Assembly: GCF_009769735.1 (NCBI RefSeq)
Contig: NZ_WSRO01000002.1
Span: 5,096,001 to 5,160,000 of the forward strand
Direction of reading: 5' to 3'
DNA from: Streptomyces sp. BA2
GTDB taxonomy: Bacteria; Actinomycetota; Actinomycetes; Streptomycetales; Streptomycetaceae
Length of the DNA: 64,000 bases
Below are positions 1 to 64,000 of this stretch, piece after piece; positions within the stretch are counted from its first letter, which is position 1; every line of letters begins with the position of its first letter. The notes below the pieces were generated by a model. It was not told where the DNA came from and ran no database searches. It saw only the letters and a program-made list of their open reading frames with translations. The position numbers and the translations under genes were made by a program.

Positions 1-280
1 CCGGGGTCCTGGCGGACGGATACTCCCCACCCACCCACCCCATCCCGGCGGCTTGGACGGCGAACACTCCCCACCGTCCCAAGCCGCGCCGCAGGTCCTG
101 GACGACGGACACTTCCCGCCCACCCGCCCCAACGGGCCTGGGAGCCCTGGACCGCGGACATTCCCCGCCCACCCACCCCAACCCGCGCCGGCGTCCTGGA
201 CGGTGGGCACGCCCCGCCCGCCCCAAGCCGCGCCCGGCAGGCCTGAGCGGCGGGCAGCTCCCCCCCCCCGCCCACCCCCC
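1..280. repeat. Degenerate GC-rich tandem repeats
   Basis: About five imperfect copies of a roughly 55-60 bp unit. Each copy has a CCTGGACGGCGGACACTCC-like part followed by a pyrimidine-rich run of CCCACC blocks. Frames here are open only because the sequence is GC-rich, and their translations are Pro/Arg-rich with no domain. The stretch 281-373 is more of the same and I see no gene in 1-439. Confidence 0.6.
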
Positions 281-373
281 CCCGGTCCCCAGCCGGGAAG
301 CCGTGCCGCACCCACCCCCCCCCACACCGCAGGGCAATCGGGTGGGTGGGTGGGAAAGCTTGTGCGGGAGCAC

Positions 374-410
374 GGATGGGCCCCGCCTCAGAACGAGGCG
401 GGACCCATCC
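374..410 (-). terminator. Terminator downstream of crp
   Basis: Two 16-nt arms (374-389 and 395-410) pair with one mismatch around a 5-nt loop. The stem contains CCCGCCTC/GAGGCGGG. It lies 30 bp past the crp stop codon on the minus strand. There is no clear U-run, as is common for Streptomyces terminators. Confidence 0.7.
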
Positions 411-439
411 GCGTACGAAACAGCGTCAGCGAAAACGCA

Positions 440-1114
440 TCAGCGCGACCGCTTGGCCAACCTCTCCACATCCAGCAAAATCACCGCACGCGCCTCCAGC
501 CGAAGCCAGCCGCGCCCCGCGAAGTCCGCCAGAGCCTTGTTGACCGTCTCGCGGGAGGCGCCGACCAGCTGGGCCAGCTCTTCCTGCGTGAGGTCGTGCA
601 CGACGTGGATGCCCTCTTCGGACTGCACACCGAAGCGGCGCGACAGGTCGAGAAGGGCGCGGGCCACACGCCCGGGCACGTCGGAGAAGACCAGATCGGA
701 CATCTGGTCATTCGTCTTGCGCAGGCGCCGCGCAACGGCACGCAGCAGCGCCGCGGCCACCTCGGGCCGTGCGTTCAGCCACGGCTGAAGGTCGCCGTGG
801 CCCAGACCGAGCAGCTTGACCTCGGTGAGCGCGGAGGCGGTGGCCGTACGCGGGCCCGGGTCGAACAGCGAGAGCTCACCGATGAGCTCGCCGGGGCCGA
901 GCACCGCGAGCATGTTCTCGCGGCCGTCGGGTGAGGTGCGGTGAAGCTTCACCTTGCCCTCGGTGACCACGTAAAGGCGGTCTCCGGGGTCGCCCTCATG
1001 GAAAAGCGCATCCCCGCGCGCGAGCGTCACCTCACTCATGGAGGCGCGGAGCTCCGCGGCCTGCTCGTCATCGAGCGCCGCGAAGAGCGGGGCGCGCCGC
1101 AGAACGTCGTCCAC
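440..1114 (-). CDS. crp: Crp/Fnr-family cAMP-receptor-type regulator
   Basis: A 224-residue protein of typical Crp length. The N-terminal cyclic-nucleotide-binding beta roll covers about residues 8-120 and includes LFHEGDPGDRLYVV and GPGELIGELSLFD. A C-terminal winged helix carries LTQEELAQLVGASRETVNKAL, the recognition-helix region of the family. In Streptomyces this protein is a global regulator of germination, growth and antibiotic production. It is monocistronic with a hairpin downstream, and endonuclease III is transcribed divergently from the other side of a 184-bp gap. Confidence 0.93.
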   Translation of the reverse strand: MDDVLRRAPLFAALDDEQAAELRASMSEVTLARGDALFHEGDPGDRLYVVTEGKVKLHRTSPDGRENMLAVLGPGELIGELSLFDPGPRTATASALTEVKLLGLGHGDLQPWLNARPEVAAALLRAVARRLRKTNDQMSDLVFSDVPGRVARALLDLSRRFGVQSEEGIHVVHDLTQEELAQLVGASRETVNKALADFAGRGWLRLEARAVILLDVERLAKRSR

Positions 1115-1298
1115 GAGTTCTCTCCTTGTCGGCCTGCATCAGGGGACTGTGGTCCCCCCATTTTGCCGGACGGTCCAAACAGTGTGATCAGTCACAAGTC
1201 TGCCGCACCGGCGTCGCAAGCTGTGCGGGAGGGGGCCAATTGGGGGCCGATCCATAGGGTCCAGGGCGGATGTCAGTGTCGGGCTCTAGGCTGGCCGG

Positions 1299-2405
1299 GT
1301 GTCCAAAAAGCCGGTGAGAGCACAGGCCAGGAGGGCTGGGAAGGTGACCGCCCTCCCGGATTCCGCTGTGGGCGAACAGACTTCCACTGAACCAGAGAAT
1401 GCGACAAAAGGGACAAAGGTGCCACCGGTGAGGAAGCCTTCGGAGAAGCATCAGGCCACAGCCGACGCGACGAAACCTACCTCGGCCACGAAGACCGCCG
1501 CCCCAGCGAAGCAGACCGCTCCAGCGAAGAAAACCGCCACCCCGGCCAAGAAAACCGCCCCGCCGAAAAAAGCTGCCCCCGCCAAGCCCAAGTCCGAGGC
1601 CAAGCCCGAGCCCGAGGCCAAGCCCAAAGCCAAAGCCAAGCCCGAGTCCCGCGCAGCCCTCGTCCGCCGAGCCCGCCGTATCAACCGCGAGCTCGCCGAT
1701 GTGTACTCGTACGCCCACCCCGAGTTGGACTTCGAGAACCCCTTCGAGCTGCTCATCGCCACGGTCCTCTCCGCGCAGACCACCGACCTGCGGGTGAACC
1801 AAACGACGCCGCGCCTCTTCGCCGCGTACCCGACCCCGGAGGACCTAGCCGCCGCCAACCCCGAAGAGGTCGAGGAGTTGATCCGGCCGACCGGGTTCTT
1901 CCGGGCGAAGACCAAGTCGATCATGGGGCTCGCCACCGCCCTCAGGGACAACCACGGCGGCGAGGTCCCCGGCCGCATAGAAGACCTCGTCAAGCTGCCC
2001 GGCGTAGGACGCAAGACCGCGTTCGTCGTGCTCGGGAACGCCTTCGGAGTCCCCGGCATCACCGTGGACACCCACTTCGGACGGCTCGTCCGGCGCTGGA
2101 AGTGGACCGAGGAGACCGACCCGGTGAAGGTCGAGGCCGTCATCGCCGACCTCTTCCCGAAGAGCGAGTGGACGATGCTCTCGCACCGCGTGATCTTCCA
2201 CGGCCGCCGGATCTGCCACTCCCGCAAGCCCGCCTGCGGCGCCTGCCCGATCGCCGATCTCTGCCCGTCGTACGGAGAGGGCGAGACCGACCCGGAGAAG
2301 GCGAAGAAGCTCCTGAAGTACGAGATGGGCGGCCTGCCGGGCCAGCGCCTCAAGCCCCCGCCGGACTACCCGGGGAAGGCCGCGCCCCCGCTGGGCGCCG
2401 CATGA
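1299..2405 (+). CDS. nth: Endonuclease III with a Lys/Ala/Pro-rich N-terminal extension
   Basis: DNA glycosylase/AP lyase for oxidised pyrimidines in base excision repair. The catalytic part (about residues 120-340) has the helix-hairpin-helix [14 protein letters not shown] with the lyase Lys, then VDTHFGRL with the catalytic Asp. A [4Fe-4S] cluster motif C-x6-C-x2-C-x5-C lies near residues 304-320. The first roughly 115 residues are an odd extension built from AKKTA/PAKK-type repeats, resembling a histone H1 or HupS tail. The family is usually about 210-260 residues, so this 368-residue form is long. The GTG at 1299 gives the full tail, but a later start cannot be excluded. Confidence 0.9.
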
Positions 2406-2460
2406 GCGAGGAACCAACCGAGGGTCCACAGGCGTTGTCCACAGTTGGACGGGGGTGCCG

Positions 2461-3300
2461 ATGACGCACGCGAGCGACACGAGCGAGACAACCGACACGA
2501 GCCATACGCACATGAGCGATGGGAACGGCTTCGAGGGACCCGGCGGACCCGGCGGACCCGGCGCACCCGGCAGACCCGGCGGACCCGGCGGCACAGGTCG
2601 CCCTGCACGAAGCCCATCAGGCAGCCCCAACGGACACGTGCGCCTCAGCACCGAAGGACTCCCCGCCTGGCTGGACCCCGTCGCCCGCGCCGCCGAGACC
2701 GTCCAGCCGACCCAGCTCAGCCGCTTCCTGCCCCCGGAGAGCGGCGCCGGACGCCAGTCCGCCGTGCTGATCCTCTTCGGAGAGGGCGCGCGCGGCCCCG
2801 AGCTGCTCCTGATGGAGCGTTCGGGGAGCCTGCGCTCGCACGCGGGCCAGCCCTCCTTCCCCGGCGGCTCCCTCGACCCCGAGGACGGCGATCCGCTCGC
2901 CGACGGCCCCCTGCGCGCCGCGCTGCGCGAGGCCGAGGAGGAGACCGGGCTCGACCCCCGAGGCGTCCAGCTCTTCGGCGTGCTGCCCAAGCTCTTCATC
3001 CCGGTGAGCGACTTCGTGGTGACCCCGGTGCTCGGCTGGTGGCGCACGCCCACCCCCGTCGGCGTCGTCGATCCGGCCGAGACCGCCCGCGTCTTCACGG
3101 TTCCCGTGTCCGATCTCACGGATCCCGACAACCGCGCGACGACGGTTCATCCGAGCGGCCACCGAGGCCCGGCCTTCCTCGTCGAATCCGCTCTGGTCTG
3201 GGGTTTTACGGCCGGAGTGATCGACAGAATCCTGCACTTCGCAGGCTGGGAGCGCCCCTGGGACCGCACCAAGCAGGTGCCGCTCGACTGGCGCGCATGA
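2461..3300 (+). CDS. Nudix CoA pyrophosphatase-like hydrolase
   Basis: A 279-residue Nudix hydrolase. The Nudix box is visible from PGGSLDPEDGDP through REAEEETGLD, and the CoA-pyrophosphatase signature LLMERSGSLRSHAGQPSFPGG precedes it. It probably hydrolyses CoA or derivatives to phosphopantetheine and 3',5'-ADP. Residues about 22-45 are a low-complexity run of Gly-Pro-X triplets (GPGGPGGPGAPGRPGGPGG), a collagen-like linker unusual in this family. The ATG at 2461 was preferred over the GTG at 2455. It follows nth by 55 bp and is probably co-transcribed with the protease gene after it. Confidence 0.88.
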   Translation: MTHASDTSETTDTSHTHMSDGNGFEGPGGPGGPGAPGRPGGPGGTGRPARSPSGSPNGHVRLSTEGLPAWLDPVARAAETVQPTQLSRFLPPESGAGRQSAVLILFGEGARGPELLLMERSGSLRSHAGQPSFPGGSLDPEDGDPLADGPLRAALREAEEETGLDPRGVQLFGVLPKLFIPVSDFVVTPVLGWWRTPTPVGVVDPAETARVFTVPVSDLTDPDNRATTVHPSGHRGPAFLVESALVWGFTAGVIDRILHFAGWERPWDRTKQVPLDWRA

Positions 3301-3349
3301 CAAGGTTGCGGGGACGTGGCGACCGCGATGCGAGGCGAGGATTGAATCG

Positions 3350-4552
3350 GTGAACGTGCTGGACATCCTTTTGGTGGTCGCCGCCGTGTGGTTCGCGGTC
3401 GTCGGTTATCGCCAGGGATTCGTCGTCGGCATCCTGTCGGTGATCGGTTTCCTGGGCGGCGGACTCGTCGCGGTGTACCTGCTGCCCGTCATCTGGGCCG
3501 CCCTCACGGACGACGAGGGAGCGGTGAGCACGACGGCCGCCGTCGTCGCCGTGGTCATCGTGATCGTCTGTGCCTCCATCGGCCAGGCCTTCACCACCCA
3601 CTTGGGCAACAAGCTCCGCCGGTACATCACTTGGCAGCCCGCCCGCGCCTTGGACGCCACGGGCGGCGCGCTGGTCAACGTACTGGCGATGCTCCTCGTC
3701 GCCTGGCTGATCGGCTCCGCCCTCGCGGGTACGACGCTGCCGACGGTCGGCAAGGAAGTACGCAACTCCAAGATCCTGCTCGGCGTCTCGCGCACGCTGC
3801 CCGACCAGGCCGACACCTGGTTCGCGGACTTCTCCTCGGTCCTTGCGCGCAACGGCTTCCCGCAGGTCTTCAGCCCGTTCTCGAACGAGCCCATCACCGA
3901 GGTCCAGGCCCCCGACCCCAGGCTCGCCAAGAGCGAGGTCGCCACGAAGGCCAGGCGCTCCATCGTGAAGGTGCAGGGCGAGGCCCGCGGCTGCGGCAAG
4001 GTCCTCGAAGGCACCGGCTTCGTCTTCTCCGAGCGCCGCGTGATGACCAACGCGCACGTGGTCGGCGGCGTGGACGACCCGACGGTGCAGATAGGCGGAG
4101 ACGGCAGGACGTACGACGCGAAGGTCGTGCTCTACGACTGGGAGCGCGACATCGCCGTACTGGACGTGCCGACTCTCCAGGCGCCCGCGCTGCAGTTCAC
4201 GTCCAAGGACGCGGTCAGCGGTGACAACGCGATCGTCGCGGGCTTCCCGGAGAACGGCCCGTACGACGTCCGCCCCGCGCGCGTGCGCGGTCGCATCACG
4301 GCCAACGGCCCGGACATCTACCACCGGGGCACCGTGCGCCGCGATGTGTACTCGCTCTACGCGACCGTCCGCCAGGGCAACTCAGGCGGCCCGCTGCTCA
4401 CGCCCGAAGGCAAGGTCTACGGCGTGGTCTTCGCGAAGTCGCTCGACGACCCGGACACCGGCTATGCCCTCACCGTCGACGAGGTCCGTGAGGACATCGA
4501 GGAAGGCCGTACAGCCAACCAAGAGGTCGACAGCGAGGCTTGCGCGCTCTAG
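3350..4552 (+). CDS. MarP-like membrane serine protease (CvpA plus trypsin-like domain)
   Basis: A 400-residue protein. The first roughly 165 residues form about four membrane helices of CvpA type. A periplasm-facing chymotrypsin/HtrA-like domain follows, with His in TNAHVVGG, Asp in ERDIAVLDV and Ser in RQGNSGGPLL. This is the architecture of mycobacterial MarP (Rv3671c), which protects against acid stress by processing a peptidoglycan hydrolase. The substrate here is unknown. The nudix-protease neighbourhood resembles the mycobacterial nth-nudix-marP order, which supports the assignment. Confidence 0.9.
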   Translation: MNVLDILLVVAAVWFAVVGYRQGFVVGILSVIGFLGGGLVAVYLLPVIWAALTDDEGAVSTTAAVVAVVIVIVCASIGQAFTTHLGNKLRRYITWQPARALDATGGALVNVLAMLLVAWLIGSALAGTTLPTVGKEVRNSKILLGVSRTLPDQADTWFADFSSVLARNGFPQVFSPFSNEPITEVQAPDPRLAKSEVATKARRSIVKVQGEARGCGKVLEGTGFVFSERRVMTNAHVVGGVDDPTVQIGGDGRTYDAKVVLYDWERDIAVLDVPTLQAPALQFTSKDAVSGDNAIVAGFPENGPYDVRPARVRGRITANGPDIYHRGTVRRDVYSLYATVRQGNSGGPLLTPEGKVYGVVFAKSLDDPDTGYALTVDEVREDIEEGRTANQEVDSEACAL

Positions 4553-4677
4553 CGGGGCGCAGTCCTCTAGCGGGGCGCAGTCGGGAGAGCGGTCGGATCG
4601 TCGCGCGGAAGCGTTGGGACCAGTCGCGTGGAAGCGATCGGATCCAGTCGCGCGGAAGCGATCGGATCAGTCGCGCG
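4547..4677. repeat. Short tandem repeats in a 430-bp gene-free gap
   Basis: Immediately after the protease stop codon, a 17-bp unit (CTCTAGCGGGGCGCAGT) occurs twice at 4546-4579. Between 4595 and 4677 there are about 3.5 copies of a 23-24 bp unit centred on CAGTCGCGCGGAAGCGATCG. The rest of 4678-4982 holds no gene, RNA or clear terminator that I can support. Confidence 0.7.
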
Positions 4678-4982
4678 TATGCCTCAGCCGCGCCGAGACC
4701 CAGCGGGCCCTGCGGCGCAGGATGTGGGGAATGCCGATGCCTTGAGCAGGGCCCTCATGGCCCGGATCGTGCGGACCGCCCCTCTCACGGCTGTTCAGCG
4801 CTGTGGCCGAGCGGCGGTTGCGTGCTGCGTCACTGTAGTCGTGCGTCCAGCCCATACCCGGACGTGTGCCCGTGCCCCAAGGTCGGTAATCGCGCCCACG
4901 GGCCCCAATTGGCCTATGCGGGAGGCAATTGGCCGTTCGAAGGACAGGTGTTCGCACGGCACCGAATCGGGGCTCGGCGAAC

Positions 4983-5930
4983 CTACCGGTCCGGCTCGGG
5001 ATCCTTCAGCCAGTTCACCAGCTCGGTCGAGAAAGCGACAGGGTCCTCCTCCTGCGGGAAGTGCCCCAGACCGTCGAACAGCCGCCAACGGTAAGGCGCT
5101 TCGACGTACTCGCCCGATCCGGCCGCGCTGCGTGTGCGCATCACGGGGTCGAGCGATCCGTGCAGATGCAGCGTGGGAACCCGTACGGGCCGCTTCATGC
5201 GCCGGTTGAACTGGATGCCGTCGGGGCGGGCCATCGACCGCACCATCCAGCGGTACGGCTCGATCGAGCAGTGCGCCGTCGACGGAATCGTCATGGCACG
5301 GCGGTACGTCTCCACCGACTCGTCGTCCGGGAGCCGCGGCCCCGACCAGTCCCGCACCAGACGCCCCACCAGAGCGGCGTCGTCCGCGACGAGTTGACGC
5401 TCCGGCACCCACGGCCGCTGGAAGCCCCACACGTACGAGGCCGCGGAGGTCTGCTTGCGGTCCGACAGCATCGCCGAGCGCCAGCGCCGCGGGTGCGGCA
5501 TCGAGGAGACGGCGAGGCGGCGCACCAGCTTGGGCCGCATCACGGCCGCCGTCCACGCGAGGTATCCGCCGAGGTCGTGCCCGACGAGCGCGGCGTCCGG
5601 CTCACCGAGCGACCGGACGACGCCCGTGATGTCGAGCGCGAGGTTCGCCGGGTCGTAACCACGCGGCGTACGGTCGCTGCCGCCCATGCCCCGCAGGTCC
5701 ATCGCGACCGCACGGAAGCCCGCGTCGGCGAGTGCCACCATCTGATGCCGCCAGGTCCACCAGAACTGCGGGAAGCCGTGCAGGAGCAGCACGAGCGGCC
5801 CGTCGCCCATCTCGGCGATGTGGAAGCGGGCGCCGTTGGCGGCGACGTCCCGGTGGGTCCACGGTCCTTCGATGCGTACGAGTGACGTCGGTTGGGCCGG
5901 ATGGGGGGCGGGCGTGGCAGGGTCCGTCAT
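4983..5930 (-). CDS. Alpha/beta hydrolase, epoxide-hydrolase-like
   Basis: A 315-residue alpha/beta-hydrolase fold. The oxyanion segment HGFPQFWWTWRHQ is followed by the nucleophile elbow LVGHDLGGYLAW with Asp as nucleophile. The acid is probably in HGSLDPVMRT and the base is His in FDGLGHFPQEE. An Asp nucleophile and the HGFPxFW motif point to epoxide hydrolase or haloalkane dehalogenase rather than a Ser esterase. The start ATG overlaps the stop of the upstream DUF1469 gene by 4 bp, so the two genes form an operon. Confidence 0.85.
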   Translation of the reverse strand: MTDPATPAPHPAQPTSLVRIEGPWTHRDVAANGARFHIAEMGDGPLVLLLHGFPQFWWTWRHQMVALADAGFRAVAMDLRGMGGSDRTPRGYDPANLALDITGVVRSLGEPDAALVGHDLGGYLAWTAAVMRPKLVRRLAVSSMPHPRRWRSAMLSDRKQTSAASYVWGFQRPWVPERQLVADDAALVGRLVRDWSGPRLPDDESVETYRRAMTIPSTAHCSIEPYRWMVRSMARPDGIQFNRRMKRPVRVPTLHLHGSLDPVMRTRSAAGSGEYVEAPYRWRLFDGLGHFPQEEDPVAFSTELVNWLKDPEPDR

Positions 5931-6433
5931 GAAGACGAGCGTGCCACAGCCGCAGCCTTCTCACTGCCACGGTCGAGGGTGGCACCCACGGCGGGTGCGG
6001 GGCCCACCGAACGCGGGTGCGGCTTGACGTTCTGCAGTACGGCAGCCGTCTCCTTGGCCGAAGCGGCGGCCTTCTGCGGGCCCTTGCCCTTCTTGGCCTT
6101 CTTCGCGAAGACGACGCCGATCAGTGCGAGCACCCCGGCGACCAGCACATTCGCCGCGAAGGAGAGCACGAAGCAGATCGCCATGTTCCAGCCGCTCCAG
6201 GTGCGGATGCCGTACGCCAGGGCGAAGCTCAGCATCGGCAGCGAGAAGATCAGCACCGTCCCGGCTGCTGCGAACGCGGCGCCGCCGACCGCACCCCGCT
6301 TGACGTCCTGCCGCAGCTGGGCCTTGGCCAGCGCGATCTCGTCGTGCACAAGCGCGGACATCTCGCTGGTCGCCGTGGAGACCAGCTGGCCGAGGCTGCG
6401 TTCGGTGCCGACGGGCCCGTCGGGTGTGCTCAT
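5927..6433 (-). CDS. DUF1469 / holin-superfamily-III-like membrane protein
   Basis: A 168-residue protein. An amphipathic N-terminal part (STATSEMSALVHDEIALAKAQL) precedes two hydrophobic helices (about residues 52-78 and 85-112) and a basic Ala/Lys-rich tail. This is the layout of the actinobacterial DUF1469 (Phage_holin_3_6) family, which is chromosomal despite its name. The function is unknown. It is translationally coupled to the hydrolase gene downstream. Confidence 0.82.
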   Translation of the reverse strand: MSTPDGPVGTERSLGQLVSTATSEMSALVHDEIALAKAQLRQDVKRGAVGGAAFAAAGTVLIFSLPMLSFALAYGIRTWSGWNMAICFVLSFAANVLVAGVLALIGVVFAKKAKKGKGPQKAAASAKETAAVLQNVKPHPRSVGPAPAVGATLDRGSEKAAAVARSSS

Positions 6434-6452
6434 CGCTTCTCCCCTTCTCCGT

Positions 6453-6498
6453 AAGTCTGCGTAAGCGTGCTCACGAAGTCTGCGTAAGCGTGCTCACG
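6453..6498. repeat. Perfect 23-bp tandem duplication
   Basis: The unit at 6453-6475, which ends in AAGCGTGCTCACG, is repeated exactly at 6476-6498. The pair lies in the 121-bp gap between nhaA and the DUF1469 gene, upstream of the latter. It may be a recent slippage event or paired regulator sites. Confidence 0.8.
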
Positions 6499-6554
6499 TA
6501 CGTCTGGTCAGATACGACCGCCCAGCCCATGCCGCGCAGTCAAGTCTGCTCAGA

Positions 6555-7964
6555 TCATGCCGGACCCTCGTCATCGGCGCGTGCCCCGGCCGACACTTCG
6601 GCAAGCCTGCGATGCTCGGCCGCCTTCTTTTCGTAGATCGCGGCCATCCGCAGGTGGTACTCCGGCTTGTCCTGTTCGTACACGTCCGGGATGCCGTCGA
6701 GGTCGTCGTCGCGCTCCTCGGCGTCGTACAGCGCGCGGTAGCGGGCGTTGCGCATCTTGAGCAGGATCCCGGAAAGGACGGCCGCGATGAGAGAGCCCAT
6801 CAGGACGGCCGCCTTGATCTCATCGGTGAGCAGCGGGTCCTCGCTGAAGGCGAGTTCGCCGATCAGGAGGGAGACGGTGAAGCCGATGCCGGCGAGCGAT
6901 GCGACCGCGAAAACGTCCGGCCAGGCGAGTTCGTCGTTGAGCTCGGCCTTGGTGAAGCGCGCCGCGAGCCAGGTGCCGCCGAAGATGCCGACCGCCTTGC
7001 CGACCACGAGACCGAGCACCACACCGAGCGTCTCCGGCTGGCTGAATACGTCCCCGAGCGCGCCGCCCGACACCGCGACACCGGCGCTGAACAGCGCGAA
7101 CAGCGGCACCGCGAGACCTGCGGAGAGGGGCCGCACCAGGTGCTCGATGTGCTCGCCCGGCGAGTGCTCCTCGCCCTCGCGGCGGCTGCAGCGCAGCATC
7201 AGGCCCATCGCGACACCGGCGATCGTGGCGTGGATGCCGCTGTTGTACATCAGCCCCCAGATGACAAGGGCCAGCGGAACGTAGACGTACCAGCCGCGTA
7301 CGCCCTTGCGGAGCAGCAGCCAGAAGACCGCGAGGCCGATGACCGCGCCGCCCAGGGCCGCGAAGTTGAGGTCGCTGGTGAAGAACACCGCGATGATCAG
7401 GATCGCGAAGAGGTCGTCGACGACGGCGAGGGTGAGCAGGAAGGCACGCAGCGCGGACGGCAGCGAGGTGCCGATGACCGCGAGGACGGCGAGCGCGAAG
7501 GCGATGTCCGTGGCGGTCGGCACCGCCCAGCCGTCCATGGAGCCGCTGCCGACGGTGTTGACCAGGACGTATACGAGAGCGGGTGCGGCCATGCCGCAGA
7601 GCGCGGCGACGACGGGCAGCGCGGCGGCCTTCGGGTCGCGCAGATCGCCCGCGACGAGTTCACGCTTGAGTTCGATGCCGGCGACGAAGAAGAAGACGGC
7701 GAGCAGTCCGTCGGCCGCCCAGTGCTGGATGGAGAGGTCGAGGCCGAGGGAGGCGGGCCCGATGTGGAAACCGCTCACGGACTCGTACGAGCCGCCGGCG
7801 GTGTTCGCCCAGATCAGCGCGGTGACGGCGGCGACGAGGAGGAGGACACCGCCGACGGTCTCGGCACGCAGCGCGTTCGCGACGAAGTTCCGCTCGGGCA
7901 GCGAGAGCCGTCCGAGAACCTTGCGGTTGTTGCGGGGTGCGTTGCTGGGTGCGGGCGCGGCCAC
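6555..7964 (-). CDS. nhaA: Na+/H+ antiporter NhaA
   Basis: A 469-residue membrane antiporter exchanging Na+ or Li+ for protons. Family landmarks are the TM-IV region TDIAFALAVLAVIG and the ion-binding Asp pair in VVDDLFAILI (equivalent to Asp163/164 of E. coli). The length is above the E. coli 388 because of a charged C-terminal tail of about 60 residues rich in Glu, Asp and Arg. It reads in the same direction as acs, but a terminator-like hairpin and about 230 bp separate them. Confidence 0.93.
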   Translation of the reverse strand: MAAPAPSNAPRNNRKVLGRLSLPERNFVANALRAETVGGVLLLVAAVTALIWANTAGGSYESVSGFHIGPASLGLDLSIQHWAADGLLAVFFFVAGIELKRELVAGDLRDPKAAALPVVAALCGMAAPALVYVLVNTVGSGSMDGWAVPTATDIAFALAVLAVIGTSLPSALRAFLLTLAVVDDLFAILIIAVFFTSDLNFAALGGAVIGLAVFWLLLRKGVRGWYVYVPLALVIWGLMYNSGIHATIAGVAMGLMLRCSRREGEEHSPGEHIEHLVRPLSAGLAVPLFALFSAGVAVSGGALGDVFSQPETLGVVLGLVVGKAVGIFGGTWLAARFTKAELNDELAWPDVFAVASLAGIGFTVSLLIGELAFSEDPLLTDEIKAAVLMGSLIAAVLSGILLKMRNARYRALYDAEERDDDLDGIPDVYEQDKPEYHLRMAAIYEKKAAEHRRLAEVSAGARADDEGPA

Positions 7965-8130
7965 GGGGGTCGACCTCCGGTCGGTAGGCAGGACAAATCA
8001 CTTGCCGACCAGACTTCCCGGCGCACCTAGGTACTTCGTGTCGTGTTTGTTCTTGTCGCGATGTTGACGCGATCCTTAGCGTACCTAACGTGCAACCGGA
8101 CCTATCCGGCGATCGTCACTTTATGCGCAA

Positions 8131-8163
8131 GAGGGGCACCTGGCGCGGTGCCGGGTGCCCCTC
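8131..8163 (-). terminator. Terminator downstream of acs
   Basis: GAGGGGCACC (8131-8140) pairs with GGTGCCCCTC (8154-8163) around a 13-nt loop. The stem is 10 bp and begins about 30 bp beyond the acs stop codon on the minus strand. Confidence 0.75.
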
Positions 8164-8191
8164 TCAGGCGCAGGCCTGACTAGTCCTGGTC

Positions 8192-10156
8192 CTAGTCCTC
8201 GCTCGGCGCGGCCGGCAGCTTGGTCTGGATCAGGTCCATCACGGAGGAGTCCGTGAGCGTGGTGACGTCGCCCAGCTCGCGGTTCTCGGCGACGTCACGC
8301 AGCAGGCGGCGCATGATCTTCCCGGACCGCGTCTTCGGCAGCTCGGCCACCGGAAGGATGCGCTTCGGCTTGGCGATCGGGCCGAGGGCCGTGCCCACGT
8401 GGCCCCGCAGGTCCGCCACGAGCCCCTCGTCGTCGGCGTTCGCCGTGCCCCGCAGGATCACGAACGCGACGATGGCCTGACCGGTGGTCTCGTCCGCCGC
8501 GCCCACGACCGCCGCCTCGGCGACCGACGGGTGCGAAACGAGCGCCGACTCGACCTCGGTGGTGGAGATGTTGTGCCCGGACACGAGCATCACGTCGTCC
8601 ACGCGGCCGAGCAGCCAGATGTCGCCGTCGTCGTCCTTCTTGGCGCCGTCTCCGGCGAAGTACTTGCCTTCGAAGCGCGACCAGTACGTGTCGAGGAAAC
8701 GCTGGTCGTCGCCCCAGATGGTCCGCAGCATCGAGGGCCACGGCTCGGTCAGGACGAGGTAGCCGCCACCGCCGTCCGGCACTTCGCGCGCCTCGTCGTC
8801 GACGACGGTCGCGGCGATGCCCGGCAGTGCGCGCTGGGCGCTGCCCGGCTTGGTCTCGGTCACGCCCGGCAGCGGCGAGATCATCATGGCGCCGGTCTCG
8901 GTCTGCCACCAGGTGTCCACGATGGGGCACTTGTCGGCGCCGATGTTCTTCCGGTACCACATCCAGGCCTCGGGGTTGATCGGCTCACCGACCGACCCGA
9001 GGACCCGCAGGCTGCTGAGGTCGAACTTCGCGGGGATGTCGTCGCCCCACTTCATGAACGTACGAATCGCCGTCGGCGCCGTGTAGAGGATGGTCACGCC
9101 GTACTTCTGGACGATCTCCCAGAAGCGCCCCTGGTGCGGGGTGTCGGGCGTGCCCTCGTACATGACCTGCGTCGCGCCGTTCGCCAGCGGGCCGTACGTG
9201 ATGTACGAGTGCCCGGTGACCCAGCCGATGTCGGCCGTGCACCAGTAGACGTCGGTCTCCGGCTTGAGGTCGAAGACGGCGTGGTGGGTGTACGCGGCCT
9301 GGGTGAGATAGCCGCCGGAGGTGTGGAGGATGCCCTTCGGCTTACCCGTCGTACCCGACGTGTAGAGGATGAAGAGCGGGTTCTCGGCGTCGAAGGCCTG
9401 TGGCGTGTGCTCGGCGGACTGGCGCTCGGTGAGCTCGTGCCACCACACGTCGCGGCTCTCGGTCCACGCCACGTCCTGGCCGGTGCGGCGCACGACGAGT
9501 ACGTGCTCGACGGAGCTTCCCTCGCGCGACACGGCGTCGTCGACCGCGGGCTTCAGGGCGGCGGGCTTGCCCCTGCGGTAGCCGCCGTCGGAGGTGATGA
9601 CGACCTTGGCGTCGGCGTCCTTCACGCGCGTGGCGATGGCGTCGGCGGAGAAACCGCCGAAGACGACGGAGTGCGCGGCGCCGATGCGGGCACAGGCCAG
9701 CATCGACACGACGGCCTCGGGGATCATCGGCAGGTAGACGGCGACGCGGTCGCCCTGCTGGACGCCCAGTTCGGTCAGTGCGTTGGCGGCCCGGCTGACC
9801 TCGTCCTTGAGTTCGGCGTAGGTGATGGCCCGGCTGTCACCGGGCTCACCCTCGAAGTGGATCGCCACGCGGTCGCCGTGGCCCGCCTCGACATGACGGT
9901 CGACGCAGTTGTACGCGACGTTGAGCTTCCCGTCGGCGAACCATTTCGCGAAGGGCGGGTTCGACCAGTCGAGCGTCTCGGTCGGTTCGGTGGCCCAGGT
10001 CAGCCGGCGGGCCTGCTCGGCCCAGAAGCCGAGCCGGTCAGCCTTGGCCTGTTCGTACGCCTCCGCGGTGACGTTGGCGTTGGCCGCCAGGTCGGCCGGC
10101 GGCGCGAACCTTCGCTCTTCTTTAAGCATGTTGGCGATGGACGGACGCTCGTTCAC
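8192..10156 (-). CDS. acs: Acetyl-CoA synthetase (5' end supplied by the prophage)
   Basis: AMP-forming acetate-CoA ligase, 654 residues, activating acetate through acetyl-AMP. The adenylation P-loop is YTSGTTGKPKG, and the C-terminal PKTRSGKIMRRLL carries the lysine that is acetylated in this family. The gene is full length, but its first ten codons and everything upstream are prophage DNA. The present N terminus is MNERPSIANMLKEERRF. The host version, rebuilt by joining the stub at 44516-44481 to codon 10 here, reads VSNESLANLLKEERRF. The GTG start at 10156 follows GTTGGGAG. Expression should now depend on the phage promoter at 10224-10252. Confidence 0.95.
   Translation of the reverse strand: MNERPSIANMLKEERRFAPPADLAANANVTAEAYEQAKADRLGFWAEQARRLTWATEPTETLDWSNPPFAKWFADGKLNVAYNCVDRHVEAGHGDRVAIHFEGEPGDSRAITYAELKDEVSRAANALTELGVQQGDRVAVYLPMIPEAVVSMLACARIGAAHSVVFGGFSADAIATRVKDADAKVVITSDGGYRRGKPAALKPAVDDAVSREGSSVEHVLVVRRTGQDVAWTESRDVWWHELTERQSAEHTPQAFDAENPLFILYTSGTTGKPKGILHTSGGYLTQAAYTHHAVFDLKPETDVYWCTADIGWVTGHSYITYGPLANGATQVMYEGTPDTPHQGRFWEIVQKYGVTILYTAPTAIRTFMKWGDDIPAKFDLSSLRVLGSVGEPINPEAWMWYRKNIGADKCPIVDTWWQTETGAMMISPLPGVTETKPGSAQRALPGIAATVVDDEAREVPDGGGGYLVLTEPWPSMLRTIWGDDQRFLDTYWSRFEGKYFAGDGAKKDDDGDIWLLGRVDDVMLVSGHNISTTEVESALVSHPSVAEAAVVGAADETTGQAIVAFVILRGTANADDEGLVADLRGHVGTALGPIAKPKRILPVAELPKTRSGKIMRRLLRDVAENRELGDVTTLTDSSVMDLIQTKLPAAPSED
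10107..10153. other. attL: attL of the serine-integrase prophage
   Basis: A 21-bp arm at 10133-10153 (minus strand begins AACGAGCGTCCG and ends ATCGCC) is repeated in inverted orientation at 44461-44481. The predicted crossover dinucleotide is CT on the minus strand, plus-strand AG at 10125-10126, within acs codon 10. Sequence left of it is host acs and sequence right of it is phage. The arms flank a 14-bp spacer in the reconstructed attP, and the CT lies exactly at its centre. Confidence 0.88.
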
Positions 10157-10194
10157 TGGTGGGCTCCCAACAACATGCAGACAATTCCGGCTCG

Positions 10195-10252
10195 TGGTTT
10201 AGACCAATCTGACAACCGCTTGGATTCTTCTGCGGTTGTGAGTGCAGGTCAA
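10195..10252 (-). promoter_or_regulatory. Phage-borne acs promoter with dre-like operator
   Basis: On the minus strand, TTGACC (10252-10247) and AAGAAT (10229-10224) are separated by 17 bp and form a good sigma-70-type promoter reading into acs. Just downstream of the expected start site, TGGTCTAAACCA (plus-strand 10195-10206) is one base from the DasR-responsive palindrome TGGTCTAGACCA. The host sequence upstream of the stranded acs start also carries GGTCTAAACCA (44604-44614). DasR control is inference. Confidence 0.6.
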
Positions 10253-10404
10253 CCCCTTCCGATCCTGGCACTTGGGGCGGCGCGGGGTACAGGGGGGTAA
10301 TTACGAGCGTGGTGCGTGTTGCCGTGCCCGACCTACACACGAGCGAGTACAGCAGCGCGCCCCTGGGCGGAGCGATCCCCCAGAGGCGGGCTGTTCTTCA
10401 ACGG

Positions 10405-11538
10405 TCAGAGCTGGGCGTGCCACTTACCGCGGGCGAGGACGGTACGGCCGTCGGGACTGATGAAGACGCGGGCCCCGCGCACGGGGAGTTCCCCACTGGC
10501 GAGCCAGTCGTGACGGATGCCGTCGAGGACGTCCCACAGGCGGCGGGGGCCGCCCTGGTGGACGGTCGGTCGGTCGGTGCCCTCGGCGGTCGCACGGGCC
10601 CACGAGCCGTCGGCGTGGGCCATGATCGCGGTTCGTTGCCCGTCGTGCTCGCGGTACTCGTGCACGATGCCGGGGGCGGTGACGCTGAGCATGGAATCGA
10701 GGTCCCATGCCTGCTCGACGTTGACGACCGGATAGGGGCTGGTCGTGATGTTGTCGCCGTCCTGGTGCTGTGCGGCGGCGAGCAGTGGGGCGAGGCTGGG
10801 CGGGTAGTCGTCACCGTGGCGTACGGGCATGAATCCGGCGCGGTCCCACAGCACGCGCCCGGTGGCGCCGCCGTCGCTGTCCTTGTCCGCGGTGATGAGC
10901 AGCGAGGTACCCGCGATGGTGGTCACGAGTCGCCCACCCCGGCACAGCGCGGTGAGCCAGCTTGGCGGGATGGTGCGCACAGAGACCATGGAAACGAGAC
11001 GGTCGGCGCTCTCGGCGGCGACGGGGAGTGCGCCGGTAGCGTCCGCAGTCTCGATGCGCGGGCCGAGGGCGATGGTGTCGAGCCGTTCCCGTGCGCTCTC
11101 GACGAGATAGGGGTCGACGTCCACGCTCGTCACCTGCTCGGAGTGCAGACGGCGGGCGGCGAGGGCTGTGCCGTACCCGGTGCCGGTGCCGACGTACAGC
11201 AATTGGTCGCCGTCGTCGAGGTAGGCGTACCGCAGCATGCTGACGACAAGGCTCGGCAGGGTGGCGGAGGACGTGGGACGGCCGGCGGGGTGGTCGTCGG
11301 CCTTGGCGCGGTCGGCATGGTGCGGGCCGACGCGGGTTACGAGGGATCTGTCGCGGTAGGCGGCGGCGTACCACTGGCCCTCGTCGTACGGGGCGTGGAG
11401 GGCCCATCCGTCGTCAGTGCGCTCCCACCAGCGGGGCACGAACAGGTGGCGCGGGGTGCCTGCCACGTGGTCGCGCCATCGTGAGGTGCGGTGGGTGACG
11501 TCCTCGGCGAGGGCTTGCGCGTGTGGTCGCCAGTTCAC
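10405..11538 (-). CDS. PIMT-like O-methyltransferase (peptide-maturation type)
   Basis: A 377-residue protein starting VNWRPHAQALAEDVTH. It has an extended actinobacterial protein-L-isoaspartate methyltransferase fold. SAM-binding motif I is LLYVGTGTGYGTALAARRL, followed by VTSVDVDPYLVESA and RIETADATGALP. The C-terminal half ends in RRLWDVLDGIRHDW. Relatives accompany ATP-grasp and FxLD RiPP loci, where they methylate Asp side chains of precursor peptides. The GTG start overlaps the radical SAM stop by 4 bp (GTGA), so the two are translationally coupled. Its partner substrate is not known; no ATP-grasp gene is present. Confidence 0.82.
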   Translation of the reverse strand: MNWRPHAQALAEDVTHRTSRWRDHVAGTPRHLFVPRWWERTDDGWALHAPYDEGQWYAAAYRDRSLVTRVGPHHADRAKADDHPAGRPTSSATLPSLVVSMLRYAYLDDGDQLLYVGTGTGYGTALAARRLHSEQVTSVDVDPYLVESARERLDTIALGPRIETADATGALPVAAESADRLVSMVSVRTIPPSWLTALCRGGRLVTTIAGTSLLITADKDSDGGATGRVLWDRAGFMPVRHGDDYPPSLAPLLAAAQHQDGDNITTSPYPVVNVEQAWDLDSMLSVTAPGIVHEYREHDGQRTAIMAHADGSWARATAEGTDRPTVHQGGPRRLWDVLDGIRHDWLASGELPVRGARVFISPDGRTVLARGKWHAQL

Positions 11539-12494
11539 GCGATGGCCTCCAGGGAGAGTGGGGCGGCGGGGGTGGTGTAGGCGGGGTTGCACGCGGGGGT
11601 GTTGCTCGGGTCGCAATCGCTGGAGTCGTCGGGGGTGCAGCCGACTGCGGTTGCGGTGTGGCCCGTGACGGGTGTGCAGGGGTTCGTGTCGCCGGGGTTA
11701 CAGCCTGCGGAGTCCTCGGGGGTGCATGCGCTACGGGGCGTGGGGATGGTCGCTGTGATTTCAGACCATAGGGCGTCGTGCAGGATCTCGTGCAGGGGTC
11801 GTTCGCGGACGTTTCCGGCTTCCAGGAAACGGCTCAGGATGCACCCGGACACGTTGCCGTCGGGGTCGATGGATACGCGGTGGCGGAAGCAGTGGCCGCA
11901 CAGTTCGTCGACGGTGGGGATAGTGCCTGTAGCGGCGCGGCCTACCTTCCGGGCGCGGTCGACGTCGACGCGTTTCACGCCGAGGGCGCGTAGCTCGGCC
12001 TCGGCTTCCGCGATGCGCTGTCCGGGGTTGACCTCGACGATTCCGACGCGCAAGGGGATGTTGCGGTCGAGGGCTTCGAGGATGTTCGCGCGGGTGCGGC
12101 CGTGGCTGCCCTTGCCCTGCGTGATCCGCTCGTGCTGCTCGGCCTGGTCGGAGTAGTAAGAGGTGGCCAGGGCGACGCGGGGGTGGTCGAGGGCCCGCCA
12201 GAGGGCGGGACGGATGTGGGTGAGGTTGCTGTAGACCTCGACGAACAGGCCGAGTTTTGTCGCGCGTTCGATGTAGTGGGGCAGGTGGGGCGAGAGGGTG
12301 GGCTCGCCGCCGATCATCTGCACGGCGGGGATGCTGAGTGCGGCAATGTCGGTGATGACCTCATCCCAATTATCGCGGGTCATGAGGCCCGAACTCACCT
12401 TGGGGCCGGACATGGTGCAGCAGTGCGCGCATTGGAGATCACAGGTGCCGGTGATCTCCAACTCGACAGAGCGGATGGTGTCGAGGGCGTTCAT
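11535..12494 (-). CDS. Radical SAM protein with a Cys-x-Pro repeat tail
   Basis: A 319-residue protein. The CX3CX2C cluster site is GTCDLQCAHC near residue 15, followed by GGEPTLSPHLP. A SPASM-like region LCGHCFRHRVSIDPDG continues to GCILSRFLEAGN. The last roughly 60 residues hold six Cys, each in a C-x-P unit (CTP, CNP, CTP, CTP, CDP, CNP), spaced 8, 8, 13, 8 and 8 residues apart and surrounded by Asp, Ser and Thr. Similar Cys-Pro tails occur, from memory, in other actinobacterial radical SAM proteins. The tail could bind extra Fe-S clusters or be a substrate in cis. The methyltransferase gene follows with a GTGA overlap. Confidence 0.85.
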   Translation of the reverse strand: MNALDTIRSVELEITGTCDLQCAHCCTMSGPKVSSGLMTRDNWDEVITDIAALSIPAVQMIGGEPTLSPHLPHYIERATKLGLFVEVYSNLTHIRPALWRALDHPRVALATSYYSDQAEQHERITQGKGSHGRTRANILEALDRNIPLRVGIVEVNPGQRIAEAEAELRALGVKRVDVDRARKVGRAATGTIPTVDELCGHCFRHRVSIDPDGNVSGCILSRFLEAGNVRERPLHEILHDALWSEITATIPTPRSACTPEDSAGCNPGDTNPCTPVTGHTATAVGCTPDDSSDCDPSNTPACNPAYTTPAAPLSLEAIA

Positions 12495-12569
12495 ACGTGC
12501 GTCCTCTCGGTTGGGTGAGAGACGCGGCCCGGCTCGGGGTGAGCGCGGGCCGCTGTGGGGCCCGCGCCC

Positions 12570-13073
12570 CTACCGCAAGAAGGGCCGTTGCGGGGGAGCC
12601 TCGACCGGTCGACCGCGGTAGGGGGCGGGAGTCTGGGGCGGCGGCGTGAGGCCGCGCGCGTGGGTGAGGATGGGCCGCGCCGTGAGTGCGTAGCTCGTGC
12701 GGTCGTCTGTGACGGTGAAGGCGTAGAGGCCGCCGTCGCGCATCGCGGTGAGCGCCTGGTCGTGCTCGGCGACGTCAGTCGGCCATGCCCGCAGGGCGGT
12801 TGCCGGGTCGAGGGCCGGGCGGAGTGCGGCGACGCGCAGGGCACGCGGCGGCATCCACTGTGTGTCGAGGGGCGGATCGATCAGGTCTGCTAAGCGCGAT
12901 GCCTGGGCAGTGAGCCAGCGGACGGCGAGGCGTGGCGAGGGTGCGGCGTACCCGGCGAGCAGCCACTCGCGGGCGCTGTGCGCTGCTGGTTCGGCGAGCG
13001 TGCACTCGCACCACAACCCGTTGCGCGCCGGTGGCACCTGTACCAGCCAGGGCGCGCAGTCGGCGGCCGTCAC
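12570..13073 (-). CDS. Conserved actinobacterial protein of unknown function
   Basis: A 167-residue protein beginning VTAADCAPWLVQVPPARNG. It is hydrophilic with a Trp-rich middle (NGLWCECTLAEPAAHSAREW, QWMPPRALR) and a Pro-rich C terminus. No catalytic motif is recognised. The GTG start at 13073 overlaps the stop of the DUF7848 gene by 4 bp, which fixes the start. A 75-bp gap with a hairpin (12543-12567) separates it from the radical SAM gene. I recall similar proteins beside DUF7848 in other Streptomyces accessory regions. Confidence 0.7.
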   Translation of the reverse strand: MTAADCAPWLVQVPPARNGLWCECTLAEPAAHSAREWLLAGYAAPSPRLAVRWLTAQASRLADLIDPPLDTQWMPPRALRVAALRPALDPATALRAWPTDVAEHDQALTAMRDGGLYAFTVTDDRTSYALTARPILTHARGLTPPPQTPAPYRGRPVEAPPQRPFLR

Positions 13074-13309
13074 GGGTACGTCCTGGGCTCGGCGCGGTAG
13101 GGGCGCGTGAGGTGCTCTCGGTAGGCGAGGTGCGTCGGGTAGCTCTTCAGGTGGTTGAACACCCAGTTCAGGGGCCCGTCGACATCCTCGGCGGTGGAGC
13201 TGGCTTGCTCGCAGGCTACGCACTCCATGCAGTGCGTGACCGGTTCGGCGTCCGCGTCCTGGTTCGGTGCGACGTGGTACTCGCGGTACACGTATAAGAC
13301 GCGTGTCAT
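13070..13309 (-). CDS. DUF7848-type small Cys-containing protein
   Basis: A 79-residue protein, MTRVLYVYREYHVAPNQDA at the N terminus. It contains a CMECVACEQ motif and a C-terminal HLAYREHLTRPYRAEP. This layout matches the Streptomyces DUF7848 family as I remember it. The paired CxxC-type cysteines suggest metal binding. The ATG overlaps the stop of the upstream 55-residue gene (ATGA), and the stop overlaps the next gene's GTG. Function unknown. Confidence 0.72.
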   Translation of the reverse strand: MTRVLYVYREYHVAPNQDADAEPVTHCMECVACEQASSTAEDVDGPLNWVFNHLKSYPTHLAYREHLTRPYRAEPRTYP

Positions 13310-13473
13310 TTCGGCCCCTCGCCTCGCTGAATGCCGAGGTGCGCATTGATCTTGTCCGCTAACTCCTCAATCAACGCGTCGAGTTCGGCCAAGGGGACCA
13401 GGTCTTCGAGCGGCTGGCCGGTGCCTACCTGATCGCTCAACACGTGATCGTCGGGGTGGGGCTGGTAGTTCAT
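13306..13473 (-). CDS. 55-residue acidic protein, first gene of the cargo operon
   Basis: Sequence begins MNYQPHPDDHVLSDQ and ends GIQRGEGPK. It has an amphipathic helix (PLAELDALIEELADKINAHL) and no Cys. The ATG at 13473 has GAAGG upstream and was preferred over the TTG at 13488. As the first small gene of a radical SAM/methyltransferase operon it occupies the place of a RiPP precursor, but nothing in its sequence shows a core peptide. It could equally be a small regulator or partner protein. Confidence 0.6.
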   Translation of the reverse strand: MNYQPHPDDHVLSDQVGTGQPLEDLVPLAELDALIEELADKINAHLGIQRGEGPK

Positions 13474-13527
13474 GGGGGCGGCCTTCAATCAAATGTGGCG
13501 GCGTGGTGCATGACGGCACCTGTCCCA

Positions 13528-13552
13528 TGCACTCAGTCGCGAGATGAGTGCA
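13528..13552. promoter_or_regulatory. Inverted repeat in divergent promoter region
   Basis: TGCACTCA (13528-13535) and TGAGTGCA (13545-13552) form a perfect inverted repeat with a 9-bp spacer. It lies in the 247-bp gap between the minus-strand cargo operon and the plus-strand XRE gene. It is a plausible operator for the neighbouring XRE regulator. Confidence 0.5.
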
Positions 13553-13720
13553 CTACGTCACAACCAGAGTGCTCCTCAACTACCCCCGCGTGCAACCTAC
13601 TCACTCGATAAATGCAAAATTGCACGGCATCGTTGACGATCCGGCATAGCGTGCACGGGGGCGGTAGCCTCACGATCACGCAGGCGGCAAACTGGCCGGT
13701 GAGGGAAGGGGGTAGGGGCG

Positions 13721-14536
13721 GTGAGCGCTCCCACGGTCCGGCGGCGCAGGCTCGGTGCAAAGCTGAGAGCACTTCGCGAGGCCCTGAACCTGACCGGCGA
13801 GGACGTCGTCGAAAAGAGCGGCGACCGATTCACCACGGCGAAGATCAGCCGTATCGAGACGGCGCGCGTGGCGGCCCAACGGTCCGACGTCGAGCTACTT
13901 CTCGACCTGTACGGCGTCGACGATATGGAGCTACGTGCGGCCCTGCTGACCCTGACAAAGGAAGGCGCACGCCGCGGTTGGTGGCACTCGTACCGAGGTG
14001 TACTCACGCCTGTGTACGAGGACTTGATCAGCTTGGAAGCTGAGGCAGAGTCTGTCTCAACGTGGCAGCTCGGCGTGATTCCCGGCCTGCTCCAGACCAG
14101 CGAGTACGCCCGCGAGATCATCCGTGCCACGTCCATGTCCGATGCGATCGCGGCGAACATCGATGCATTGGTCGAGGTGCGGCTCGCTCGCCAGGCCGTA
14201 CTCACACGTGAAGAGCCCTTGACCCTGTGGGCGATTATTGCGGAACAGGCCCTACGGTCATCGTCCGAGGTCGACGGGCTGATGCACGAACAGTTGGGAC
14301 GACTGCTCTCCGTAGGGCGTCGAGCAAACGTGAATATCCAAGTGCTCCGGTCGGATGCGCCGTTGCATGTTGGGCAGATGGGCACCTTCACCCTGCTCGG
14401 ATTCGGACCCCATGCCGATCTTGACGTCGTCCATACCGAAGGGCTGACGTCGGCCCTCTACATCGAGGAAACCGACAAGGTCGCTGCACACCGTGACGCC
14501 TGGCAACGGCTCACATCCGCCGCACTCTCGGTCTAG
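13721..14536 (+). CDS. XRE-family regulator of the DUF397-associated (Scr1-like) type
   Basis: A 271-residue protein. The N-terminal helix-turn-helix (about residues 5-65) includes RRRRLGAKLRALREALNLTG and ISRIETARV. The long C-terminal domain (WQLGVIPGLLQTSEYAREII, EEPLTLWAIIAEQALR) is typical of the Streptomyces XRE proteins that precede a DUF397 gene, related to BldB/WhiJ systems. The GTG at 13721 gives the usual N terminus. The DUF397 gene follows 38 bp downstream. The pair may control the divergent cargo operon. Confidence 0.9.
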   Translation: MSAPTVRRRRLGAKLRALREALNLTGEDVVEKSGDRFTTAKISRIETARVAAQRSDVELLLDLYGVDDMELRAALLTLTKEGARRGWWHSYRGVLTPVYEDLISLEAEAESVSTWQLGVIPGLLQTSEYAREIIRATSMSDAIAANIDALVEVRLARQAVLTREEPLTLWAIIAEQALRSSSEVDGLMHEQLGRLLSVGRRANVNIQVLRSDAPLHVGQMGTFTLLGFGPHADLDVVHTEGLTSALYIEETDKVAAHRDAWQRLTSAALSV

Positions 14537-14574
14537 GCTTCGGCGGACCTGATCACAGACATAAGGAAGAACGC

Positions 14575-14784
14575 ATGAGCCATGTTGATGACGCCTCCAC
14601 GCTGCGTGTGACGTGGAAGAAGTCTCCGTATTCCGACAGCGGGGCGCAGTGCGTCGAGTGCGGCAACGTTGATGAGCGGACCACCGCCATTCGGGACAGC
14701 AAGCGGCCTACTGGCCCCGCGCTGCTGTTCCCCCGCATCGCTGTGCATCACCTCGTCGAGGGCATCAAGGCCGACCAGATCTGA
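14575..14784 (+). CDS. DUF397 protein
   Basis: A 69-residue DUF397 domain protein with VTWKKSPYSDSGAQCVECG, VRDSK-like IRDSKRP and a C-terminal hydrophobic stretch. DUF397 proteins act with the XRE partner encoded upstream, often as its antagonist or ligand. A clear RBS (AAGGAAG) precedes the ATG. It is the last gene before the bidirectional terminator at 14801-14838. Confidence 0.9.
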   Translation: MSHVDDASTLRVTWKKSPYSDSGAQCVECGNVDERTTAIRDSKRPTGPALLFPRIAVHHLVEGIKADQI

Positions 14785-14800
14785 CCGCATACACAAAGAG

Positions 14801-14838
14801 CGCCCCCCGTACAGCCGCGAACGGCCGTACGGGGGGCG
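14801..14838. terminator. Bidirectional terminator
   Basis: CGCCCCCCGTAC (14801-14812) pairs perfectly with GTACGGGGGGCG (14827-14838). It separates the convergent DUF397 gene (plus) and lysis cassette (minus). Confidence 0.85.
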
Positions 14839-14846
14839 TGGTGCGT

Positions 14847-15188
14847 CTATCGGGCGGCCAGCTGCCACAGAGACAGAGTGAGGCCGGTAACCGCGACCAG
14901 GGCGGCCACGGATGGGAGCGGCCACCGTGCCCGTTCGAGGGCGTCGAGGCGGGCAATGTCGCGCTTTTGGCGTTCAGTCTCGCCCCGTTCGAGGGTGTCG
15001 AGGCGGGCGTCGTGGTCGTCGATCCGGCGGTCGTGTCCCTTGAGGGCTTCGTCGGTCTGGTCGTGCCGTTGCACGAGCAGGGCGAGGGCGCCGTCGGTGC
15101 GGGTGAAACCGACCTCGATCGTCCGCCGGATGCGCTCCAGTTCGAGGGCGACCGCGGCCGGATCGGACGGTGAGGGCTGGGTCGTCAC
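14847..15188 (-). CDS. Coiled-coil protein with C-terminal membrane anchor (lysis cassette)
   Basis: A 113-residue protein. The middle is a heptad-rich coiled coil (DALALLV..RHDQTDEALKGHDRRIDDHDARLDTLERGE) and the C terminus is one hydrophobic helix (LPSVAALVAVTGLTLSLWQL). Actinophage lysis modules often have such a DUF2746-like protein next to the holin, perhaps as a second holin or spanin-like component. The GTG overlaps the holin stop by 4 bp. It is the last gene of the late operon. Confidence 0.75.
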   Translation of the reverse strand: MTTQPSPSDPAAVALELERIRRTIEVGFTRTDGALALLVQRHDQTDEALKGHDRRIDDHDARLDTLERGETERQKRDIARLDALERARWPLPSVAALVAVTGLTLSLWQLAAR

Positions 15189-15424
15189 GGCGCGGTGGGC
15201 TCCTTGACGTCGTCGACCAGGCCGAGGCCGACCCGGTCGAGGATGGCCTCGACGCTCGGGAGCGCCATCACGCGGGCGAGGCCGCCCGCGACGGCGAGTC
15301 CGCCGGCCACCCACGGCAGGGAGTCGGGAACGCCGGACGCGGCGACGATGCCGGGGAGCGCGACGGCGAACGCCACGGCGCCTTGCAGGATGGTGCGAAC
15401 GGTGCGCTTGGTCTCGGGGGTCAT
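15185..15424 (-). CDS. Phage holin
   Basis: A 79-residue protein with two hydrophobic helices (about residues 12-30 and 37-55) and a charged C-terminal tail (DDVKEPTAP). It sits directly after the endolysin gene. Small size, two helices and position support a holin that releases the amidase to the cell wall. A GC-rich hairpin (15451-15485) precedes it. Confidence 0.82.
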   Translation of the reverse strand: MTPETKRTVRTILQGAVAFAVALPGIVAASGVPDSLPWVAGGLAVAGGLARVMALPSVEAILDRVGLGLVDDVKEPTAP

Positions 15425-15495
15425 GGGGGGTGTTCCTCTCGGGTGGGTGGGCCCGCCCCGCGGTGCGGTGACCGACGGGGCGGGCGGATTACGGC

Positions 15496-16419
15496 CTACT
15501 TGCCGTAGGCGAGGCGGTGCAGAGCAGCCCAACCACGCGGGCCGATCGCCGGGTCGTGGCGCGTACCGCTCGCGCGGTAGGCCGGGTGGGCGTTGTGGAA
15601 CTTGGCCACGCCAGCTTGGGTCTGCGGGCCGTACGCGTCGGCCTCGGGAACGCCCTTGGCGAGGTATCCGGCGGCCTTCAGCGCCCGCTGTAGCGGCTTA
15701 GCCGACGGGCTCTTTCGGCCCGGTGCGAGGCCCTTGGGGAACGACGGCGGGGTGTAAGGCTTGGGCTTGCCCGGCGTCGGCGGCTTGCTCGGCTCGTCGT
15801 CGTCGAGCAGCTCGTCGACGCGGGCCCGGATCTTGGCCATGGTCAGGGCGGGGCCGCCCTTCTTGCCGATCGGGCCGCGGGGGTCGACCTTGCCGGGCTG
15901 CCATTCAAGGTGACCGATGACGGATTCGGCGCCCCACCCGTGCTTGCGGCAGATACCGGCGGCGGCGCGGGCGATGGCCTCGACCTGGGCCTCGGGCCAC
16001 GGGTCGACGTTGTCGCCCATGTTCACGCACTCAAAGCCGTAGAAGTAGCGGTTGCCGTCGGTGTTCGCTTCGTTGTCGGCGGGCAGGGGGGAGCGTTCGG
16101 CGGTGACGGCGTCGAGTACGTCGTCGTCGCCGTTGCCCGCGTGGTTGGCGCGGCCGTAGCCGACCAGGTGCACGCGTCCGCTCTTGTCGATGACGCCGTG
16201 ACACAGCGGGCCGGGCAGGCTGGCGTGCCCGTCGCGGCACAGGGCGACGGAGTGCGCGGTTCCCGACGTCACGGTGTGGTGGATCATCACTCCGCGCATG
16301 GGCCCCCATGCGCCCCTGTGGTTGCGGTTGTGGTGCGTCCAGTCACCGACGCCCACGACGTCGACGCCTTCGCCGACGATGGCGGCGCGGAAAGCGGTAG
16401 CGGACAAGGGCGGGGCCAT
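15496..16419 (-). CDS. Endolysin: N-acetylmuramoyl-L-alanine amidase
   Basis: A 307-residue protein. An amidase_2 domain (about residues 35-190) has the zinc ligands in GVMIHHTVTSGTAHS and, later, SVIGHLEWQPGKVDPRGP. A Pro-rich linker (PSKPPTPGKPKPYTPP) follows. The C-terminal peptidoglycan-binding domain includes SPSAKPLQRALKAAGYLAKG. It cleaves the bond between N-acetylmuramic acid and the stem peptide. It is placed just before the holin gene and after a minus-strand terminator, so it may have its own promoter. Confidence 0.93.
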   Translation of the reverse strand: MAPPLSATAFRAAIVGEGVDVVGVGDWTHHNRNHRGAWGPMRGVMIHHTVTSGTAHSVALCRDGHASLPGPLCHGVIDKSGRVHLVGYGRANHAGNGDDDVLDAVTAERSPLPADNEANTDGNRYFYGFECVNMGDNVDPWPEAQVEAIARAAAGICRKHGWGAESVIGHLEWQPGKVDPRGPIGKKGGPALTMAKIRARVDELLDDDEPSKPPTPGKPKPYTPPSFPKGLAPGRKSPSAKPLQRALKAAGYLAKGVPEADAYGPQTQAGVAKFHNAHPAYRASGTRHDPAIGPRGWAALHRLAYGK

Positions 16420-16436
16420 AGGGGTTCTCCAGACAT

Positions 16437-16465
16437 GAAAAATGCCCCGACGCGAGGCGCGGGGC
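16437..16465 (-). terminator. Rho-independent terminator between tail and lysis genes
   Basis: GCCCCG (16444-16449) and CGGGGC (16460-16465) form a stem. On the minus strand the hairpin is followed by ATTTTT (plus-strand A-run at 16438-16442). It terminates the tail-gene transcript upstream of the endolysin gene. Confidence 0.75.
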
Positions 16466-16484
16466 GTACGGGGTGGGGAAGAGA

Positions 16485-18107
16485 TCAGGCGAGGTCGGTC
16501 GCGAGGGTCTGCGGGGCCGGTGACTTGTCGTCGAGGGCGCCGCCGGTGAACTCGCTACCGCGCCAGTCGTTGCCGTAGCGGGCAACGTTGCTGCACGTGT
16601 TCGTTGCGGAGAATCCGTTGATCGCTTCGTTGCCGCTGCCGTTGGGGCGGACCTTGTTCCCGGAGAGGGAGATAGACGATGCGGTACTACTCAGGCGGAT
16701 GCCGTAGTACGTGGCGTTGGCGGAGCGTCCGGGGCTCTTGATGTAGCTGCCCCTGATGTGGATGTTGTTGCCGTCCTGGACCAGGACGCCGTTCCCGCCC
16801 GGATACAAGACCTGATTGCCGGTCAACGAGAGGTGCGTACAGGTCACGGCGGTAAGGCCGTGCCCGCCGGGGGTGTAGACGTGGTTGCCGGTCACCGCGC
16901 CGTTGTCGGCGTTCTCCATGGACACGGCCGTACCGTCAACGCTGCTGATGGCGTTCCCGGAGATCGCGAAGCGCTGGACTTGCTGAAGGCGGATGCCGTT
17001 CTGCCCCGCGGTGCTGCCATCGATGGCGTTGTCGCCGATGGTCAGGTTGAGGATCTGCCCGGACGCCTCGCCCAGGGCGACGATTGGCTCGTCGTAGCCG
17101 CCTCCGCTGCGGAAGGTGCAGCCGGTGACGGTGAGGTTGCGCATGGCCTGTGAGGCGCCGGTCTGCGTGCCGTCAGGCCGCTTCGTGTCCTCGGTGTCAG
17201 TGAGGATGACCGTGCGGAAGCGCACCCCGGAACCACAGCCGCTGAAGTTGCAGCCGGTCACGGCGACGTCTTCCCAGTTGTAGGCACTGACGCCGTACTG
17301 AGTGACACCCTCAAAGGTGCAGTCGGAGACCCGCACGCGACGGTGGTACTTGGTGATCGTCGCGGAGTGCGAACCGATACCGCGCGGCCACGCCGTCGTG
17401 TTGCTCGTGCCGGATGCTCCGAAGTAGCAGCCAGAGATCAAGATGTCTTCGCACGGAGTGTGGTCGTAAGGACCAAAAGCACCGAACACGCCGCTGCTCT
17501 TGGCCAAGTCGAGCTGCACGGCCTCGCTGAAGTCGCGCGCTCCGGGGTCGTAGTAGCCCAGGAATCGACAGTTCTCGATGGTGCCGCGCTTCGTGCTGTT
17601 GAGCTCGATGGCGTGGTAGCCGGACACGTCGCGGATTTCGAGATCCCGGATGGTGACGTCTCGGGCGTGCCCGATGCTGATGCACATGGCCGAGGCCGTC
17701 AGCCCCGGCGTAGTCCCCTGGCAATCCCAGACGCCGCCCTCGATGATGATGTTGCCGTTGCCGCTGTAGCCGCCCAGGTTCTGCCCAGCATCGCCGTTGA
17801 CGAGCATGGTTTCGGCGGCGCCACGCACGAAGCGCGCACCAGGCAACAGGGTCAGTCTCGTGTAGTCGTAGGTGCGCAGTGGGAGCGTGGCGAGCAGATA
17901 GGTTCCGGGCGGGACGATCACCCAACCACCGCGCAACTTGGTTGCGTTCAACGCTGCCTGAATCGCCGGGGCATCGTCCACGGTGCCGTTTCCGACGGCT
18001 CCATACGCGGTGACGGTGAGCGACTCGGAGAGCCGTTCCAGCATGTATTGGAGGCGCCCGGCGGTCATCTGCATACCGGGTAGCCACTGGGCGACGGGCG
18101 TGGACAA
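16485..18107 (-). CDS. Right-handed beta-helix tail protein (pectate-lyase-like)
   Basis: A 540-residue protein. It opens with a short phage-binding segment, then VTAYGAVGNGTVDDAPAIQAAL, the usual start of pectate-lyase-superfamily tailspikes. A long parallel beta helix follows, with repeats such as NVTVTGC.F, GNAISSVDGTAVSMENADN and LSLTGNQVLYPGGNG. It probably degrades or binds a cell-surface polysaccharide during adsorption. The TTG start is supported by AAGGAGG 6 bp upstream. It follows the minor tail gene closely. Confidence 0.85.
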   Translation of the reverse strand: MSTPVAQWLPGMQMTAGRLQYMLERLSESLTVTAYGAVGNGTVDDAPAIQAALNATKLRGGWVIVPPGTYLLATLPLRTYDYTRLTLLPGARFVRGAAETMLVNGDAGQNLGGYSGNGNIIIEGGVWDCQGTTPGLTASAMCISIGHARDVTIRDLEIRDVSGYHAIELNSTKRGTIENCRFLGYYDPGARDFSEAVQLDLAKSSGVFGAFGPYDHTPCEDILISGCYFGASGTSNTTAWPRGIGSHSATITKYHRRVRVSDCTFEGVTQYGVSAYNWEDVAVTGCNFSGCGSGVRFRTVILTDTEDTKRPDGTQTGASQAMRNLTVTGCTFRSGGGYDEPIVALGEASGQILNLTIGDNAIDGSTAGQNGIRLQQVQRFAISGNAISSVDGTAVSMENADNGAVTGNHVYTPGGHGLTAVTCTHLSLTGNQVLYPGGNGVLVQDGNNIHIRGSYIKSPGRSANATYYGIRLSSTASSISLSGNKVRPNGSGNEAINGFSATNTCSNVARYGNDWRGSEFTGGALDDKSPAPQTLATDLA

Positions 18108-18120
18108 GGGGGGCGCCTCC

Positions 18121-20724
18121 TTAAAGAGCGGCGAGAGCAGGGCGGGCGAGGTGCACGGCGCTGCCTGCGGGGTGGGCGAGGGTGAGGCCGTCCGTGCCGC
18201 GGGTGACGGTGAACGCCTGGTGTCCGGCGGTCACGGACGGCGCGATGCCGTGCACGTCGAGCCGCTCGCCGCCGATCTGCACGGCGATGGGGAACACGCC
18301 GAGCGCCTCGCCGTCGAGGGTGGGGCGCAGGGTGAGGCGGGTCGCGGTGAGTACGTCGGTGGCCGGGGGGAAGTCGGGCACGGTGGCCGCGATGTTGGCG
18401 AATGCCGCGCCGGTTGGTGCGGTGAACGCCTCTTCGAACCAGACCCATGCGCCCGCGGTCACGGCCTGACTGCTGGCGGCGGTGTCGAGGTACTCGCCCG
18501 CGGCATCGAACCAGTTGATGTCGAGGTCGTTGGTTCGCGTGACGGCGCTGTGCATCCATCCGGCGACCGTGTAGCGGGTGCCCGCCGTGACGGGCAGGAG
18601 ATCGCTTCCGACGTTGGGGTACTCCTCGACGCCGTCGGGGGTGAACTGCACGGACCACGCCCCCATGCCCGCCCCGCGGTCCGGGGTGGGGATGCGGGCG
18701 AGGGTGCCGCCGTAGGGGGTCCAGCCGACCAGGCCCTCGGGCATGTCGCCGGTGGTGTTCAGCGGGAGCGCGGCCGTGGGCCATGGCGGGCCCGCGGTGG
18801 TCCGTACGTCGAGGACGGTCGCGGCCTGGTCGAGGGCGGCGGCCAGTTCGGTGCCGTCGCTTGCGGCGGTCGCGTACTCGGTGTCGTCGAGGGTGGCGAC
18901 CAGCCACGGACCGCCGGGCGAGCAGGTGAACGTGACCTCCCACGTGTACACGCCGAGGGTCTCGGTGTAGCCCTCGACGAGTAGCTCGACCGTGCCGGGC
19001 GGGAGCCACGGGGGCGGGCGAAGGATGTTGGCGCGGTCGCCGACGTCGACCGCGGCGACCGCCTCGGCCAGATGCGGCGCCTCATGCAGCGCCACCGACA
19101 CGGACGGGTAGCGCGCTTCATCCCACGTGCCGCGGTGCAGTCCCCACCACGCGTAGGGCGAACACTGATCATCGGAGTACAGGTTGAGAGTCCGGCTCTC
19201 GGTGTACCGCCCGATACCGTCCGGCGGCGCCAGAACCGAGAGGGGGCCGCTCTCGCACACCGCGCGCGCCGAGCTGCCGCCCGTGCGCTGCACCGTGACG
19301 TCATTGCGTACGACCTGGTCGTCGTCGACCGGTTCGAGCGGGGCGACCACCTCACGGGCGGCGTAGTCGAGGGCGAGCGCGGGCGCCTGGGTGTAGAGGG
19401 TGGCGCGGGTGCGGTAGGCCAGCGCGAGCGCGTCGCGCTGCTCATAGAACGCCCCGCCGTCGGCGTCCGCAGCATCCTGGAAGAGGTCGAGCAGGGCGGC
19501 GACAGTCTGCGCGCCGAGGCGGGTACCGGCCGCATTGGGGCGCCCGGTGTAGGTGAACGGAATCTTTTCTTCGCTGGCGATGCGTTGCAGCCGGTTGGAC
19601 AGGCTCTCGCCCGCCCATCCGATCAACGCGACGCCGGTCCCGGTGTACGCGGCGGCGGTGTTGGCCAGGACGACATGCCCGACGGCGACCTCGCCCGCCT
19701 TTCCGCCGCCCACTGTGATGTGAGTGATCCGGCCGACGGCGTTGTTGACCGTGTCGCCGCTCCACGACGGGACCGGACCGCCTTCGTAGGTGTAGGCGTC
19801 GAGGTCGACGTAGTAGAGCCGCCAGTCGGTGAAAGGGCCGTTGTCTATGAGGTCAAGGCCGATGTTGACCTTCTTGCCGAGCAGGGAGTTCCCCCCGCCC
19901 GTCAGGCGGACGAACTCGATCCCCAGGGCGTTGCGGCCGTACATGCTCAGCCGCCCGTCGGGGCGCAGCGTGATGGTCCACCGCGAGATGATGCCGGTGG
20001 TGGCGAAGCTGCACAGCACGGTCTCGGCTTCGGGTGCGGTGTCCGGGAACGCGGCGAAGAAGCGCAGGGCGTTTTCCCCGGTGGCAGGGTAGGTGGGAAC
20101 GGTGCCGGTAGCCGCGCCCTCGCCCAGGGTGGGCAACGCGTCGGATGCCAGGTGACCGGTGTAGGCGGCGGGTTTGATCCCGGTCATCGTGATGCGCATG
20201 GGAGCCGCGCCGGGCATCGCCGAAGCGAACTCGGTCGCCCCCGCGCCGTCCTCAAGCGGCCAGTACGCCACGATCGACGTGCGGGCCGGGTTGGAGAACT
20301 CACGGTGCATCGCGGAGTGCAGCGGCGCAGCGCCCTGCCCGAGGCGGCGCAGGATGCCCGCAGCCGTCACGGACACCCGTATGTCGTGCGGAGTACCCCA
20401 CTTCACCGGCCATCCGGGGACTTCGCCCAGGAAGCGGACCAGGCGCGGCCCGGCGGGGCCGAACGGGGCGATGGACACACGTACGGGGGTGTTGCGGCCG
20501 AGCAACCCGTACAGGTCACTGCGCGGATTACGGGGCGAGTAGCGGCCACTGGTGTTGTCCAAGACGAAAGCACAGGTGGCCGCATCCGTGCGGGCGCCCT
20601 CGTCGGGGCGCCCGCGGGTGATGGTGATGGGGTTCTCGGTGTAGACGTCGGCGGTGATGTCGAGCCATTCGCCGCCGAGTTGCAGCTCGACGCGTACACC
20701 GAGCGGATCATCGGGGAATGCCAC
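18121..20724 (-). CDS. Minor tail protein (baseplate/receptor-binding)
   Basis: An 867-residue protein. The N terminus (VAFPDDPLGVRVELQLGGEW, then DITADVY and ITRGRPDEG) is typical of siphophage distal tail/Tal-type proteins of actinophages. Middle regions resemble a concanavalin-like domain (WTITLRPDGRLSMYG), and a carbohydrate-binding-like module lies near the C terminus (GVEEYPNVGSDLLPVTAGTR). AAAGGAGGT ends 7 bp before the GTG at 20724, so this start is preferred over the GTG at 20733, which lies within the Shine-Dalgarno region. Confidence 0.85.
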   Translation of the reverse strand: MAFPDDPLGVRVELQLGGEWLDITADVYTENPITITRGRPDEGARTDAATCAFVLDNTSGRYSPRNPRSDLYGLLGRNTPVRVSIAPFGPAGPRLVRFLGEVPGWPVKWGTPHDIRVSVTAAGILRRLGQGAAPLHSAMHREFSNPARTSIVAYWPLEDGAGATEFASAMPGAAPMRITMTGIKPAAYTGHLASDALPTLGEGAATGTVPTYPATGENALRFFAAFPDTAPEAETVLCSFATTGIISRWTITLRPDGRLSMYGRNALGIEFVRLTGGGNSLLGKKVNIGLDLIDNGPFTDWRLYYVDLDAYTYEGGPVPSWSGDTVNNAVGRITHITVGGGKAGEVAVGHVVLANTAAAYTGTGVALIGWAGESLSNRLQRIASEEKIPFTYTGRPNAAGTRLGAQTVAALLDLFQDAADADGGAFYEQRDALALAYRTRATLYTQAPALALDYAAREVVAPLEPVDDDQVVRNDVTVQRTGGSSARAVCESGPLSVLAPPDGIGRYTESRTLNLYSDDQCSPYAWWGLHRGTWDEARYPSVSVALHEAPHLAEAVAAVDVGDRANILRPPPWLPPGTVELLVEGYTETLGVYTWEVTFTCSPGGPWLVATLDDTEYATAASDGTELAAALDQAATVLDVRTTAGPPWPTAALPLNTTGDMPEGLVGWTPYGGTLARIPTPDRGAGMGAWSVQFTPDGVEEYPNVGSDLLPVTAGTRYTVAGWMHSAVTRTNDLDINWFDAAGEYLDTAASSQAVTAGAWVWFEEAFTAPTGAAFANIAATVPDFPPATDVLTATRLTLRPTLDGEALGVFPIAVQIGGERLDVHGIAPSVTAGHQAFTVTRGTDGLTLAHPAGSAVHLARPALAAL

Positions 20725-20873
20725 GGTCGGCACCTCCTTTCAGATGTCAAAGAAGGTCAGCCGTTTGGGTGAAGATGCAGGTTCAATCGGGTGGAACTGA
20801 CGCATTCGGCAGTGTGCAGAGATCGTTTGGAGAACCCTGCGGAGCGTCGGGCAACCTCAGAAGGAGACACCCA

Positions 20874-21026
20874 ATGCGCATCCGGACAGTGATCACAGCC
20901 CTCGCCATGACCGCGGTTGCGGCCCTGGTCGGCGCCGCGCCAGCGTCGGCGGACGATGGCCCCGCGTTTACTGCGATCAATCAGGGCAACTCAAACGTCG
21001 CGGTCAATTTCTCGGAATTGTGGTAG
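20874..21026 (+). CDS. Small secreted peptide (moron)
   Basis: A 50-residue protein with a classic signal peptide (MRIRTVITALAMTAVAAL, cleavage after ASA). The mature peptide is about 24 residues (DDGPAFTAINQGN, then SNVAVNFSELW). AAGGAG precedes the ATG by 8 bp. It lies antisense within the tail operon, between the tail protein and tape-measure genes, and a strong terminator follows. The function is unknown: a lysogen-expressed surface or exported peptide is plausible. Confidence 0.75.
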   Translation: MRIRTVITALAMTAVAALVGAAPASADDGPAFTAINQGNSNVAVNFSELW

Positions 21027-21054
21027 GCCGCGCGGCCCCGTGACGTAAGTGTCA

Positions 21055-21090
21055 GATGACGGCGGATGCCCTAAGGGTGCCGCCGTCATC
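21055..21090. terminator. Terminator between moron and tape-measure remnant
   Basis: GATGACGGCGG (21055-21065) pairs perfectly with CCGCCGTCATC (21080-21090), with further GCCCT/AGGGT pairing inside. It overlaps the tape-measure stop codon and can serve both strands. Confidence 0.85.
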
Positions 21091-22036
21091 AGGTGCCGAA
21101 AGCGGTCTGTACGGAGCCGCGGCCGTCGACGCGGACCATGCGGCGGATCACGCGCTTCCATTCGCCGTCTGCGCCGGTGACGTCGATGACGATTCGCCCG
21201 CCACCCGCGCCCGCACCGCCAGTGGCGGCGCTGGTCTGTGCGGCCATGGCGGCGGCGGTGGCCTGTCCGGGGGTGGGCGTGGAAACCAGGTTTCGCATGC
21301 TGCGATCGACCGCGCCCTGTCCCGCCTCGATGCCGTCGACGACACCGGCGGGAATCCACTGGCCGATTTCCTGCGCCATGACGCGGGAGGGCGAGTTGAT
21401 GCCGAGCGCGTCGGCGATCGGGCCCGGAATCATGGCCTTGGCCCAGCTGATCAGCTTGTCCTTGATCCAGCCGCCCATGCCCTTGATGCCGTTCCACAGA
21501 CCGCGCACCACATCGCGGCCCTTCCCGGTGAGCAGGGAGGCCAGAGAGCCGATGCCGCTCGCGATGCGGCGGGGCATGCCCCGAACCCACGCGATGAAGT
21601 CGGATGCCTTCTGTCCGGCGGCCGTGCGGAACGCCTGAAAGCCAGTCACGGCCGAGCGGCGCAGACTGCCCGGCAGTCCGGCGAGCGCGGATGCGGCACG
21701 GCCGGGCAGACCGGTAAGCCAAATGTGCAGCTCAAGGAGTTTGCGGATCGCGGCATCCTTCGCGCTGCCGAACCAGCCGCCCAACTTGCCAGGCAGAGAA
21801 CCGAACCAGTTCAGTACCGAGCCGATGCCCGCAACGACTGTGTCGGTGGTCGACTTGATGAAGCCCCATGCCACCGACCACGCCTGTTGGAACCAATCCG
21901 TCTTGGTGGCGATCAACACCACCACGGCGACCAGGGCGACGATCGCGGCGACGATCCAGAACACAGGCGAGGCGAACATGCTCGCGTTGAGGGCCAAGGC
22001 GGGACGCCGGAGAAGTTCAATATCCGGGACTGAGTC
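21089..22036 (-). pseudogene. Tape-measure protein, 5'-truncated remnant
   Basis: Only the C-terminal 315 residues of a tape-measure protein remain. The fragment opens DSVPDIELLRRPALALNASM, directly after the stop codon of the preceding gene, with no RBS or plausible start until a TTG at 21997. The content is typical: a hydrophobic segment (FWIVAAIVALVAVVVLIATK), Trp/Gly-rich helices (WGFIKSTTDTVVAGIGSVL), and the C-terminal INSPSRVMAQEIGQWIPAG signature. Complete tape-measure proteins of such phages are usually above 1,000 residues. The missing 5' part and the absent capsid genes indicate one deletion. Confidence 0.85.
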
Positions 22037-22228
22037 TTAGCCGTCGGGGTCCTGGTCGCCGTCGTCGGCGACCAGTTGCGGGGCGGGGCGCTGCTCGGCG
22101 TACCCGCGTATCCATGCGGTCCGCAGTGTCGACGTGCTCGGGTGCGGGCACGTGGTCGGCTCGTCGCCCCTGCGGCCTGCCTCGCGGCCTGCCGTGACTG
22201 CCCTCACGATGTCCTCGCGCGTGCCCAT
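22037..22228 (-). CDS. Rmf/CrpP-fold small protein
   Basis: A 63-residue protein, MGTREDIVRAVTAGREAGRR then a CPHPSTSTLRTAWIRGYAEQ motif. This is the Rmf/CrpP fold as found in actinobacterial mobile elements (ribosome modulation factor-like). The ATG is 2 bp beyond the MuF stop. The role in the phage is unknown, and ribosome binding is only a fold-based guess. Its 3' end abuts the deletion junction, so its last residues may not be original. Confidence 0.7.
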   Translation of the reverse strand: MGTREDIVRAVTAGREAGRRGDEPTTCPHPSTSTLRTAWIRGYAEQRPAPQLVADDGDQDPDG

Positions 22229-22230
22229 GG

Positions 22231-24486
22231 TCACCTCTTGTTCTGGTGGTCCGACTCGTGATGGCGGGCGCCTTCGGCCCATCGCTGCGGCTTGCCGGTC
22301 ACCTGCTCGATGAACTCTGCCTGAGTCAACCGGCCGTGTTCGGCCCACCACTCTTTCAGCTCGTCGGACGCCCGCGCGTGCGCGATGCGTGCGGGCCCGC
22401 TGAACAGGGATACCGGGGCGTGCCCGGCGGCCTGGGCCTTCTTGCTGAGCAGGTAGCCGCGGCAGTCTGCTTCGGCCTGTAGGTACTGCCGATACACGTA
22501 CTCGTCGTACAGGGCGCGGGCCTCGCGGCGGGTGATGAGGTGCCGCTCGTCCTGGTCCTCGTCGTCGTCGCCGCGGTGCTGTGCGGCGGCGGCGTCGCGT
22601 AGGTCGGCCCAAAACGCGTCGTCGTCGAGGTGGTCGTCGAGGGCCTGGTCGGCGGCGAGGGCGCCCCATGCGGCCGGGCCGGGCACATGGTCGCCCATGG
22701 CCTCGGCGAGGGCGTCGCGGTCGGCGAGTAGGCCCTCGACAGGGTCGCCGGTGCTGGCGGGCGGGGGTAGCTCGACGGCGTCGCGCCGGTCCATCTCCGC
22801 GGCGATGCGCAGTAGTTCGGCGGTGTCGGCGTACTGCATGGCCCATGCGAGGTCGTCGTCGCCCACCCCCGTCAGATCGGCGAGCAGGTTCCCACCGGGG
22901 TACAGCCTGGAGAGCAGGTCGCGGCGGGCGGCCTCCGCGGCGATGGCGGCGGCCTCGGGACCTCTACCGGCGTCGCGGTAGCGGGCGGCGAGCTGGGCGT
23001 CGGACAGGCCGACCAGATCGGGGCGCACGTCGGGGAGTTGTCCGGCGCGGTCGCGTCGGTCGGTCTCGGCCATGATGCGCACCTGGTCGGCGTCGTCGAC
23101 GTGGGCGAACAGACGGGCGAGGTCGTCGTCGGACAGGCCGAGCAGATCCTCGACCAGGCGCCCGCGGGGTGCGGCGCGGTCGAGCAGGGCGGCGAGGTCG
23201 CGGCGGTCGGCCTCGGCCTCGATCCGGCGGCGAGCGCGGTCGTCAAGCGGTGTACGCAGGGCGGCGGCGAGCTGGTCGTCGCTCATCTCGCGCACGGTGC
23301 GCTCGTCGCCCGACCACACGCGGGCCCGCTCGACCTGATCGGGCGCGGGCGGACGGGGCGAAGCGGGGAGGTTGCTTGCCCCTTCCTGCTCGCGGTGCCT
23401 GAGTCGGCGCAAGTCGGGGTGGCCGGCGAGGTGCTGGCGCATGGCGCCTTGCCACGCCCGGACCTTGGCGCCGGTGGCGCGCTTCTCCTCGGGCGTTGTG
23501 GCGGCGGCCTCGCGGCGGCGCCACTTGCGTATGTTCCGCTCGATGGCGCGCTGCCGTTGCCCGGCCTCGTATCCGGCGGGGTCGCTGGTGGCCTGCTCGA
23601 TGCGGGTCAATCCGGGGGTGTAGGCGCTCACGGAGTGCCGACAGTTCGGGTGCTGCAACCCACGGGCGCGTGCTTCGTCGAGGCTTCCGGCGACGCGGAC
23701 GGGGACCATACGGCCGTCCTCGGTGGCGTGCTCGGCCTCGACCGTACGAACCCCTGCAGGGCCACCGATCGTGAGTACCTTGCCCTCCCACGGGCGGCAC
23801 AGCGGGCACTCGCGCGGGGCGTCGCTGACGATGACCAGGTCGACGCCGTGCTCGGCGAGGGTGCGCATGTGGGCCTCGGTCGCGGCCCGTGCGGTCGCCG
23901 TCCGTACGGCCATCTCGGCGTACGAGGGGAGCGACCAGCGGCGGCCCGCCTTGTCGACGAACGCGCGTATGCCGCGGTCGGCAAACGCCCGCATGGCGTC
24001 CTGTGTGGCCTGTCGGCGGGTGCCGGTGCCGAGCAGGGACGTTGCGGCCACGGACGCCACGACGGCCCGAAAGACGTCAACAACAGCCCGCAGAATGCCG
24101 CGGTGCGTCGCTGTGACGACGTCGACCGCTTCCTGTGCGAGACGGTCAATGGCCTGTGCGTTCGGCGTGCGGTCCTCGACCAGGGCGCGGGCGTCATCGG
24201 ACAGGGCGCCCAACTCGGCGACCGCGGCGCGGTGACCTGTGTTGTATGCCTCGGCGACCGCATCCCACACTTCGAGCTGTGTCGCGCGCCCCAACTCGTC
24301 GACGACGGCCTGTGCGGCTCGCCTGAGCTGCTGCACGGCGGCGAGCTTGGCCTCGACCCATCCGGGTGCGTCGAGGCCCTGGGCGAGCTGGCGCGCGATG
24401 ATACCGAGCAGCCGTTCTTCGGCGCTCGCGTAAATGTCGCGCGAGGCTGCGGCCAGATGCTCGACCATGCCGGGATGAATTGGCAC
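22231..24486 (-). CDS. Phage head morphogenesis protein (MuF-like)
   Basis: A 751-residue protein placed directly after the portal region. The MuF-type domain lies in the first half (TQDAMRAFADRGIRAFVDKAG, then VDLVIVSDAPRECPLCRPWEG and QHPNCRHSVSAYTPG). The CPLC and HPNCRH cysteines and histidines are typical of the family. A long acidic, repetitive C-terminal half holds several repeats of the type LVGLSDAQLAARYRD / LADLTGVGDDDLAWA. The start is GTG with GGAGGTGGAG upstream. MuF proteins are minor head proteins; the repeats could be an effector-like extension. Confidence 0.85.
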   Translation of the reverse strand: MPIHPGMVEHLAAASRDIYASAEERLLGIIARQLAQGLDAPGWVEAKLAAVQQLRRAAQAVVDELGRATQLEVWDAVAEAYNTGHRAAVAELGALSDDARALVEDRTPNAQAIDRLAQEAVDVVTATHRGILRAVVDVFRAVVASVAATSLLGTGTRRQATQDAMRAFADRGIRAFVDKAGRRWSLPSYAEMAVRTATARAATEAHMRTLAEHGVDLVIVSDAPRECPLCRPWEGKVLTIGGPAGVRTVEAEHATEDGRMVPVRVAGSLDEARARGLQHPNCRHSVSAYTPGLTRIEQATSDPAGYEAGQRQRAIERNIRKWRRREAAATTPEEKRATGAKVRAWQGAMRQHLAGHPDLRRLRHREQEGASNLPASPRPPAPDQVERARVWSGDERTVREMSDDQLAAALRTPLDDRARRRIEAEADRRDLAALLDRAAPRGRLVEDLLGLSDDDLARLFAHVDDADQVRIMAETDRRDRAGQLPDVRPDLVGLSDAQLAARYRDAGRGPEAAAIAAEAARRDLLSRLYPGGNLLADLTGVGDDDLAWAMQYADTAELLRIAAEMDRRDAVELPPPASTGDPVEGLLADRDALAEAMGDHVPGPAAWGALAADQALDDHLDDDAFWADLRDAAAAQHRGDDDEDQDERHLITRREARALYDEYVYRQYLQAEADCRGYLLSKKAQAAGHAPVSLFSGPARIAHARASDELKEWWAEHGRLTQAEFIEQVTGKPQRWAEGARHHESDHQNKR

Positions 24487-24566
24487 GCTCCACCTCCAAC
24501 TACCCCTGTTGCTGCCAGACTTGAAGCGGCCGCCAACCGGCGGGCGATCTCGTCAAGGAGGCAGAA

Positions 24567-24812
24567 GTGAGTAACGGACCAAACTCCGGGAACCCCGTGG
24601 CTCGGCGGATACCGAAGGTCGTTGGTAGCGCGGCACGAGGGTTCCGAGTCAGGGCCAGCGGTATCAACTTGGGTGGCATCAAGGCGCTGTCCGCTGTCGC
24701 AGCGGTTGCCTTCTACCTGGTCAGCGGAACGCTTGCGCTGGACGAACACTGCTCGGGGTCTGAGCACTCCATAGCAGTTGTGGAATCGGTTTGCCACCGC
24801 ATCACGAAGTGA
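24567..24812 (+). CDS. Small membrane protein (moron)
   Basis: An 81-residue protein. A basic N-terminal half (RRIPKVVGSAARGFRVRASG) is followed by one membrane helix (LSAVAAVAFYLVSGTLAL) and a short outside segment with two Cys (DEHCSGSEHSIAVVESVCHR). AAGGAGG lies 7 bp before the GTG. It is transcribed against the head genes and is followed by a hairpin, so it looks like an independently expressed lysogen gene. Function unknown. Confidence 0.75.
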   Translation: MSNGPNSGNPVARRIPKVVGSAARGFRVRASGINLGGIKALSAVAAVAFYLVSGTLALDEHCSGSEHSIAVVESVCHRITK

Positions 24813-24839
24813 CCGTAAGGAGCGGTGCTTCCATGTAAC

Positions 24840-24857
24840 GAGGGCTCCCAAGCCCTC
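24840..24857. terminator. Hairpin after the plus-strand moron
   Basis: GAGGGCT and AGCCCTC pair around a 4-nt loop, 28 bp after the moron stop codon. Confidence 0.65.
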
Positions 24858-24920
24858 TAGCTACCCTCAGTGCTGCGGCTGCGGCAATGCCGAAACGTGC
24901 GATCGGGGGCGCATGTAGCG

Positions 24921-24956
24921 TCAGGGCGGGGGTGCCCGCAGCTTTCCCCGCCCTGA
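24921..24956. terminator. Terminator downstream of portal gene
   Basis: TCAGGGCGGGG (24921-24931) pairs with CCCCGCCCTGA (24946-24956). It is 5 bp from the portal stop codon, so it can end the portal transcript and the moron transcript from the other side. Confidence 0.75.
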
Positions 24957-24960
24957 GATT

Positions 24961-26430
24961 TCACAACGGGTACGTACCGCCTGGGTCGGGTGCATCCGCG
25001 GCGCCGGTCTCCCGAAGGATCGCGGCGACCTCGACGTTTACCTCGCCGTCTTCCCACTCGGGGTGCAGCCACCGAACCTTGGTCGCGGTTGATACGGCGC
25101 CGGCGCGGGCGAGCAGGTCGAGGGTTGTCGCCGTGCTCTGCTCGCTCTCGGCGACGCCGTCGCCGAACTCGACGCGGGGGCGATCCGGTTTGATCGCGCG
25201 GGCGAAGTGCACGGCGTCGAGCTGCAACAGGACGTGCAGGATGTGCGCGAGAGGCTGACGCCAATACCCGGTTTTCTTCTTGCGGGTGACCATGGACAGG
25301 GCGTCACGGCTGTCGACTTCGGTCGCGGTGATCGGGGAGCCGTTGGCGTCGAGGCCGAATGACTGGGCGCTGTATCCGGCCGACTGGGCGGCCTGCCGAG
25401 TCAGTGCCTCGGTGCTCCGCTGGTGCTCCTCGACCCTGATCTCGAACTGGCTCAACGTGATTGCGCTGCCCTCATTGGGCGGCATCTTCAGCGAATGCCA
25501 GACCTCGCGGTCGTCGTCGAACCCTGCGCCCTGTCCGGGCCCGTAGTCCCGTAGGTACCCGTCGGGGACGATCAGCCGTGCACGGGCGAGGCGGATGTCG
25601 CGCATCCAAGACGTCCACACGTCGTCAATGGCCTCGAACACGTCCCGGATGCCCTGGAAGTCGCTACGCCCCATCGGGCTCGACCGGTGCACCCTGTTGG
25701 GCCCGATGTTCGGCACGTAGACGATCGTGAGATCGGTGATACCGGTGGTGACGGTGACGCCGTCCTCGCCGAGACTGCCCGCAAGATCGGCGGTCTCGGG
25801 GTGCTCGGCCAAGGGCACGGCGCGGCCGAGACTGTCGGGGGTGCCCTCATAGAGGCCGTGCAGGATGCGGCCCGGCTCGTGCCGCTCGACGTGCCGGAAC
25901 ATGGTCGAGGCGGTCGAGCCAGAGAGGTCACGCCACAGGGTCGCGGCCCGCAGCATCCCCCACCGGAATTCGGGGGCGACGTTGTCGGGCTGCACGACGG
26001 ACAGAATCGGCCGGTCGATCAGGTCGCGGTCCCACGTGGCGCGGAGATACACCCCGGACAGGGCCGATCCCTGCTCGGCGCCTCCGTGCAAGGTCTGCTG
26101 TATCGCGCCTTCGTCGACCAGGGTGTTAAGGCGATCCTGTGTGGCCTTGTCGTCGACGCTCACAGACGGCATGTCGCCGAACAACAGGTGAGCGCTCACG
26201 GCGGCGATGTCGGACGGCAACGGCACGTGCAGGCGGCCACGCAGTCGGGCGGGCTGGGCGCGGCGCCGATTCCACGGGCCGCGGCGGGTTGGGGCCTCGT
26301 CGTGCTCGCCGCGGATGCGGGCGAGGCGGCGCGTGTCACCGGAGTACCACGCGTCGTCGACGCGCATCTCGGCGTAGTACGGGGCCCACTGCGGGGGCGG
26401 CCACGCTGCGCCGTTCTCGGGCAGTGCCAT
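24961..26430 (-). CDS. Phage portal protein
   Basis: A 489-residue portal protein forming the DNA-entry dodecamer at the head vertex. It opens MALPENGAAWPPPQWAPYYA and carries portal-type features: VQPDNVAPEFRWG, the RDIRLARARLIVPDG helix, and the stem/wing region FEIRVEEHQRSTEALTRQAA followed by SAQSFGLDANGSPITATEVD. Length and position next to MuF fit an SPP1 gp6/SCO-phage-like portal. GAGGAGGTGAG precedes the ATG. It appears intact. Confidence 0.9.
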   Translation of the reverse strand: MALPENGAAWPPPQWAPYYAEMRVDDAWYSGDTRRLARIRGEHDEAPTRRGPWNRRRAQPARLRGRLHVPLPSDIAAVSAHLLFGDMPSVSVDDKATQDRLNTLVDEGAIQQTLHGGAEQGSALSGVYLRATWDRDLIDRPILSVVQPDNVAPEFRWGMLRAATLWRDLSGSTASTMFRHVERHEPGRILHGLYEGTPDSLGRAVPLAEHPETADLAGSLGEDGVTVTTGITDLTIVYVPNIGPNRVHRSSPMGRSDFQGIRDVFEAIDDVWTSWMRDIRLARARLIVPDGYLRDYGPGQGAGFDDDREVWHSLKMPPNEGSAITLSQFEIRVEEHQRSTEALTRQAAQSAGYSAQSFGLDANGSPITATEVDSRDALSMVTRKKKTGYWRQPLAHILHVLLQLDAVHFARAIKPDRPRVEFGDGVAESEQSTATTLDLLARAGAVSTATKVRWLHPEWEDGEVNVEVAAILRETGAADAPDPGGTYPL

Positions 26431-26710
26431 CGGGGCTCACCTCCTCTGGTGTGAAAGTAGATACGGGGATCAAGGAACTGCTGCCGCAGTCGGCACAGCA
26501 GGCGTTGATGGAACTCTTAGGGCGGTACTAACAACGGCAACAGCAGTCGCTTTAGTGTCGAAATGAATCTCCCCTATCGCTCTCATGCAATATGCGCCAA
26601 ATAACCCCGGAGTCCTGAAGCAGTAGTGAACAAATAACGGCAGCCTCTATTCTTGAATTTTGCGGTAATCTAAGGTTGGTCTTTCTGGATCAACTCACAG
26701 GAGCACCAGA

Positions 26711-26911
26711 ATGGAAAACGATCGCCCGCGTCGCAAGATTCGTCTCGATTTTGAGATCGACACGGACTCCATCCCGGGTCTAGACCGCCGTCCCACCAGC
26801 TACATTCCTCACACGGACATCCCTCTCTACCGCCCTGGCCCCGGCCCTATCCCGGGTCTAGACCACCGCCCCACCAGCTACATTCCTCACACAGATATCC
26901 CTATGGAGTAG
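26711..26911 (+). CDS. Duplicated-motif 66-residue protein (moron)
   Basis: The protein contains two 18-residue copies of IPGLD(R/H)RPTSYIPHTDIP, encoded at 26771-26824 and 26849-26902 and nearly identical at DNA level. A charged leader (MENDRPRRKIRLDFEIDTDS) precedes them and a YRPGPGP spacer joins them. CAGGAG lies 7 bp before the ATG. The upstream 180 bp is AT-rich compared with its surroundings, suggesting independent acquisition. It is antisense between the terminase and portal genes. No family recognised; a repeat-bearing peptide substrate or a binding protein is possible. Confidence 0.65.
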   Translation: MENDRPRRKIRLDFEIDTDSIPGLDRRPTSYIPHTDIPLYRPGPGPIPGLDHRPTSYIPHTDIPME

Positions 26912-26927
26912 CTGCGGGCGAAAAGAC

Positions 26928-26968
26928 TTCAGGGTCCCGCTCTCGCTCAGGTGAGATGGGGCCCTGAA
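26928..26968. terminator. Terminator between moron and large terminase
   Basis: TTCAGGGTCCC (26928-26938) pairs with GGGGCCCTGAA (26958-26968) with one wobble. On the minus strand it is followed by GTCTTTT, so it can end the terminase transcript as well as the moron transcript. Confidence 0.75.
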
Positions 26969-27047
26969 ACCTTGTGGGGCCCTCAAATGGCTTGCGTGCT
27001 CGACACGACGCTGATCAGGTGCGCCTTGGCGCATTCCCCTGGAGAGG

Positions 27048-28298
27048 TCACAGCGCGAAGTCGGTGGTAGCTGAGAGCAGGTGACGCCACTCGTGCGCGG
27101 TGGAGTGGACGACGTAGCGCAGGGCGTCGGCGCTGTGGTCGTCGACCTTGATCGGGGCGTCGTCGCCGCGCTCGGTGGCTTTGGGGTCCCAGGAGTAACC
27201 GGGGAGTTCGGCGAGCAGGCCCTCGCACGAGTCGTGCACGAGCAGGCGGTCGGCGGCGAGCAGGCTCGACACGCTGCGGATTCCGTCGGTGACGCCGTTG
27301 GTGGCGCGGGCGAGGCCGGGGTGCCCGTCCTGCCACATCTGCGTAGAGAACGACGCGGCGCTCGGGTCGATGAACGTCCACTCGGGCGTGATGCCGAGGG
27401 CGTCGAGCCACGCGCGGACGGCGCGGCTGTATTGCGCGTCGGTCATGCTGCGGTGCACCGTGCGGGAGTCGTGGCGCCACTCGGCGCACACGTACAGGCG
27501 GCCGTCGGTGCCTTCGCCGAGCAGGACCGCGGCGAACGGGTTGGTGGTGCCGTAGTCCACGCCGCACCAGTGGCGACGCATGTCGGGCAGCTCGTCGACG
27601 ACGTGGCGGGCCTCGTCCCACATGTCGTAGATGGCGCCCTCGGCGACCACCCACGCGCCGTCGATCATGCGCCGTCGCCACAGGCCGACGTACTCGGCGG
27701 CGAGGTCGGCGACGTAGTCGGGTGACAGTGAGGGGTTGTCGGCGAGCTTGAAATGCCAGGAATGAAGGTTGAGTTCGCCCGCGCGGTCGAGATACCCGGT
27801 CTTGAGCCAGTGCCGCGGACTGTCCGGGTTGGTCGTCGCGTACAGGCGCGCGCCGGGCACGGACAGACGGGCAAGAAGCTGGACCCAAAACCCCTCGGGC
27901 AAGAGGGTTGCCTCGTCGACGTACGCCAACTGCGCGGTGAGGCCGCGTAGGCGGCCCTCGGCGCGGGCGTCGGCGGCGCCGATCAGGTGGACGGTGCGGC
28001 CGAGGATCGTCGCCGTGGTCGCCCCGCGGGTGTGCACGACGTGACGGGCGAGGGGACCGAACAGTGCGCGGTCCTGTAGGGGCTCCAAGACGTTGCGCTC
28101 GATCGTTTGCAGCGATCGGCCGCAGATGATGATGAGCCCGGACGGGCCCGCCGTGGCGACGGCGATCACGAACGCCAGCAACGATGCGATGGTCTTGCCG
28201 GATCGAACCGAGCCGTGCCAGAGGTTGATACGGGCGGTCGCCTGGCCAATCGAGCGGAGTTGCTTGCGGGACAGGGGCAACCGGTCGAGGTCGAGCAC
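27048..28298 (-). CDS. terL: Terminase large subunit
   Basis: A 416-residue ATPase/nuclease that packages phage DNA. The Walker A-like motif is WHGSVRSGKTIASL near residue 30 and Walker B is LAYVDEATLLPEGF. The nuclease domain has WCGVDYGTTNPFAAVLLG and the later EWTFIDPSAASF and KVDDHSADALRYVV acidic residues. This is the PBSX/T4-like terminase_6 layout. The GTG start at 28298 lies 4 bp after the small-subunit stop. It appears complete. Confidence 0.93.
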   Translation of the reverse strand: MLDLDRLPLSRKQLRSIGQATARINLWHGSVRSGKTIASLLAFVIAVATAGPSGLIIICGRSLQTIERNVLEPLQDRALFGPLARHVVHTRGATTATILGRTVHLIGAADARAEGRLRGLTAQLAYVDEATLLPEGFWVQLLARLSVPGARLYATTNPDSPRHWLKTGYLDRAGELNLHSWHFKLADNPSLSPDYVADLAAEYVGLWRRRMIDGAWVVAEGAIYDMWDEARHVVDELPDMRRHWCGVDYGTTNPFAAVLLGEGTDGRLYVCAEWRHDSRTVHRSMTDAQYSRAVRAWLDALGITPEWTFIDPSAASFSTQMWQDGHPGLARATNGVTDGIRSVSSLLAADRLLVHDSCEGLLAELPGYSWDPKATERGDDAPIKVDDHSADALRYVVHSTAHEWRHLLSATTDFAL

Positions 28299-28302
28299 AG
28301 GC

Positions 28303-28833
28303 TCACCCCCCGGCGGTGCCCCCGTCGTCGAGGGCCTGGTCGTCGTTGGTGGCCTGCGTCAGTGCCTCGCCGAGGGTGCCCAACATGCTGCGCACCTGCT
28401 CGGCGTTCTCTCCGCCCTCGACGGGTGCGAGGCGTAGGGAGGTGCCGACGGCGGTCTGTACCGACGCGATGATCTGGCGTTGGTCGCCGAAGCGGGGTTG
28501 CGGTAGGTGGGTCTCGTGCCACTCGCCCTCGCGGCCGGCGAACTCGCCGTGCACGGTGGGTGCCCATAGCTGGGTGCGTAGGCGCTCGGCGTCGTCCTGG
28601 AGTGCGAGGGCGAGGGTGGCGCGGCGTGCTGCGAGGTCGGCGGTGCGGGCGCGGGTGGCGGCCTCGACCTGCGGGGCGCGGTCGAACGACAGGGGCGGGT
28701 CGAACTGTCCGGCGATCTTCGACACGGTCGAGGGGCTGCGCCTAATAGCTCGGGCGATCTCGTTTCGGGCCTTGCCCTGGGCGTGGAGGCGGCGGACCGC
28801 TGCGCGATCTCTGTCGGTAATTGGCTTTGTCAC
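28303..28833 (-). CDS. terS: Terminase small subunit
   Basis: A 176-residue protein. The N-terminal helix-turn-helix (DRDRAAVRRLHAQGKARNEI, then ARAIRRSPSTVSKIAGQF) binds the packaging site. A long central helix and an acidic C terminus follow. The GTG at 28833 has GGGAGG upstream. The adjacent large-subunit gene confirms the role. The start lies 25 bp from a divergent plus-strand gene. Confidence 0.85.
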   Translation of the reverse strand: MTKPITDRDRAAVRRLHAQGKARNEIARAIRRSPSTVSKIAGQFDPPLSFDRAPQVEAATRARTADLAARRATLALALQDDAERLRTQLWAPTVHGEFAGREGEWHETHLPQPRFGDQRQIIASVQTAVGTSLRLAPVEGGENAEQVRSMLGTLGEALTQATNDDQALDDGGTAGG

Positions 28834-28858
28834 CCGCGCGCCTCCCACGACCCTCAGA

Positions 28859-29458
28859 ATGTTCGGTGTGAGCGCCGCATGGGATCTCATTGTCAAGATC
28901 GGGACTGGCGCCCTTGGGGGTGCGGCCGTCGTGCTGCTGTTGGCTCCGTGGGTGGCGCATCGACAGGAGGTCGGGAAGGCGCGGGCCGCTGCGCTCCTGG
29001 AGCTACGTCAGGCTGCCTTAGCTCAGCTCGCGCGGCACGACTACCACCACGTTGCTCAAAACGTGCACGGCTTTGAGTGGACGAACTTGTCTGAAGCTCA
29101 AAGATCTCATCTGGCCTGCGACATGGTGGCCGCAGCGTGGAAACTGTCGCCTCATATGCAAGCTCGCGTGCGAAGGCGCCTCGTCCGGTTGTTTGGACCT
29201 GCGACCGTCATTGTCGCCGAGCGGTTTGCGGTGGCGCCTACGGAAGGAGGACACGTGGCGGACGATGCCGAATCTTGGAGCTTGGCTCTGTCTCAGAGTG
29301 TTTCGTTAGCCGTCTACCGTGGCGAGAAGGTTTCCCCGCCTGGAAGTCTCGCGCGATTCGCCGAGGACCCGAGCAATTATCACAAATACCTCGAAGCGAG
29401 GGCCGTTCTGCTCGATCTCCTGGAATGCGTGGGGGGCAAAGCCCGACTGGGGGCATGA
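28859..29458 (+). CDS. Membrane-anchored protein of unknown function (moron)
   Basis: A 199-residue protein with one N-terminal membrane helix (IGTGALGGAAVVLLLAPWVAH) and a soluble helical domain (KARAAALLELRQAALAQLAR, WKLSPHMQARVRRRLVRLFG). The layout resembles host hypothetical proteins more than phage structural ones. It is divergent from the terminase gene. The RBS is weak for both the ATG at 28859 and the GTG at 28868. It could be a lysogenic-conversion or exclusion gene, which is inference. Confidence 0.65.
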   Translation: MFGVSAAWDLIVKIGTGALGGAAVVLLLAPWVAHRQEVGKARAAALLELRQAALAQLARHDYHHVAQNVHGFEWTNLSEAQRSHLACDMVAAAWKLSPHMQARVRRRLVRLFGPATVIVAERFAVAPTEGGHVADDAESWSLALSQSVSLAVYRGEKVSPPGSLARFAEDPSNYHKYLEARAVLLDLLECVGGKARLGA

Positions 29459-29589
29459 GACGCGGCTGGAGAAGGTGGCCCGTTTCCGGGCATGCCGGGG
29501 ACGGCCCCAACATTAGGTCACGGATTGATAACGGCGCAAGCCGGATCGGCTCGCCTGCGCGTGCGTGGGGGCGCGTCCGGTCGGCGCGG

Positions 29590-29727
29590 CTGCTGACGGG
29601 CGCGGGGCGCGCTGCTGACGGCCGAGCGCGGCTGCGCCCCGCCTGCCGACAATCGGGCGGGCGGGGCGCGGCGCTGCTGTCGTGGCGTCAGCTACGGGCG
29701 GACGGGCTGTCGGCCTGCCTGCTGACG
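29590..29727. repeat. CTGCTGACG repeats
   Basis: Exact 9-bp copies at 29590-29598, 29612-29620 and 29719-29727, with a CTGCTGGACG variant near 29788. They lie between the plus-strand moron and the next minus-strand gene, partly inside the low-complexity 3' end of that gene. Possible iterons or a packaging element, or simple low complexity. Confidence 0.4.
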
Positions 29728-30096
29728 CTGCGGCGGCCGGTGCGGCTGCGGATGCTGCCGGACGTCATCAGTGCTGGTCTGCCTGCTGCTGGACGTCAGC
29801 ACGGGGCCTTGGTGCGTGACCGACGGGAGAGACGGCGGGCCGGGGACGGGCGGCGCCTCGACGAACTTGTATGCGTCAAGCGTCGGCGCAGTGCCGACGG
29901 GCACTGACTGGTAGTGCCACGCTGTCCGGTACATGTCGGCAACGATGCCGACGGCCGTGCGCATGGCGGTCGTCAGATCGTCGCCGGTCTGCATGAGAAC
30001 GGCGAGGTCTCGGGCGAACTGCTCGTCGAGGCGGACGCTCGGGCGGGTGCCTGCAATGGGCTGGGCACGCCGCTGGGTAGGCTTCTGTTCAGCCAT
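29692..30096 (-). CDS. Small phage protein, ribbon-helix-helix-like N terminus
   Basis: A 134-residue protein. The N-terminal part (SVRLDEQFARDLAVLMQTGD, then DLTTAMRTAVGIVADMY) resembles a ribbon-helix-helix or mobilisation-type DNA-binding helix pair. The C terminus is low complexity (Gln/Pro/His/Arg-rich) and coincides with the CTGCTGACG repeats. AGGAG is upstream of the ATG. Function unknown. Confidence 0.6.
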   Translation of the reverse strand: MAEQKPTQRRAQPIAGTRPSVRLDEQFARDLAVLMQTGDDLTTAMRTAVGIVADMYRTAWHYQSVPVGTAPTLDAYKFVEAPPVPGPPSLPSVTHQGPVLTSSSRQTSTDDVRQHPQPHRPPQRQQAGRQPVRP

Positions 30097-30178
30097 CGTT
30101 TGGGGTCGCTCCTGTTCGGTGGTCAGGGCCCGCCCAACGGTTTGTGAGGAACCGGGCGGGCCCGCTGTATGTGCGGGT

Positions 30179-30712
30179 CTACTGGGCGGCGTTGGCGCGG
30201 CGCTGCTTCTCCTCGCGGATGAACTGAGTGATCCGGCTCGCGGTGTATCCGGACTCGGCGGCGATCTCGTCGGCGCTCATGCCCTTCTCGCGGGCGTCGA
30301 GGGCGAGACGGCCCATGGCGTCGGCGGCGGCGTTGGCGGCCGTGCGTAGTGCACGCACGTCGGCGAGTTCGAGGACTTCCTCGGCGAGTAGGTCGAGGAG
30401 ATCGGAAAGGGCCTCGGGCCCAGTGGCCTTGTGTCGGTCGTAGTCGTCGGCGATGTCGCGGACCTTTTCCAGCGGGTCAAGGTCGTACGGGTTGGGGTCG
30501 CCCTCGGCGGCGCGTCGGGCGGCGGTGTCGCGCTCGTGCTGGATCACCTCCGCGAGGATGCGCTCGGCGATGGCGCGGGCGCCCTCGGTGTGCTGGAGTC
30601 GGCTGCCTTTCACCCTGCGACTGATCTCGACTGACGAGTAGGCGCGGCCGGTGTCGTAACTGCTGTCGCTGTTGTCCTGGTCGTCGTCACGGGGTGGCTG
30701 CTCGTTGCTCAT
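30179..30712 (-). CDS. Hypothetical phage protein with C-terminal helix-turn-helix
   Basis: A 177-residue acidic protein. A disordered N terminus (PPRDDDQDNSDSSYDTG) precedes helical segments and a C-terminal helix-turn-helix (MSADEIAAESGYTASRITQF). The start at 30712 has CAGGAG upstream. A GGGCCCGCCC/GGGCGGGCCC hairpin (30126-30163) follows its stop codon. A regulatory or packaging-related DNA-binding role is possible. Confidence 0.65.
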   Translation of the reverse strand: MSNEQPPRDDDQDNSDSSYDTGRAYSSVEISRRVKGSRLQHTEGARAIAERILAEVIQHERDTAARRAAEGDPNPYDLDPLEKVRDIADDYDRHKATGPEALSDLLDLLAEEVLELADVRALRTAANAAADAMGRLALDAREKGMSADEIAAESGYTASRITQFIREEKQRRANAAQ

Positions 30713-30776
30713 CTGGGGTGCTCCTGTCGGTCCGGGTCGGGCCCGCCCTCGGGCGAGGGCGGGCCGGTCGGGTGGG

Positions 30777-31598
30777 CTACTCGGTTTGTGCGGCGCGTTC
30801 GTCGAACAGGGCGCCCTGTTCCTCGGCCTGGTCGACGACGAACAGGACTTCGGCGGCCTGCTGCTCGCCGATCCATGCGGCTCGCCACGTGCCGTTGGCC
30901 TCGGCGTTGGCGGCGGCGCGGTCGGCAGGGTCGGTGGCGAGCAGTGCGGCAACGTGGGGGTGCTCGCGGGCGATGTAGGCATCGGCGGACGCGTGCGCGG
31001 TCTTGGTGGCCTCGCGGGTGGCCTCGTTGGGCTGGTCGGCGGCGAGCTGCTTGCGGGCGTGTCCGGCCTGCTCGACCCACTTCTGTGCGGCGGTGCGTTC
31101 AGCGGCGGTGACGTCGTCCGCGGCGAGCAGGAAGTCGGCGTACTCGCTGATGACGTTGAGGACGTCGGTGGACCCCGGCTTGATGATCAGGGTGCGGCCT
31201 CGGCCGCGGCGTCCGGCGTCGAGGGCTTCGCGGGTGGCCTTGCTGGCAGGGTCGTGGTCGTCGGCGCCGGTGGCGAGGTTGGTGTCGGCGAGGAAGTCGG
31301 CGAGGCCGCCGGGAATGGTGACCTCACCGGAGCGCGGGGCGGCGGGCGCGGTCGGTGCGGTCTGCTCGGTAGGGGCCTGCGTGGCGGCGTCGAGTTTCTG
31401 TACGCACCGGGCGTGAACGGTGAACGCAGAGTCGTCGTACCAGGCGCGGGTGCCCCAGTCGTCGTGCGTCGTGGCGTGGGACCGCGGGCGGATGCTGCGG
31501 TTGCACAGGGCGCGGCCCTCGGAGTTGAAGGCGTGCGCAATGGAGCCGCTGTGCGTGGTTGACCAAACGGTGTCGGTGTCGGGGTTGTACTTGCCCAT
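30777..31598 (-). CDS. Hypothetical phage protein
   Basis: A 273-residue protein. The N-terminal 75 residues look like a compact domain with Cys and His (HAFNSEGRALCNRSIRPRSH, then FTVHARCVQKLD), perhaps zinc-binding. The remainder is Ala/Glu-rich and helical. GGGAG precedes the ATG. A hairpin (30740-30765) follows the stop. No known family recognised. Confidence 0.6.
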   Translation of the reverse strand: MGKYNPDTDTVWSTTHSGSIAHAFNSEGRALCNRSIRPRSHATTHDDWGTRAWYDDSAFTVHARCVQKLDAATQAPTEQTAPTAPAAPRSGEVTIPGGLADFLADTNLATGADDHDPASKATREALDAGRRGRGRTLIIKPGSTDVLNVISEYADFLLAADDVTAAERTAAQKWVEQAGHARKQLAADQPNEATREATKTAHASADAYIAREHPHVAALLATDPADRAAANAEANGTWRAAWIGEQQAAEVLFVVDQAEEQGALFDERAAQTE

Positions 31599-31819
31599 GG
31601 GGTCGCTCCCTTGGTTGGTGTGGTGCCGGGTGAGGTCCGGCGCTCCTGTCGGGGTGAGGACCCTTCAGGAGTCCAAACAGTAGCCATTGCGGGAATGATT
31701 ACAGCAATGATTGCAGTATTCGTTATGTGTCCGTGATGAGACGCATAGCCGCGCACAAAGGATCCCCAACTCCCTTCTTGCGCAGGTATGTTGGTCCGAT
31801 CTCTTCTCCTCAATGGGGG

Positions 31820-31860
31820 GCGGGGTCCGACGGCCGCCATCCGGGGGCGGTCGGACCCGC
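31820..31860. other. Long hairpin upstream of a plus-strand small gene
   Basis: GCGGGGTCCGAC (31820-31831) pairs with GTCGGACCCGC (31850-31860), one G bulged, with inner CGGCCGCC/GGCGG pairing. It ends 14 bp before the AAAGGAGGAG ribosome binding site at 31867-31876. It could be a leader structure or a minus-strand terminator for the gene at 32082. The rest of 31599-31819 shows no gene. Confidence 0.55.
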
Positions 31861-31878
31861 CGACAAAGGAGGAGAGAT

Positions 31879-32004
31879 ATGGCCGACCAACCGTCGACCA
31901 AACGGTCGAAGCTCGCGCGTGAGGCGGCTTCACGTGTGGCGGTCGCACTGAGCGTTCGCGCTCTGTGGGCTGTCATCGTGGAACTGTTTCGCAGTGATCT
32001 TTGA
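31879..32004 (+). CDS. 41-residue plus-strand small protein
   Basis: Sequence begins MADQPSTKRSKLAREAASRV and ends ELFRSDL. The first half is basic and the second half hydrophobic (VALSVRALWAVIVEL), suggesting a short membrane-associated peptide. Support comes from an unusually strong RBS (AAAGGAGGAGAG) and from its position in a gap with no opposing gene. Confidence 0.55.
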   Translation: MADQPSTKRSKLAREAASRVAVALSVRALWAVIVELFRSDL

Positions 32005-32081
32005 CCGTCGCTCTTAGAGCGATCCGCGGCGCCGGGCCCCCAACCGTCCGCCGCGGTCCCTCACCTCTACGGCCCGCTGCG

Positions 32082-32915
32082 TTATGCCGCGCTCCGTCGC
32101 TCAGCGCGCGTCGCCTGTAGCGCAGTCAACAGGTCGACCAGGGCGGGCCCGCGCCATGCTCGGCGGCCTCGCTCGGTGTCGACGGGTGCCGGGCACGCCG
32201 GGCCGGTCGAGCAGGTCGCAACAGCCTGCCGGGGGTCGCCTCCTCCGTTGTGCACGGTGATTCTGCCCGCACGGCAGAACGGGCACGGCTCGTCGAGCGT
32301 GATCGTCCGGGCGGTGCGGCCGAGGGCGGCCGCGACGCGGCGACGCGCGGTGCGGGCAACGTCGGCGACCTGATCGACCAGGGGCGCGGGGGTGGGGGAG
32401 AACAGGGCGCGGTCGGCCGCGTCGTCGAGGGCGCGGCCCTCAAGCCAGACGGCGGCCCAGTGCAGACCGAACGCGCGTGATCCGGCCGAGGCGATGCTCG
32501 TCGGGCCCGCGTCGCGGTACGTGGGCAGGTGCCACAGACGCGGGTCGCTCGGGTCGGCGCCGAGGGTCCATCGGCCGTTGTGGTCGCGGGCGGGGAGCTG
32601 CACGCGCTCGGCGACGGCATCGCACATGTCGAACACGTCGCGCTCGGTGTCGTGGGCAGCGTCGAGGGCGCGCAAGTCGGCCGGCGCAGGGTGCTCGCGG
32701 AGGATGAGCGGCAGACGGCCGACGGCGGCCTCGTCGAGCGCCTGGTCGTCGTCGTGCCGGTCGTCGGCAGCGAGCTGGTCGAGGAATCCGCGGCGCTCGT
32801 ACGGCATCCACTCGGCGGAGCGCGGCGGCTCGGCGATGGCGGCGAGCAGGTCGCCCCACTGCTCGCGGACGGCGGCGAGGTCGTCGGCGGCGCGCTGGCC
32901 TGGGGTGGTCGTCAT
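32082..32915 (-). CDS. Early-operon phage protein with zinc ribbon
   Basis: A 277-residue protein. A helical N-terminal region (AVREQWGDLLAAIAEPPRSA) leads to a C-terminal zinc-ribbon-like segment CPFCRAGRITVHNGGG followed by ATCSTGPAC. Proteins of this layout are common in Streptomyces phages without an assigned function. Its start overlaps the upstream gene stop (ATGA). Confidence 0.65.
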   Translation of the reverse strand: MTTTPGQRAADDLAAVREQWGDLLAAIAEPPRSAEWMPYERRGFLDQLAADDRHDDDQALDEAAVGRLPLILREHPAPADLRALDAAHDTERDVFDMCDAVAERVQLPARDHNGRWTLGADPSDPRLWHLPTYRDAGPTSIASAGSRAFGLHWAAVWLEGRALDDAADRALFSPTPAPLVDQVADVARTARRRVAAALGRTARTITLDEPCPFCRAGRITVHNGGGDPRQAVATCSTGPACPAPVDTERGRRAWRGPALVDLLTALQATRAERRSAA

Positions 32916-33115
32916 GCCTGCTGCTCCTGGGCGTCGTCGAGGGTGGGGTGTCCGGGCGGTGCGGGGCGTGGCTGGTGGGCGAGGGTGAACAGGTCGCCCC
33001 CGTGGGCCCGGACATCGGGCGGCTGCTGTGTGCGTCGGCACTTGGGCCCGTATCCGTCGGGCGAGGGTGCGCGTAGCGGTCGGCGGCATGCCCGACACGT
33101 CCGGGCGGGGGTCAC
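32912..33115 (-). CDS. DUF6011-like zinc-binding small protein
   Basis: A 67-residue protein, VTPARTCRACRRPLRAPSPD then GYGPKCRR. The CRxCxRPL...GYGPxC pattern matches DUF6011-type treble-clef/zinc-finger proteins. The GTG overlaps the previous stop (GTGA). Function unknown. Confidence 0.65.
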   Translation of the reverse strand: MTPARTCRACRRPLRAPSPDGYGPKCRRTQQPPDVRAHGGDLFTLAHQPRPAPPGHPTLDDAQEQQA

Positions 33116-33228
33116 TGGTCGGCCCGTGACGGCTCGCCGGACAGTCCCCACGTGATCAGTCGTGCGGCGGCGGCGAGCAGGGCGACGGCAACAGCGAGGT
33201 TCGCGGCGACCGCGGCGGCCGGGGTCAC
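33112..33228 (-). CDS. 38-residue membrane peptide
   Basis: VTPAAAVAANLAVAVALLAA begins a single hydrophobic helix ending near WGLSGEPSRADQ. Gene reality is supported by GTGA overlaps with both the upstream and downstream genes, a consistent pattern in this operon. Confidence 0.6.
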   Translation of the reverse strand: MTPAAAVAANLAVAVALLAAAARLITWGLSGEPSRADQ

Positions 33229-34055
33229 CGCTCGACCTGCTCGTTTGCTGCGCCCTCGGCGAGGGCCTGCTCGTCGGCGAGGCGGTCGGCGTAGGTCCGG
33301 ATGGTGCGGCGGGCGTTGCTGTACCCGGTGAGCAGGCCGCGGGTTGAGCGGTTGAGTCCCCATCGGGTTCGGGTCTCGGCGTGCTCGGCCTCGACCAGGG
33401 CGGCGAGCTGCTGGGCGTGCGCGGTGAGGATGATGCGGGCGGCGCCGAGGGCCTGTTCGGGCGTGCGCGTTGCGGTGGTGTCGAGCAGGACGTCGCGGAG
33501 CGTGGCGAGCACCTGGTCGCGGTCGTCGGCGTTGAAGTCGAGGGCGTCGCGCACGTCGGCGACGGTGAGCGCGGGCGCCTCCTCCGCGGCCTGCTGCGCG
33601 GCGGCCATGTTGGCGGCGACGGCGAGCAGGGCGTCGAGGCCAGAGGGGCGCTTCGCCGAGCGGAGGCCGCGGACAACGGCGGCGCGTACATCGGTAGCGG
33701 CGAGCAGGGCGCGTGGGGGCGAGGCGACCACGTCGCGGGCCCTCTGCTCTGCGGTGGCCTCGTCGGCGGTGATCGGCTCGTCGCCGTCGGCGCGCGCGGC
33801 GGCGTCGAATTGGTCGGCTGTCTGGCGCAGGGCGTACGCAACGACGGCCTTACTGATCCCGTTGGCGTTGGCCTCCACGCTGATGGAGTCCTCGCCGTTG
33901 GTGCCGGTGGCGGGGCGGATGATGACGGCGGCGAGGGTGTCGCGGCCATCGACGACGGCGACGCGTGCCTCGACGTGCTGCTCGTCGGCGACCAGGCGCT
34001 CGGCGACGTGGCCGAGCAGGGAGTCGAGGGCGGCGAGGCGGGTGGCGGCGGTCAT
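33225..34055 (-). CDS. Hypothetical helical early protein
   Basis: A 276-residue, Ala-rich, mostly helical protein beginning MTAATRLAALDSLLGHVAER. A conserved-looking central part (NGEDSISVEANANGISKAVV, ALRQTADQFDAAAR) is reminiscent of phage tail or scaffold-like coiled proteins but no family is recognised. The ATG at 34055 was chosen because CAGGAGC lies 8 bp upstream; an ATG at 34085 overlapping the previous stop is the alternative. Confidence 0.6.
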   Translation of the reverse strand: MTAATRLAALDSLLGHVAERLVADEQHVEARVAVVDGRDTLAAVIIRPATGTNGEDSISVEANANGISKAVVAYALRQTADQFDAAARADGDEPITADEATAEQRARDVVASPPRALLAATDVRAAVVRGLRSAKRPSGLDALLAVAANMAAAQQAAEEAPALTVADVRDALDFNADDRDQVLATLRDVLLDTTATRTPEQALGAARIILTAHAQQLAALVEAEHAETRTRWGLNRSTRGLLTGYSNARRTIRTYADRLADEQALAEGAANEQVER

Positions 34056-34081
34056 GGTGGGGCGCTCCTGTCGTGAGGTGG

Positions 34082-34267
34082 TCATCGCTGCGCGTGGGCG
34101 GCGGTACGGGCGCGGTGCACGTCGTGTCGGCGCGGGCGGGTGCCGCTGTGCGAGGTGCACAGGGCGTCGGGCTGTGAGCCGCACGTCGGGCACGCGACGC
34201 TGATCGCGGGCAGGTGCAGCGCGGGGGCGTCGTCAACGTCCGGGGCGGGGTGGGTGCGAGGCGGCAT
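34082..34267 (-). CDS. 61-residue zinc-finger protein
   Basis: The motif ACPTCGSQPDALCTSHSGTR matches the small CPxCGAxPGxxC zinc-finger proteins frequent in actinophages, often with a downstream HxxR. AGGAGCGCC precedes the ATG. Function unknown; nucleic-acid binding is likely. Confidence 0.65.
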   Translation of the reverse strand: MPPRTHPAPDVDDAPALHLPAISVACPTCGSQPDALCTSHSGTRPRRHDVHRARTAAHAQR

Positions 34268-34424
34268 GGCGGGGCGCTCCTGATGTCAGTGGTGGGCGGT
34301 ATCGCGTGCGGGCCCGCGCGTGGGCGGGCCCGCGTCCGGTCGCGGGGTGGTGGAACGGGTGAGTGCGTGGGGCTCTGCGGCCTGTCGCGGCCGACGTTGG
34401 GAAAGGCGGTGGGAGCGTCGGTAC

Positions 34425-34613
34425 ATGACTGACGCAGAGCGCTTGCTAAACGGCATTCGTGCTGGCCGGGTCTGGGCCAAGAGCGAGGCAGATCGTCACC
34501 GCATGGCGGCCACGGCGGGCTCAAAGCGCGAGCCGAACGCAGAATTGGCCGTGGCGTATATCGCCATTGGGCAGGTCCTGGACAAGATCATTGAAAGTGC
34601 CCAAAGCGACTAA
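34425..34613 (+). CDS. 62-residue plus-strand small protein
   Basis: MTDAERLLNGIRAGRVWAKS begins a soluble helical peptide ending LDKIIESAQSD. GGGAG lies about 9 bp before the ATG. It occupies the gap between ssb and the zinc-finger gene, so it is not a shadow of a minus-strand gene. Function unknown. Confidence 0.55.
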   Translation: MTDAERLLNGIRAGRVWAKSEADRHRMAATAGSKREPNAELAVAYIAIGQVLDKIIESAQSD

Positions 34614-34627
34614 CTTCCCCTTCATGC

Positions 34628-35119
34628 TCAGAACGGGGGCTCGTCGTTGCGTCCGCGGGTCGACCACTGATCGGCGGTGGCCGGCTGGCCGTAGCCCTGG
34701 GTCTGCTGGCTGCCGTACCCCTGTTGGGGCTGCCGCGAGGCGCCCAGAGTGTTGCTGTTGGCCTTGGTCACGACGGCGGTTGCGCGGAGCAGCGAGGGGG
34801 CGACTTCCTCGGCCTGAATTTCGTAGCTGCTGCGCTTGGAACCGTCCGCGGCCTCGTACTGGCGTTGGGTGAGGTAGCCGGTGACGGTCACGCGCATGCC
34901 GCGTTGTACGGACTCGGCGACGTGCTCGGCCTGCTGGCGCCATACGGCCACGCCGAGGAACAGGGACTCGCCGTCCTCCCACGCGTTGGACTGCTTGTTG
35001 AACTTGCGGGGCGTGCTGGCAAGGCGGAAGTTCGCGACGGCGGCGCCGCCGGGGGTGAATCGCAACTCGGGATCGTTTACGACGTTGCCGGTCATGGTGA
35101 TGGTGGTCTCGCCGGACAT
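34628..35119 (-). CDS. ssb: Single-stranded DNA-binding protein
   Basis: A 163-residue OB-fold SSB. Family features are [29 protein letters not shown], and [20 protein letters not shown] Gln/Gly-rich linker ends in the acidic tip NDEPPF that recruits partner proteins. It probably supports phage replication and works with the RecT-like annealase. It lies 2 bp after the HNH gene and shares its operator-controlled promoter region. Confidence 0.93.
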
Positions 35120-35121
35120 GG

Positions 35122-35634
35122 CTAGGCGGCCCTTTCGAGGGTGGGAGTGGTGCGGGGGCGGAGCGGAGCGACGGGGGCGAGGCGGGCGTCGCGCTGGGCG
35201 GCACGGGCGGCGCGCGAGCGGGCGTTCTTGCACGCGCGGCACTTCCGGGTGTTGTCGGGCGCCCGGTAGGTGTTCGCCTCGTCGTAGGCGTGGTTGGCGG
35301 GGCAGTGCGTGACGGCGGCGCGGGCGGCGACGTGGTTCGAGCTGGCGAGGATGTTCTCGCGGTGCGTGATGGCGCGGAGGTGGCCGGGGTTCACGCAGTC
35401 GCGGCGGCGGCATTGGTGGTCGACTTCGAGGCCGTCGGGTATCGGGCCGTGGGCCTGTTCGTATGCGAAGCGGTGGGCTTTGACGGTGCGGCCGTTCCAG
35501 AACGTGCCGTAGCCCTTGTTGTTGAGGCTGCTGTCCCACAGGTGGCACGGGCCTGGGCAGTTGCGGCGGAGCGACCAAGGGCCGGTGGTGTCCACCTTGG
35601 CGGCGAACCGCTGTGCGGGGGTGGGCCGTTCCAC
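35122..35634 (-). CDS. HNH endonuclease
   Basis: A 170-residue HNH_3-type nuclease. The core is [20 protein letters not shown], then [20 protein letters not shown] with the catalytic His and zinc-site Cys. A second Cys cluster ([17 protein letters not shown]) follows, as in many actinophage HNH proteins. It may be a free-standing homing-like nuclease or act in packaging or recombination. It leads the HNH-ssb transcription unit, downstream of the operator at 35689-35712. Confidence 0.88.
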
Positions 35635-35688
35635 GGAGGTACCTCCTGCGGGATGTAGTTGCGCTGAATGTTCTTCCGTGGATGGTCA

Positions 35689-35712
35689 CTATCGTCCACG
35701 AGTGGACGATAG
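35689..35712. promoter_or_regulatory. Phage operator upstream of HNH-ssb
   Basis: CTATCGTCCAC and GTGGACGATAG form an 11-bp perfect inverted repeat around GA. The core GTCCACGAGTGGA recurs at 41721-41733 between the Cro-like and repressor genes. It lies 55 bp upstream of the HNH start. Inferred to be a binding site of the prophage repressor or the Cro-like protein. Confidence 0.7.
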
Positions 35713-35761
35713 CGGACGGGGGGCGGCCTTGGCCGTTCTGTGGTCACCCCCCGTCGAGCGG

Positions 35762-35932
35762 CTACGCGGCTGCTGGGAGGGCGAATTGAGCGCCGGTGGG
35801 GGTGAGCGTCCACCCGTGGGCGGTGAGCGCCTGGGTGACCTGCTCGGCGATGTTCTGGGGTTCGCTGTGGCCGAACTGCTGGGCGTCCTCTACGGCGGCC
35901 CGGATGACGGCAACGGCGGCGGCCGGGATCAC
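35762..35932 (-). CDS. 56-residue hypothetical protein
   Basis: VIPAAAVAVIRAAVEDAQQF begins a small protein with a C-terminal ALTAHGWTLTPTG motif reminiscent of a phage winged-helix tail. The GTG at 35932 overlaps the upstream stop (GTGA), which fixes the start. It ends the upper early operon just before the HNH operator region. Confidence 0.6.
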   Translation of the reverse strand: MIPAAAVAVIRAAVEDAQQFGHSEPQNIAEQVTQALTAHGWTLTPTGAQFALPAAA

Positions 35933-36429
35933 TGGCGGGGCCCGGACACGTGCCGCACGGTGGCGCGTCCGCAAGCCTCGCGGGCCACGGGCGGGCGCAT
36001 CATCAGGCGGGCCACGGCCGCGAGTTCGCGCTCGGCGTTCTGCTCGCGAGCGGCTTCGTTCTGGGCGAGCTGGGCGGCGTACTCGTCGGCGAGGCGCTGC
36101 TCGCGCGCGGCGGCGAGTACGGCCTCGCGCTTCCTCTGCTCGGCCTGGTGGCGCTCGGCGAGCAGGGCGGGCCCGTCGACCTCGTACAGCGTCTGCCAGT
36201 TGCCGTGTTCGGCGTGCTTTTCGACGGTGACGCGGGCGCCCTGCTCGGCCATCTCGCGGGCAATGCGGCGCACGGCCTTACGGTCCGGGGTCACGGTGAC
36301 GGCGGGCCTGGTCGGGCGTGCGGGCCACGTGCCGGTGATGCGGTACCGGCTGCTGTTCCTGGTCCGGTCGCCGGTGTTGGCGTGGCGCCGGTAGGGCGCC
36401 TTGCCGGGGTGCTTGCGATTGCGGTTCAT
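35929..36429 (-). CDS. Coiled-coil hypothetical protein
   Basis: A 166-residue basic protein. It begins MNRNRKHPGKAPYRRHANTG and has a long charged helix (EQRKREAVLAAAREQRLADE) predicted to form a coiled coil. The ATG overlaps the previous stop. Function unknown. Confidence 0.6.
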   Translation of the reverse strand: MNRNRKHPGKAPYRRHANTGDRTRNSSRYRITGTWPARPTRPAVTVTPDRKAVRRIAREMAEQGARVTVEKHAEHGNWQTLYEVDGPALLAERHQAEQRKREAVLAAAREQRLADEYAAQLAQNEAAREQNAERELAAVARLMMRPPVAREACGRATVRHVSGPRQ

Positions 36430-37079
36430 GCGGCCTGCTCCGGGGTGAGGGCGGCATAGGCGGTCTGCCGCTGGTCGTGGGTGTGGCTGCGGAGTTCGGC
36501 GCCGGACGGGCGCTTGCACGGCATGCCCTTGCGTGCCCGGCAGTTGGTGCGCGGGCAGTCGACGGCCAGTTCGGGAAAGCGCACGCGGCGGGCGCCGATG
36601 CCGTGCTCGGCGAGCTGCTCGCGAAGGTGGTGGGGCATCTCGCCGATGCGGGCGATATGGGCGGCGACGTCGGGAGCGGGCCCGCCGGTCAGTTCGCGAT
36701 AGGTGGTGGCGGGCACCGCGCCGGTGGCGACGGCGTGCCGGGTGCCGAGCAGTTCGGCCCGGTAGGACGCTGGGTCGTCCGGGTCGGCCTGCGGGGTGGG
36801 GTCGGTGTGCCGGTCGAGGATGTCGCGCTTGAACGTCCACCAGGGGCGCGAGACGTCGGCGGGCTTGATTGGGTAGGGCGACGTGGCGATGTGGTGGCGT
36901 ACGACCTGTGAGGCGTCCCAGTGGCGTCCGCCTGGGTGCTCGGCGGTGGCCGCGACGTCGGCGAGCAGGTCGGCCCACTGGTCGAGGACTTCGGCGGCGG
37001 CGCCCTGGTCGGCGGGCGCGCTGCGCGGGTCGAGCTTCACGGCGTAGGCGAGCAGGGCGGCGACTTCTCGGCGGTTCAC
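36426..37079 (-). CDS. Phage protein with C-terminal zinc-finger motif
   Basis: A 217-residue protein starting VNRREVAALLAYAVKLDPRS, a form seen beside replication proteins in Streptomyces phages. The C-terminal VDCPRTNCRARKGMPCKRPS followed by HTHDQR is a small zinc finger (C-x4-C-x6-C...H). It is coupled to the replication-type gene by a GTGA overlap and is probably part of replication or loader functions (inference). Confidence 0.65.
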   Translation of the reverse strand: MNRREVAALLAYAVKLDPRSAPADQGAAAEVLDQWADLLADVAATAEHPGGRHWDASQVVRHHIATSPYPIKPADVSRPWWTFKRDILDRHTDPTPQADPDDPASYRAELLGTRHAVATGAVPATTYRELTGGPAPDVAAHIARIGEMPHHLREQLAEHGIGARRVRFPELAVDCPRTNCRARKGMPCKRPSGAELRSHTHDQRQTAYAALTPEQAA

Positions 37080-38002
37080 TGGGCCTGCTCCTGGGGGTCG
37101 TCGAGCGCGGCGGCGAAGAGGTCCGCGGCGCGCTGCACGCGGCCGGGGCGGGCGGCGGCGAGGGGGATCACGTCGGCGCCGGGCGCGGGGTCCTTGCGGA
37201 TGTCGGCGAGGGCGAATTGCAGGGTGCCGCCGGTGACGGGCTTCGATGTGGCGCCGAGTCGGTCGAGGGCGGCCCACAGTTCGGGCGGGGCGATGCCGTT
37301 GCCGAGGGCCTCCTCGACGGCGCGGCGGATGCTGGCCTTGCCCTGCGCCGTGCCGCGGCCGTACTTGGCCCACCACGCGGTGAACATCTCGGCCGCGGGC
37401 CCCTGCTCCCCCCGGCGGGGGGTAGGGGGGTTACTACCTCCGTAGGAGGTAGTAGGGGACGGGTCGGGTCGGGGGGAGCGTGACGGGCCCATACCGTCAC
37501 GCTGTGACGTACCGGCCTGACCTGCGATGTCGTCCGGAAACGCGATCTGATTCGTGTGGCGTTCGCGGTTTTCCGGCGATGAATCGTCATCGATTCGCGG
37601 GCGGTTCGCCGACGAATCAGCGCGATTACGTTCCTGGTGCCGCTGCTCGGCGGCCTTCTCGCGGGCCCGCTGCTGGCGTCCGGCGGCCTTGGCGCGGCTG
37701 TCCTCGACGGTCGCGCGGGTGGGGTTGTAGATCAGGAAGTCGTGCATCACGTAGTCGCCGACGGGCGGCTGTGTGCATCGGGGGCAGGTGTGGCCGTGGG
37801 TGTGCCACAGGCCGGCGGAGACCAGCTTTCGGGTCTGCGGGGCGGTGCCGTAGAGCTGGGCGACCACGCCGGGCACCAGGCCCTCGGTGAGGTGCTGGGC
37901 GGCGTAGGCGCCTGCGCGTGTCCACAGACCGAGCGCGGCGTTTCCGGCTTTGAGCATCTTGGGGTGGCCGTACGCCGTGTCGTCGACCTTGAACCAAGTC
38001 AC
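37076..38002 (-). CDS. Putative phage replication initiation protein
   Basis: A 308-residue protein. The N terminus (WFKVDDTAYGHPKMLKAGNA, LGLWTRAGAYAAQHLTEGLV) resembles the winged-helix start of phage replisome organiser/DnaD-type proteins. A charged, disordered middle follows, and the C-terminal domain AEMFTAWWAKYGRGTAQGKA is typical of phage replication proteins. The GTG start is set by a 13-bp-stem hairpin at 38032-38070 upstream. An initiator that recruits the host helicase is the likely role. Confidence 0.65.
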   Translation of the reverse strand: MTWFKVDDTAYGHPKMLKAGNAALGLWTRAGAYAAQHLTEGLVPGVVAQLYGTAPQTRKLVSAGLWHTHGHTCPRCTQPPVGDYVMHDFLIYNPTRATVEDSRAKAAGRQQRAREKAAEQRHQERNRADSSANRPRIDDDSSPENRERHTNQIAFPDDIAGQAGTSQRDGMGPSRSPRPDPSPTTSYGGSNPPTPRRGEQGPAAEMFTAWWAKYGRGTAQGKASIRRAVEEALGNGIAPPELWAALDRLGATSKPVTGGTLQFALADIRKDPAPGADVIPLAAARPGRVQRAADLFAAALDDPQEQAQ

Positions 38003-38031
38003 GGGGGTTGTGCTCCTTCAGGGGTGCGGCG

Positions 38032-38070
38032 CCTGGGGCGAGGGGCTCGGTGGCTCTCCCTCGCCCCAGG
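38032..38070 (-). other. Intergenic hairpin in the early operon
   Basis: CCTGGGGCGAGGG (38032-38044) pairs perfectly with CCCTCGCCCCAGG (38058-38070). It occupies the 75-bp gap between two minus-strand genes and may act as an attenuator or RNA-processing/stability element. Similar hairpins recur elsewhere in the element. Confidence 0.7.
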
Positions 38071-38077
38071 GGCCCGT

Positions 38078-38617
38078 CTAGGCGGCGGAGTAGTACGGGC
38101 GGGTGTGGGCGGGCTGGTGCTCGTCGCAGCGCGGACCGCACGGGTAGAGGCGCACCGGCAGGGCGCCGCACCGGGGGTTGCCGTGTTCGCAGTCCGCGGC
38201 GGCGGCCGGGTTGTTGCACGCGTTGCAGTACCGCTTGCCGTTCTCGCGGTGGCGCCCGTGTACGGCTTGGTCGTGGTCGCAGGACGGCGGCCGGTGCTCG
38301 ATGCCCTTGACGGCGGCGAGGGCGGCGCGGTCGCGTTGGCGCGCGGCCTGGTCGTCGACGTGTCCCGGATCGCAGCATCCGGCGTGCTCGCACACCGGGC
38401 GGACCGTGCCGACCGGTTGGCGGCCGGTGCGCAGGAGGAACGCGGCCTGATAGGCGGTGTAGTCGCGGCCCTGGTGGCGGAAGCGACCGCCCCCGCTGGT
38501 GGGGCGGCCCGTCCACTCGCGGTGTTCGCCCACGGCTCGCGTGCGGGCCGCGAACACCTTCGCAAGTCCCTCCGGCACGTCCTGAGCCGGGATGGTGTCG
38601 GGGGAGTGCTCGGTCAC
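38078..38617 (-). CDS. HNH-like zinc-binding protein
   Basis: A 179-residue protein. The segment EHREWTGRPTSGGGRFRHQG leads into GTVRPVCEHAGCCDPGHVDD, which follows the HNH_3 pattern of Cys-x4-Cys-Cys-x-Pro-x-His. Further Cys/His clusters (SCDHDQAVHGRH, YCNACNN, CGPRCDEH) suggest additional zinc sites. Whether it is an active nuclease is uncertain because the usual catalytic Asp-His pair is less clear than in the HNH gene at 35122. Confidence 0.65.
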   Translation of the reverse strand: MTEHSPDTIPAQDVPEGLAKVFAARTRAVGEHREWTGRPTSGGGRFRHQGRDYTAYQAAFLLRTGRQPVGTVRPVCEHAGCCDPGHVDDQAARQRDRAALAAVKGIEHRPPSCDHDQAVHGRHRENGKRYCNACNNPAAAADCEHGNPRCGALPVRLYPCGPRCDEHQPAHTRPYYSAA

Positions 38618-39237
38618 TGCTCGCCCCCTGCCTGCGCGACGGGTGCGGGGGCGAGGGCGGGAAGAACGTGTGCGGCGAGGGCGCCCTCGCGCCACGCCTG
38701 GGCGACCAACTCGCGCCCGTCTACCGGGCTCTTGGTGCTGCGGCGGGTGTAGGTCATGCGGTGGGTTGCGGCACGGTGTGGCTTCAACGCGATGCCGGGC
38801 ACCTCGTGTGCCTCGCCGGTGGTCGAGTCGGCGTAGTGGGCTGTCCCGGCGGCGGTCGCCTCGGCCAGCACCTTTGCCGTAAAGGCAGGCTGTACGCGGG
38901 TGATGACCTGGGCGGGGATCACCTCGACGACGTGCTCGCTCGGGTAGGTGTCGCGGACCCACACGCGAAACGCCTCGTCGTCGATGACCTGGGCGGCGAT
39001 CTCGCCACCGATCCGGCTGACGCTGCCCACCTTCAGGCCGCCGGGCAACGTCGCATCGACCTTGGTCGTGCCGGTGGCCTTGTACTGCTGGTTGAGCAGG
39101 TGCTGTACGTCGGTGCTCGCCTCGGCGTGCGCGGTCTTGATCTCGTCGAGCAGAGCGCCGAGGACGGCTTTGCGGGTGACGGCGTCGCGGACGGCGGCCG
39201 GGTCCGGCGCGGTCGGCTTCGGGGCCTGCTCGGTCAC
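38614..39237 (-). CDS. Conserved phage protein next to the annealase
   Basis: A 207-residue protein beginning VTEQAPKPTAPDPAAVRDAV. It contains HLLNQQYKATGTTKVDATLP and AYRVWVRD-like FRVWVRDTYPSEHVVEVIP. It is coupled by GTGA overlap to the RecT-like gene. No motif identifies its activity; a recombination accessory role is suggested only by position. Confidence 0.6.
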   Translation of the reverse strand: MTEQAPKPTAPDPAAVRDAVTRKAVLGALLDEIKTAHAEASTDVQHLLNQQYKATGTTKVDATLPGGLKVGSVSRIGGEIAAQVIDDEAFRVWVRDTYPSEHVVEVIPAQVITRVQPAFTAKVLAEATAAGTAHYADSTTGEAHEVPGIALKPHRAATHRMTYTRRSTKSPVDGRELVAQAWREGALAAHVLPALAPAPVAQAGGEQ

Positions 39238-40433
39238 TGGGCACCCCCAGCGGCGGCGGCCTCGATCATCTGCCGGAACGCGTCGAGCTGGGCGGCGGTC
39301 GCCTGCTCGATGGGCAGGCCATAGACGCGCTCGAAATCGGCGTCGAGCGTGGGCAGGTTGGCACGGGACGCGGCGAGCCTGAGCGCGTTCTCGGCCTCCA
39401 TAGCGGCCTTCTCGTCCGCGGGAACGTCATGTTCAGCGGCGCGCGCGTCAGCGGCAGAGTGCGGCGCGGGGCCGGTCGGCTCGGGCTGTCGGGCGCCCGG
39501 CTTGGTGCTGCCGATGTGCGCGACGCGGGCGAGCTGCTCGGCATTCTCCCCGCTCTCCTGCAACGCCTCGTACAGCTTGCGCACGTCCTCGACGGTCGCG
39601 GCCTCGTGCGCTTGGCGGATGACGTCGAGGGCGGCGAGGTAGTGCTCGGGCGCCCCTGACGTGCGAGCGGCATCTATCAGCGCGGCGAGCTGGTCGGGGT
39701 CGGGGGTGGTGACGGCCTCAGCGAGGTAGTCGCGGCGCTCGGCCTGCGGCGGGGTGTTCGGCGTCGACTGCACGACGGTCACGCCCTCCTGCATGGGCGG
39801 AGTGTCGGCGCGCTCGACGACGGCTGGGTTTCCTTCCTGGTCGACGACTTCGCCCAGCTCCTCGGGCGTGTAGATGGCGCCGTGAAGGACTTCCGGGCAC
39901 GCGATGCGCACGCTTTCGGCGATGCTGCGTGCCCGCAGCATGGCGCGCGGGAACCGTTCCCACGGCTGCGGCTGGTTGTTCTTGTCGCGTGAGTAAGGGC
40001 GTTCGTCGCGGAGCGTGCACAGACCCGCGGTCACGGCGTCATCGAGCGTCCACTCGATAACGGTCTCGTCGTCGGGGTCGTCGTGCCGCTGAATGCGGAC
40101 CTCGCACCGTGTGCGCTCGGACTTGATCCGGACACGGTGACCGGCGGCGCGGGCGCGGCCGAGCATGAGGTCGGCGGACTGGCACGGCTTGCCCTTGATC
40201 ACGTGAATGGTCGTGATGGTGGTCACGACGTCGAGGCCAAGGGCGCGGCCGTACTCCATCGCCCACAGGACCGATGCGGGCTGCTTGCGGTAGGCGTCCG
40301 GCAGTAGCGGGGTCTGCGCGAGGGACTCGCAGAACTGCCACGCCTCGTAAGGCGACATGTGGGAGAGGGACAGGGCGCCCCCGCGAGCCGGGGCGACGGC
40401 GGTCGGAGCGTGGGCGGTGGCGACGGTGGTCAT
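39234..40433 (-). CDS. RecT-like single-strand annealing protein
   Basis: A 399-residue protein. The conserved part is WQFCESLAQTPLLPDAYRKQ, VLWAMEYGRALGLDVVTTIT, IHVIKGKPCQSADLMLGRAR, and WERFPRAMLRARSIAESVRI. This is the RecT/annealase-type phage recombination protein frequently encoded before SSB in Streptomyces phages. A helical C-terminal region rich in Ala/Glu follows. The start ATG at 40433 is 2 bp from the preceding stop. It probably anneals phage single strands together with the SSB. Confidence 0.72.
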   Translation of the reverse strand: MTTVATAHAPTAVAPARGGALSLSHMSPYEAWQFCESLAQTPLLPDAYRKQPASVLWAMEYGRALGLDVVTTITTIHVIKGKPCQSADLMLGRARAAGHRVRIKSERTRCEVRIQRHDDPDDETVIEWTLDDAVTAGLCTLRDERPYSRDKNNQPQPWERFPRAMLRARSIAESVRIACPEVLHGAIYTPEELGEVVDQEGNPAVVERADTPPMQEGVTVVQSTPNTPPQAERRDYLAEAVTTPDPDQLAALIDAARTSGAPEHYLAALDVIRQAHEAATVEDVRKLYEALQESGENAEQLARVAHIGSTKPGARQPEPTGPAPHSAADARAAEHDVPADEKAAMEAENALRLAASRANLPTLDADFERVYGLPIEQATAAQLDAFRQMIEAAAAGGAQ

Positions 40434-40435
40434 GG

Positions 40436-40813
40436 TCACGGGCGGGCGTTCCTGTTCTGTGCGGTGCGGTGGCGAATGTGGGCGGCGGCCTTGGTGATGC
40501 GGGTGGCGAGGGTGATCGCGTCGTCGGGGTCGAGCAGGGGGTCGAGGGCGACGGCGGCCGGGCAGTCGTCGAGCAGGGCCTCGCGGGTGGCGTCGGCCTG
40601 GGCGGCGCGCATGGCGCGGCCGTGCTCGGTGGCGTCGTCGCTGCACATCGCGAAGTCGAGGGCGACGACGCTCGCGGCGTGGGCGGCGAGCAGTCGGCCG
40701 ACGGCCTTGGGGTCCTGGGCGTAGGCGAGGGCGAGTTCGTCGAGCAGCGGGTCGACCTGCTCGGCGAGCGGGAGGCGCACGGCGATGCCGTCGGCGGAGA
40801 GCTGGGGGCGCAT
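40436..40813 (-). CDS. Hypothetical early protein
   Basis: A 125-residue, Ala/Asp-rich helical protein beginning MRPQLSADGIAVRLPLAEQV. The ATG overlaps the previous stop (ATGA). No family recognised. Confidence 0.6.
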   Translation of the reverse strand: MRPQLSADGIAVRLPLAEQVDPLLDELALAYAQDPKAVGRLLAAHAASVVALDFAMCSDDATEHGRAMRAAQADATREALLDDCPAAVALDPLLDPDDAITLATRITKAAAHIRHRTAQNRNARP

Positions 40814-41214
40814 CACGGGCGCGACTCCTCGGCGGTGTCGAGGCCGAGAACGGCGGGTGCAGTCGGCTCGTCCGCGGTGAAACGGCCGGTGCGAGCGTCG
40901 TAGGTGAGGGGGCGCGAGCGGTCGACGCCGGGGAACATGCGGGCGAGCAGGCCGAGGGTGGCGCGGTGCGCCTCGCGGTCGGCGGCCACCGGGCGCCCCT
41001 GGGCATCGGCGAGCATGACGCGGGTGGAGCGCCGTTCGGTCCCGTCCTGGACGGTCCATACGGGGACGGTCCGCACGCGGACGGTTGTGGGGGCAATCGC
41101 GTTCAGCTGTCGGGCAATGACTGCGACGCGGGCGAGATGACGGCGGCCCACGCGCACGCCCCGTATGGCGAGGGCGGCACGTGGGATGCGGCGAGTAGTC
41201 TCTGTTCGGTTCAC
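40813..41214 (-). CDS. Hypothetical early protein
   Basis: A 133-residue protein starting VNRTETTRRIPRAALAIRGV with a basic N terminus and a middle beta-rich segment (TTVRVRTVPVWTVQDGTERR). GGAG lies about 10 bp before the GTG. A GGGGCCGC.../GCGGCCCC hairpin (41240-41272) precedes it. Function unknown. Confidence 0.55.
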   Translation of the reverse strand: MNRTETTRRIPRAALAIRGVRVGRRHLARVAVIARQLNAIAPTTVRVRTVPVWTVQDGTERRSTRVMLADAQGRPVAADREAHRATLGLLARMFPGVDRSRPLTYDARTGRFTADEPTAPAVLGLDTAEESRP

Positions 41215-41281
41215 GATCGGGTCTCCAAGCGGTCGTGACGGGGCCGCTCCGGGCGCAATCCGGGGCGGCCCCTTGGCGTTG

Positions 41282-41488
41282 TCAGGCGGCGGCGCGGTGG
41301 GGAAGGGTGCGTGCGGCTCGGTCGGCGCGTATGGCCTGTTCGAGTTCGTCCACGGACGGACCACCGGGGGCGTAGCAGGCGCGGGCGGCGGCCTGTACGG
41401 GCATGCGGTCCATGGCGTCGGAACCGGCCCGCCAGGCGCGAGCGGCGGCGCGCATGGCCTGTTTGCGAACCAGGCTCGGCGCACTCAT
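41282..41488 (-). CDS. 68-residue hypothetical protein
   Basis: MSAPSLVRKQAMRAAARAWR begins a basic helical protein ending in RTLPHRAAA. Its ATG overlaps the stop of the Cro-like gene (ATGA), making it the second gene of the early transcript. Function unknown. Confidence 0.6.
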   Translation of the reverse strand: MSAPSLVRKQAMRAAARAWRAGSDAMDRMPVQAAARACYAPGGPSVDELEQAIRADRAARTLPHRAAA

Positions 41489-41691
41489 GCGGGCGCCTGC
41501 GTCATCAGTTGGCGGGCCGATACGCCGTAGTGGTCTTCAACTGCTGCGGCTACTGCGGCTGATGGGGCCGTGTGGCCGTGCCACAAACGCCACGCAGTGT
41601 TACGTGCAACCTTCAACCGACGTGCGGTGTCTGACGGGTTGCGGTCGCCCTGGCCGACAGCAGCGGCGACAAACGAAGTGCGGTCGTACAT
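41485..41691 (-). CDS. Cro-like small helix-turn-helix protein
   Basis: A 68-residue protein. The helix-turn-helix is DTARRLKVARNTAWRLWHGH, followed by SAAVAAAVEDHYGVSARQLM. GAAGGA lies 7 bp before the ATG at 41691. As the first gene of the early operon, divergent from the repressor gene and with operators immediately upstream, it occupies the Cro or excision-control position. Confidence 0.75.
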   Translation of the reverse strand: MYDRTSFVAAAVGQGDRNPSDTARRLKVARNTAWRLWHGHTAPSAAVAAAVEDHYGVSARQLMTQAPA

Positions 41692-41701
41692 GCATCGTCC
41701 T

Positions 41702-41736
41702 TCCACGGGTGGACCGTTCCGTCCACGAGTGGAACG
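41702..41736. promoter_or_regulatory. Tandem operators upstream of the early operon
   Basis: TCCACGGGTGGA (41702-41713) and TCCACGAGTGGA (41722-41733) are two similar inverted repeats 20 bp apart, centre to centre. A wider repeat CGTTCC-N10-GGAACG (41715-41736... arms at 41715-41720 and 41731-41736) encloses the second. The second shares GTCCACGAGTGGA with the operator at 35689-35712. The gap 41737-41940 also holds CGAAC-GAGA-GTTCG and CCATAGC-C-GCTATGG repeats, but no gene. Confidence 0.7.
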
Positions 41737-41946
41737 TTAGCACGATGATCGAACACATGAGCCACACGAGGCGCCGTGAATATGCAGGAGTCCCATGCTT
41801 GACGCACGGTGTAACATTGCGGACACTCGGTAACTCGAACGAGAGTTCGAACAGGTTCCGCAGGTCAGGGGGGAATGTGAGAGTCCGCGAGCGAGAATCG
41901 GCCGCGCTTATCGGCCGCCATAGCCGCTATGGTCCACGCGCGGTAT

Positions 41947-41962
41947 GTTCCATCCATGGAAC
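41947..41962. promoter_or_regulatory. Operator over the repressor start codon
   Basis: GTTCCAT and ATGGAAC form a perfect inverted repeat around CC. The ATG at 41956 that starts the repressor gene is part of the right arm, which suggests translational-level or autorepression control. Confidence 0.6.
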
Positions 41963-42393
41963 GAACGAACCCAGGCGACCCCAAGCACTTCGCCCGCTGG
42001 CTCAGAAACCAACTAGATCGCCGCGGGTACGACCTACGACCTAGGGGCGGCGGACAGACCAAGTTCGCCCAAGACTCAGGCATCGGTCGCGCCACGATCA
42101 GCCGCATCCTGGCTGGCAACGGCGCCACCGACACCGGCGTACTCGCCACGCTCGCCGCGACCCTGGAAGTACCCCTCAGCGAGGTACTGGTCATCGCCGG
42201 AATCCTCGACGCGGACGAACTTCACGCCGTCCGCAACCCCGACCGCAGCGCCGGCCACCTCACACCCGAGGAGGCCGCCGACGAACTCGGTATCGAAGAC
42301 CCCCAATCAAGGGCCCTCTTCATCTCTATGACACAGACCCTGCAACGCACCCCGGACCCCCAAAACGGAGGTGACCGCGCAGCAGAGCGCTAA
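41956..42393 (+). CDS. Prophage repressor (XRE family)
   Basis: A 145-residue protein from MERTNPGDPKHFARWLRNQL. The helix-turn-helix is TKFAQDSGIGRATISRILAG. The C terminus (DPQSRALFISMTQTLQRTP) is a short dimerisation-like tail. It is divergent from the Cro-like gene and precedes the membrane protein and integrase genes. Its start codon lies in an inverted repeat. Its role as the lysogeny repressor is inferred from position. Confidence 0.8.
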   Translation: MERTNPGDPKHFARWLRNQLDRRGYDLRPRGGGQTKFAQDSGIGRATISRILAGNGATDTGVLATLAATLEVPLSEVLVIAGILDADELHAVRNPDRSAGHLTPEEAADELGIEDPQSRALFISMTQTLQRTPDPQNGGDRAAER

Positions 42394-42408
42394 CCGCACG
42401 GAGGCACA

Positions 42409-42777
42409 GTGAACAGCCGGTACATGCCCGCCCTCGCCCTAATCCTGCTCGGAACAGGGCTCGCCGCGGGCGTCCTCGGCCTCGTCGGCGACAACATCGA
42501 CGTCTTCCGGTGCGGCATCTTCGTCACCGTCTGCTCGTTGCCTCTGCTCATCCTTCGCACCCTGCGCGAATCCCAACACGTCAGCGCCCACCAACTCGCC
42601 GAGGCCGACAAAGCCGGATACCGCCGCGCCCTGGACCACGTCGCCCGCGGCCTGCTCGACAACCACACCGCGCCCACCCCCCAAGGGGGCGACCGCGCCA
42701 CCGTCGAGCAGGTAGCGGGCAACGTGTTCCACATACGCCCGCTCCCCTACAAGGGAGAGGAACGGAAGGCACTGTGA
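42409..42777 (+). CDS. Two-helix membrane protein upstream of integrase
   Basis: A 122-residue protein with two hydrophobic helices (MPALALILLGTGLAAGVLGL and IFVTVCSLPLLIL) and a soluble C terminus (AEADKAGYRRALDHVARGLL). GGAGG precedes the GTG. Its stop overlaps the integrase GTG by 4 bp. Small membrane proteins before serine integrases recur in Streptomyces elements; the role is unknown. Confidence 0.75.
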   Translation: MNSRYMPALALILLGTGLAAGVLGLVGDNIDVFRCGIFVTVCSLPLLILRTLRESQHVSAHQLAEADKAGYRRALDHVARGLLDNHTAPTPQGGDRATVEQVAGNVFHIRPLPYKGEERKAL

Positions 42778-44447
42778 CGAGAGCGCAAACGTTAGAAACC
42801 CCCCAAGCCCCACCAGGCATACGCGAGCCATGGGTCGGTTACATCCGAGTCAGCACCTACTACGAGGACAAGATCAGCCCTGACATTCAGCGCGCGGCCA
42901 TCAACGCATGGGCCGACCGCACCAACCGCCGCATCGTCAAGTGGATCGAAGACCTCGACATATCCGGCCGCACGTTCAAGCGCAAGATCATGAACGGCAT
43001 CAAGACCGTTGAGGAGAGGGAAGCGCGCGGCATCGCCGTCTGGCGATACAGCCGCTTCGGGCGCTCCCGCCACGGCAACGCCGTGAACCTCGCACGGCTC
43101 GAACAGGTCGGCGGACGACTGGAGTCGGCGACAGAATCCACCGACACCAGCACCGCATTCGGGCGCCTGCAAATGGGGATGGCGTTCAAGTTCGCCGAGT
43201 TCGAGAGCGACCGTATCGGCGAAGTCTGGGCCGAGACCCGCGAACACCGCCGGGCACACGGCCTACCGGCCACCGGCGGGCAGCGATGGGGCTACAAGTG
43301 GCACCGCCGCGTCCTCGACGAGAAAGGCGTACTGCACCCCGAGTGGTACGAACCGGCCGAAGACCTCGGCCTGATCGCACTCGACCTCTACGAACGCGCC
43401 GCCGACGGCCAGCCCATGAACTCACTGACCAAGTGGCTAGGACGCAACGGCTACACCGGCACCCGCGGAAAGCCATGGAACCAAACCGGACTCACCCGCT
43501 ACATGGACTCCGGATTCCCCGCGGGATGGCTGCGCTACCACCCCGACGATTGCGACTGCCCACCCGCAGACCCCGAGGGCAACGTGCACCGCGCCGCCCT
43601 GTGCAAGAAGAAGGTTTACATGCCGGGGTCGCACGAACTGATCGTCAAGGAAGACGTATGGGAGGAGTACCAGCGCAGACGCAAGCTCGCCAGCAACAAG
43701 CCAGCCACCAACCGGGCACCGGCCTACCCCACATCAGGGCTGGTCGTCTGCGGTCGCTGCGGCGGCGCGACAGTGGCCGGGGGAGGCTCCACGTACGGCG
43801 CGGGCAAGGTGCTCATCCGGAAGAACGGATACGTCTTCCGATGCAGCGCGCACAAGGACAACGCCACCTGTGACGGCGTCTACATCCTCCGCGCCGTCGT
43901 AGAAGACAAAGTGCTCGAACGCCTCGCAGAGTGGGCCGACGAGATCGAGGCCGAGGCCGCCAAGCTCGCGGACCAGGAGGCAGCCAACCCCAAGAAAACC
44001 AAGGAGGACCCGACCACACCAGCCGCACGACTTGAGGCGGCGCGCAAGCGACTGCACGACCGGCTCGCCGAGATCGAGACCGAACTCGACAGGCAAACGA
44101 GCCTGGTCTCACGGGGCATCATCCCCGAGGACAGTTACACCCGTGAGCGCGACCGGCTCACGACGGAACAGAACTCCGTCACCGAGGAGCTAGCCGCGCT
44201 CGACGCGAGCACGGATCAGACCGAGGTCACCAAGGCCGACTATCTGCCGGTGATTCGCGGCCTGGTCGACCGCTGGAAGATCACGCCGGTAGACACTCGG
44301 CGGGCCCTCCTGCGCACGCTGCTGCGTGGAGTATGGGCGTACCCGAAGATGAAGGACGCGAACGGCGACGTCATCGTGCCGTACGCCGTCCCCGTGGCCG
44401 TGTGGGAAGAACCACCGGCCACGATCGGGCGCCGCGCTGCGGCATAA
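42774..44447 (+). CDS. int: Large serine integrase
   Basis: A 557-residue phiC31-type serine recombinase. The catalytic domain (about residues 18-165) has the nucleophile Ser27 in VGYIRVSTYYED and the Arg-rich VWRYSRFGRSRHG. The recombinase domain follows, then a zinc ribbon (VVCGRCGGAT ... RCSAHKDNATC) and a coiled-coil motif (ARKRLHDRLAEIETELDRQT). The GTG overlaps the preceding stop. It ends 13 bp from the attR arm, the usual arrangement. It catalyses attP x attB integration; excision needs a directionality factor I could not identify. Confidence 0.96.
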   Translation: MTRAQTLETPQAPPGIREPWVGYIRVSTYYEDKISPDIQRAAINAWADRTNRRIVKWIEDLDISGRTFKRKIMNGIKTVEEREARGIAVWRYSRFGRSRHGNAVNLARLEQVGGRLESATESTDTSTAFGRLQMGMAFKFAEFESDRIGEVWAETREHRRAHGLPATGGQRWGYKWHRRVLDEKGVLHPEWYEPAEDLGLIALDLYERAADGQPMNSLTKWLGRNGYTGTRGKPWNQTGLTRYMDSGFPAGWLRYHPDDCDCPPADPEGNVHRAALCKKKVYMPGSHELIVKEDVWEEYQRRRKLASNKPATNRAPAYPTSGLVVCGRCGGATVAGGGSTYGAGKVLIRKNGYVFRCSAHKDNATCDGVYILRAVVEDKVLERLAEWADEIEAEAAKLADQEAANPKKTKEDPTTPAARLEAARKRLHDRLAEIETELDRQTSLVSRGIIPEDSYTRERDRLTTEQNSVTEELAALDASTDQTEVTKADYLPVIRGLVDRWKITPVDTRRALLRTLLRGVWAYPKMKDANGDVIVPYAVPVAVWEEPPATIGRRAAA

Positions 44448-44460
44448 CCGCAGGTCACGC

Positions 44461-44507
44461 AACGAGCGTCCGTCCATCGCCTACTTGAGAAGGTTGGCCA
44501 GGCTTTC
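44461..44507. other. attR: attR of the prophage
   Basis: The 21-bp arm at 44461-44481 (begins AACGAGCGTCCG, ends ATCGCC) is the inverted counterpart of the arm at attL. The predicted crossover AG (plus) is at 44488-44489. Rightward sequence is host acs, reading back to its original GTG. Confidence 0.88.
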
Positions 44508-44516
44508 GTTGCTCAC
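44481..44516 (-). pseudogene. acs: Stranded 5' stub of host acs
   Basis: GTG at 44516, preceded by GGGAG, encodes VSNESLANLLK and then hits TAG at 44483-44481 inside the phage half-site. These are the original first codons of acs; codons 11 onward are 34 kb away at 10123. The original promoter region lies at about 44520-44620. Confidence 0.92.
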
Positions 44517-44603
44517 GACATCTCCCATTCCCAGGGTGTCCGTTGTGTCCAAAGCCACAGCTCATCAGACCCGAACCCCTGGTGACAAGAGCTTGCCGAA
44601 AAT

Positions 44604-44614
44604 TGGTTTAGACC
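44604..44614 (-). promoter_or_regulatory. dre-like motif upstream of the original acs start
   Basis: Minus-strand GGTCTAAACCA, 88 bp upstream of the stranded GTG. It overlaps the stop codon of the SulP gene. It shares 11 bp with the phage copy at 10195-10205 and matches the DasR core except at one position. Confidence 0.45.
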
Positions 44615-46971
44615 TTTACTCGGGTGGGCGGCTCCTCCCGTGGTGATCCCTGGTGCGGCGACGGTGTGACCTGGTCGAATACGTCGTCGGGGCTGCCGGT
44701 GAGCAAGTAGGCCTGCGCCTCGCCGACATGGAAGTACATGCCATGCAGTTCGAGGGCGCCCTCGGCCAAGCGCCGCGCCACGGCCTCGTGACCGCGCAGG
44801 TGCTCCAACTGCTGGACCACATTGGTCAGACAGAGCTGCTCGACCGCGTCGGCGGGGGCCCGCCCGGCGAGCCGTGCCCAACCCTCCTTCTCGTGAGCCG
44901 CCATGCGCTCAAGGCTCGGCATCCCGTGCCGCAGCCACCGCTTCAGGGGCGTCTGGGCACCCCCGGGCGGGGTGGTGAGCAGCGCCTGCATCGCCCCGCA
45001 CCCGGAGTGCCCGCACACGGTGATGGACCGCACCTTCAGTACGTCCACCGCGTACTCGATCGCCGCGGCCACCGAGTCGTCGCCACTCTCGGCGCCCGGC
45101 AGCGGCACCAGATTGCCGACGTTGCGGACGACGAAGAGGTCACCTGGGCCGCTCGACGTGATCATCGACGTGACGAGCCGGGAGTCGGCGCAGGTCAGGA
45201 AGAGCTGTGAGGGCTGCTGTCCCTCGCGTGCGAGCCGGGCCAGCTCGCCCCGCACGTGCGGCGCCGTGTTCCGCTGGAACGCGCTGATGCCGCTTTCCAG
45301 TTGATACCCGCTGCGCCGTCCCTCGCCCCTGGGGGCTTCCTGGGGCCGGTCGCAGTGGTGGTTGCGCCAGGCCGTCCAGGGCCGGCAGCAGGAGTGCGAC
45401 GCTCCGGCGGGCTCGGCGATCCGCGTCCCGGCGCGTCCGGTCACCTCGACGGTGCCGCCCTGCGCGGTGTGCGCGTCCTGCCAGCACTGCAGCGCTTCGT
45501 ACGCGGCATGGTCCATGAACGATCCGTCCAACTCGACGATGGTCGCCGCGCCTTGGGGTACGAGATGCAGCGCCCTGCTGAGACGCGGCACGGCAAGGAA
45601 GGTCAACTGCCCCCGGACGCGCACGTGGTGGACCACGCCCTCCTCGGTGTGGGTGATCCGGGTGCGGGCGAGGCGGTGCAGCGCGACGGCCACGGCGACG
45701 GCGACGCCGATGGCCACGCCTTCGAGCACACCGAGGAAGACGACGCCGGCGGTCGTGGTGGTGTACACGAGGGTCTCGCGGTGGCGGGTGATGACGCGGA
45801 TGTGGTTCAGGCTCACCATCTGGATGCCGACCGCCATCACCAGGGCGGCCAGCGCGGCGAGCGGGATCAGCTCAAGGAGGGGGACCAGGAGCAGGGCGGC
45901 CACTACTACCCAAACGCCGTGCAGCATCGTGGAGTTCCGGCTGACGGCACCGGCCCGCACATTCGCCGTGCTGCGCACCGCGACCCCGGCGACGGGGAGC
46001 CCGCCGAGCGCCCCGGACACGGCGTTGGCGGCGCCCTGGCCGAGCAGTTCGCGGTTGAGGTCGGAGCGGACGCCGCCGGCGCGCGGGTCGCGCCGCCCGG
46101 AGGCGAGCTTGTCCACGGCGACGGCGCCGAGCAGCGACTGCACGCTGCAGACCAGCGTGATCGTGAGGACGGCGGCGACGAGCCCGAGGACGGGCCCTTC
46201 GGGCAGGCCGACCAGCGCGTGACTGCGCCACGACGGCAGGTCGACCCTGGCCACGCTCAGCCCGGCGACCACGGCGACGGCCGTCGCCACGGCGACGGAG
46301 ACCAGGGGAGCCGGTACGGCACGGAGGGCTCGGCCCGCACGCCCGGGAATCCGCGGCCAGAGCAGCAGCACCGCCAGGGTCAGCACGCTGATCGACAGCG
46401 CCGCCGGGTGCAGGTCGGCCAACTGGGCGGGCAGCGCGCGGAGGTTGTCGAGCACGGCGCTCTGCGGGGTGCCGCCGAGCACGATGTGCAGCTGGGCGAC
46501 GGCGATGGCGACGCCGATGCCGGCCAGCATGCCGTGCACGACGGCGGGGCTGACGGCGAGCGCCGAGCGGGCCACGCGCAGGCAGCCGAGGCCGAGTTGG
46601 GCGATTCCGGCGAGGACGGTGATGGCGCAGGTCGTCCGCCAGCCGTACTGGTGGATGAGGTCGGCGGTGACGACCGTGAGCCCTGCGGCGGGGCCGCTGA
46701 CCTGCAGCGGTGATCCGCCGATCCAGCCGGCGACCAGGCCGCCGACGGCGGCTGCCACGAGGCCCGCCTGGAGCGGTGCTCCGGTGGCGAGCGCGATGCC
46801 GAGGGACAGCGGCAGGGCGATCAGGAAGACGGCGATGGACGCGGAGACGTCGGCGCCGGCGATGCGGAACTTACGGAACTTGCGGAACCTGCCGGGCGGC
46901 GGCGCGTGGGGCTCGTGGTCGCGTGATGCGTGGGCCGAGTCGGTGGCGTGGGTGGGGACGCAGGCAGACAT
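44608..46971 (-). CDS. SulP transporter - STAS - beta-carbonic anhydrase fusion
   Basis: A 787-residue protein. Residues about 38-430 are a SulP/SLC26 permease (GGLVAGWIGGSPLQVSGPAA, GLPVAGVAVRSTANVRAGA). A STAS domain follows near 440-510 (IVELDGSFMDHAAYEALQCW). A beta-carbonic anhydrase occupies about 565-760, with the zinc residues in LTCADSRLV and CGHSGCGAMQ. A linked bicarbonate/anion transporter and CO2-hydrating enzyme would convert and move bicarbonate at the membrane. The carbonic anhydrase keeps its key Cys, Asp, Arg and His. It was the original upstream neighbour of acs. Confidence 0.93.
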   Translation of the reverse strand: MSACVPTHATDSAHASRDHEPHAPPPGRFRKFRKFRIAGADVSASIAVFLIALPLSLGIALATGAPLQAGLVAAAVGGLVAGWIGGSPLQVSGPAAGLTVVTADLIHQYGWRTTCAITVLAGIAQLGLGCLRVARSALAVSPAVVHGMLAGIGVAIAVAQLHIVLGGTPQSAVLDNLRALPAQLADLHPAALSISVLTLAVLLLWPRIPGRAGRALRAVPAPLVSVAVATAVAVVAGLSVARVDLPSWRSHALVGLPEGPVLGLVAAVLTITLVCSVQSLLGAVAVDKLASGRRDPRAGGVRSDLNRELLGQGAANAVSGALGGLPVAGVAVRSTANVRAGAVSRNSTMLHGVWVVVAALLLVPLLELIPLAALAALVMAVGIQMVSLNHIRVITRHRETLVYTTTTAGVVFLGVLEGVAIGVAVAVAVALHRLARTRITHTEEGVVHHVRVRGQLTFLAVPRLSRALHLVPQGAATIVELDGSFMDHAAYEALQCWQDAHTAQGGTVEVTGRAGTRIAEPAGASHSCCRPWTAWRNHHCDRPQEAPRGEGRRSGYQLESGISAFQRNTAPHVRGELARLAREGQQPSQLFLTCADSRLVTSMITSSGPGDLFVVRNVGNLVPLPGAESGDDSVAAAIEYAVDVLKVRSITVCGHSGCGAMQALLTTPPGGAQTPLKRWLRHGMPSLERMAAHEKEGWARLAGRAPADAVEQLCLTNVVQQLEHLRGHEAVARRLAEGALELHGMYFHVGEAQAYLLTGSPDDVFDQVTPSPHQGSPREEPPTRVKV

Positions 46972-47371
46972 GGTTTCCCGTCTCCTCCGGGGCGGCGCGG
47001 TCGCGGGACAAGGGGTCCTCCGGGAGGTCTCCGGAGGGCGGGTCGCGGCCGTGGGTCACGGCGTTGCAGCGGCGGGATTTCTCAACTCTCGGTAAACGAA
47101 TCGTAATGGAGAGTAAAGGTCTCGGATAGACAAGCGGGGCAAATGGGGCACTAGATCACCCCGAAGGGTGAATAAAGCTATTCGTCGGCTTGTCGGAACG
47201 TCTGCTTCATGCCTCCGTGCGACGTTGGCGGCGCTATGGGTCATTTCCGGGCAATTCCTGCCCAACCACCTCCGGTGGTGACCCCTGAAGTGCCCCCCGT
47301 GGGGTCCCCGCAGTGTCGCTGCGGCCGGGCCCCGATTCGAAGCCGACGTGAAGGAAGAAGGTGGGCGGAAG
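46972..47371. other. 400-bp divergent intergenic region
   Basis: Separates the divergent SulP-fusion and lipoprotein genes and must hold both promoters. I see ACCACCTCCGGTGGT near 47262, a short palindrome, and an AT-richer part at 47090-47200. No gene is supported. Confidence 0.5.
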
Positions 47372-48652
47372 ATGGCCGCCACCCAGAGGATCCAGCGGAT
47401 CGCCGCGGGCATCACCGCCCTCGTGGCATCCGTCGCGGTACTGGCCGGTTGCTCGAGCGGCGACACCGGCGCCAAGCCAGGCGCGCCGGGCGCCAAAAAG
47501 GCAGCGCCCGCCCCGGCCCCCAAGAGCGCGGTCCGCATGATCGGTGACGGCTCCACCGCCTTCACCGGCCGGCAGCCGCACCTGCCCGAGCCCACCCGTC
47601 TGAGACCCGGCCAGAAGCCGCCCCAGTTCGTGGTGTTCTCCTGGGACGGCGCGGGCGAGGACAGCCAGAAGCTCTTCTCGCACTTCCGCAAGGTGGCCAA
47701 GCGGAACGACGCCACGATGACGTACTTCCTCAGCGGCGTGTACATGCTCCCCGAGTCGAAGCGGAAGCTCTACGAACCGCCGCAGCACACGGCAGGCAGC
47801 TCGGACATCGGCTTCAACGACCGCAAGGGAATCAAGGACACCGTTAAGCAGCTCCGCGGTGCCTGGCTCGAGGGCAACGAGGTCGGCACCCACTTCAACG
47901 GCCACTTCTGCGGTGCCGGCCGCGGTGTGGGCGAGTGGTCGGTCACCGACTGGAAGAGCGAGATCAAGCAGGCCAAGTCCTTCGTGAAGGCCTGGAAGAC
48001 GAACACGGGCATGAAGAAGGCGCAGCCGCTGCCGTTCGACTACGACAAGGAACTCATCGGCGCCCGCACGCCCTGTCTCGAAGGCCAGAAGAACTTCATG
48101 CGGGCGGCTCGCGAGCTGGGCTTCCGCTACGACACCAGCGGCGTCAACAACCAGGTCTGGCCCAAGAAGAAGGAAGGCCTCTGGGACCTGTCGATGCAGC
48201 TGGTCCCTGTCCCCGGCCGTAACTTCGAGACGCTGACCATGGACTACAACTTCATGGTGAACCAGTCGGGCACGACGTCGCAGGGCGACCCCAGCAAGCA
48301 CGAGTACTGGGGCGACCAGATGCGTGACGGCCTCCTCCAGGGCTTCGACCGCGCCTACAAGGGCAACCGCGCCCCGCTGATCATCGGCAACCACTTCGAG
48401 TCCTGGAACGGCGGCACGTACATGCGCGCCATCGAGGAGACGATCGAGTCGGTCTGCACCAAGCGCGAAGTGCGCTGCGTCTCCTTCCGTCAACTCGCCG
48501 ACTGGCTCGACGCCCAGGACCCGCAGACCGTGGAGCGCCTCACCAAGCTCCCGGTCGGCAAGGCCCCGAAGGAGGGCTGGGCGTCCTACCTCTCCGCCCA
48601 GCCCGCACCGGCCCCGAAGGGCGTACCGGGCGCCCCGGCAGCCAAGCCGTAA
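47372..48652 (+). CDS. Polysaccharide-deacetylase-like lipoprotein
   Basis: A 426-residue protein. The N-terminal lipoprotein signal ends VAVLAGCSS, so the Cys is lipidated and the protein faces outside. An Ala/Pro/Lys linker follows. The catalytic fold resembles NodB/polysaccharide deacetylases: VVFSWDGAGEDSQKLFSHFR, TYFLSGVYMLP, GNEVGTHFNGHFCG, and LIIGNHFESWN. The first motif has FSWDGAG rather than the usual TFDDG, so the metal site may differ. The substrate is unknown, perhaps cell-wall glycan. The ATG at 47372 was chosen for a standard-length signal peptide. Confidence 0.78.
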   Translation: MAATQRIQRIAAGITALVASVAVLAGCSSGDTGAKPGAPGAKKAAPAPAPKSAVRMIGDGSTAFTGRQPHLPEPTRLRPGQKPPQFVVFSWDGAGEDSQKLFSHFRKVAKRNDATMTYFLSGVYMLPESKRKLYEPPQHTAGSSDIGFNDRKGIKDTVKQLRGAWLEGNEVGTHFNGHFCGAGRGVGEWSVTDWKSEIKQAKSFVKAWKTNTGMKKAQPLPFDYDKELIGARTPCLEGQKNFMRAARELGFRYDTSGVNNQVWPKKKEGLWDLSMQLVPVPGRNFETLTMDYNFMVNQSGTTSQGDPSKHEYWGDQMRDGLLQGFDRAYKGNRAPLIIGNHFESWNGGTYMRAIEETIESVCTKREVRCVSFRQLADWLDAQDPQTVERLTKLPVGKAPKEGWASYLSAQPAPAPKGVPGAPAAKP

Positions 48653-48668
48653 CTCCCCTGCGGGAGTT
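48651..48668. terminator. Short hairpin between convergent genes
   Basis: AACTCCC and GGGAGTT pair around CTGC, overlapping the stop codons of both convergent genes. Confidence 0.6.
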
Positions 48669-49648
48669 CAGGCCGTGGCCACGGTCCGCTCACGCAGCAC
48701 GAAGTCGGGGTCGACCTGGGCAGCCAGGTCGGCACCCGTCCTCTCGTTGCCCCAGCTCTGCGCGTTCTTCAGATGGAAGTGGACCATCTGACGGGTGTAG
48801 CGATCCCAGTCCCTGCGGTCGTACGAGGTGTCGACGGCGCTCTGAAGTGCTTGCAGGGAACGGCGGTTGTCCTCCTCGAGGAACTCGAACCGGGGCGGGC
48901 GGCCCTTCTCCATGGCGCGCACCCAGTCCGAGTGCCCGACCGTCACCAGGAGGTCGTCGCCCACCTGCTCGCGCAGGAAGTCGACGTCGTCCTGGCCCTG
49001 CACCTTGTTGCCGACGACCTTGAGGTCGACGCCGAAGTCGCGTGCGTATTCCTTGTACTGGCGATAGACGGAGACCCCCTTCCGGGTCGGCTCGGCCACC
49101 AGGAACGTCATGTCGAAGCGGGTGAACATGCCGGACGCGAAGGAGTCCGAACCCGCGGTCATGTCGACGACCGCGTACTCCTCGCGCCCGTCGACCAGGT
49201 GGTTCAGGAACAGCTCCACCGCCCCCGTCTTGGAGTGGTAGCAGGCGACACCGAGGTCGGCTTCGGTGAACGGCCCTGTGACCATCAAACGCACGGCTGC
49301 GTCGTCGAGTTCCACCGGCCGCGCACACGCGTCGTACACGGGGTTGTCCTCGCGCACCCGCAGGATCCGCGAGCCCTCGCCGGGCGGTGTCGTCTTGATC
49401 ATCGTGTCGGCGGATGCGATCCGCGGATTGGAGCCCCGCAGGTACTCCTTGATGAGGGGGAGTCGCGCGCCCATGGCGGGCAGGGCGGCGGCTTCCGCCT
49501 CGTCGAGGCCGAGCGCGGGGCCCAGGTGCTGGTTGATGTCGGCGTCCACCGCGAGGACCGGTGCTCCGGTGGCGGCGAGGTGGCGGATGAAGAGCGAGGA
49601 CAGCGTGGTCTTGCCGCTGCCGCCCTTCCCTACGAAAGCGATCTTCAT
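48668..49648 (-). CDS. CooC/ParA-type ATP-binding protein
   Basis: A 326-residue deviant Walker-A ATPase. The start MKIAFVGKGGSGKTTLSSLF gives the P-loop, followed by VLAVDADINQHLGPALGLDE and the switch region VVDMTAGSDSFASGMFTRFD. It resembles CooC-like nickel-insertion/MinD-superfamily proteins, but the activity is not evident from its neighbours. Streptomyces have it conserved beside the tad locus. The ATG at 49648 was preferred because the nine upstream residues in the longer frame are not conserved-looking. Confidence 0.78.
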   Translation of the reverse strand: MKIAFVGKGGSGKTTLSSLFIRHLAATGAPVLAVDADINQHLGPALGLDEAEAAALPAMGARLPLIKEYLRGSNPRIASADTMIKTTPPGEGSRILRVREDNPVYDACARPVELDDAAVRLMVTGPFTEADLGVACYHSKTGAVELFLNHLVDGREEYAVVDMTAGSDSFASGMFTRFDMTFLVAEPTRKGVSVYRQYKEYARDFGVDLKVVGNKVQGQDDVDFLREQVGDDLLVTVGHSDWVRAMEKGRPPRFEFLEEDNRRSLQALQSAVDTSYDRRDWDRYTRQMVHFHLKNAQSWGNERTGADLAAQVDPDFVLRERTVATA

Positions 49649-49740
49649 GTTCACCAAGGGTAGCCGGACGATCACCTGCCGTATCGATGCGGCGTGAAGA
49701 AGACCACTCCTTCGTGGGGCGGGCCCCAGGGGTGCGTAGG

Positions 49741-49760
49741 GTCGTACTCATGAGTACGAC
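49741..49760. promoter_or_regulatory. Perfect 20-bp palindrome over a start codon
   Basis: GTCGTACTCATGAGTACGAC is identical to its reverse complement. The central ATG (49750-49752) is the start codon of the next gene. It lies in the roughly 100-bp divergent gap with the CooC-like gene, so one dimeric regulator could control both. Confidence 0.7.
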
Positions 49761-50565
49761 AGCCGATCCGCTCGCGGCCCTGGGCGCCCTGCCCGGCGTG
49801 GCCGACTCCGTGGACTCCGTGCGCAAGGCCGTGGACCGGGTCTACGGCCACCGGATCATGCGGCGCCGCAGCAATGAGGTGACCTCCGAGGCGGCCCTGC
49901 GCGGCGCCCGCGGCTCGGCGGCGCTCTCCGGGGCCGACTGGGCACTCGAAGAGGTACGCCGACGCAGTGACTTCAGTGGCGACGGCGAGGCCCGCACGAT
50001 CGGCGCGGCCCTGCGGCTGACCGCGGAGGCCGGTCAACTCCTGTCCATCTGGCGGCAGTCACCGCTCCGGGTCCTCGCGCGCCTCCATCTGGTGGCCGCC
50101 GCGGAGAACGACGAGGCGGCGGGGCGGCCGCGGCTGGCCGGTGAGCCGGTCGACGAGCCGCTGGTCGAGCTGGATGTGCCGGACTCCGACGAGGTGGCGG
50201 GCCGCCTGGAGGGGCTCTCGCAGCTGATCATCGCGGGGGGCTCCGCGCCGGCTCTCGTCACGGCGGCCGTGGTGCACGGCGAGCTGCTCAGCCTGCGCCC
50301 CTTCGGCTCGCACAACGGCCTGGTCGCGCGGGCGGCCGAGCGCATCGTCCTGGTGGGCAGCGGGCTCGACCCGAAGTCCGTCTGCCCGGCCGAGGCCGGT
50401 CATGCGGAACAGGGGCGGGCGGCCTACGTGGGGGCGCTCGACGGCTACGCGTCCGGGACGCCGGAGGGCATGGCCGCCTGGATCGCCCACTGCGGGCGTG
50501 CGGTCGAACTGGGCGTCAGGGAGTCGACGGCGGTCTGCGAGGCGATGCAGCGCGGCGCGGCCTGA
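49750..50565 (+). CDS. Fic-like protein with degenerate motif
   Basis: A 271-residue helical protein. LRPFGSHNGLVARAAERIVL aligns with the Fic motif HPFx(D/E)GNGRxxR, but His is replaced by Arg, and the GNGR by HNGL. The catalytic His is therefore missing and AMPylation is doubtful. It begins MSTTADPLAALGALPGVADS. It is conserved beside the tad region in Streptomyces as I recall, with unclear function. A strong hairpin (50615-50642) follows. Confidence 0.7.
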   Translation: MSTTADPLAALGALPGVADSVDSVRKAVDRVYGHRIMRRRSNEVTSEAALRGARGSAALSGADWALEEVRRRSDFSGDGEARTIGAALRLTAEAGQLLSIWRQSPLRVLARLHLVAAAENDEAAGRPRLAGEPVDEPLVELDVPDSDEVAGRLEGLSQLIIAGGSAPALVTAAVVHGELLSLRPFGSHNGLVARAAERIVLVGSGLDPKSVCPAEAGHAEQGRAAYVGALDGYASGTPEGMAAWIAHCGRAVELGVRESTAVCEAMQRGAA

Positions 50566-50614
50566 GGCGTCTGCGTGGGGAGAGGTCCTGCGCGAAGGGG
50601 CCCTGAACAGGGAT

Positions 50615-50642
50615 GCGGCGGTACGAGTTCTCGTACCGCCGC
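50615..50642. terminator. Perfect 28-bp hairpin
   Basis: GCGGCGGTACGAG and CTCGTACCGCCGC pair across a 2-nt TT loop, about 50 bp after the Fic-like stop codon. It may be a terminator or, given the tiny loop, a protein-binding palindrome. The rest of the 337-bp gap (50566-50902) contains no gene I can support. Confidence 0.65.
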
Positions 50643-50902
50643 TGGCATGTTCACCGTGTTACCAAGCGTCCTCGAAAGTTGCCCATCAGGTCGGGAACTT
50701 AGCCCGTTACCTGGTGCGGCTGGCCCGTAATCGACGGGTCGACGTCGCGTGGGTGCTCGGTGTTCATGCATCGGTCCGTGGGGCCTTGGTTGCGTTTAAA
50801 GGTAATCCTCTCGGATGTCCTTGGTCTCGCGGGCCGTTGACTCCTTTGTACTCCTGTCCTGGGGTAAGCGGAAGTGCTGGCACTACTTCTTTACTTTTAG
50901 GT

Positions 50903-51742
50903 TCAAATAAGGGTGAATCGGGCACGTGAGGTCCGGCGGCGGCTCACGAACCACACGAGGCCCGCGGTGGCCGCTGCGGCACCCACGGCCGCCGCCGCGA
51001 CGAGCGCGGGGCGGGACGGCCCCTGGCGCCGCTCCTTGAGCCGTACCGGCCGGTGGAAGTCGAGAATCGGCCACTCGCGCGCGAGAGCCTCGCGGCGCAG
51101 TGCGCGATCGGGGTTCACCGCGTGCGGATACCCCACGGTTTCGAGCATGGGGAGGTCTGTCGCCGAGTCGCTGTAGGCGTGGCAGCGGTCGAGGTCGTAC
51201 CCCTCGGAGTCCGCGAGCTCCTTGATCGCGGCCGCCTTGGTGGGGCCGTAGGCGTAGTACTCCACCTCGCCGGTGAAGCAGCCGTCGTCGCCGACCACCA
51301 TCCGGGTCGCCACCACCCGGTCCGCGCCGAGCAGTTCGCCGATCGGCTCGACGACCTCCGCGCCCGAGGTGGAGACGATGACGACGTCCCGGCCTGCGGT
51401 GTGGTGCTCCTCGATGAGGGACGCCGCTTCGTCGTAGATGATCGGGTCGATCAGGTCGTGCAGCGTCTCGGCGACGATTTCCTTGACCTGCTGCACGTTC
51501 CATCCGCGGCAGAGCGCGGACAGGTACTCGCGCATCCGCTCCATCTGGTCGTGGTCGGCTCCGCCGGCGAGGAAGACGAACTGTGCATATGCGGTTCGGA
51601 GTACCGCCCTGCGGTTGATCAGCCCGCCTTGGTAGAACGACTTGCTGAAGGTGAGTGTGCTCGACTTCGCAATGACCGTCTTGTCCAGGTCAAAGAAGGC
51701 GGCTGTGCGAGGCAAGGAGTGGTTTTCCACGAGGCCGAGCAT
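50903..51742 (-). CDS. HAD-IB family phosphatase with membrane anchor
   Basis: A 279-residue HAD hydrolase. Motif I is AAFFDLDKTVIA, motif II VVIVSTSGAEVVEP, motif III Lys in YGPTKAAAIKEL, and motif IV CHAYSDSATDLPML. It belongs to the SerB-like HAD-IB group often linked to 1-acylglycerol phosphate acyltransferases. A C-terminal membrane helix (ALVAAAAVGAAAATAGLVWF) and basic tail anchor it. Phosphate-ester substrate unknown. Confidence 0.9.
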   Translation of the reverse strand: MLGLVENHSLPRTAAFFDLDKTVIAKSSTLTFSKSFYQGGLINRRAVLRTAYAQFVFLAGGADHDQMERMREYLSALCRGWNVQQVKEIVAETLHDLIDPIIYDEAASLIEEHHTAGRDVVIVSTSGAEVVEPIGELLGADRVVATRMVVGDDGCFTGEVEYYAYGPTKAAAIKELADSEGYDLDRCHAYSDSATDLPMLETVGYPHAVNPDRALRREALAREWPILDFHRPVRLKERRQGPSRPALVAAAAVGAAAATAGLVWFVSRRRTSRARFTLI

Positions 51743-51842
51743 AGGCGCCCACCATTCGGCGTAAGGTGAGGCGCGTGGGTTTGCCTGAGAAGGCTCTCGG
51801 GTACACCATGGAAGTCACGGATCGTTCGCGACCGTGCTAACC

Positions 51843-51913
51843 CGGTCTGGCTCCTCCCCCCCCGAGTCGGACCGTGGGGACGACCCCCGCTCTCCCCCCC
51901 GGCGGGGGTCGTC
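51843..51913 (+). ncRNA. 6C RNA
   Basis: Two adjacent hairpins with C-rich loops. The first pairs CGGTC/GACCG and GGCTC/GAGTC (51843-51874) around a loop with eight C. The second pairs GACGACCCCCGC with GCGGGGGTCGTC (51879-51913) around seven C. This is the actinobacterial 6C motif described by Weinberg and colleagues, known to lie near chromosome-partitioning and pilus-assembly genes, as it does here (upstream of cpaE/tadA). The 5' end of the transcript probably lies further upstream, about 51780-51840. The rest of the 520-bp gap (51743-52262) shows no other gene. Confidence 0.78.
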
Positions 51914-52262
51914 GCATGTCCGGATGGGTTTTCAGGGCCTCTTCCAACCCTCATCTGATCGCCTGGCGCCTTCTGGCAGCCGTTCCGGCGATCTTTTTTC
52001 ATGCCCAAGATCCGTCACTGTGCGTAGTCGTCAGGCTGCTCTGCGGAAGTCTTCGGGATGTCACCGGTATGGGTGAAGGGGATATTCACAGACCCTGTCT
52101 TGTCCACAGTTATTGACCAAGATCCACACGTTATCCCGGATCGCTGCACGCTGATTCCGCTCGTTCTGCACGCGAAGTTCATGGCCGGATTGCTTTGGCC
52201 GGCTCATCGCTGATGTGGAACGCGGCATTCAACGGGCTTGCAGTGAGAGGGGGCTGGAGATC

Positions 52263-53405
52263 GTGGCTGGAGTGATTACACGTGAAGGGCCGCCGTCGTC
52301 CGATGGACGGCAGGGCGGACCGCTGATCGTCACGGAAGATGTGGACCTGCTGGACGACCTGCTGCGGCTGTGCGCCGCGGCGGGGGCGCGGCCCGAGGTG
52401 CAGCACGGCGTGCCGGAGCGCAGAGGCGGCTGGGACGCGGCGCCCCTGGTCCTGGTCGGGGACGACGCGGTGGACCGGGTGCGGGGCGCCGTGCGCAGGC
52501 GCGGTGTCGTGCTGGTCGGGCGGGACCAGGACGACTCGGGGGTCTGGCAGCGCGCGGTGGAGATCGGTGCCGATCACGTGCTGGTCCTGCCCGACGGCGA
52601 GCGATGGCTCGTGGACCGCATCGCCGATGTCGCCGAGGGCGTGGGGCGGCCCGCGCTCACGGTGGGAGTGATCGGCGGGAGCGGGGGAGCAGGCGCCTCG
52701 ACGCTGGCCTGCGCGCTGGCCGTCACGGCGGCCCGCGCGGGGCGGCGCACGATGCTCGTGGACGCCGACCCGCTCGGCGGCGGGCTCGATGTGCTGCTCG
52801 GCGGCGAAGCTGCCGACGGACTCCGCTGGCCCGCCTTCGCGCAGTCCAGGGGCCGTGTCGGCGGGGGCGCGCTCGAGGAGTCGCTGCCCGAGCTGCATTC
52901 CCTGCGGGTCCTGAGCTGGGATCGGGGCGACGCGGTGGTCATCGCGCCCGAGGCCATGCGGGCGGTGATCGCCGCGGCCCGCAGGCGGGGCGGGGTGGTG
53001 GTCGTGGATCTGCCGCGCCGCGTGGACGAAGGAGTGGCCGAGGCGCTTGCCCAGGTGGATCTGGGGCTCCTGGTGGTGCCCGCGGAGCTGCGCGCGGTGG
53101 CGGGGGCCAGGCGGGTCGCTTCGGCGGCGGGGATGGTGCTGCGGGACCTGCGGGCGGTGGTCGGCAGGGGCGGCGCCGGGCGCGCGGGAGGCGGCGGAAT
53201 CGACGGCTTCGGTGGATTCGACGCGGAGGAGGTCGCGCGGCTCGTCGGGCTGCCACTCGTCGGGGAACTGCCGAGGGAGCCGGGCCTGTTGGCCGCGCAG
53301 GCCGGAGGAATGCCGCCCGGAGGCGTCGCGCGAGGGCCGCTGGCGCGGTTCTGCACGGCCTTCTGGGACCGCGTTCCGGTCGACGCCACCGGAGGCGGCT
53401 CATGA
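52263..53405 (+). CDS. CpaE/Ssd-like ATPase of the tad pilus locus
   Basis: A 380-residue protein. A receiver-like N-terminal domain (LIVTEDVDLLDDLLRLCAAA) is followed by a MinD/CpaE ATPase whose P-loop is GVIGGSGGAGASTLACALAV, then MLVDADPLGGGLDVLLGG. Septum-site-determining proteins (Ssd) and CpaE-type pilus localisation factors share this form. GGAG lies 6 bp before the GTG at 52263. The next gene, tadA, overlaps its stop (ATGA). Confidence 0.87.
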   Translation: MAGVITREGPPSSDGRQGGPLIVTEDVDLLDDLLRLCAAAGARPEVQHGVPERRGGWDAAPLVLVGDDAVDRVRGAVRRRGVVLVGRDQDDSGVWQRAVEIGADHVLVLPDGERWLVDRIADVAEGVGRPALTVGVIGGSGGAGASTLACALAVTAARAGRRTMLVDADPLGGGLDVLLGGEAADGLRWPAFAQSRGRVGGGALEESLPELHSLRVLSWDRGDAVVIAPEAMRAVIAAARRRGGVVVVDLPRRVDEGVAEALAQVDLGLLVVPAELRAVAGARRVASAAGMVLRDLRAVVGRGGAGRAGGGGIDGFGGFDAEEVARLVGLPLVGELPREPGLLAAQAGGMPPGGVARGPLARFCTAFWDRVPVDATGGGS

Positions 53406-54577
53406 GCGCCGTCGTCGGGGCCAGGATGCTGGACGGGGTGCGTCAGTGGCTCGCGGAGAACGGGACGGAGCCGACCCCGGCCCGCGTGGCCGAGGCGCTG
53501 CGCGCCCAGGGCAGAGTGCTCGGTGACGCGGAAGTCCTGGGCGCGGCGGCGCGGCTGCGATCGGAGCTGGTGGGCGCGGGGCCCCTGGAGACATTGCTCG
53601 CGGACGACTCGGTGACCGATGTGCTGGTGTCCGCGCCCGACCGGGTGTGGGTGGACCGCGGCGGGGGCCTGGAGCTGACCAGCGTGTCCTTCGAGGACGC
53701 GGCGGCGGTGCGGCGGCTGGCGCAGCGGCTCGCGGCCGTGGCAGGGCGCAGGCTCGACGACGCCAGGCCCTGGGTGGACGCACGGCTCCCGGACGGCACC
53801 CGCCTCCACGCCGTGCTGCCCCCGGTCGCCGTCGGGTCGACCTGCCTCTCCCTGCGTGTCGTACGGCCCCGGGCCTTCACCCTCGCGGAACTGACCGCGG
53901 CGGGGACGGTGCCGCCGGGCGGCGACCGATTGCTGAGGGCGCTGCTCGACGCCCGGCTCTCCTACTTGATCAGTGGCGGGACGGGATCGGGCAAGACGAC
54001 GCTGCTGAGCGCGCTCCTCGGTCTCGTCGGGCCGGGGGAGCGGATCGTGCTCGCCGAGGATTCGGCGGAGCTGCGCCCGGATCACCCGCATGTGGTGCGC
54101 CTGGAGGCCAGGCCAGCGAACCAGGAGGGGGCCGGTCAGGTCGGCCTGGACGTCCTGGTGCGGCAGGCGCTGCGGATGCGCCCCGACCGGCTGGTCGTGG
54201 GCGAAGTGCGGGGCGCGGAGGTGGTCCATCTTCTGGCCGCTCTGAACACGGGCCATGAGGGCGGCTGCGGCACGGTCCACGCCAACGCCGCGGGGGACGT
54301 GCCCGCCCGCCTGGAGGCGCTGGGGACGGCGGCAGGACTCGACCGCGCCGCTCTGCACAGTCAGCTGGCGGCCGCTTTGTCCGTGGTGCTCCATCTCGTA
54401 CGGGACCGGGCCGGTCGGCGGCGGATCGCCGAGGTGCATGTCCTGGAACGCGATGCGTCGGGCCTCGTGGTGACGGTCCCTGCCCTGCGATGGGGCGAGA
54501 GGGAGTTTGTCCGGGAGCGTGGCTGGGAGCGGCTGAACTCGCTTTTGGTGAGCGGTGGTTGGAGTGGTGGGGGATGA
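53402..54577 (+). CDS. tadA: TadA secretion/pilus ATPase
   Basis: A 391-residue type II/IV secretion ATPase. Walker A is YLISGGTGSGKTTLLSALLG, the Asp box follows in IVLAEDSAELRPDHPHVVRL, and Walker B lies in RPDRLVVGEVRGAEVVHLLA. It powers assembly of the tight-adherence (Flp) pilus. Its start overlaps the cpaE-like stop and its stop overlaps tadB (ATGA), so the genes are one operon. Confidence 0.93.
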   Translation: MSAVVGARMLDGVRQWLAENGTEPTPARVAEALRAQGRVLGDAEVLGAAARLRSELVGAGPLETLLADDSVTDVLVSAPDRVWVDRGGGLELTSVSFEDAAAVRRLAQRLAAVAGRRLDDARPWVDARLPDGTRLHAVLPPVAVGSTCLSLRVVRPRAFTLAELTAAGTVPPGGDRLLRALLDARLSYLISGGTGSGKTTLLSALLGLVGPGERIVLAEDSAELRPDHPHVVRLEARPANQEGAGQVGLDVLVRQALRMRPDRLVVGEVRGAEVVHLLAALNTGHEGGCGTVHANAAGDVPARLEALGTAAGLDRAALHSQLAAALSVVLHLVRDRAGRRRIAEVHVLERDASGLVVTVPALRWGEREFVRERGWERLNSLLVSGGWSGGG

Positions 54578-55431
54578 GTGTGGCGGGGGTGGCGGCGGCA
54601 GTGTGTGCGGGAAGCGCGGCCTGGCTGGTGGTCGGGCGGGACCGAGGACGCCGGCGGACGCGGGCGGTGCTCGTGGGCGGCGGCGAGGCCGAGCCGGTGG
54701 CTTCGGCGTGGCGGAGGGCGGTGGGCCGCGCGGGCAGCCGGATGCGGCACGAGTGGTGGGCTCTGGCGGGCGGCGCGGTGGTCGCGCTGCTCGGGGATTC
54801 GGTACTGCCGCTGGTCCTGGGAGCGGCCGGGGTGCCGCTGATACGGCGCGTACGGCGAGGCAGGGACGCGCGGCTGGAAAGCGAGCGCCGGGCCACCGCG
54901 GTGATCGCGTTGTGCGGGGCGCTCGCGGGAGAGGTGCGGGCCGGGCGGCAGCCGGGAGAGGCACTGCGGGCCGCGGCGGTCGACCGGGGCCTCGGCCTCG
55001 GGCTCGGCGAGGCGCGGGCCGGCGTGCTGGCGGCGGCGCGGTTCGGCGGGGATGTTCCGGGGGCGCTTGAGGAGGCGGCGCGGGAGCCGGGGGCGCGGGG
55101 TCTTGTGGGGCTCGCGGCGTGCTGGCGGGTGGCGGTGGACCGCGGTGCGGGGCTCGCGGCGGGGCTTGAGCGGCTGGAGGGCGCGCTGCGGGCGGAGCGG
55201 GATCAACGGTCCGATCTTCGGGCCCAGTTGGCGGGAGCTCGGTCGACGGCGGTGATGCTCGCGGGGCTGCCGGTCCTCGGACTGCTCATGGGGAGCGCGC
55301 TGGGTGCGGCGCCCCTGCGGGTGTTGCTGCACACCGGGGCGGGGCTCGGGTGCCTGGCGGTGGGCGGGGCGTTGGAGGGGGTCGGCGTGTGGTGGGCGCT
55401 GCGGATCGTACGAGGGGCGGAGGAGCGATGA
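54574..55431 (+). CDS. tadB: TadB-like pilus assembly membrane protein
   Basis: A 285-residue T2SSF-domain protein. Membrane helices lie near the N terminus (MSVAGVAAAVCAGSAAWLVV), around WWALAGGAVVALLGDSVLPL, and at the C terminus. The cytoplasmic T2SSF part includes VIALCGALAGEVRAGRQPGE. It forms the inner-membrane platform with TadC. Both ends overlap neighbours by 4 bp. Confidence 0.87.
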   Translation: MSVAGVAAAVCAGSAAWLVVGRDRGRRRTRAVLVGGGEAEPVASAWRRAVGRAGSRMRHEWWALAGGAVVALLGDSVLPLVLGAAGVPLIRRVRRGRDARLESERRATAVIALCGALAGEVRAGRQPGEALRAAAVDRGLGLGLGEARAGVLAAARFGGDVPGALEEAAREPGARGLVGLAACWRVAVDRGAGLAAGLERLEGALRAERDQRSDLRAQLAGARSTAVMLAGLPVLGLLMGSALGAAPLRVLLHTGAGLGCLAVGGALEGVGVWWALRIVRGAEER

Positions 55432-56210
55432 ACCACGTTGTCCAGGAGCTGGGGGTGACCGTGTGGGGTGCGGTGGCCGTGCTGTGGCTGATGTCGGCTG
55501 CCCTTGCGGCGCGGCGTGAACGGGCGGTGCGGGGGCGTTCAGGGGTCGTACTGGGGGTGGCGGACCGGCTGCCAGGGGGCTCGCGGAGGCAGTGGTTCCG
55601 GTGGCGGGGCGCGGTGCGGGGGTGGGCGGCGGTGGCCGGGGCGGTGAGTGCCGGGTGGGTGCTGGTGGGCGGGGTTCCGGGGTGCCTGGTGGGGTTGGGT
55701 GCCGGGTACGGGGTGTGGCGTTGGTGGCGGGGGCGGGGCGCTCGCGTCGCCGAGTTCGACGCGGTGGAGGCGGCTCGGCAACTTCCCTTGGCAGCGGACC
55801 TGTTGGCGGCCTGCGTCGCTGCGGGGGCCGGGCCCGTCGTGGCCGCTCAGGCGGTCGGCGATGCCCTGAAGGGGCCTGTCGGGGAGCGGCTCGGGCAGGG
55901 GGCCGCGGAGGTGCGGCTCGGCGGTGAACCAGCCGACGCGTGGCGGAGGCTGGGCGCGATACCGGGCGCGGGAGCACTGGCTCGCCTCCTTGAGCGGGCG
56001 GGGGACTCGGGGGCTCCGGCGGCGGAGCCGGTGGCGCGCCTCGCCGCTGACTGCCGGGCGGAGCGGGGGCGCATGGCCACTGCGGCGGCGCGCAGGGCCG
56101 GAGTTCTGATGACGGCGCCGGTGGGGCTGTGCTTCTTGCCCGCGTTCATCGCGGTGGGAGTGCTGCCCGTGGTGATCGGCCTGGCGGGTGGGTTGTTGAG
56201 CGGCATCTGA
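55428..56210 (+). CDS. tadC: TadC-like pilus assembly membrane protein
   Basis: A 260-residue T2SSF-domain protein. The N-terminal helix (LGVTVWGAVAVLWLMSAALA), soluble domain (ARQLPLAADLLAACVAAGAG) and C-terminal helices (TAPVGLCFLPAFIAVGVLPV) match TadC. It pairs with TadB as the platform of the pilus machine. The ATG at 55428 overlaps the TadB stop. Confidence 0.87.
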   Translation: MNHVVQELGVTVWGAVAVLWLMSAALAARRERAVRGRSGVVLGVADRLPGGSRRQWFRWRGAVRGWAAVAGAVSAGWVLVGGVPGCLVGLGAGYGVWRWWRGRGARVAEFDAVEAARQLPLAADLLAACVAAGAGPVVAAQAVGDALKGPVGERLGQGAAEVRLGGEPADAWRRLGAIPGAGALARLLERAGDSGAPAAEPVARLAADCRAERGRMATAAARRAGVLMTAPVGLCFLPAFIAVGVLPVVIGLAGGLLSGI

Positions 56211-56269
56211 GCAGCTCGACGTGTTGATGTCTCGATGACAGAACGTACGGAAATTTCACGGGGGTTGAG

Positions 56270-56473
56270 ATGTGGGGACAGCTGTGTGCACGGGCACTGC
56301 GGCGCAAGGCGCGTGCGGTGCAAGGGGACGCGGGGATGGTCACTTCGGAGTACGCGATGGGACTGATCGCGGCGGTGGGGTTCGCCGGACTGCTCTACAA
56401 GGTGGTGACGAGCGGGCAGGTCAAGGCCGCGTTGCAGGCCGTCGTGGAGAAGGCGCTCGATGTCCAGTTCTGA
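56270..56473 (+). CDS. Flp-pilin-like DUF4244 protein
   Basis: A 67-residue protein. GDAGMVTSEYAMGLIAAVGF followed by AGLLYKVVTS resembles the processing site and hydrophobic helix of Flp-type pilins, and the gene is in the pilin position after tadC. This is the DUF4244 family. Its stop overlaps the TadE gene. It is probably the main pilus subunit or a pseudopilin. Confidence 0.87.
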   Translation: MWGQLCARALRRKARAVQGDAGMVTSEYAMGLIAAVGFAGLLYKVVTSGQVKAALQAVVEKALDVQF

Positions 56474-56852
56474 GGGGGCGCGGGGCGGCCGGGGCCGTTG
56501 TGGGGACCGGGGGTTCGTGACGGCTGAGGCGGCCGTGGTGCTGCCCACGCTGGTGCTGTTCACGATGGCGCTGGTCTGGGCGTTGCTGACCGCCTCCGCG
56601 CAGATCCAGTGCGTGGACGCGGCGCGGGCCGGGGCGCGCGCGATGGCCCGGCAGGACCCCGAGAGCGCGGCGGTGGCGGCGGCTCGGCAGGCGGCGCCGC
56701 GTGGAGCGGAGGTGGCCGTGCGGCGTGACGGCGACCTGGTGCGGGTGGAGGTCGTGGCGGACTCGCCGGGTCCTGAGGCACTGGGGCTCGGGCTGCGGGT
56801 GCGGTCGGAGGCGGTGGCGTTGGCGGAGGAGACGGTGGGGGTGGGCGCATGA
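56460..56852 (+). CDS. TadE-family pilus-assembly protein
   Basis: A 130-residue protein. The TadE-type segment RGFVTAEAAVVLPTLVLFTM followed by ALVWALLTASAQIQCVDAAR is a pseudopilin-like cleavage site plus helix. The gene starts inside the end of the pilin gene in another frame (14-bp overlap) and overlaps the next gene by 4 bp, so the chain is tightly coupled. Confidence 0.87.
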   Translation: MSSSEGARGGRGRCGDRGFVTAEAAVVLPTLVLFTMALVWALLTASAQIQCVDAARAGARAMARQDPESAAVAAARQAAPRGAEVAVRRDGDLVRVEVVADSPGPEALGLGLRVRSEAVALAEETVGVGA

Positions 56853-57331
56853 GGGGGTGGGCCGGCTGCCGAGCTGCCGGACCGGCATCGGACCGGGGAG
56901 CGGCCACGGTGTGGGTCGTCGTCGTGATGGCCGTGCTGTGCGTGGTCTGTGGCGCGGTGCTCGCGATGGGGCAGGTGATCGTCGCCCGCCACCGAGCGGG
57001 CGGCGCCGCCGACTTGGCGGCGCTCGCAGCCGCGGACCACTGGATGGAGGGGCGCTCCGGGGCGTGCGCGAGGGCCGGGCGGGTGGCCGAGGCGCAGGGG
57101 ACGCGTCTGGTGCGGTGCGCAGTGCACGGCGAGATCGCGGACGCCACTGCGGAGGCCGGCTTCGGCCCGTTCATGACGGAGGTCAGATCCAGGGCGGGCC
57201 CGGCGGGCCCGATTGCGCCAGGCCCGGCTCCGGACCCGGGGGCAGGTGCTGTGGCGCACGCCGGGCGACACCCGGACGTGCGGTCGGCGCGAGCTGCCCC
57301 AGGCCCGTCAGGCCCCCTTGTGGCCCCTGCT
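56849..57331 (+). CDS. TadG-like secreted protein, 3' end unresolved
   Basis: The N-terminal part (DRGAATVWVVVVMAVLCVVC, GQVIVARHRAGGAADLAALA, ADHWMEGRSGACARAGRVAE) is the helicase-neighbour TadE/TadG-like Flp pilus protein (Rv3660c-locus type). Its frame has no stop codon until 58861 and runs antisense through about 1.4 kb of the helicase gene. Related proteins are usually about 130-150 residues. The end given here is only the first stop in an alternative frame (TGA at 57331). A lost stop or frameshift beyond about 57,200 is likely. Confidence 0.6.
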
Positions 57332-57442
57332 GAGGAGAGCCCTGAGGCGCGGGCGGGGCGCTCTGCCGGGCGGCGACCGGGTGCGTACGCGGCGCCGCTG
57401 AGGCCGCCGGAAGCGAGCTCCGCAGCGGTCGACCGAGGCCCC

Positions 57443-59896
57443 TCAGGGGGTGGGGGCGTCCTTGAGGAGGGTGGTGAGGAGGCGGATCGCGCCGCGTTTG
57501 TGCAGGGGGTCGTTGCCGTTGCCGCATTTCGGGGACTGGATGCAGGAGGGGCAGCCGGCCTCGCACTCGCAGGAGGCGATGGCCTGGCGGGTGGCGGTCA
57601 GCCATTCGCGGGCCGTGTGGAAGGCCCGCTCGGCGAAGCCCGCCCCGCCGGGGTGGCCGTCGTACACGAAGACGGTCGGCAGGAGCGTGTCCGGATGCAG
57701 CGGCACGGAGACGCCGCCGATGTCCCACCGGTCGCAGGTCGCGAAGAGCGGCAGCATGCCGATGGAGGCGTGCTCGGCGGCGTGCAGGGCGCCGCCGAGG
57801 ATCTCCGGATTGACGCGGGCGGCGTCCAGCTGGTCCTCGGTGACCGTCCACCAGACCGCGCGGGTGCGCAGCGTGCGGGGCGGCAGATCCAGCTTGGTCT
57901 CGCCGAGCACCTCGCCGGTGATCAGCTTGCGGCGCAGGAAGGAGACGACCTGGTTGGTGACCTCGACGGAGCCGTAGCAGAGGCGGCCCGAGCCCCAGGG
58001 GATCTCGGTGTCCGTTTCCAGGATGGAGATGGCCGTCGTGTCGCGGGCGGTCGTGGAGTACGGCGGACCGGCCTCCTCGACCAGGGCGACCGAGTCCTCC
58101 AGGTCAAGGCGGCGCACGAGATACGTGCGGCCCTGGTGGAGGTGGACCGCGCCCTCGTGGACGGCGGTGTGCGCGGCGGACTCGTCGACGGTGCCGAGCA
58201 GCCGCCCCGTGCCCTCCTCGACGATCTGGATGGGCTTCCCGCCCTCGCCGCGGATGTCGGTGAGGTCGGCCGCCCGCTCCCTGCGGGTCCAGTGCCAGGC
58301 CTTCGTGCGGCGGCGCAGCAGCTTCGCGGCCTCCAGCTGCGGGAGCAGGTCCTCGGCGGCCGGGCCGAAGAGCGCCAAGTCGTCGTCCGTGAGCGGGAGT
58401 TCCGCGGCGGCCGCGCAGAGGTGGGGCGCGAGGACGTACGGATTGTCGGGGTCGAGGACCGTCGACTCCACCGGCTGGTCGAACAGCGCTTCGGGGTGGT
58501 GGACGAGATACGTGTCCAGCGGGTCGTCGCGGGCGACGAGGATGGCCAGCGCGCCCTGCCCGGAGCGTCCCGCACGCCCCGCCTGTTGCCAGAGCGAGGC
58601 GCGGGTCCCCGGATAGCCGCAGATGATCACGGCGTCCAACCCGGAGACGTCCACGCCGAGTTCGAGGGCGGTGGTGGCCGCGAGGCCGAGGAGTTCCCCG
58701 GAGTGCAGGGCCCGCTCCAGGGCGCGGCGTTCCTCGGGGAGATATCCACCCCGGTAGGCGGCCACGCGGCGGGCGAGGGAGCGGTCGACCTCGGCGAGGC
58801 GTTCCTGGGCGATCACCGCGATCAGCTCGGCGCCGCGCCGGGACCGTACGAAGGCGACTGAGCGGACGCCCTGGACGGCCAGGTCGGTCAGGAGGTCCGC
58901 CGTCTCGGCGGTGGCGGTGCGGCGGACGGGGGCACCCTTCTCGCCGTGGAGATCGGTGAGCGGGGGTTCCCAGAGGGCGAAGACGAGGTCGCCGCGGGGT
59001 GAGGCGTCGTCGGCGACCTCCTTCACCGGGAGCCCGGTGAGGCGTTCCGCGGCGATGGCGGGGTCGGCGGAGGTGGCGGAGGCGAGGAGGAAGACGGGGT
59101 CGGAGCCGTAGCGGGCGCAGAGGCGGCGCAGGCGGCGCAGGACCTGGGCGACGTGCGAGCCGAAGACGCCGCGGTAGGTGTGGCACTCGTCGATGACGAC
59201 ATAGCGCAGGGCGCGCAGGAAGGAGGACCAGCGGGGGTGGGACGGGAGTATCCCGCGGTGCAGCATGTCGGGATTGGTCAGGACGTAGTTGGCGTACTGA
59301 CGTACCCATTCGCGTTCTTCGACGGGGGTGTCGCCGTCGTACACGGCGGGGCGGACCGCGTTGCCCAGCGGCGCGGCGAGCTCGCGCACGGCGCGGCGCT
59401 GGTCGGCGGCCAACGCCTTCGTCGGGGCCAGGTACAGCGCGGTCGCGCCGCGGCCGTTCGGGGCCTCCGAGCCGTCCAGGAGGGCCGAGAGCACGGGCGT
59501 GAGGTACGCCAGCGACTTTCCCGAGGCGGTGCCGGTGGCGACGATGACCGACTCGCCGTCCAGGGCGTGCTCGGCGGCGAGTGCCTGGTGGGCCCAGGGA
59601 TGCTCGATCCCGGCCGATTGGACCGCGGCGACGACTTCCGAACGGATGCGATCAGGCCAGACTGCATATCGAGCCTCGCGCGGGGGCAAGTGCTCCGTAT
59701 GAGTGACGCGCGAAGCACGGCTCGGCCCCGCGGTGAGCCGGTCCAGGACCGTCCGTGGAGACGTGCGTACCGGGGCGCCCGTGGAGGGTCCTCCCGGCGG
59801 AGAAAAGTTGGCCATCGGCACCGAGTGTGTCACTGGCGGGATGGACAATGGTCCCAAGGCGTCGTGCACGCCTGCCTGTAAGTGATTGAATGCCAT
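57443..59896 (-). CDS. MrfA-like DEAD/DEAH helicase with DUF1998-type Cys cluster
   Basis: An 817-residue superfamily-2 helicase. Motif I is VIVATGTASGKSLAYLTPVL, motif II is VVIDECHTYRGVFGSHVAQV (DECH), motif III is LLASATSADP, and motif VI is QQAGRAGRSGQGALAI. The C-terminal region ends with four Cys (CECEAGCPSCIQSPKCG), as in MrfA/YprA-type helicases involved in mitomycin repair. The full-length ATG start (MAFNHLQAGVHDALGPLSIP) resembles the conserved N terminus. Convergent with the TadG-like gene, divergent from bldG. Confidence 0.92.
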   Translation of the reverse strand: MAFNHLQAGVHDALGPLSIPPVTHSVPMANFSPPGGPSTGAPVRTSPRTVLDRLTAGPSRASRVTHTEHLPPREARYAVWPDRIRSEVVAAVQSAGIEHPWAHQALAAEHALDGESVIVATGTASGKSLAYLTPVLSALLDGSEAPNGRGATALYLAPTKALAADQRRAVRELAAPLGNAVRPAVYDGDTPVEEREWVRQYANYVLTNPDMLHRGILPSHPRWSSFLRALRYVVIDECHTYRGVFGSHVAQVLRRLRRLCARYGSDPVFLLASATSADPAIAAERLTGLPVKEVADDASPRGDLVFALWEPPLTDLHGEKGAPVRRTATAETADLLTDLAVQGVRSVAFVRSRRGAELIAVIAQERLAEVDRSLARRVAAYRGGYLPEERRALERALHSGELLGLAATTALELGVDVSGLDAVIICGYPGTRASLWQQAGRAGRSGQGALAILVARDDPLDTYLVHHPEALFDQPVESTVLDPDNPYVLAPHLCAAAAELPLTDDDLALFGPAAEDLLPQLEAAKLLRRRTKAWHWTRRERAADLTDIRGEGGKPIQIVEEGTGRLLGTVDESAAHTAVHEGAVHLHQGRTYLVRRLDLEDSVALVEEAGPPYSTTARDTTAISILETDTEIPWGSGRLCYGSVEVTNQVVSFLRRKLITGEVLGETKLDLPPRTLRTRAVWWTVTEDQLDAARVNPEILGGALHAAEHASIGMLPLFATCDRWDIGGVSVPLHPDTLLPTVFVYDGHPGGAGFAERAFHTAREWLTATRQAIASCECEAGCPSCIQSPKCGNGNDPLHKRGAIRLLTTLLKDAPTP

Positions 59897-59976
59897 CGCG
59901 GCTGGCGATCCGTCCTGGGGGCTCTGCCGAGGTGTCCCGAGGGATGACCGCTCGATAGCAAGGTGCTGGAGGATCC

Positions 59977-60318
59977 GTGGACCTGTCCCTGTCGACCCGT
60001 ACCGTCGGCGATCGTACGGTCGTCGAGGTCGGTGGCGAAATCGATGTTTATACCGCGCCCAAGTTGCGCGAACAGTTGGTCGAGTTGGTGAACGACGGCA
60101 GTTTCCACCTGGTCGTCGACATGGAGGGCGTGGACTTCCTCGACTCCACCGGGCTCGGCGTGCTGGTCGGCGGCCTGAAGCGGGTGCGTGCCCATGAGGG
60201 CTCGCTGCGCCTGGTCTGCAACCAGGAACGTATTTTGAAGATCTTCCGCATCACCGGCCTGACCAAGGTGTTCCCCATTCACACCTCGGTCGAGGAAGCG
60301 GTCGCGGCCACCGACTGA
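59977..60318 (+). CDS. bldG: BldG anti-anti-sigma factor
   Basis: A 113-residue STAS protein required for aerial mycelium and antibiotic production in Streptomyces. It has [24 protein letters not shown] text [20 protein letters not shown], with the phosphorylated residue Ser57 in DSTGLG. The sequence appears essentially the same as the S. coelicolor protein as I remember it. GTG start with GGAGG upstream. The partner anti-sigma gene follows 113 bp downstream. Confidence 0.96.
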
Positions 60319-60431
60319 GAGCCGGATGTCCCGGGTCGGCTGCTTGCTCGGCCCGGGAGTGGCAGAACAGCAGGGGACCGGGCCCTCGGCCCGGCCCCCT
60401 GACAGCACGCGCGTATGTCCGAGGGGGATGC

Positions 60432-60869
60432 ATGGCCACCGTTGAACTCCGCTTCAGCGCGCTGCCCGAGCACGTCAGGACCGCTCGGCTCGTGGCGGCG
60501 GCGGTCGCGCGCAGGGCCGGAGTGGACGAGGCCGTCCTCGACGAGGTCAGACTCGCTGTCGGCGAGGCCTGCACGCGTGCCGTGGGGCTGCACCAGAGCA
60601 ACGGCGTGTCGGCGCCGGTGCGGGTCGCCTTGATCGAGGACGAGAAGCAGTTCTCCATCGAGGTGGGCGACGAGGCACCCCACGCGACTCCCGGCGACCG
60701 GGCACCCGGTTCGGGGTCCGGTGGGGCCGACGATCTGGAGGCCGAGGGTGAGGACGAGATGGGTCTCGCCGTCATCAGCGGGCTAGTGGACGACGTGGAG
60801 GTCACCGCAGGCGAGGGCGGCGGTCTCATCCGGATGACGTGGCCGACGGCCCCGGCGCCGCTTCTCTGA
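60432..60869 (+). CDS. BldG-associated anti-sigma factor (HATPase)
   Basis: A 145-residue GHKL-type kinase/anti-sigma factor. The N box VRLAVGEACTRAVGLHQSNG and the G1-like DEMGLAVISGLVDDVEV are visible. It phosphorylates or binds the partner antagonist BldG in a partner-switching module. A long Gly/Ala/Asp-rich insert (TPGDRAPGSGSGGADDLEAE) is notable. The terminator at 60909-60942 ends the transcript. Confidence 0.9.
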   Translation: MATVELRFSALPEHVRTARLVAAAVARRAGVDEAVLDEVRLAVGEACTRAVGLHQSNGVSAPVRVALIEDEKQFSIEVGDEAPHATPGDRAPGSGSGGADDLEAEGEDEMGLAVISGLVDDVEVTAGEGGGLIRMTWPTAPAPLL

Positions 60870-60908
60870 TCCGGCGAGCTTCGGCTCTGCCCCGCCAGAC
60901 CAAGGTCT

Positions 60909-60942
60909 TGCTCCCGGTTCGGGAGCAGGGCCTTTTTCTTTT
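60909..60942 (+). terminator. Rho-independent terminator after bldG operon
   Basis: TGCTCCCG (60909-60916) and CGGGAGCA (60920-60927) pair around GTT, followed by a TTTTTCTTTT run (60933-60942). The next 210 bp to hppA contain its promoter but no gene. Confidence 0.92.
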
Positions 60943-61152
60943 CTGATCATTGCCCCGGTCAATTGCCTCGGGACTGCCAGGTGCCGTCAACGGTTTTGGG
61001 GCATTACCGCTTTCGGGGTCAATCTGTGGTCGCGATCATTTGCTGGGGAGCAATCTCGCGCCAATTCCGTTTGCGGCACTCTGTTTTGATCAGGTTCCGC
61101 TACCTACAATCCGTCCACATCTTGAGCTCACCCCAGGCGTCAAGGAGGACGA

Positions 61153-63564
61153 ATGGCGGGGCTTTCTACCCCTCATCAGTTTGACCACCCCTCAACCTTC
61201 GCAGCCGCAGTACTGACCGACGACAATCGCCTCATCGTGATGGTCATCGCGGCCGTCGCGGTGGCGGCCCTCGCGGTCGCCTGGGTGCTCGTACGCCAGG
61301 TGCTCGCGGCCGACGAGGGCACCGACAGCATGAAGAAGATCGCGAAGGCGATCCAGGAGGGCGCCAATGCCTATCTGGGCAGGCAGTTGCGCACTCTCGG
61401 TGTTTTCGCCGTCGTGGTGTTCTTCCTGCTCATGCTGCTGCCCGCAGACGACTGGAATCAGCGTGCCGGCCGATCGATCTTCTTCTTGATCGGTGCGGTG
61501 TTCTCGGCGACCACCGGCTATATCGGCATGTGGCTCGCCGTACGCAGCAATGTGCGTGTGGCGGCAGCCGCACGAGAGGCCACGCCTGCGGAAGGTGAAC
61601 CCGAAAAGGATCTCACCGCTGTTTCGCACAAGGCCATGAAGATCGCTTTCCGCACGGGCGGCGTTGTCGGCATGTTCACGGTGGGGCTCGGTCTTCTGGG
61701 CGCCTCCTGTGTGGTGCTCGTCTACGCGGCCGACGCGCCGAAGGTCCTGGAGGGCTTCGGCCTCGGGGCGGCGCTGATCGCGATGTTCATGCGTGTGGGC
61801 GGCGGCATCTTCACCAAGGCCGCCGACGTCGGCGCCGACCTGGTCGGCAAGGTCGAGCAGGGCATTCCTGAGGACGACCCGAGGAATGCCGCGACCATCG
61901 CCGACAACGTGGGCGACAACGTCGGCGACTGCGCGGGAATGGCCGCCGACCTCTTCGAGTCGTACGCGGTGACCCTGGTCGCCGCGCTGATCCTCGGCAA
62001 GGTCGCGTTCGGCGACTCCGGACTCGCCTTCCCGCTGATCGTTCCGGCGATCGGCGTCGTGACGGCGATGATCGGGATCTTCGCGGTGGCGCCACGGCGC
62101 TCCGACCGCAGCGGGATGACCGCCATCAACCGCGGATTCTTCATCTCGGCGATCATTTCGCTGGTGCTCGTGGCCGCGGCGGTCTTCGTCTACCTGCCGT
62201 CGTCGTACGCGGACCTGGACGGCGTAACGGACGCGGCGATCGCGGCTCACGACGGAGACCCGCGGGTTCTCGCGGTCGTCGCCGTCGCGATCGGCATCGT
62301 CATGGCAGCGCTGATCCAGCAGCTCACCGGGTACTTCACGGAGACCACCCGGCGGCCGGTGAAGGACATCGGCAAGACGTCGCTCACCGGTCCGGCCACC
62401 GTCGTCCTGGCAGGCATCTCGATCGGCCTCGAATCGGCCGTCTACACCGCGCTCCTGATCGGGCTCGGCGTGTACGGGGCGTTCCTGCTCGGCGGTACGT
62501 CGATCATGCTCGCCCTGTTCGCGGTGGCGCTCGCCGGAACCGGCCTGCTCACCACGGTCGGCGTGATCGTCGCCATGGACACCTTCGGTCCGGTCTCCGA
62601 CAACGCGCAGGGCATCGCCGAGATGTCCGGTGACGTCGAGGGCGCCGGCGCGCAGGTGCTCACCGACCTGGACGCCGTCGGCAACACCACCAAGGCCATC
62701 ACCAAGGGCATCGCCATCGCCACGGCCGTCCTCGCCGCCTCGGCGCTCTTCGGCTCGTATCGCGACGCCATCGCGACCGCGGCCAAGGACGTCGGCGAGA
62801 AAATGGGCGACGGCGCCCCGATGAACCTCGTGATGGACATCTCTCAGCCCAACAACCTGGTCGGCCTGATCCTGGGCGCCGCGGTCGTCTTCCTCTTCTC
62901 GGGGCTTGCGATCAACGCGGTGTCGCGGTCGGCCGGAGCGGTGGTCTACGAAGTGCGGCGGCAGTTCCGCGAGCACCCCGGGATCATGGATTACTCCGAG
63001 GAACCGGAGTACGGGCGCGTCGTCGACATCTGCACCAAGGACGCGCTGCGCGAGCTGGCCACGCCAGGTCTGCTCGCCGTGCTCACGCCGATCGCGGTCG
63101 GCTTCTCGCTCGGCGTCGGCGCGCTCGGCTCGTTCCTGGCGGGCGCGATCGGCACGGGCACGCTCATGGCGGTCTTCCTCGCCAACTCCGGGGGCGCCTG
63201 GGACAACGCGAAGAAACTCGTCGAGGACGGCCACCACGGCGGCAAGGGCAGTGAGGCCCATGCCGCTGTGGTGATCGGTGACACCGTCGGTGACCCGTTC
63301 AAGGACACCGCGGGACCGGCGATCAACCCGCTCCTGAAGGTGATGAACCTGGTGGCGCTGCTCATCGCGCCCGCGGTCGTCCAGTTCAGCTACGGGGACG
63401 ACGCGAGCGCGGGGGTGCGGGCAGTGATCGCCGTGCTCTCGATCCTGGTCATCATCGGCGCGGTGTACGTCTCCAAGAGGCGGGGCATCGCCGTGGGCGA
63501 CGAGGAGGCGGGTGGTGCGGAACGGGTAGGCAAACCGGCTGACCCGGCAACCGTGGTCTCGTAA
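61153..63564 (+). CDS. hppA: Proton-pumping pyrophosphatase
   Basis: An 803-residue membrane pyrophosphatase coupling PPi hydrolysis to proton export. The substrate loop is GGGIFTKAADVGADLVGKVE, then DDPRNAATIADNVGDNVGDC. The C-terminal catalytic part has the GDTVGDPFKDTAGPAINPLL loop. The GNTTKAITKG motif has Lys at the position that marks K+-independent enzymes. About 16 membrane helices fit the length. AAGGAGG precedes the ATG. Confidence 0.95.
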   Translation: MAGLSTPHQFDHPSTFAAAVLTDDNRLIVMVIAAVAVAALAVAWVLVRQVLAADEGTDSMKKIAKAIQEGANAYLGRQLRTLGVFAVVVFFLLMLLPADDWNQRAGRSIFFLIGAVFSATTGYIGMWLAVRSNVRVAAAAREATPAEGEPEKDLTAVSHKAMKIAFRTGGVVGMFTVGLGLLGASCVVLVYAADAPKVLEGFGLGAALIAMFMRVGGGIFTKAADVGADLVGKVEQGIPEDDPRNAATIADNVGDNVGDCAGMAADLFESYAVTLVAALILGKVAFGDSGLAFPLIVPAIGVVTAMIGIFAVAPRRSDRSGMTAINRGFFISAIISLVLVAAAVFVYLPSSYADLDGVTDAAIAAHDGDPRVLAVVAVAIGIVMAALIQQLTGYFTETTRRPVKDIGKTSLTGPATVVLAGISIGLESAVYTALLIGLGVYGAFLLGGTSIMLALFAVALAGTGLLTTVGVIVAMDTFGPVSDNAQGIAEMSGDVEGAGAQVLTDLDAVGNTTKAITKGIAIATAVLAASALFGSYRDAIATAAKDVGEKMGDGAPMNLVMDISQPNNLVGLILGAAVVFLFSGLAINAVSRSAGAVVYEVRRQFREHPGIMDYSEEPEYGRVVDICTKDALRELATPGLLAVLTPIAVGFSLGVGALGSFLAGAIGTGTLMAVFLANSGGAWDNAKKLVEDGHHGGKGSEAHAAVVIGDTVGDPFKDTAGPAINPLLKVMNLVALLIAPAVVQFSYGDDASAGVRAVIAVLSILVIIGAVYVSKRRGIAVGDEEAGGAERVGKPADPATVVS

Positions 63565-63593
63565 CACCGGGTCAGACTCTGCCCAACACAGGG

Positions 63594-63628
63594 GCGGGCG
63601 GCGCGTTTTGACGCGGCGTCCGCCCTTC
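63594..63628 (+). terminator. Hairpin downstream of hppA
   Basis: GGGCGG and CCGCCC pair, with further GC pairing inside (GCGCG/CGCGGCG). It lies 30 bp beyond the hppA stop; the T-run is weak. Confidence 0.6.
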
Positions 63629-63780
63629 GTGCACCCGGTGAATGTCTCGTGAGCCTTCTCTCGCGCTCTCTGCTTGGTGCAAATGGCTTCAATAGGGGTG
63701 GTACCGGACCCCCGGCATGCGGTTGTAGCCCAGTTGGCGTGTAAGTTCCGGGGCCGAGAGCCATGGAAGGGACCAATCCG

Positions 63781-64000
63781 GTGAACAAGAAGCTTGCAGC
63801 CGCACTGTCCGGCGGTGCGGTACTGGTACTGGCGCTGTCGGGCTGCAGCGACGACGGCAACGAGAAGCTGGACTCCTGGGCCAAGGACGTCTGTGACTCG
63901 GTTCAGCCGCAGTCGAAGAAGATCGCTGCCGCCAACGCGGCGATCCAGAAGGAGACCTCGGACAACAGCTCGCCGGAGGACGTCCAGAAGACCGACTCCA
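63781..64000 (+). CDS. Small secreted lipoprotein (partial)
   Basis: VNKKLAAALSGGAVLVLALS is a lipoprotein signal ending in LALSGC, so the Cys is lipidated. The mature part begins SDDGNEKLDSWAKDVCDSVQ and is cut by the window edge. GGAAGG precedes the GTG. Conserved next to hppA in Streptomyces as I recall; function unknown. Confidence 0.8.
   Translation, partial: MNKKLAAALSGGAVLVLALSGCSDDGNEKLDSWAKDVCDSVQPQSKKIAAANAAIQKETSDNSSPEDVQKTDS

Follow-up and report, generated by a model that had tools for sequence, protein, structure and literature searches.

The prophage within acs and its attachment sites

The window (the whole stretch of 64,000 nucleotides of Streptomyces sp. BA2 DNA that was analyzed) carries a ~34-kb prophage within codon 10 of acs, the gene for acetyl-CoA synthetase, with ends that sequence comparison placed at 10126/10125 and 44489/44488 (Table 1). 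Genes for terminase, portal, minor head, endolysin and tail-spike proteins identify the insert as a tailed phage, and its nearest named relatives are the SV1-like Streptomyces phages.

Table 1. Features of the acs locus and of the prophage within it (window positions)
Feature	Position	Strand	Remark
acs (acetyl-CoA synthetase)	8192..10156	-	codons 1-10 (VNERPSIANM) and CT of codon 11 phage-derived; remainder host
CT crossover, acs-side junction	10125..10126		flank comparison
attP left arm, also coding (GTG + NERPSIANM)	10125..10156	-	contains inverted-repeat integrase half-site
Likely ribosome-binding region (TTGGGAG) before GTG	10161..10172	-	read from the letters
dre-like box TGGTCTAAACCA, downstream of phage promoter	10195..10206	-	pattern search
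Phage-borne predicted promoter TTGACC-N17-AAGAAT	10224..10252	-	sequence only
Phage portal and large terminase genes	24961..28298	-	mark insert as tailed phage
Large serine integrase (tool ORF)	42510..44447	+	family match starting at residue 105
attP right arm	44461..44480		mirrors left arm
Native acs stub VSNESLANLLK, then stop	44481..44516	-	severed from acs by prophage
CT crossover, stub-side junction	44488..44489		flank comparison
Native box AGGTCTAAACCA, upstream of native TTGTCA hexamer	44604..44615	-	pattern search
Host neighbor, sulfate permease-carbonic anhydrase fusion	44608..46971	-	marker of empty locus; 3′ end overlaps native box by coordinate

A preliminary description of this DNA had placed a prophage in acs codon 10, assigned the first acs codons to the phage side and recognized a stub of the native gene, and all of these points held when the junctions were re-read. 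The present N-terminus of acs reads VNERPSIANMLKEERRF, in which VNERPSIANML is the translation of phage codons, and the stub begins at 44516, reads VSNESLANLLK and ends at a TAG within phage DNA. Fusing both flanks at their common CT rebuilt attB with an unbroken frame (VSNESLANLLKEERRFAPPADLAANANVT), and the reciprocal join, attP, reads VNERPSIANMLK followed by a stop; the crossover lies in the 5′ coding region, and it is codons of the element that restore the frame. Identity at the crossover is limited to the 2 bp CT, which matches the expectation for a serine integrase, and the domain search (Resolvase, Recombinase and zinc-ribbon domains) identified the integrase as a large serine integrase of the SV1-like kind. 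It matched 73 phage records, all at <60% identity and with at least 80% covered at one place in 36 of the 73, and it is 43% identical to the SV1 integrase. Among 392 Streptomyces genomes, 23 had matches at E 1e-60 or better, three of them, the window's own included, at >60% identity. The two-base crossover and inverted-repeat attP of an SV1-like large serine integrase were both found; the attB is not that of SV1 (SCO4383), the site here being acs. Since the attP arms form an inverted repeat (25/31 positions paired, and 14/31 in attB), the codons for NERPSIA double as an integrase half-site. The DNA likeness may partly reflect the needs of the integrase.

Read toward acs, the replacement 5′ end consists of TTGACC-N17-AAGAAT, the box TGGTCTAAACCA, a probable ribosome-binding site, a GTG at 10156 and the codons up to the crossover. 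The promoter that the preliminary description had predicted upstream of acs was located at 10252-10224 (9/12 consensus bases; one site versus a mean of 0.1 in 50 shuffles), and a search of 10100-10700 for a terminator-like site gave none. In-frame starts of acs are found at codons 1 and 10, both on the phage side, and next at codon 97, past the ACAS_N domain (residues 31-84), so that an Acs without the phage codons would be truncated. A second acs copy that would render the insertion harmless was ruled out: the genome has no full acs other than 8192-10156, and the two best matches after it reach 30% and 36% identity.

The module in unintegrated phages and related prophages

Start codon, ribosome-binding site and Acs-like codons had been ascribed to the attP arm, with a promoter upstream, and we found such a module in phage contigs. 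In three IMG/VR contigs (L046, L049 and L051), int, attP and late phage genes follow one another, a continuity which indicates that attP is unintegrated there. Because these contigs bear the module, the attP arm is the supplier of the start, putative ribosome-binding site, codons and predicted promoter of acs, and the element brings start codon and predicted promoter before integration. In the free phages this promoter is directed toward the 3′ end of int, and another role for it is possible. The attP mini-ORF reads MSNERPSIANMLK in L046 and in L047, whose attP is nearly the same, and MSEERSSLSNLLKEETVTRSS in L049, each followed by a stop, while L051 has two mini-ORFs, MSNERPGIANMLRRES with its stop and then MSEERSSLSNLLR. 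The same acs site holds prophages in G183, G152 and S. shenzhenensis, with integrases that are 63-66% identical, and the acs N-termini at these prophages are (M)VDNERSSLSNLLK, MTTNESPSLSNLLK and MSSNESPSLSNLLK, respectively.

TTGACC and TGGTCTA(A/C/T)ACCA were present in 14/14 phage-type modules examined, as was, by reading, an in-frame start extending to the crossover. The box starts 38-47 bases past TTGACC in 13 of the 14 and 28 bases past it in L051; for G073, in which a second TTGACC sits further up, the spacing was taken from the nearer one. Of 110 box-bearing loci of the native or tandem type, three have TTGACC at most 60 bases before the box, at 19-25. The box was not found in L083 and L084, the trimmed far ends of two IMG/VR prophages. 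When eight N-termini from phages and prophages (L051 with both copies, L047 excluded) were compared over their last eight codons, second codon positions accounted for only 7 of the 166 pairwise base differences, a deficit (P 0.005 with shuffled columns; P 0.03 for 14 sequences including relics) that fits selection for an Acs-like peptide. Third-position changes by themselves were not significant in these eight N-termini (P 0.09).

acs starts in other genomes, with and without a prophage

The survey covered 121 Streptomyces acs loci in 118 genomes, after G117:8309821 and G101:4454727 (61-62% identical) and a partial G003 match had been left out. Ninety-nine of the loci are native, seven are of the phage type (B), 11 are of the tandem type (C) and four are box-less, three of these last being second gene copies. 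The comparison with other Streptomyces acs 5′ ends that the preliminary description had proposed thus gave 99 loci with their own box and promoter, in which AGGTCTA(A/C)ACCA lies 15-18 bp upstream of TTGYCA and is followed by a native-type start. No empty-site strain already reading MNERPSIANMLK was found among the 121 loci; phage-type N-termini without a prophage do exist, as in G010 (VSERSSIANMLK).

Outside Streptomyces, 20 acs loci representing 15 genera of the family were compared. In all 20 the box is followed by a TTGTCA-like hexamer, with one base of the box changed in a single locus, and 17 of the 20 encode ESLANLL. With the outgroup loci of the family uniformly native, the native layout appears to be the older state and the phage type a derivative. 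Some individual traits of the phage type are nevertheless seen in these outgroup hosts, each in 2/20: L214 and L219 have a T-first box, L211 and L214 have LSNLL, and in L212 and L230, both of one genus, TTGACC precedes the box by 41 bp; the spacing in L212 and L230 may hint at the source of the phage promoter. In 26 acs loci from other families of the class, no box was found within 330 bp upstream (0/26), and LSNL(L/M) occurs near the start in 18 of them, which makes the phage peptide Acs-like beyond the frame alone. On a tree of 52 acs coding sequences (L057, whose contig begins nearby, is absent from it), type B required eight changes and type C nine; in a shuffle test of B versus C rows only, clustering was no greater than chance.

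Four species (G106, G010, G023 and G088) have the module at acs and no prophage there, with 281-517 bp from the stop of the host neighbor to the crossover core. Neither the native box nor the stub was found in them by exact pattern, and no integrase match was found at E 1e-60. In G092, a gene 71% identical to SV1 gp26 lies just upstream of the module and marks its phage origin; the host neighbor is lost there within the 60 kb read. The G073 contig was too short for a prophage-free call. The prophage-free phage-type N-termini are best read, from these arrangements, as remains of earlier prophages.

A pattern search of the 392 Streptomyces genomes gave 24 matches, of which 23 are tandem and one is native with long spacing; L235 was excluded from the tandem class. 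In the tandem layout, the native promoter and stub are followed by a cassette that runs from the crossover core to a second core and into acs, and that contains GGAGGAGA-like ribosome-binding letters, a start codon overlapping or adjoining the stop of the stub, and a phage-type N-terminus. The two cores are 50 bp apart in 22 of 23 cassettes and 59 bp apart in one; 20 cassettes have CT as their first core, and three have TT. The attP of phage L051 holds such a cassette, also with 50 bp between its two cores; its start-to-start distance is 50, and that of 22/23 chromosomal cassettes is 47. The cassette could plausibly have arisen by integration at one core with excision through the other, or by prophage deletion and subsequent spread. 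It is quite possible, though short of probable, that phages have repeatedly used the acs start for exchange, rewriting a core metabolic gene there and leaving transmissible footprints. In this view, the cassette, with its P′-arm-like ribosome-binding site, would come from a phage whose attP has two cores, as in L051, and which enters by one core and leaves by the other. Site-specific recombination would thereby both deposit and take up a 50-bp coding piece, which would be domesticated behind the native promoter as a translationally coupled second start.

Putative operator, alternative explanations and known systems

The sequence GGTCTAAACC occurs twice, in the phage arm (10196-10205) and in the native upstream region (44605-44614), and GGTCTAHACC has two matches in the window versus 0.11 expected. 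The exact 12-mer TGGTYTARACCA is found twice in the 10-Mb genome, once in this module. When one mismatch is tolerated, the number of sites rises to 28 (both exact sites and the native acs box included), compared with 17 for a reversed control pattern, and the loose form is therefore not rare. At the other exact site (L038), no chitin or GlcNAc gene was recognizable when the frames were read by eye, so this site lends no support to a DasR regulon. Copies of GGGTCTAGACC near 26776 and 26854, tried as extra operators, were dropped as they lie within a small repetitive ORF. SCO3563 is acs. The dre consensus, as given in the available part of PMC4398421, is A(G/C)TGGTCTAGACCA(G/C)T, and the window box TGGTCTAAACCA agrees with 11 of its central 12 bases, differing at one central position. 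Direct repression of acsA by DasR is on record for Saccharopolyspora erythraea (You 2018, cited in the available portions of PMC11323494 and PMC11356632), and the accessible portion of PMC11356632 describes DasR repression of acs as not yet shown in S. coelicolor. Neither SCO3563 nor acetyl-CoA appears in the main text, as available, of the DasR ChIP paper (PMC4398421).

Without exception, the first base is A in the 99 native Streptomyces boxes, which are upstream of TTGYCA, and T in the 14 phage boxes, which are downstream of TTGACC. These differences in first base and promoter side indicate that the modern native region was not simply copied by the phage, and the regulatory effect of the phage box, or its sign, may differ from that of the native box. 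The boxes of both kinds vary mostly at one and the same base. The preliminary description had placed acs under phage-borne control. That view is only partly borne out: the predicted phage promoter carries a dre-like box of the native-acs kind, and host control may thus be kept, albeit with the box on the opposite side of the promoter. The presence of this operator suggests that acs in the lysogen remains under host acs control, probably through DasR or another GntR-type repressor.

We consider it very likely that, in this family of SV1-like Streptomyces phages, attP is organized as a reserve 5′ end of acs, which would keep the lysogen's Acs under a host-type operator, and that the module can outlast the prophage. 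On its acs side, attP holds a compact module in which the predicted promoter TTGACC-N17-(-10) is followed by a dre-like operator, a putative ribosome-binding site, a start codon and ~10-15 Acs-like codons in frame to the crossover dinucleotide. The serine integrase would exchange attB, at acs codon 10, with attP, by which the host promoter and stub would be moved to the prophage end away from acs, and the phage module would be fused to the remaining acs. With that fusion the lysogen should keep making Acs, presumably as an active enzyme transcribed from the phage promoter. The operator would tie expression to host acs control, though its place relative to the promoter differs, being downstream in the phage module and upstream at native acs. 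When the prophage decays, by whichever route it is lost, the module could remain as the acs promoter and N-terminus.

That attP and attB are alike only because the integrase needs similar half-sites, with an Acs-like reading by chance and an incidental start codon and promoter, appears extremely improbable. The arms are a strong inverted repeat (25/31) and the codons lie inside the half-site, as this explanation would have it, but start, frame, TTGACC and box recur in 14/14 modules with differing flanks, free phages included, the second-position constraint fits coding, and the module is kept at prophage-free loci. We also regard it as unlikely that the promoter serves the phage, by running into the 3′ end of int and lowering integrase through antisense or collision, with the upkeep of acs as a by-product. 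Its orientation in the window and in the contigs L046, L049 and L051 would suit such a role, and the native acs promoter likewise faces int after integration; antisense, however, needs no ribosome-binding site, start codon or Acs-like codons, and the module persists at acs in G106, G010, G023 and G088, which have no integrase match at E 1e-60.

Another possible source of control is a phage-coded GntR-UTRA regulator whose operator is the box, such that the lysogen's acs would answer to the phage rather than to the host. A GntR-UTRA gene does lie ~2 kb or less from attP in L034/L046, L047 and L051. We nevertheless judge this rather unlikely, as the L034 protein was unmatched in the window at E 1e-15 (its two genome matches lie elsewhere) and no GntR domain was found in the four minus-strand window ORFs scanned (10405-14391) or in the scanned ORFs of L049 (four) and L189 (three), the G152 prophage included; the box is present despite that and is of the native-acs type. 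The phage-type 5′ end could, lastly, be an old host variant taken up by phages, with the prophage-free loci or an outgroup genus as its source. Four prophage-free genomes with an intact neighbor gene would agree with this, as would two outgroup loci of one genus in which TTGACC lies 41 bp before the box, within the phage range of 38-47. Against it, the native layout is found in 20/20 outgroup and 99/121 genus loci, both of those TTGACC outgroup loci included, the phage type is scattered (eight changes on the 52-row acs tree), and an SV1-like phage gene lies beside the module in G092, all of which make a host origin very unlikely. Our favored reading for the regulation is host control by DasR, acting on a module supplied by the phage, with the phage GntR as its rival.

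The serine integrases of Bxb1, A118 and SP-beta place their crossover inside a protein-coding gene; to our knowledge, all three truncate that gene or rely on excision and bring no promoter or start codon. The integrases of SXT/R391 and of the dusA elements are of the tyrosine class. Rebuilding of a 5′ end, which the preliminary description had called less familiar for a serine-integrase phage at a metabolic gene, is in principle known for integrating elements from SXT/prfC (Hochhut and Waldor 1999, cited in the available part of PMC8409611) and from dusA islands. ICE SXT/R391 at prfC is a conjugative element, unlike the prophage here, and the available portion of its account in PMC8409611 mentions no operator matching that of the host gene, unlike the acs module. 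Islands and prophages at dusA, such as IMEVchUSA3, likewise bring a new promoter and 5′ coding sequence, with a replacement N-terminus that shares 61% identity with its native counterpart across 35 residues and element-driven expression that was measured and found to be below native; in contrast to the acs case, neither a host-type operator nor remnant cassettes are mentioned for them in the accessible parts of PMC8409611 and PMC4482086.

The attB of phage SV1 (Picardvirus) is also in a CoA ligase gene, SCO4383, a putative 4-coumarate-CoA ligase, and its authors report no SCO4383 fragments in SV1 in the available part of PMC4068962. No promoter-start module was recognized by eye at the SV1 attP, in the 340 bp that follow int. 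SV1 vectors harm S. venezuelae and the SV1 prophage does not (PMC4068962, as accessible); if our reading is correct, a replacement start would be a possible place to look for the cause of this puzzle, though the SV1 attP shows no recognized module. As a phage integration site, acs did not appear among the matches listed in our literature searches, whose coverage lay mostly outside subscription journals.

If the proposed role of attP is correct, integrating phages would not be confined to tRNA ends or gene breakage, and an attP could bear a regulated replacement start, host-type operator included, for a core metabolic enzyme. Lost prophages would then be recorded in the first codons of acs, and the locus would offer a direct system for asking why one Acs N-terminus replaces another. 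Compared with SXT/prfC and dusA, what appears to be new at acs is the serine integrase, the dre-like operator carried in the module and the recurrent, apparently domesticated remains.

Crossover cores and a possible source of the phage promoter

The crossover core is TT instead of CT in S. shenzhenensis and in G073, a Streptomyces genome with a phage-type acs start (L082 and L166), and therefore the crossover dinucleotide and the host leucine codon may have changed jointly in these cases. The attP of L051, a member of the same phage group (within 2560-2900), has a pair of crossover cores separated by 50 bp. It also holds two mini-ORFs with Acs-like products, the stop of one overlapping the start of the other.

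In the acs upstream regions L212 and L230, from one outgroup genus of Streptomycetaceae, the native box is preceded at 41 bp by TTGACC, the same distance as in the phage module, and the phage promoter may have come from a host with the TTGACC arrangement of this genus.

Genes and transcription around the prophage

Once the prophage is integrated, the host's own acs promoter faces the 3' end of int (window 44604 to 42510), and thus RNA antisense to the integrase gene could arise under host acs control. Some phages of the group encode their own GntR-UTRA regulator at most about 2 kb from attP. The paired genes at one prophage end look like peptide-modifying cargo.

Features of the prophage and related phages
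Feature	Sequence	Position	Location
GntR-UTRA regulator, phage-coded	L034	5730-6509	
GntR-UTRA regulator, phage-coded	L047	12550-13503	
GntR-UTRA regulator, phage-coded	L051	3895-4638	
PCMT-type methyltransferase and radical SAM/SPASM gene, adjacent pair	window	10405-12494	left prophage end
Small ORF with repeated IPGLD(R/H)RPTSYIPHTDIP unit	window	26711-26911	flanked by the portal and terminase genes
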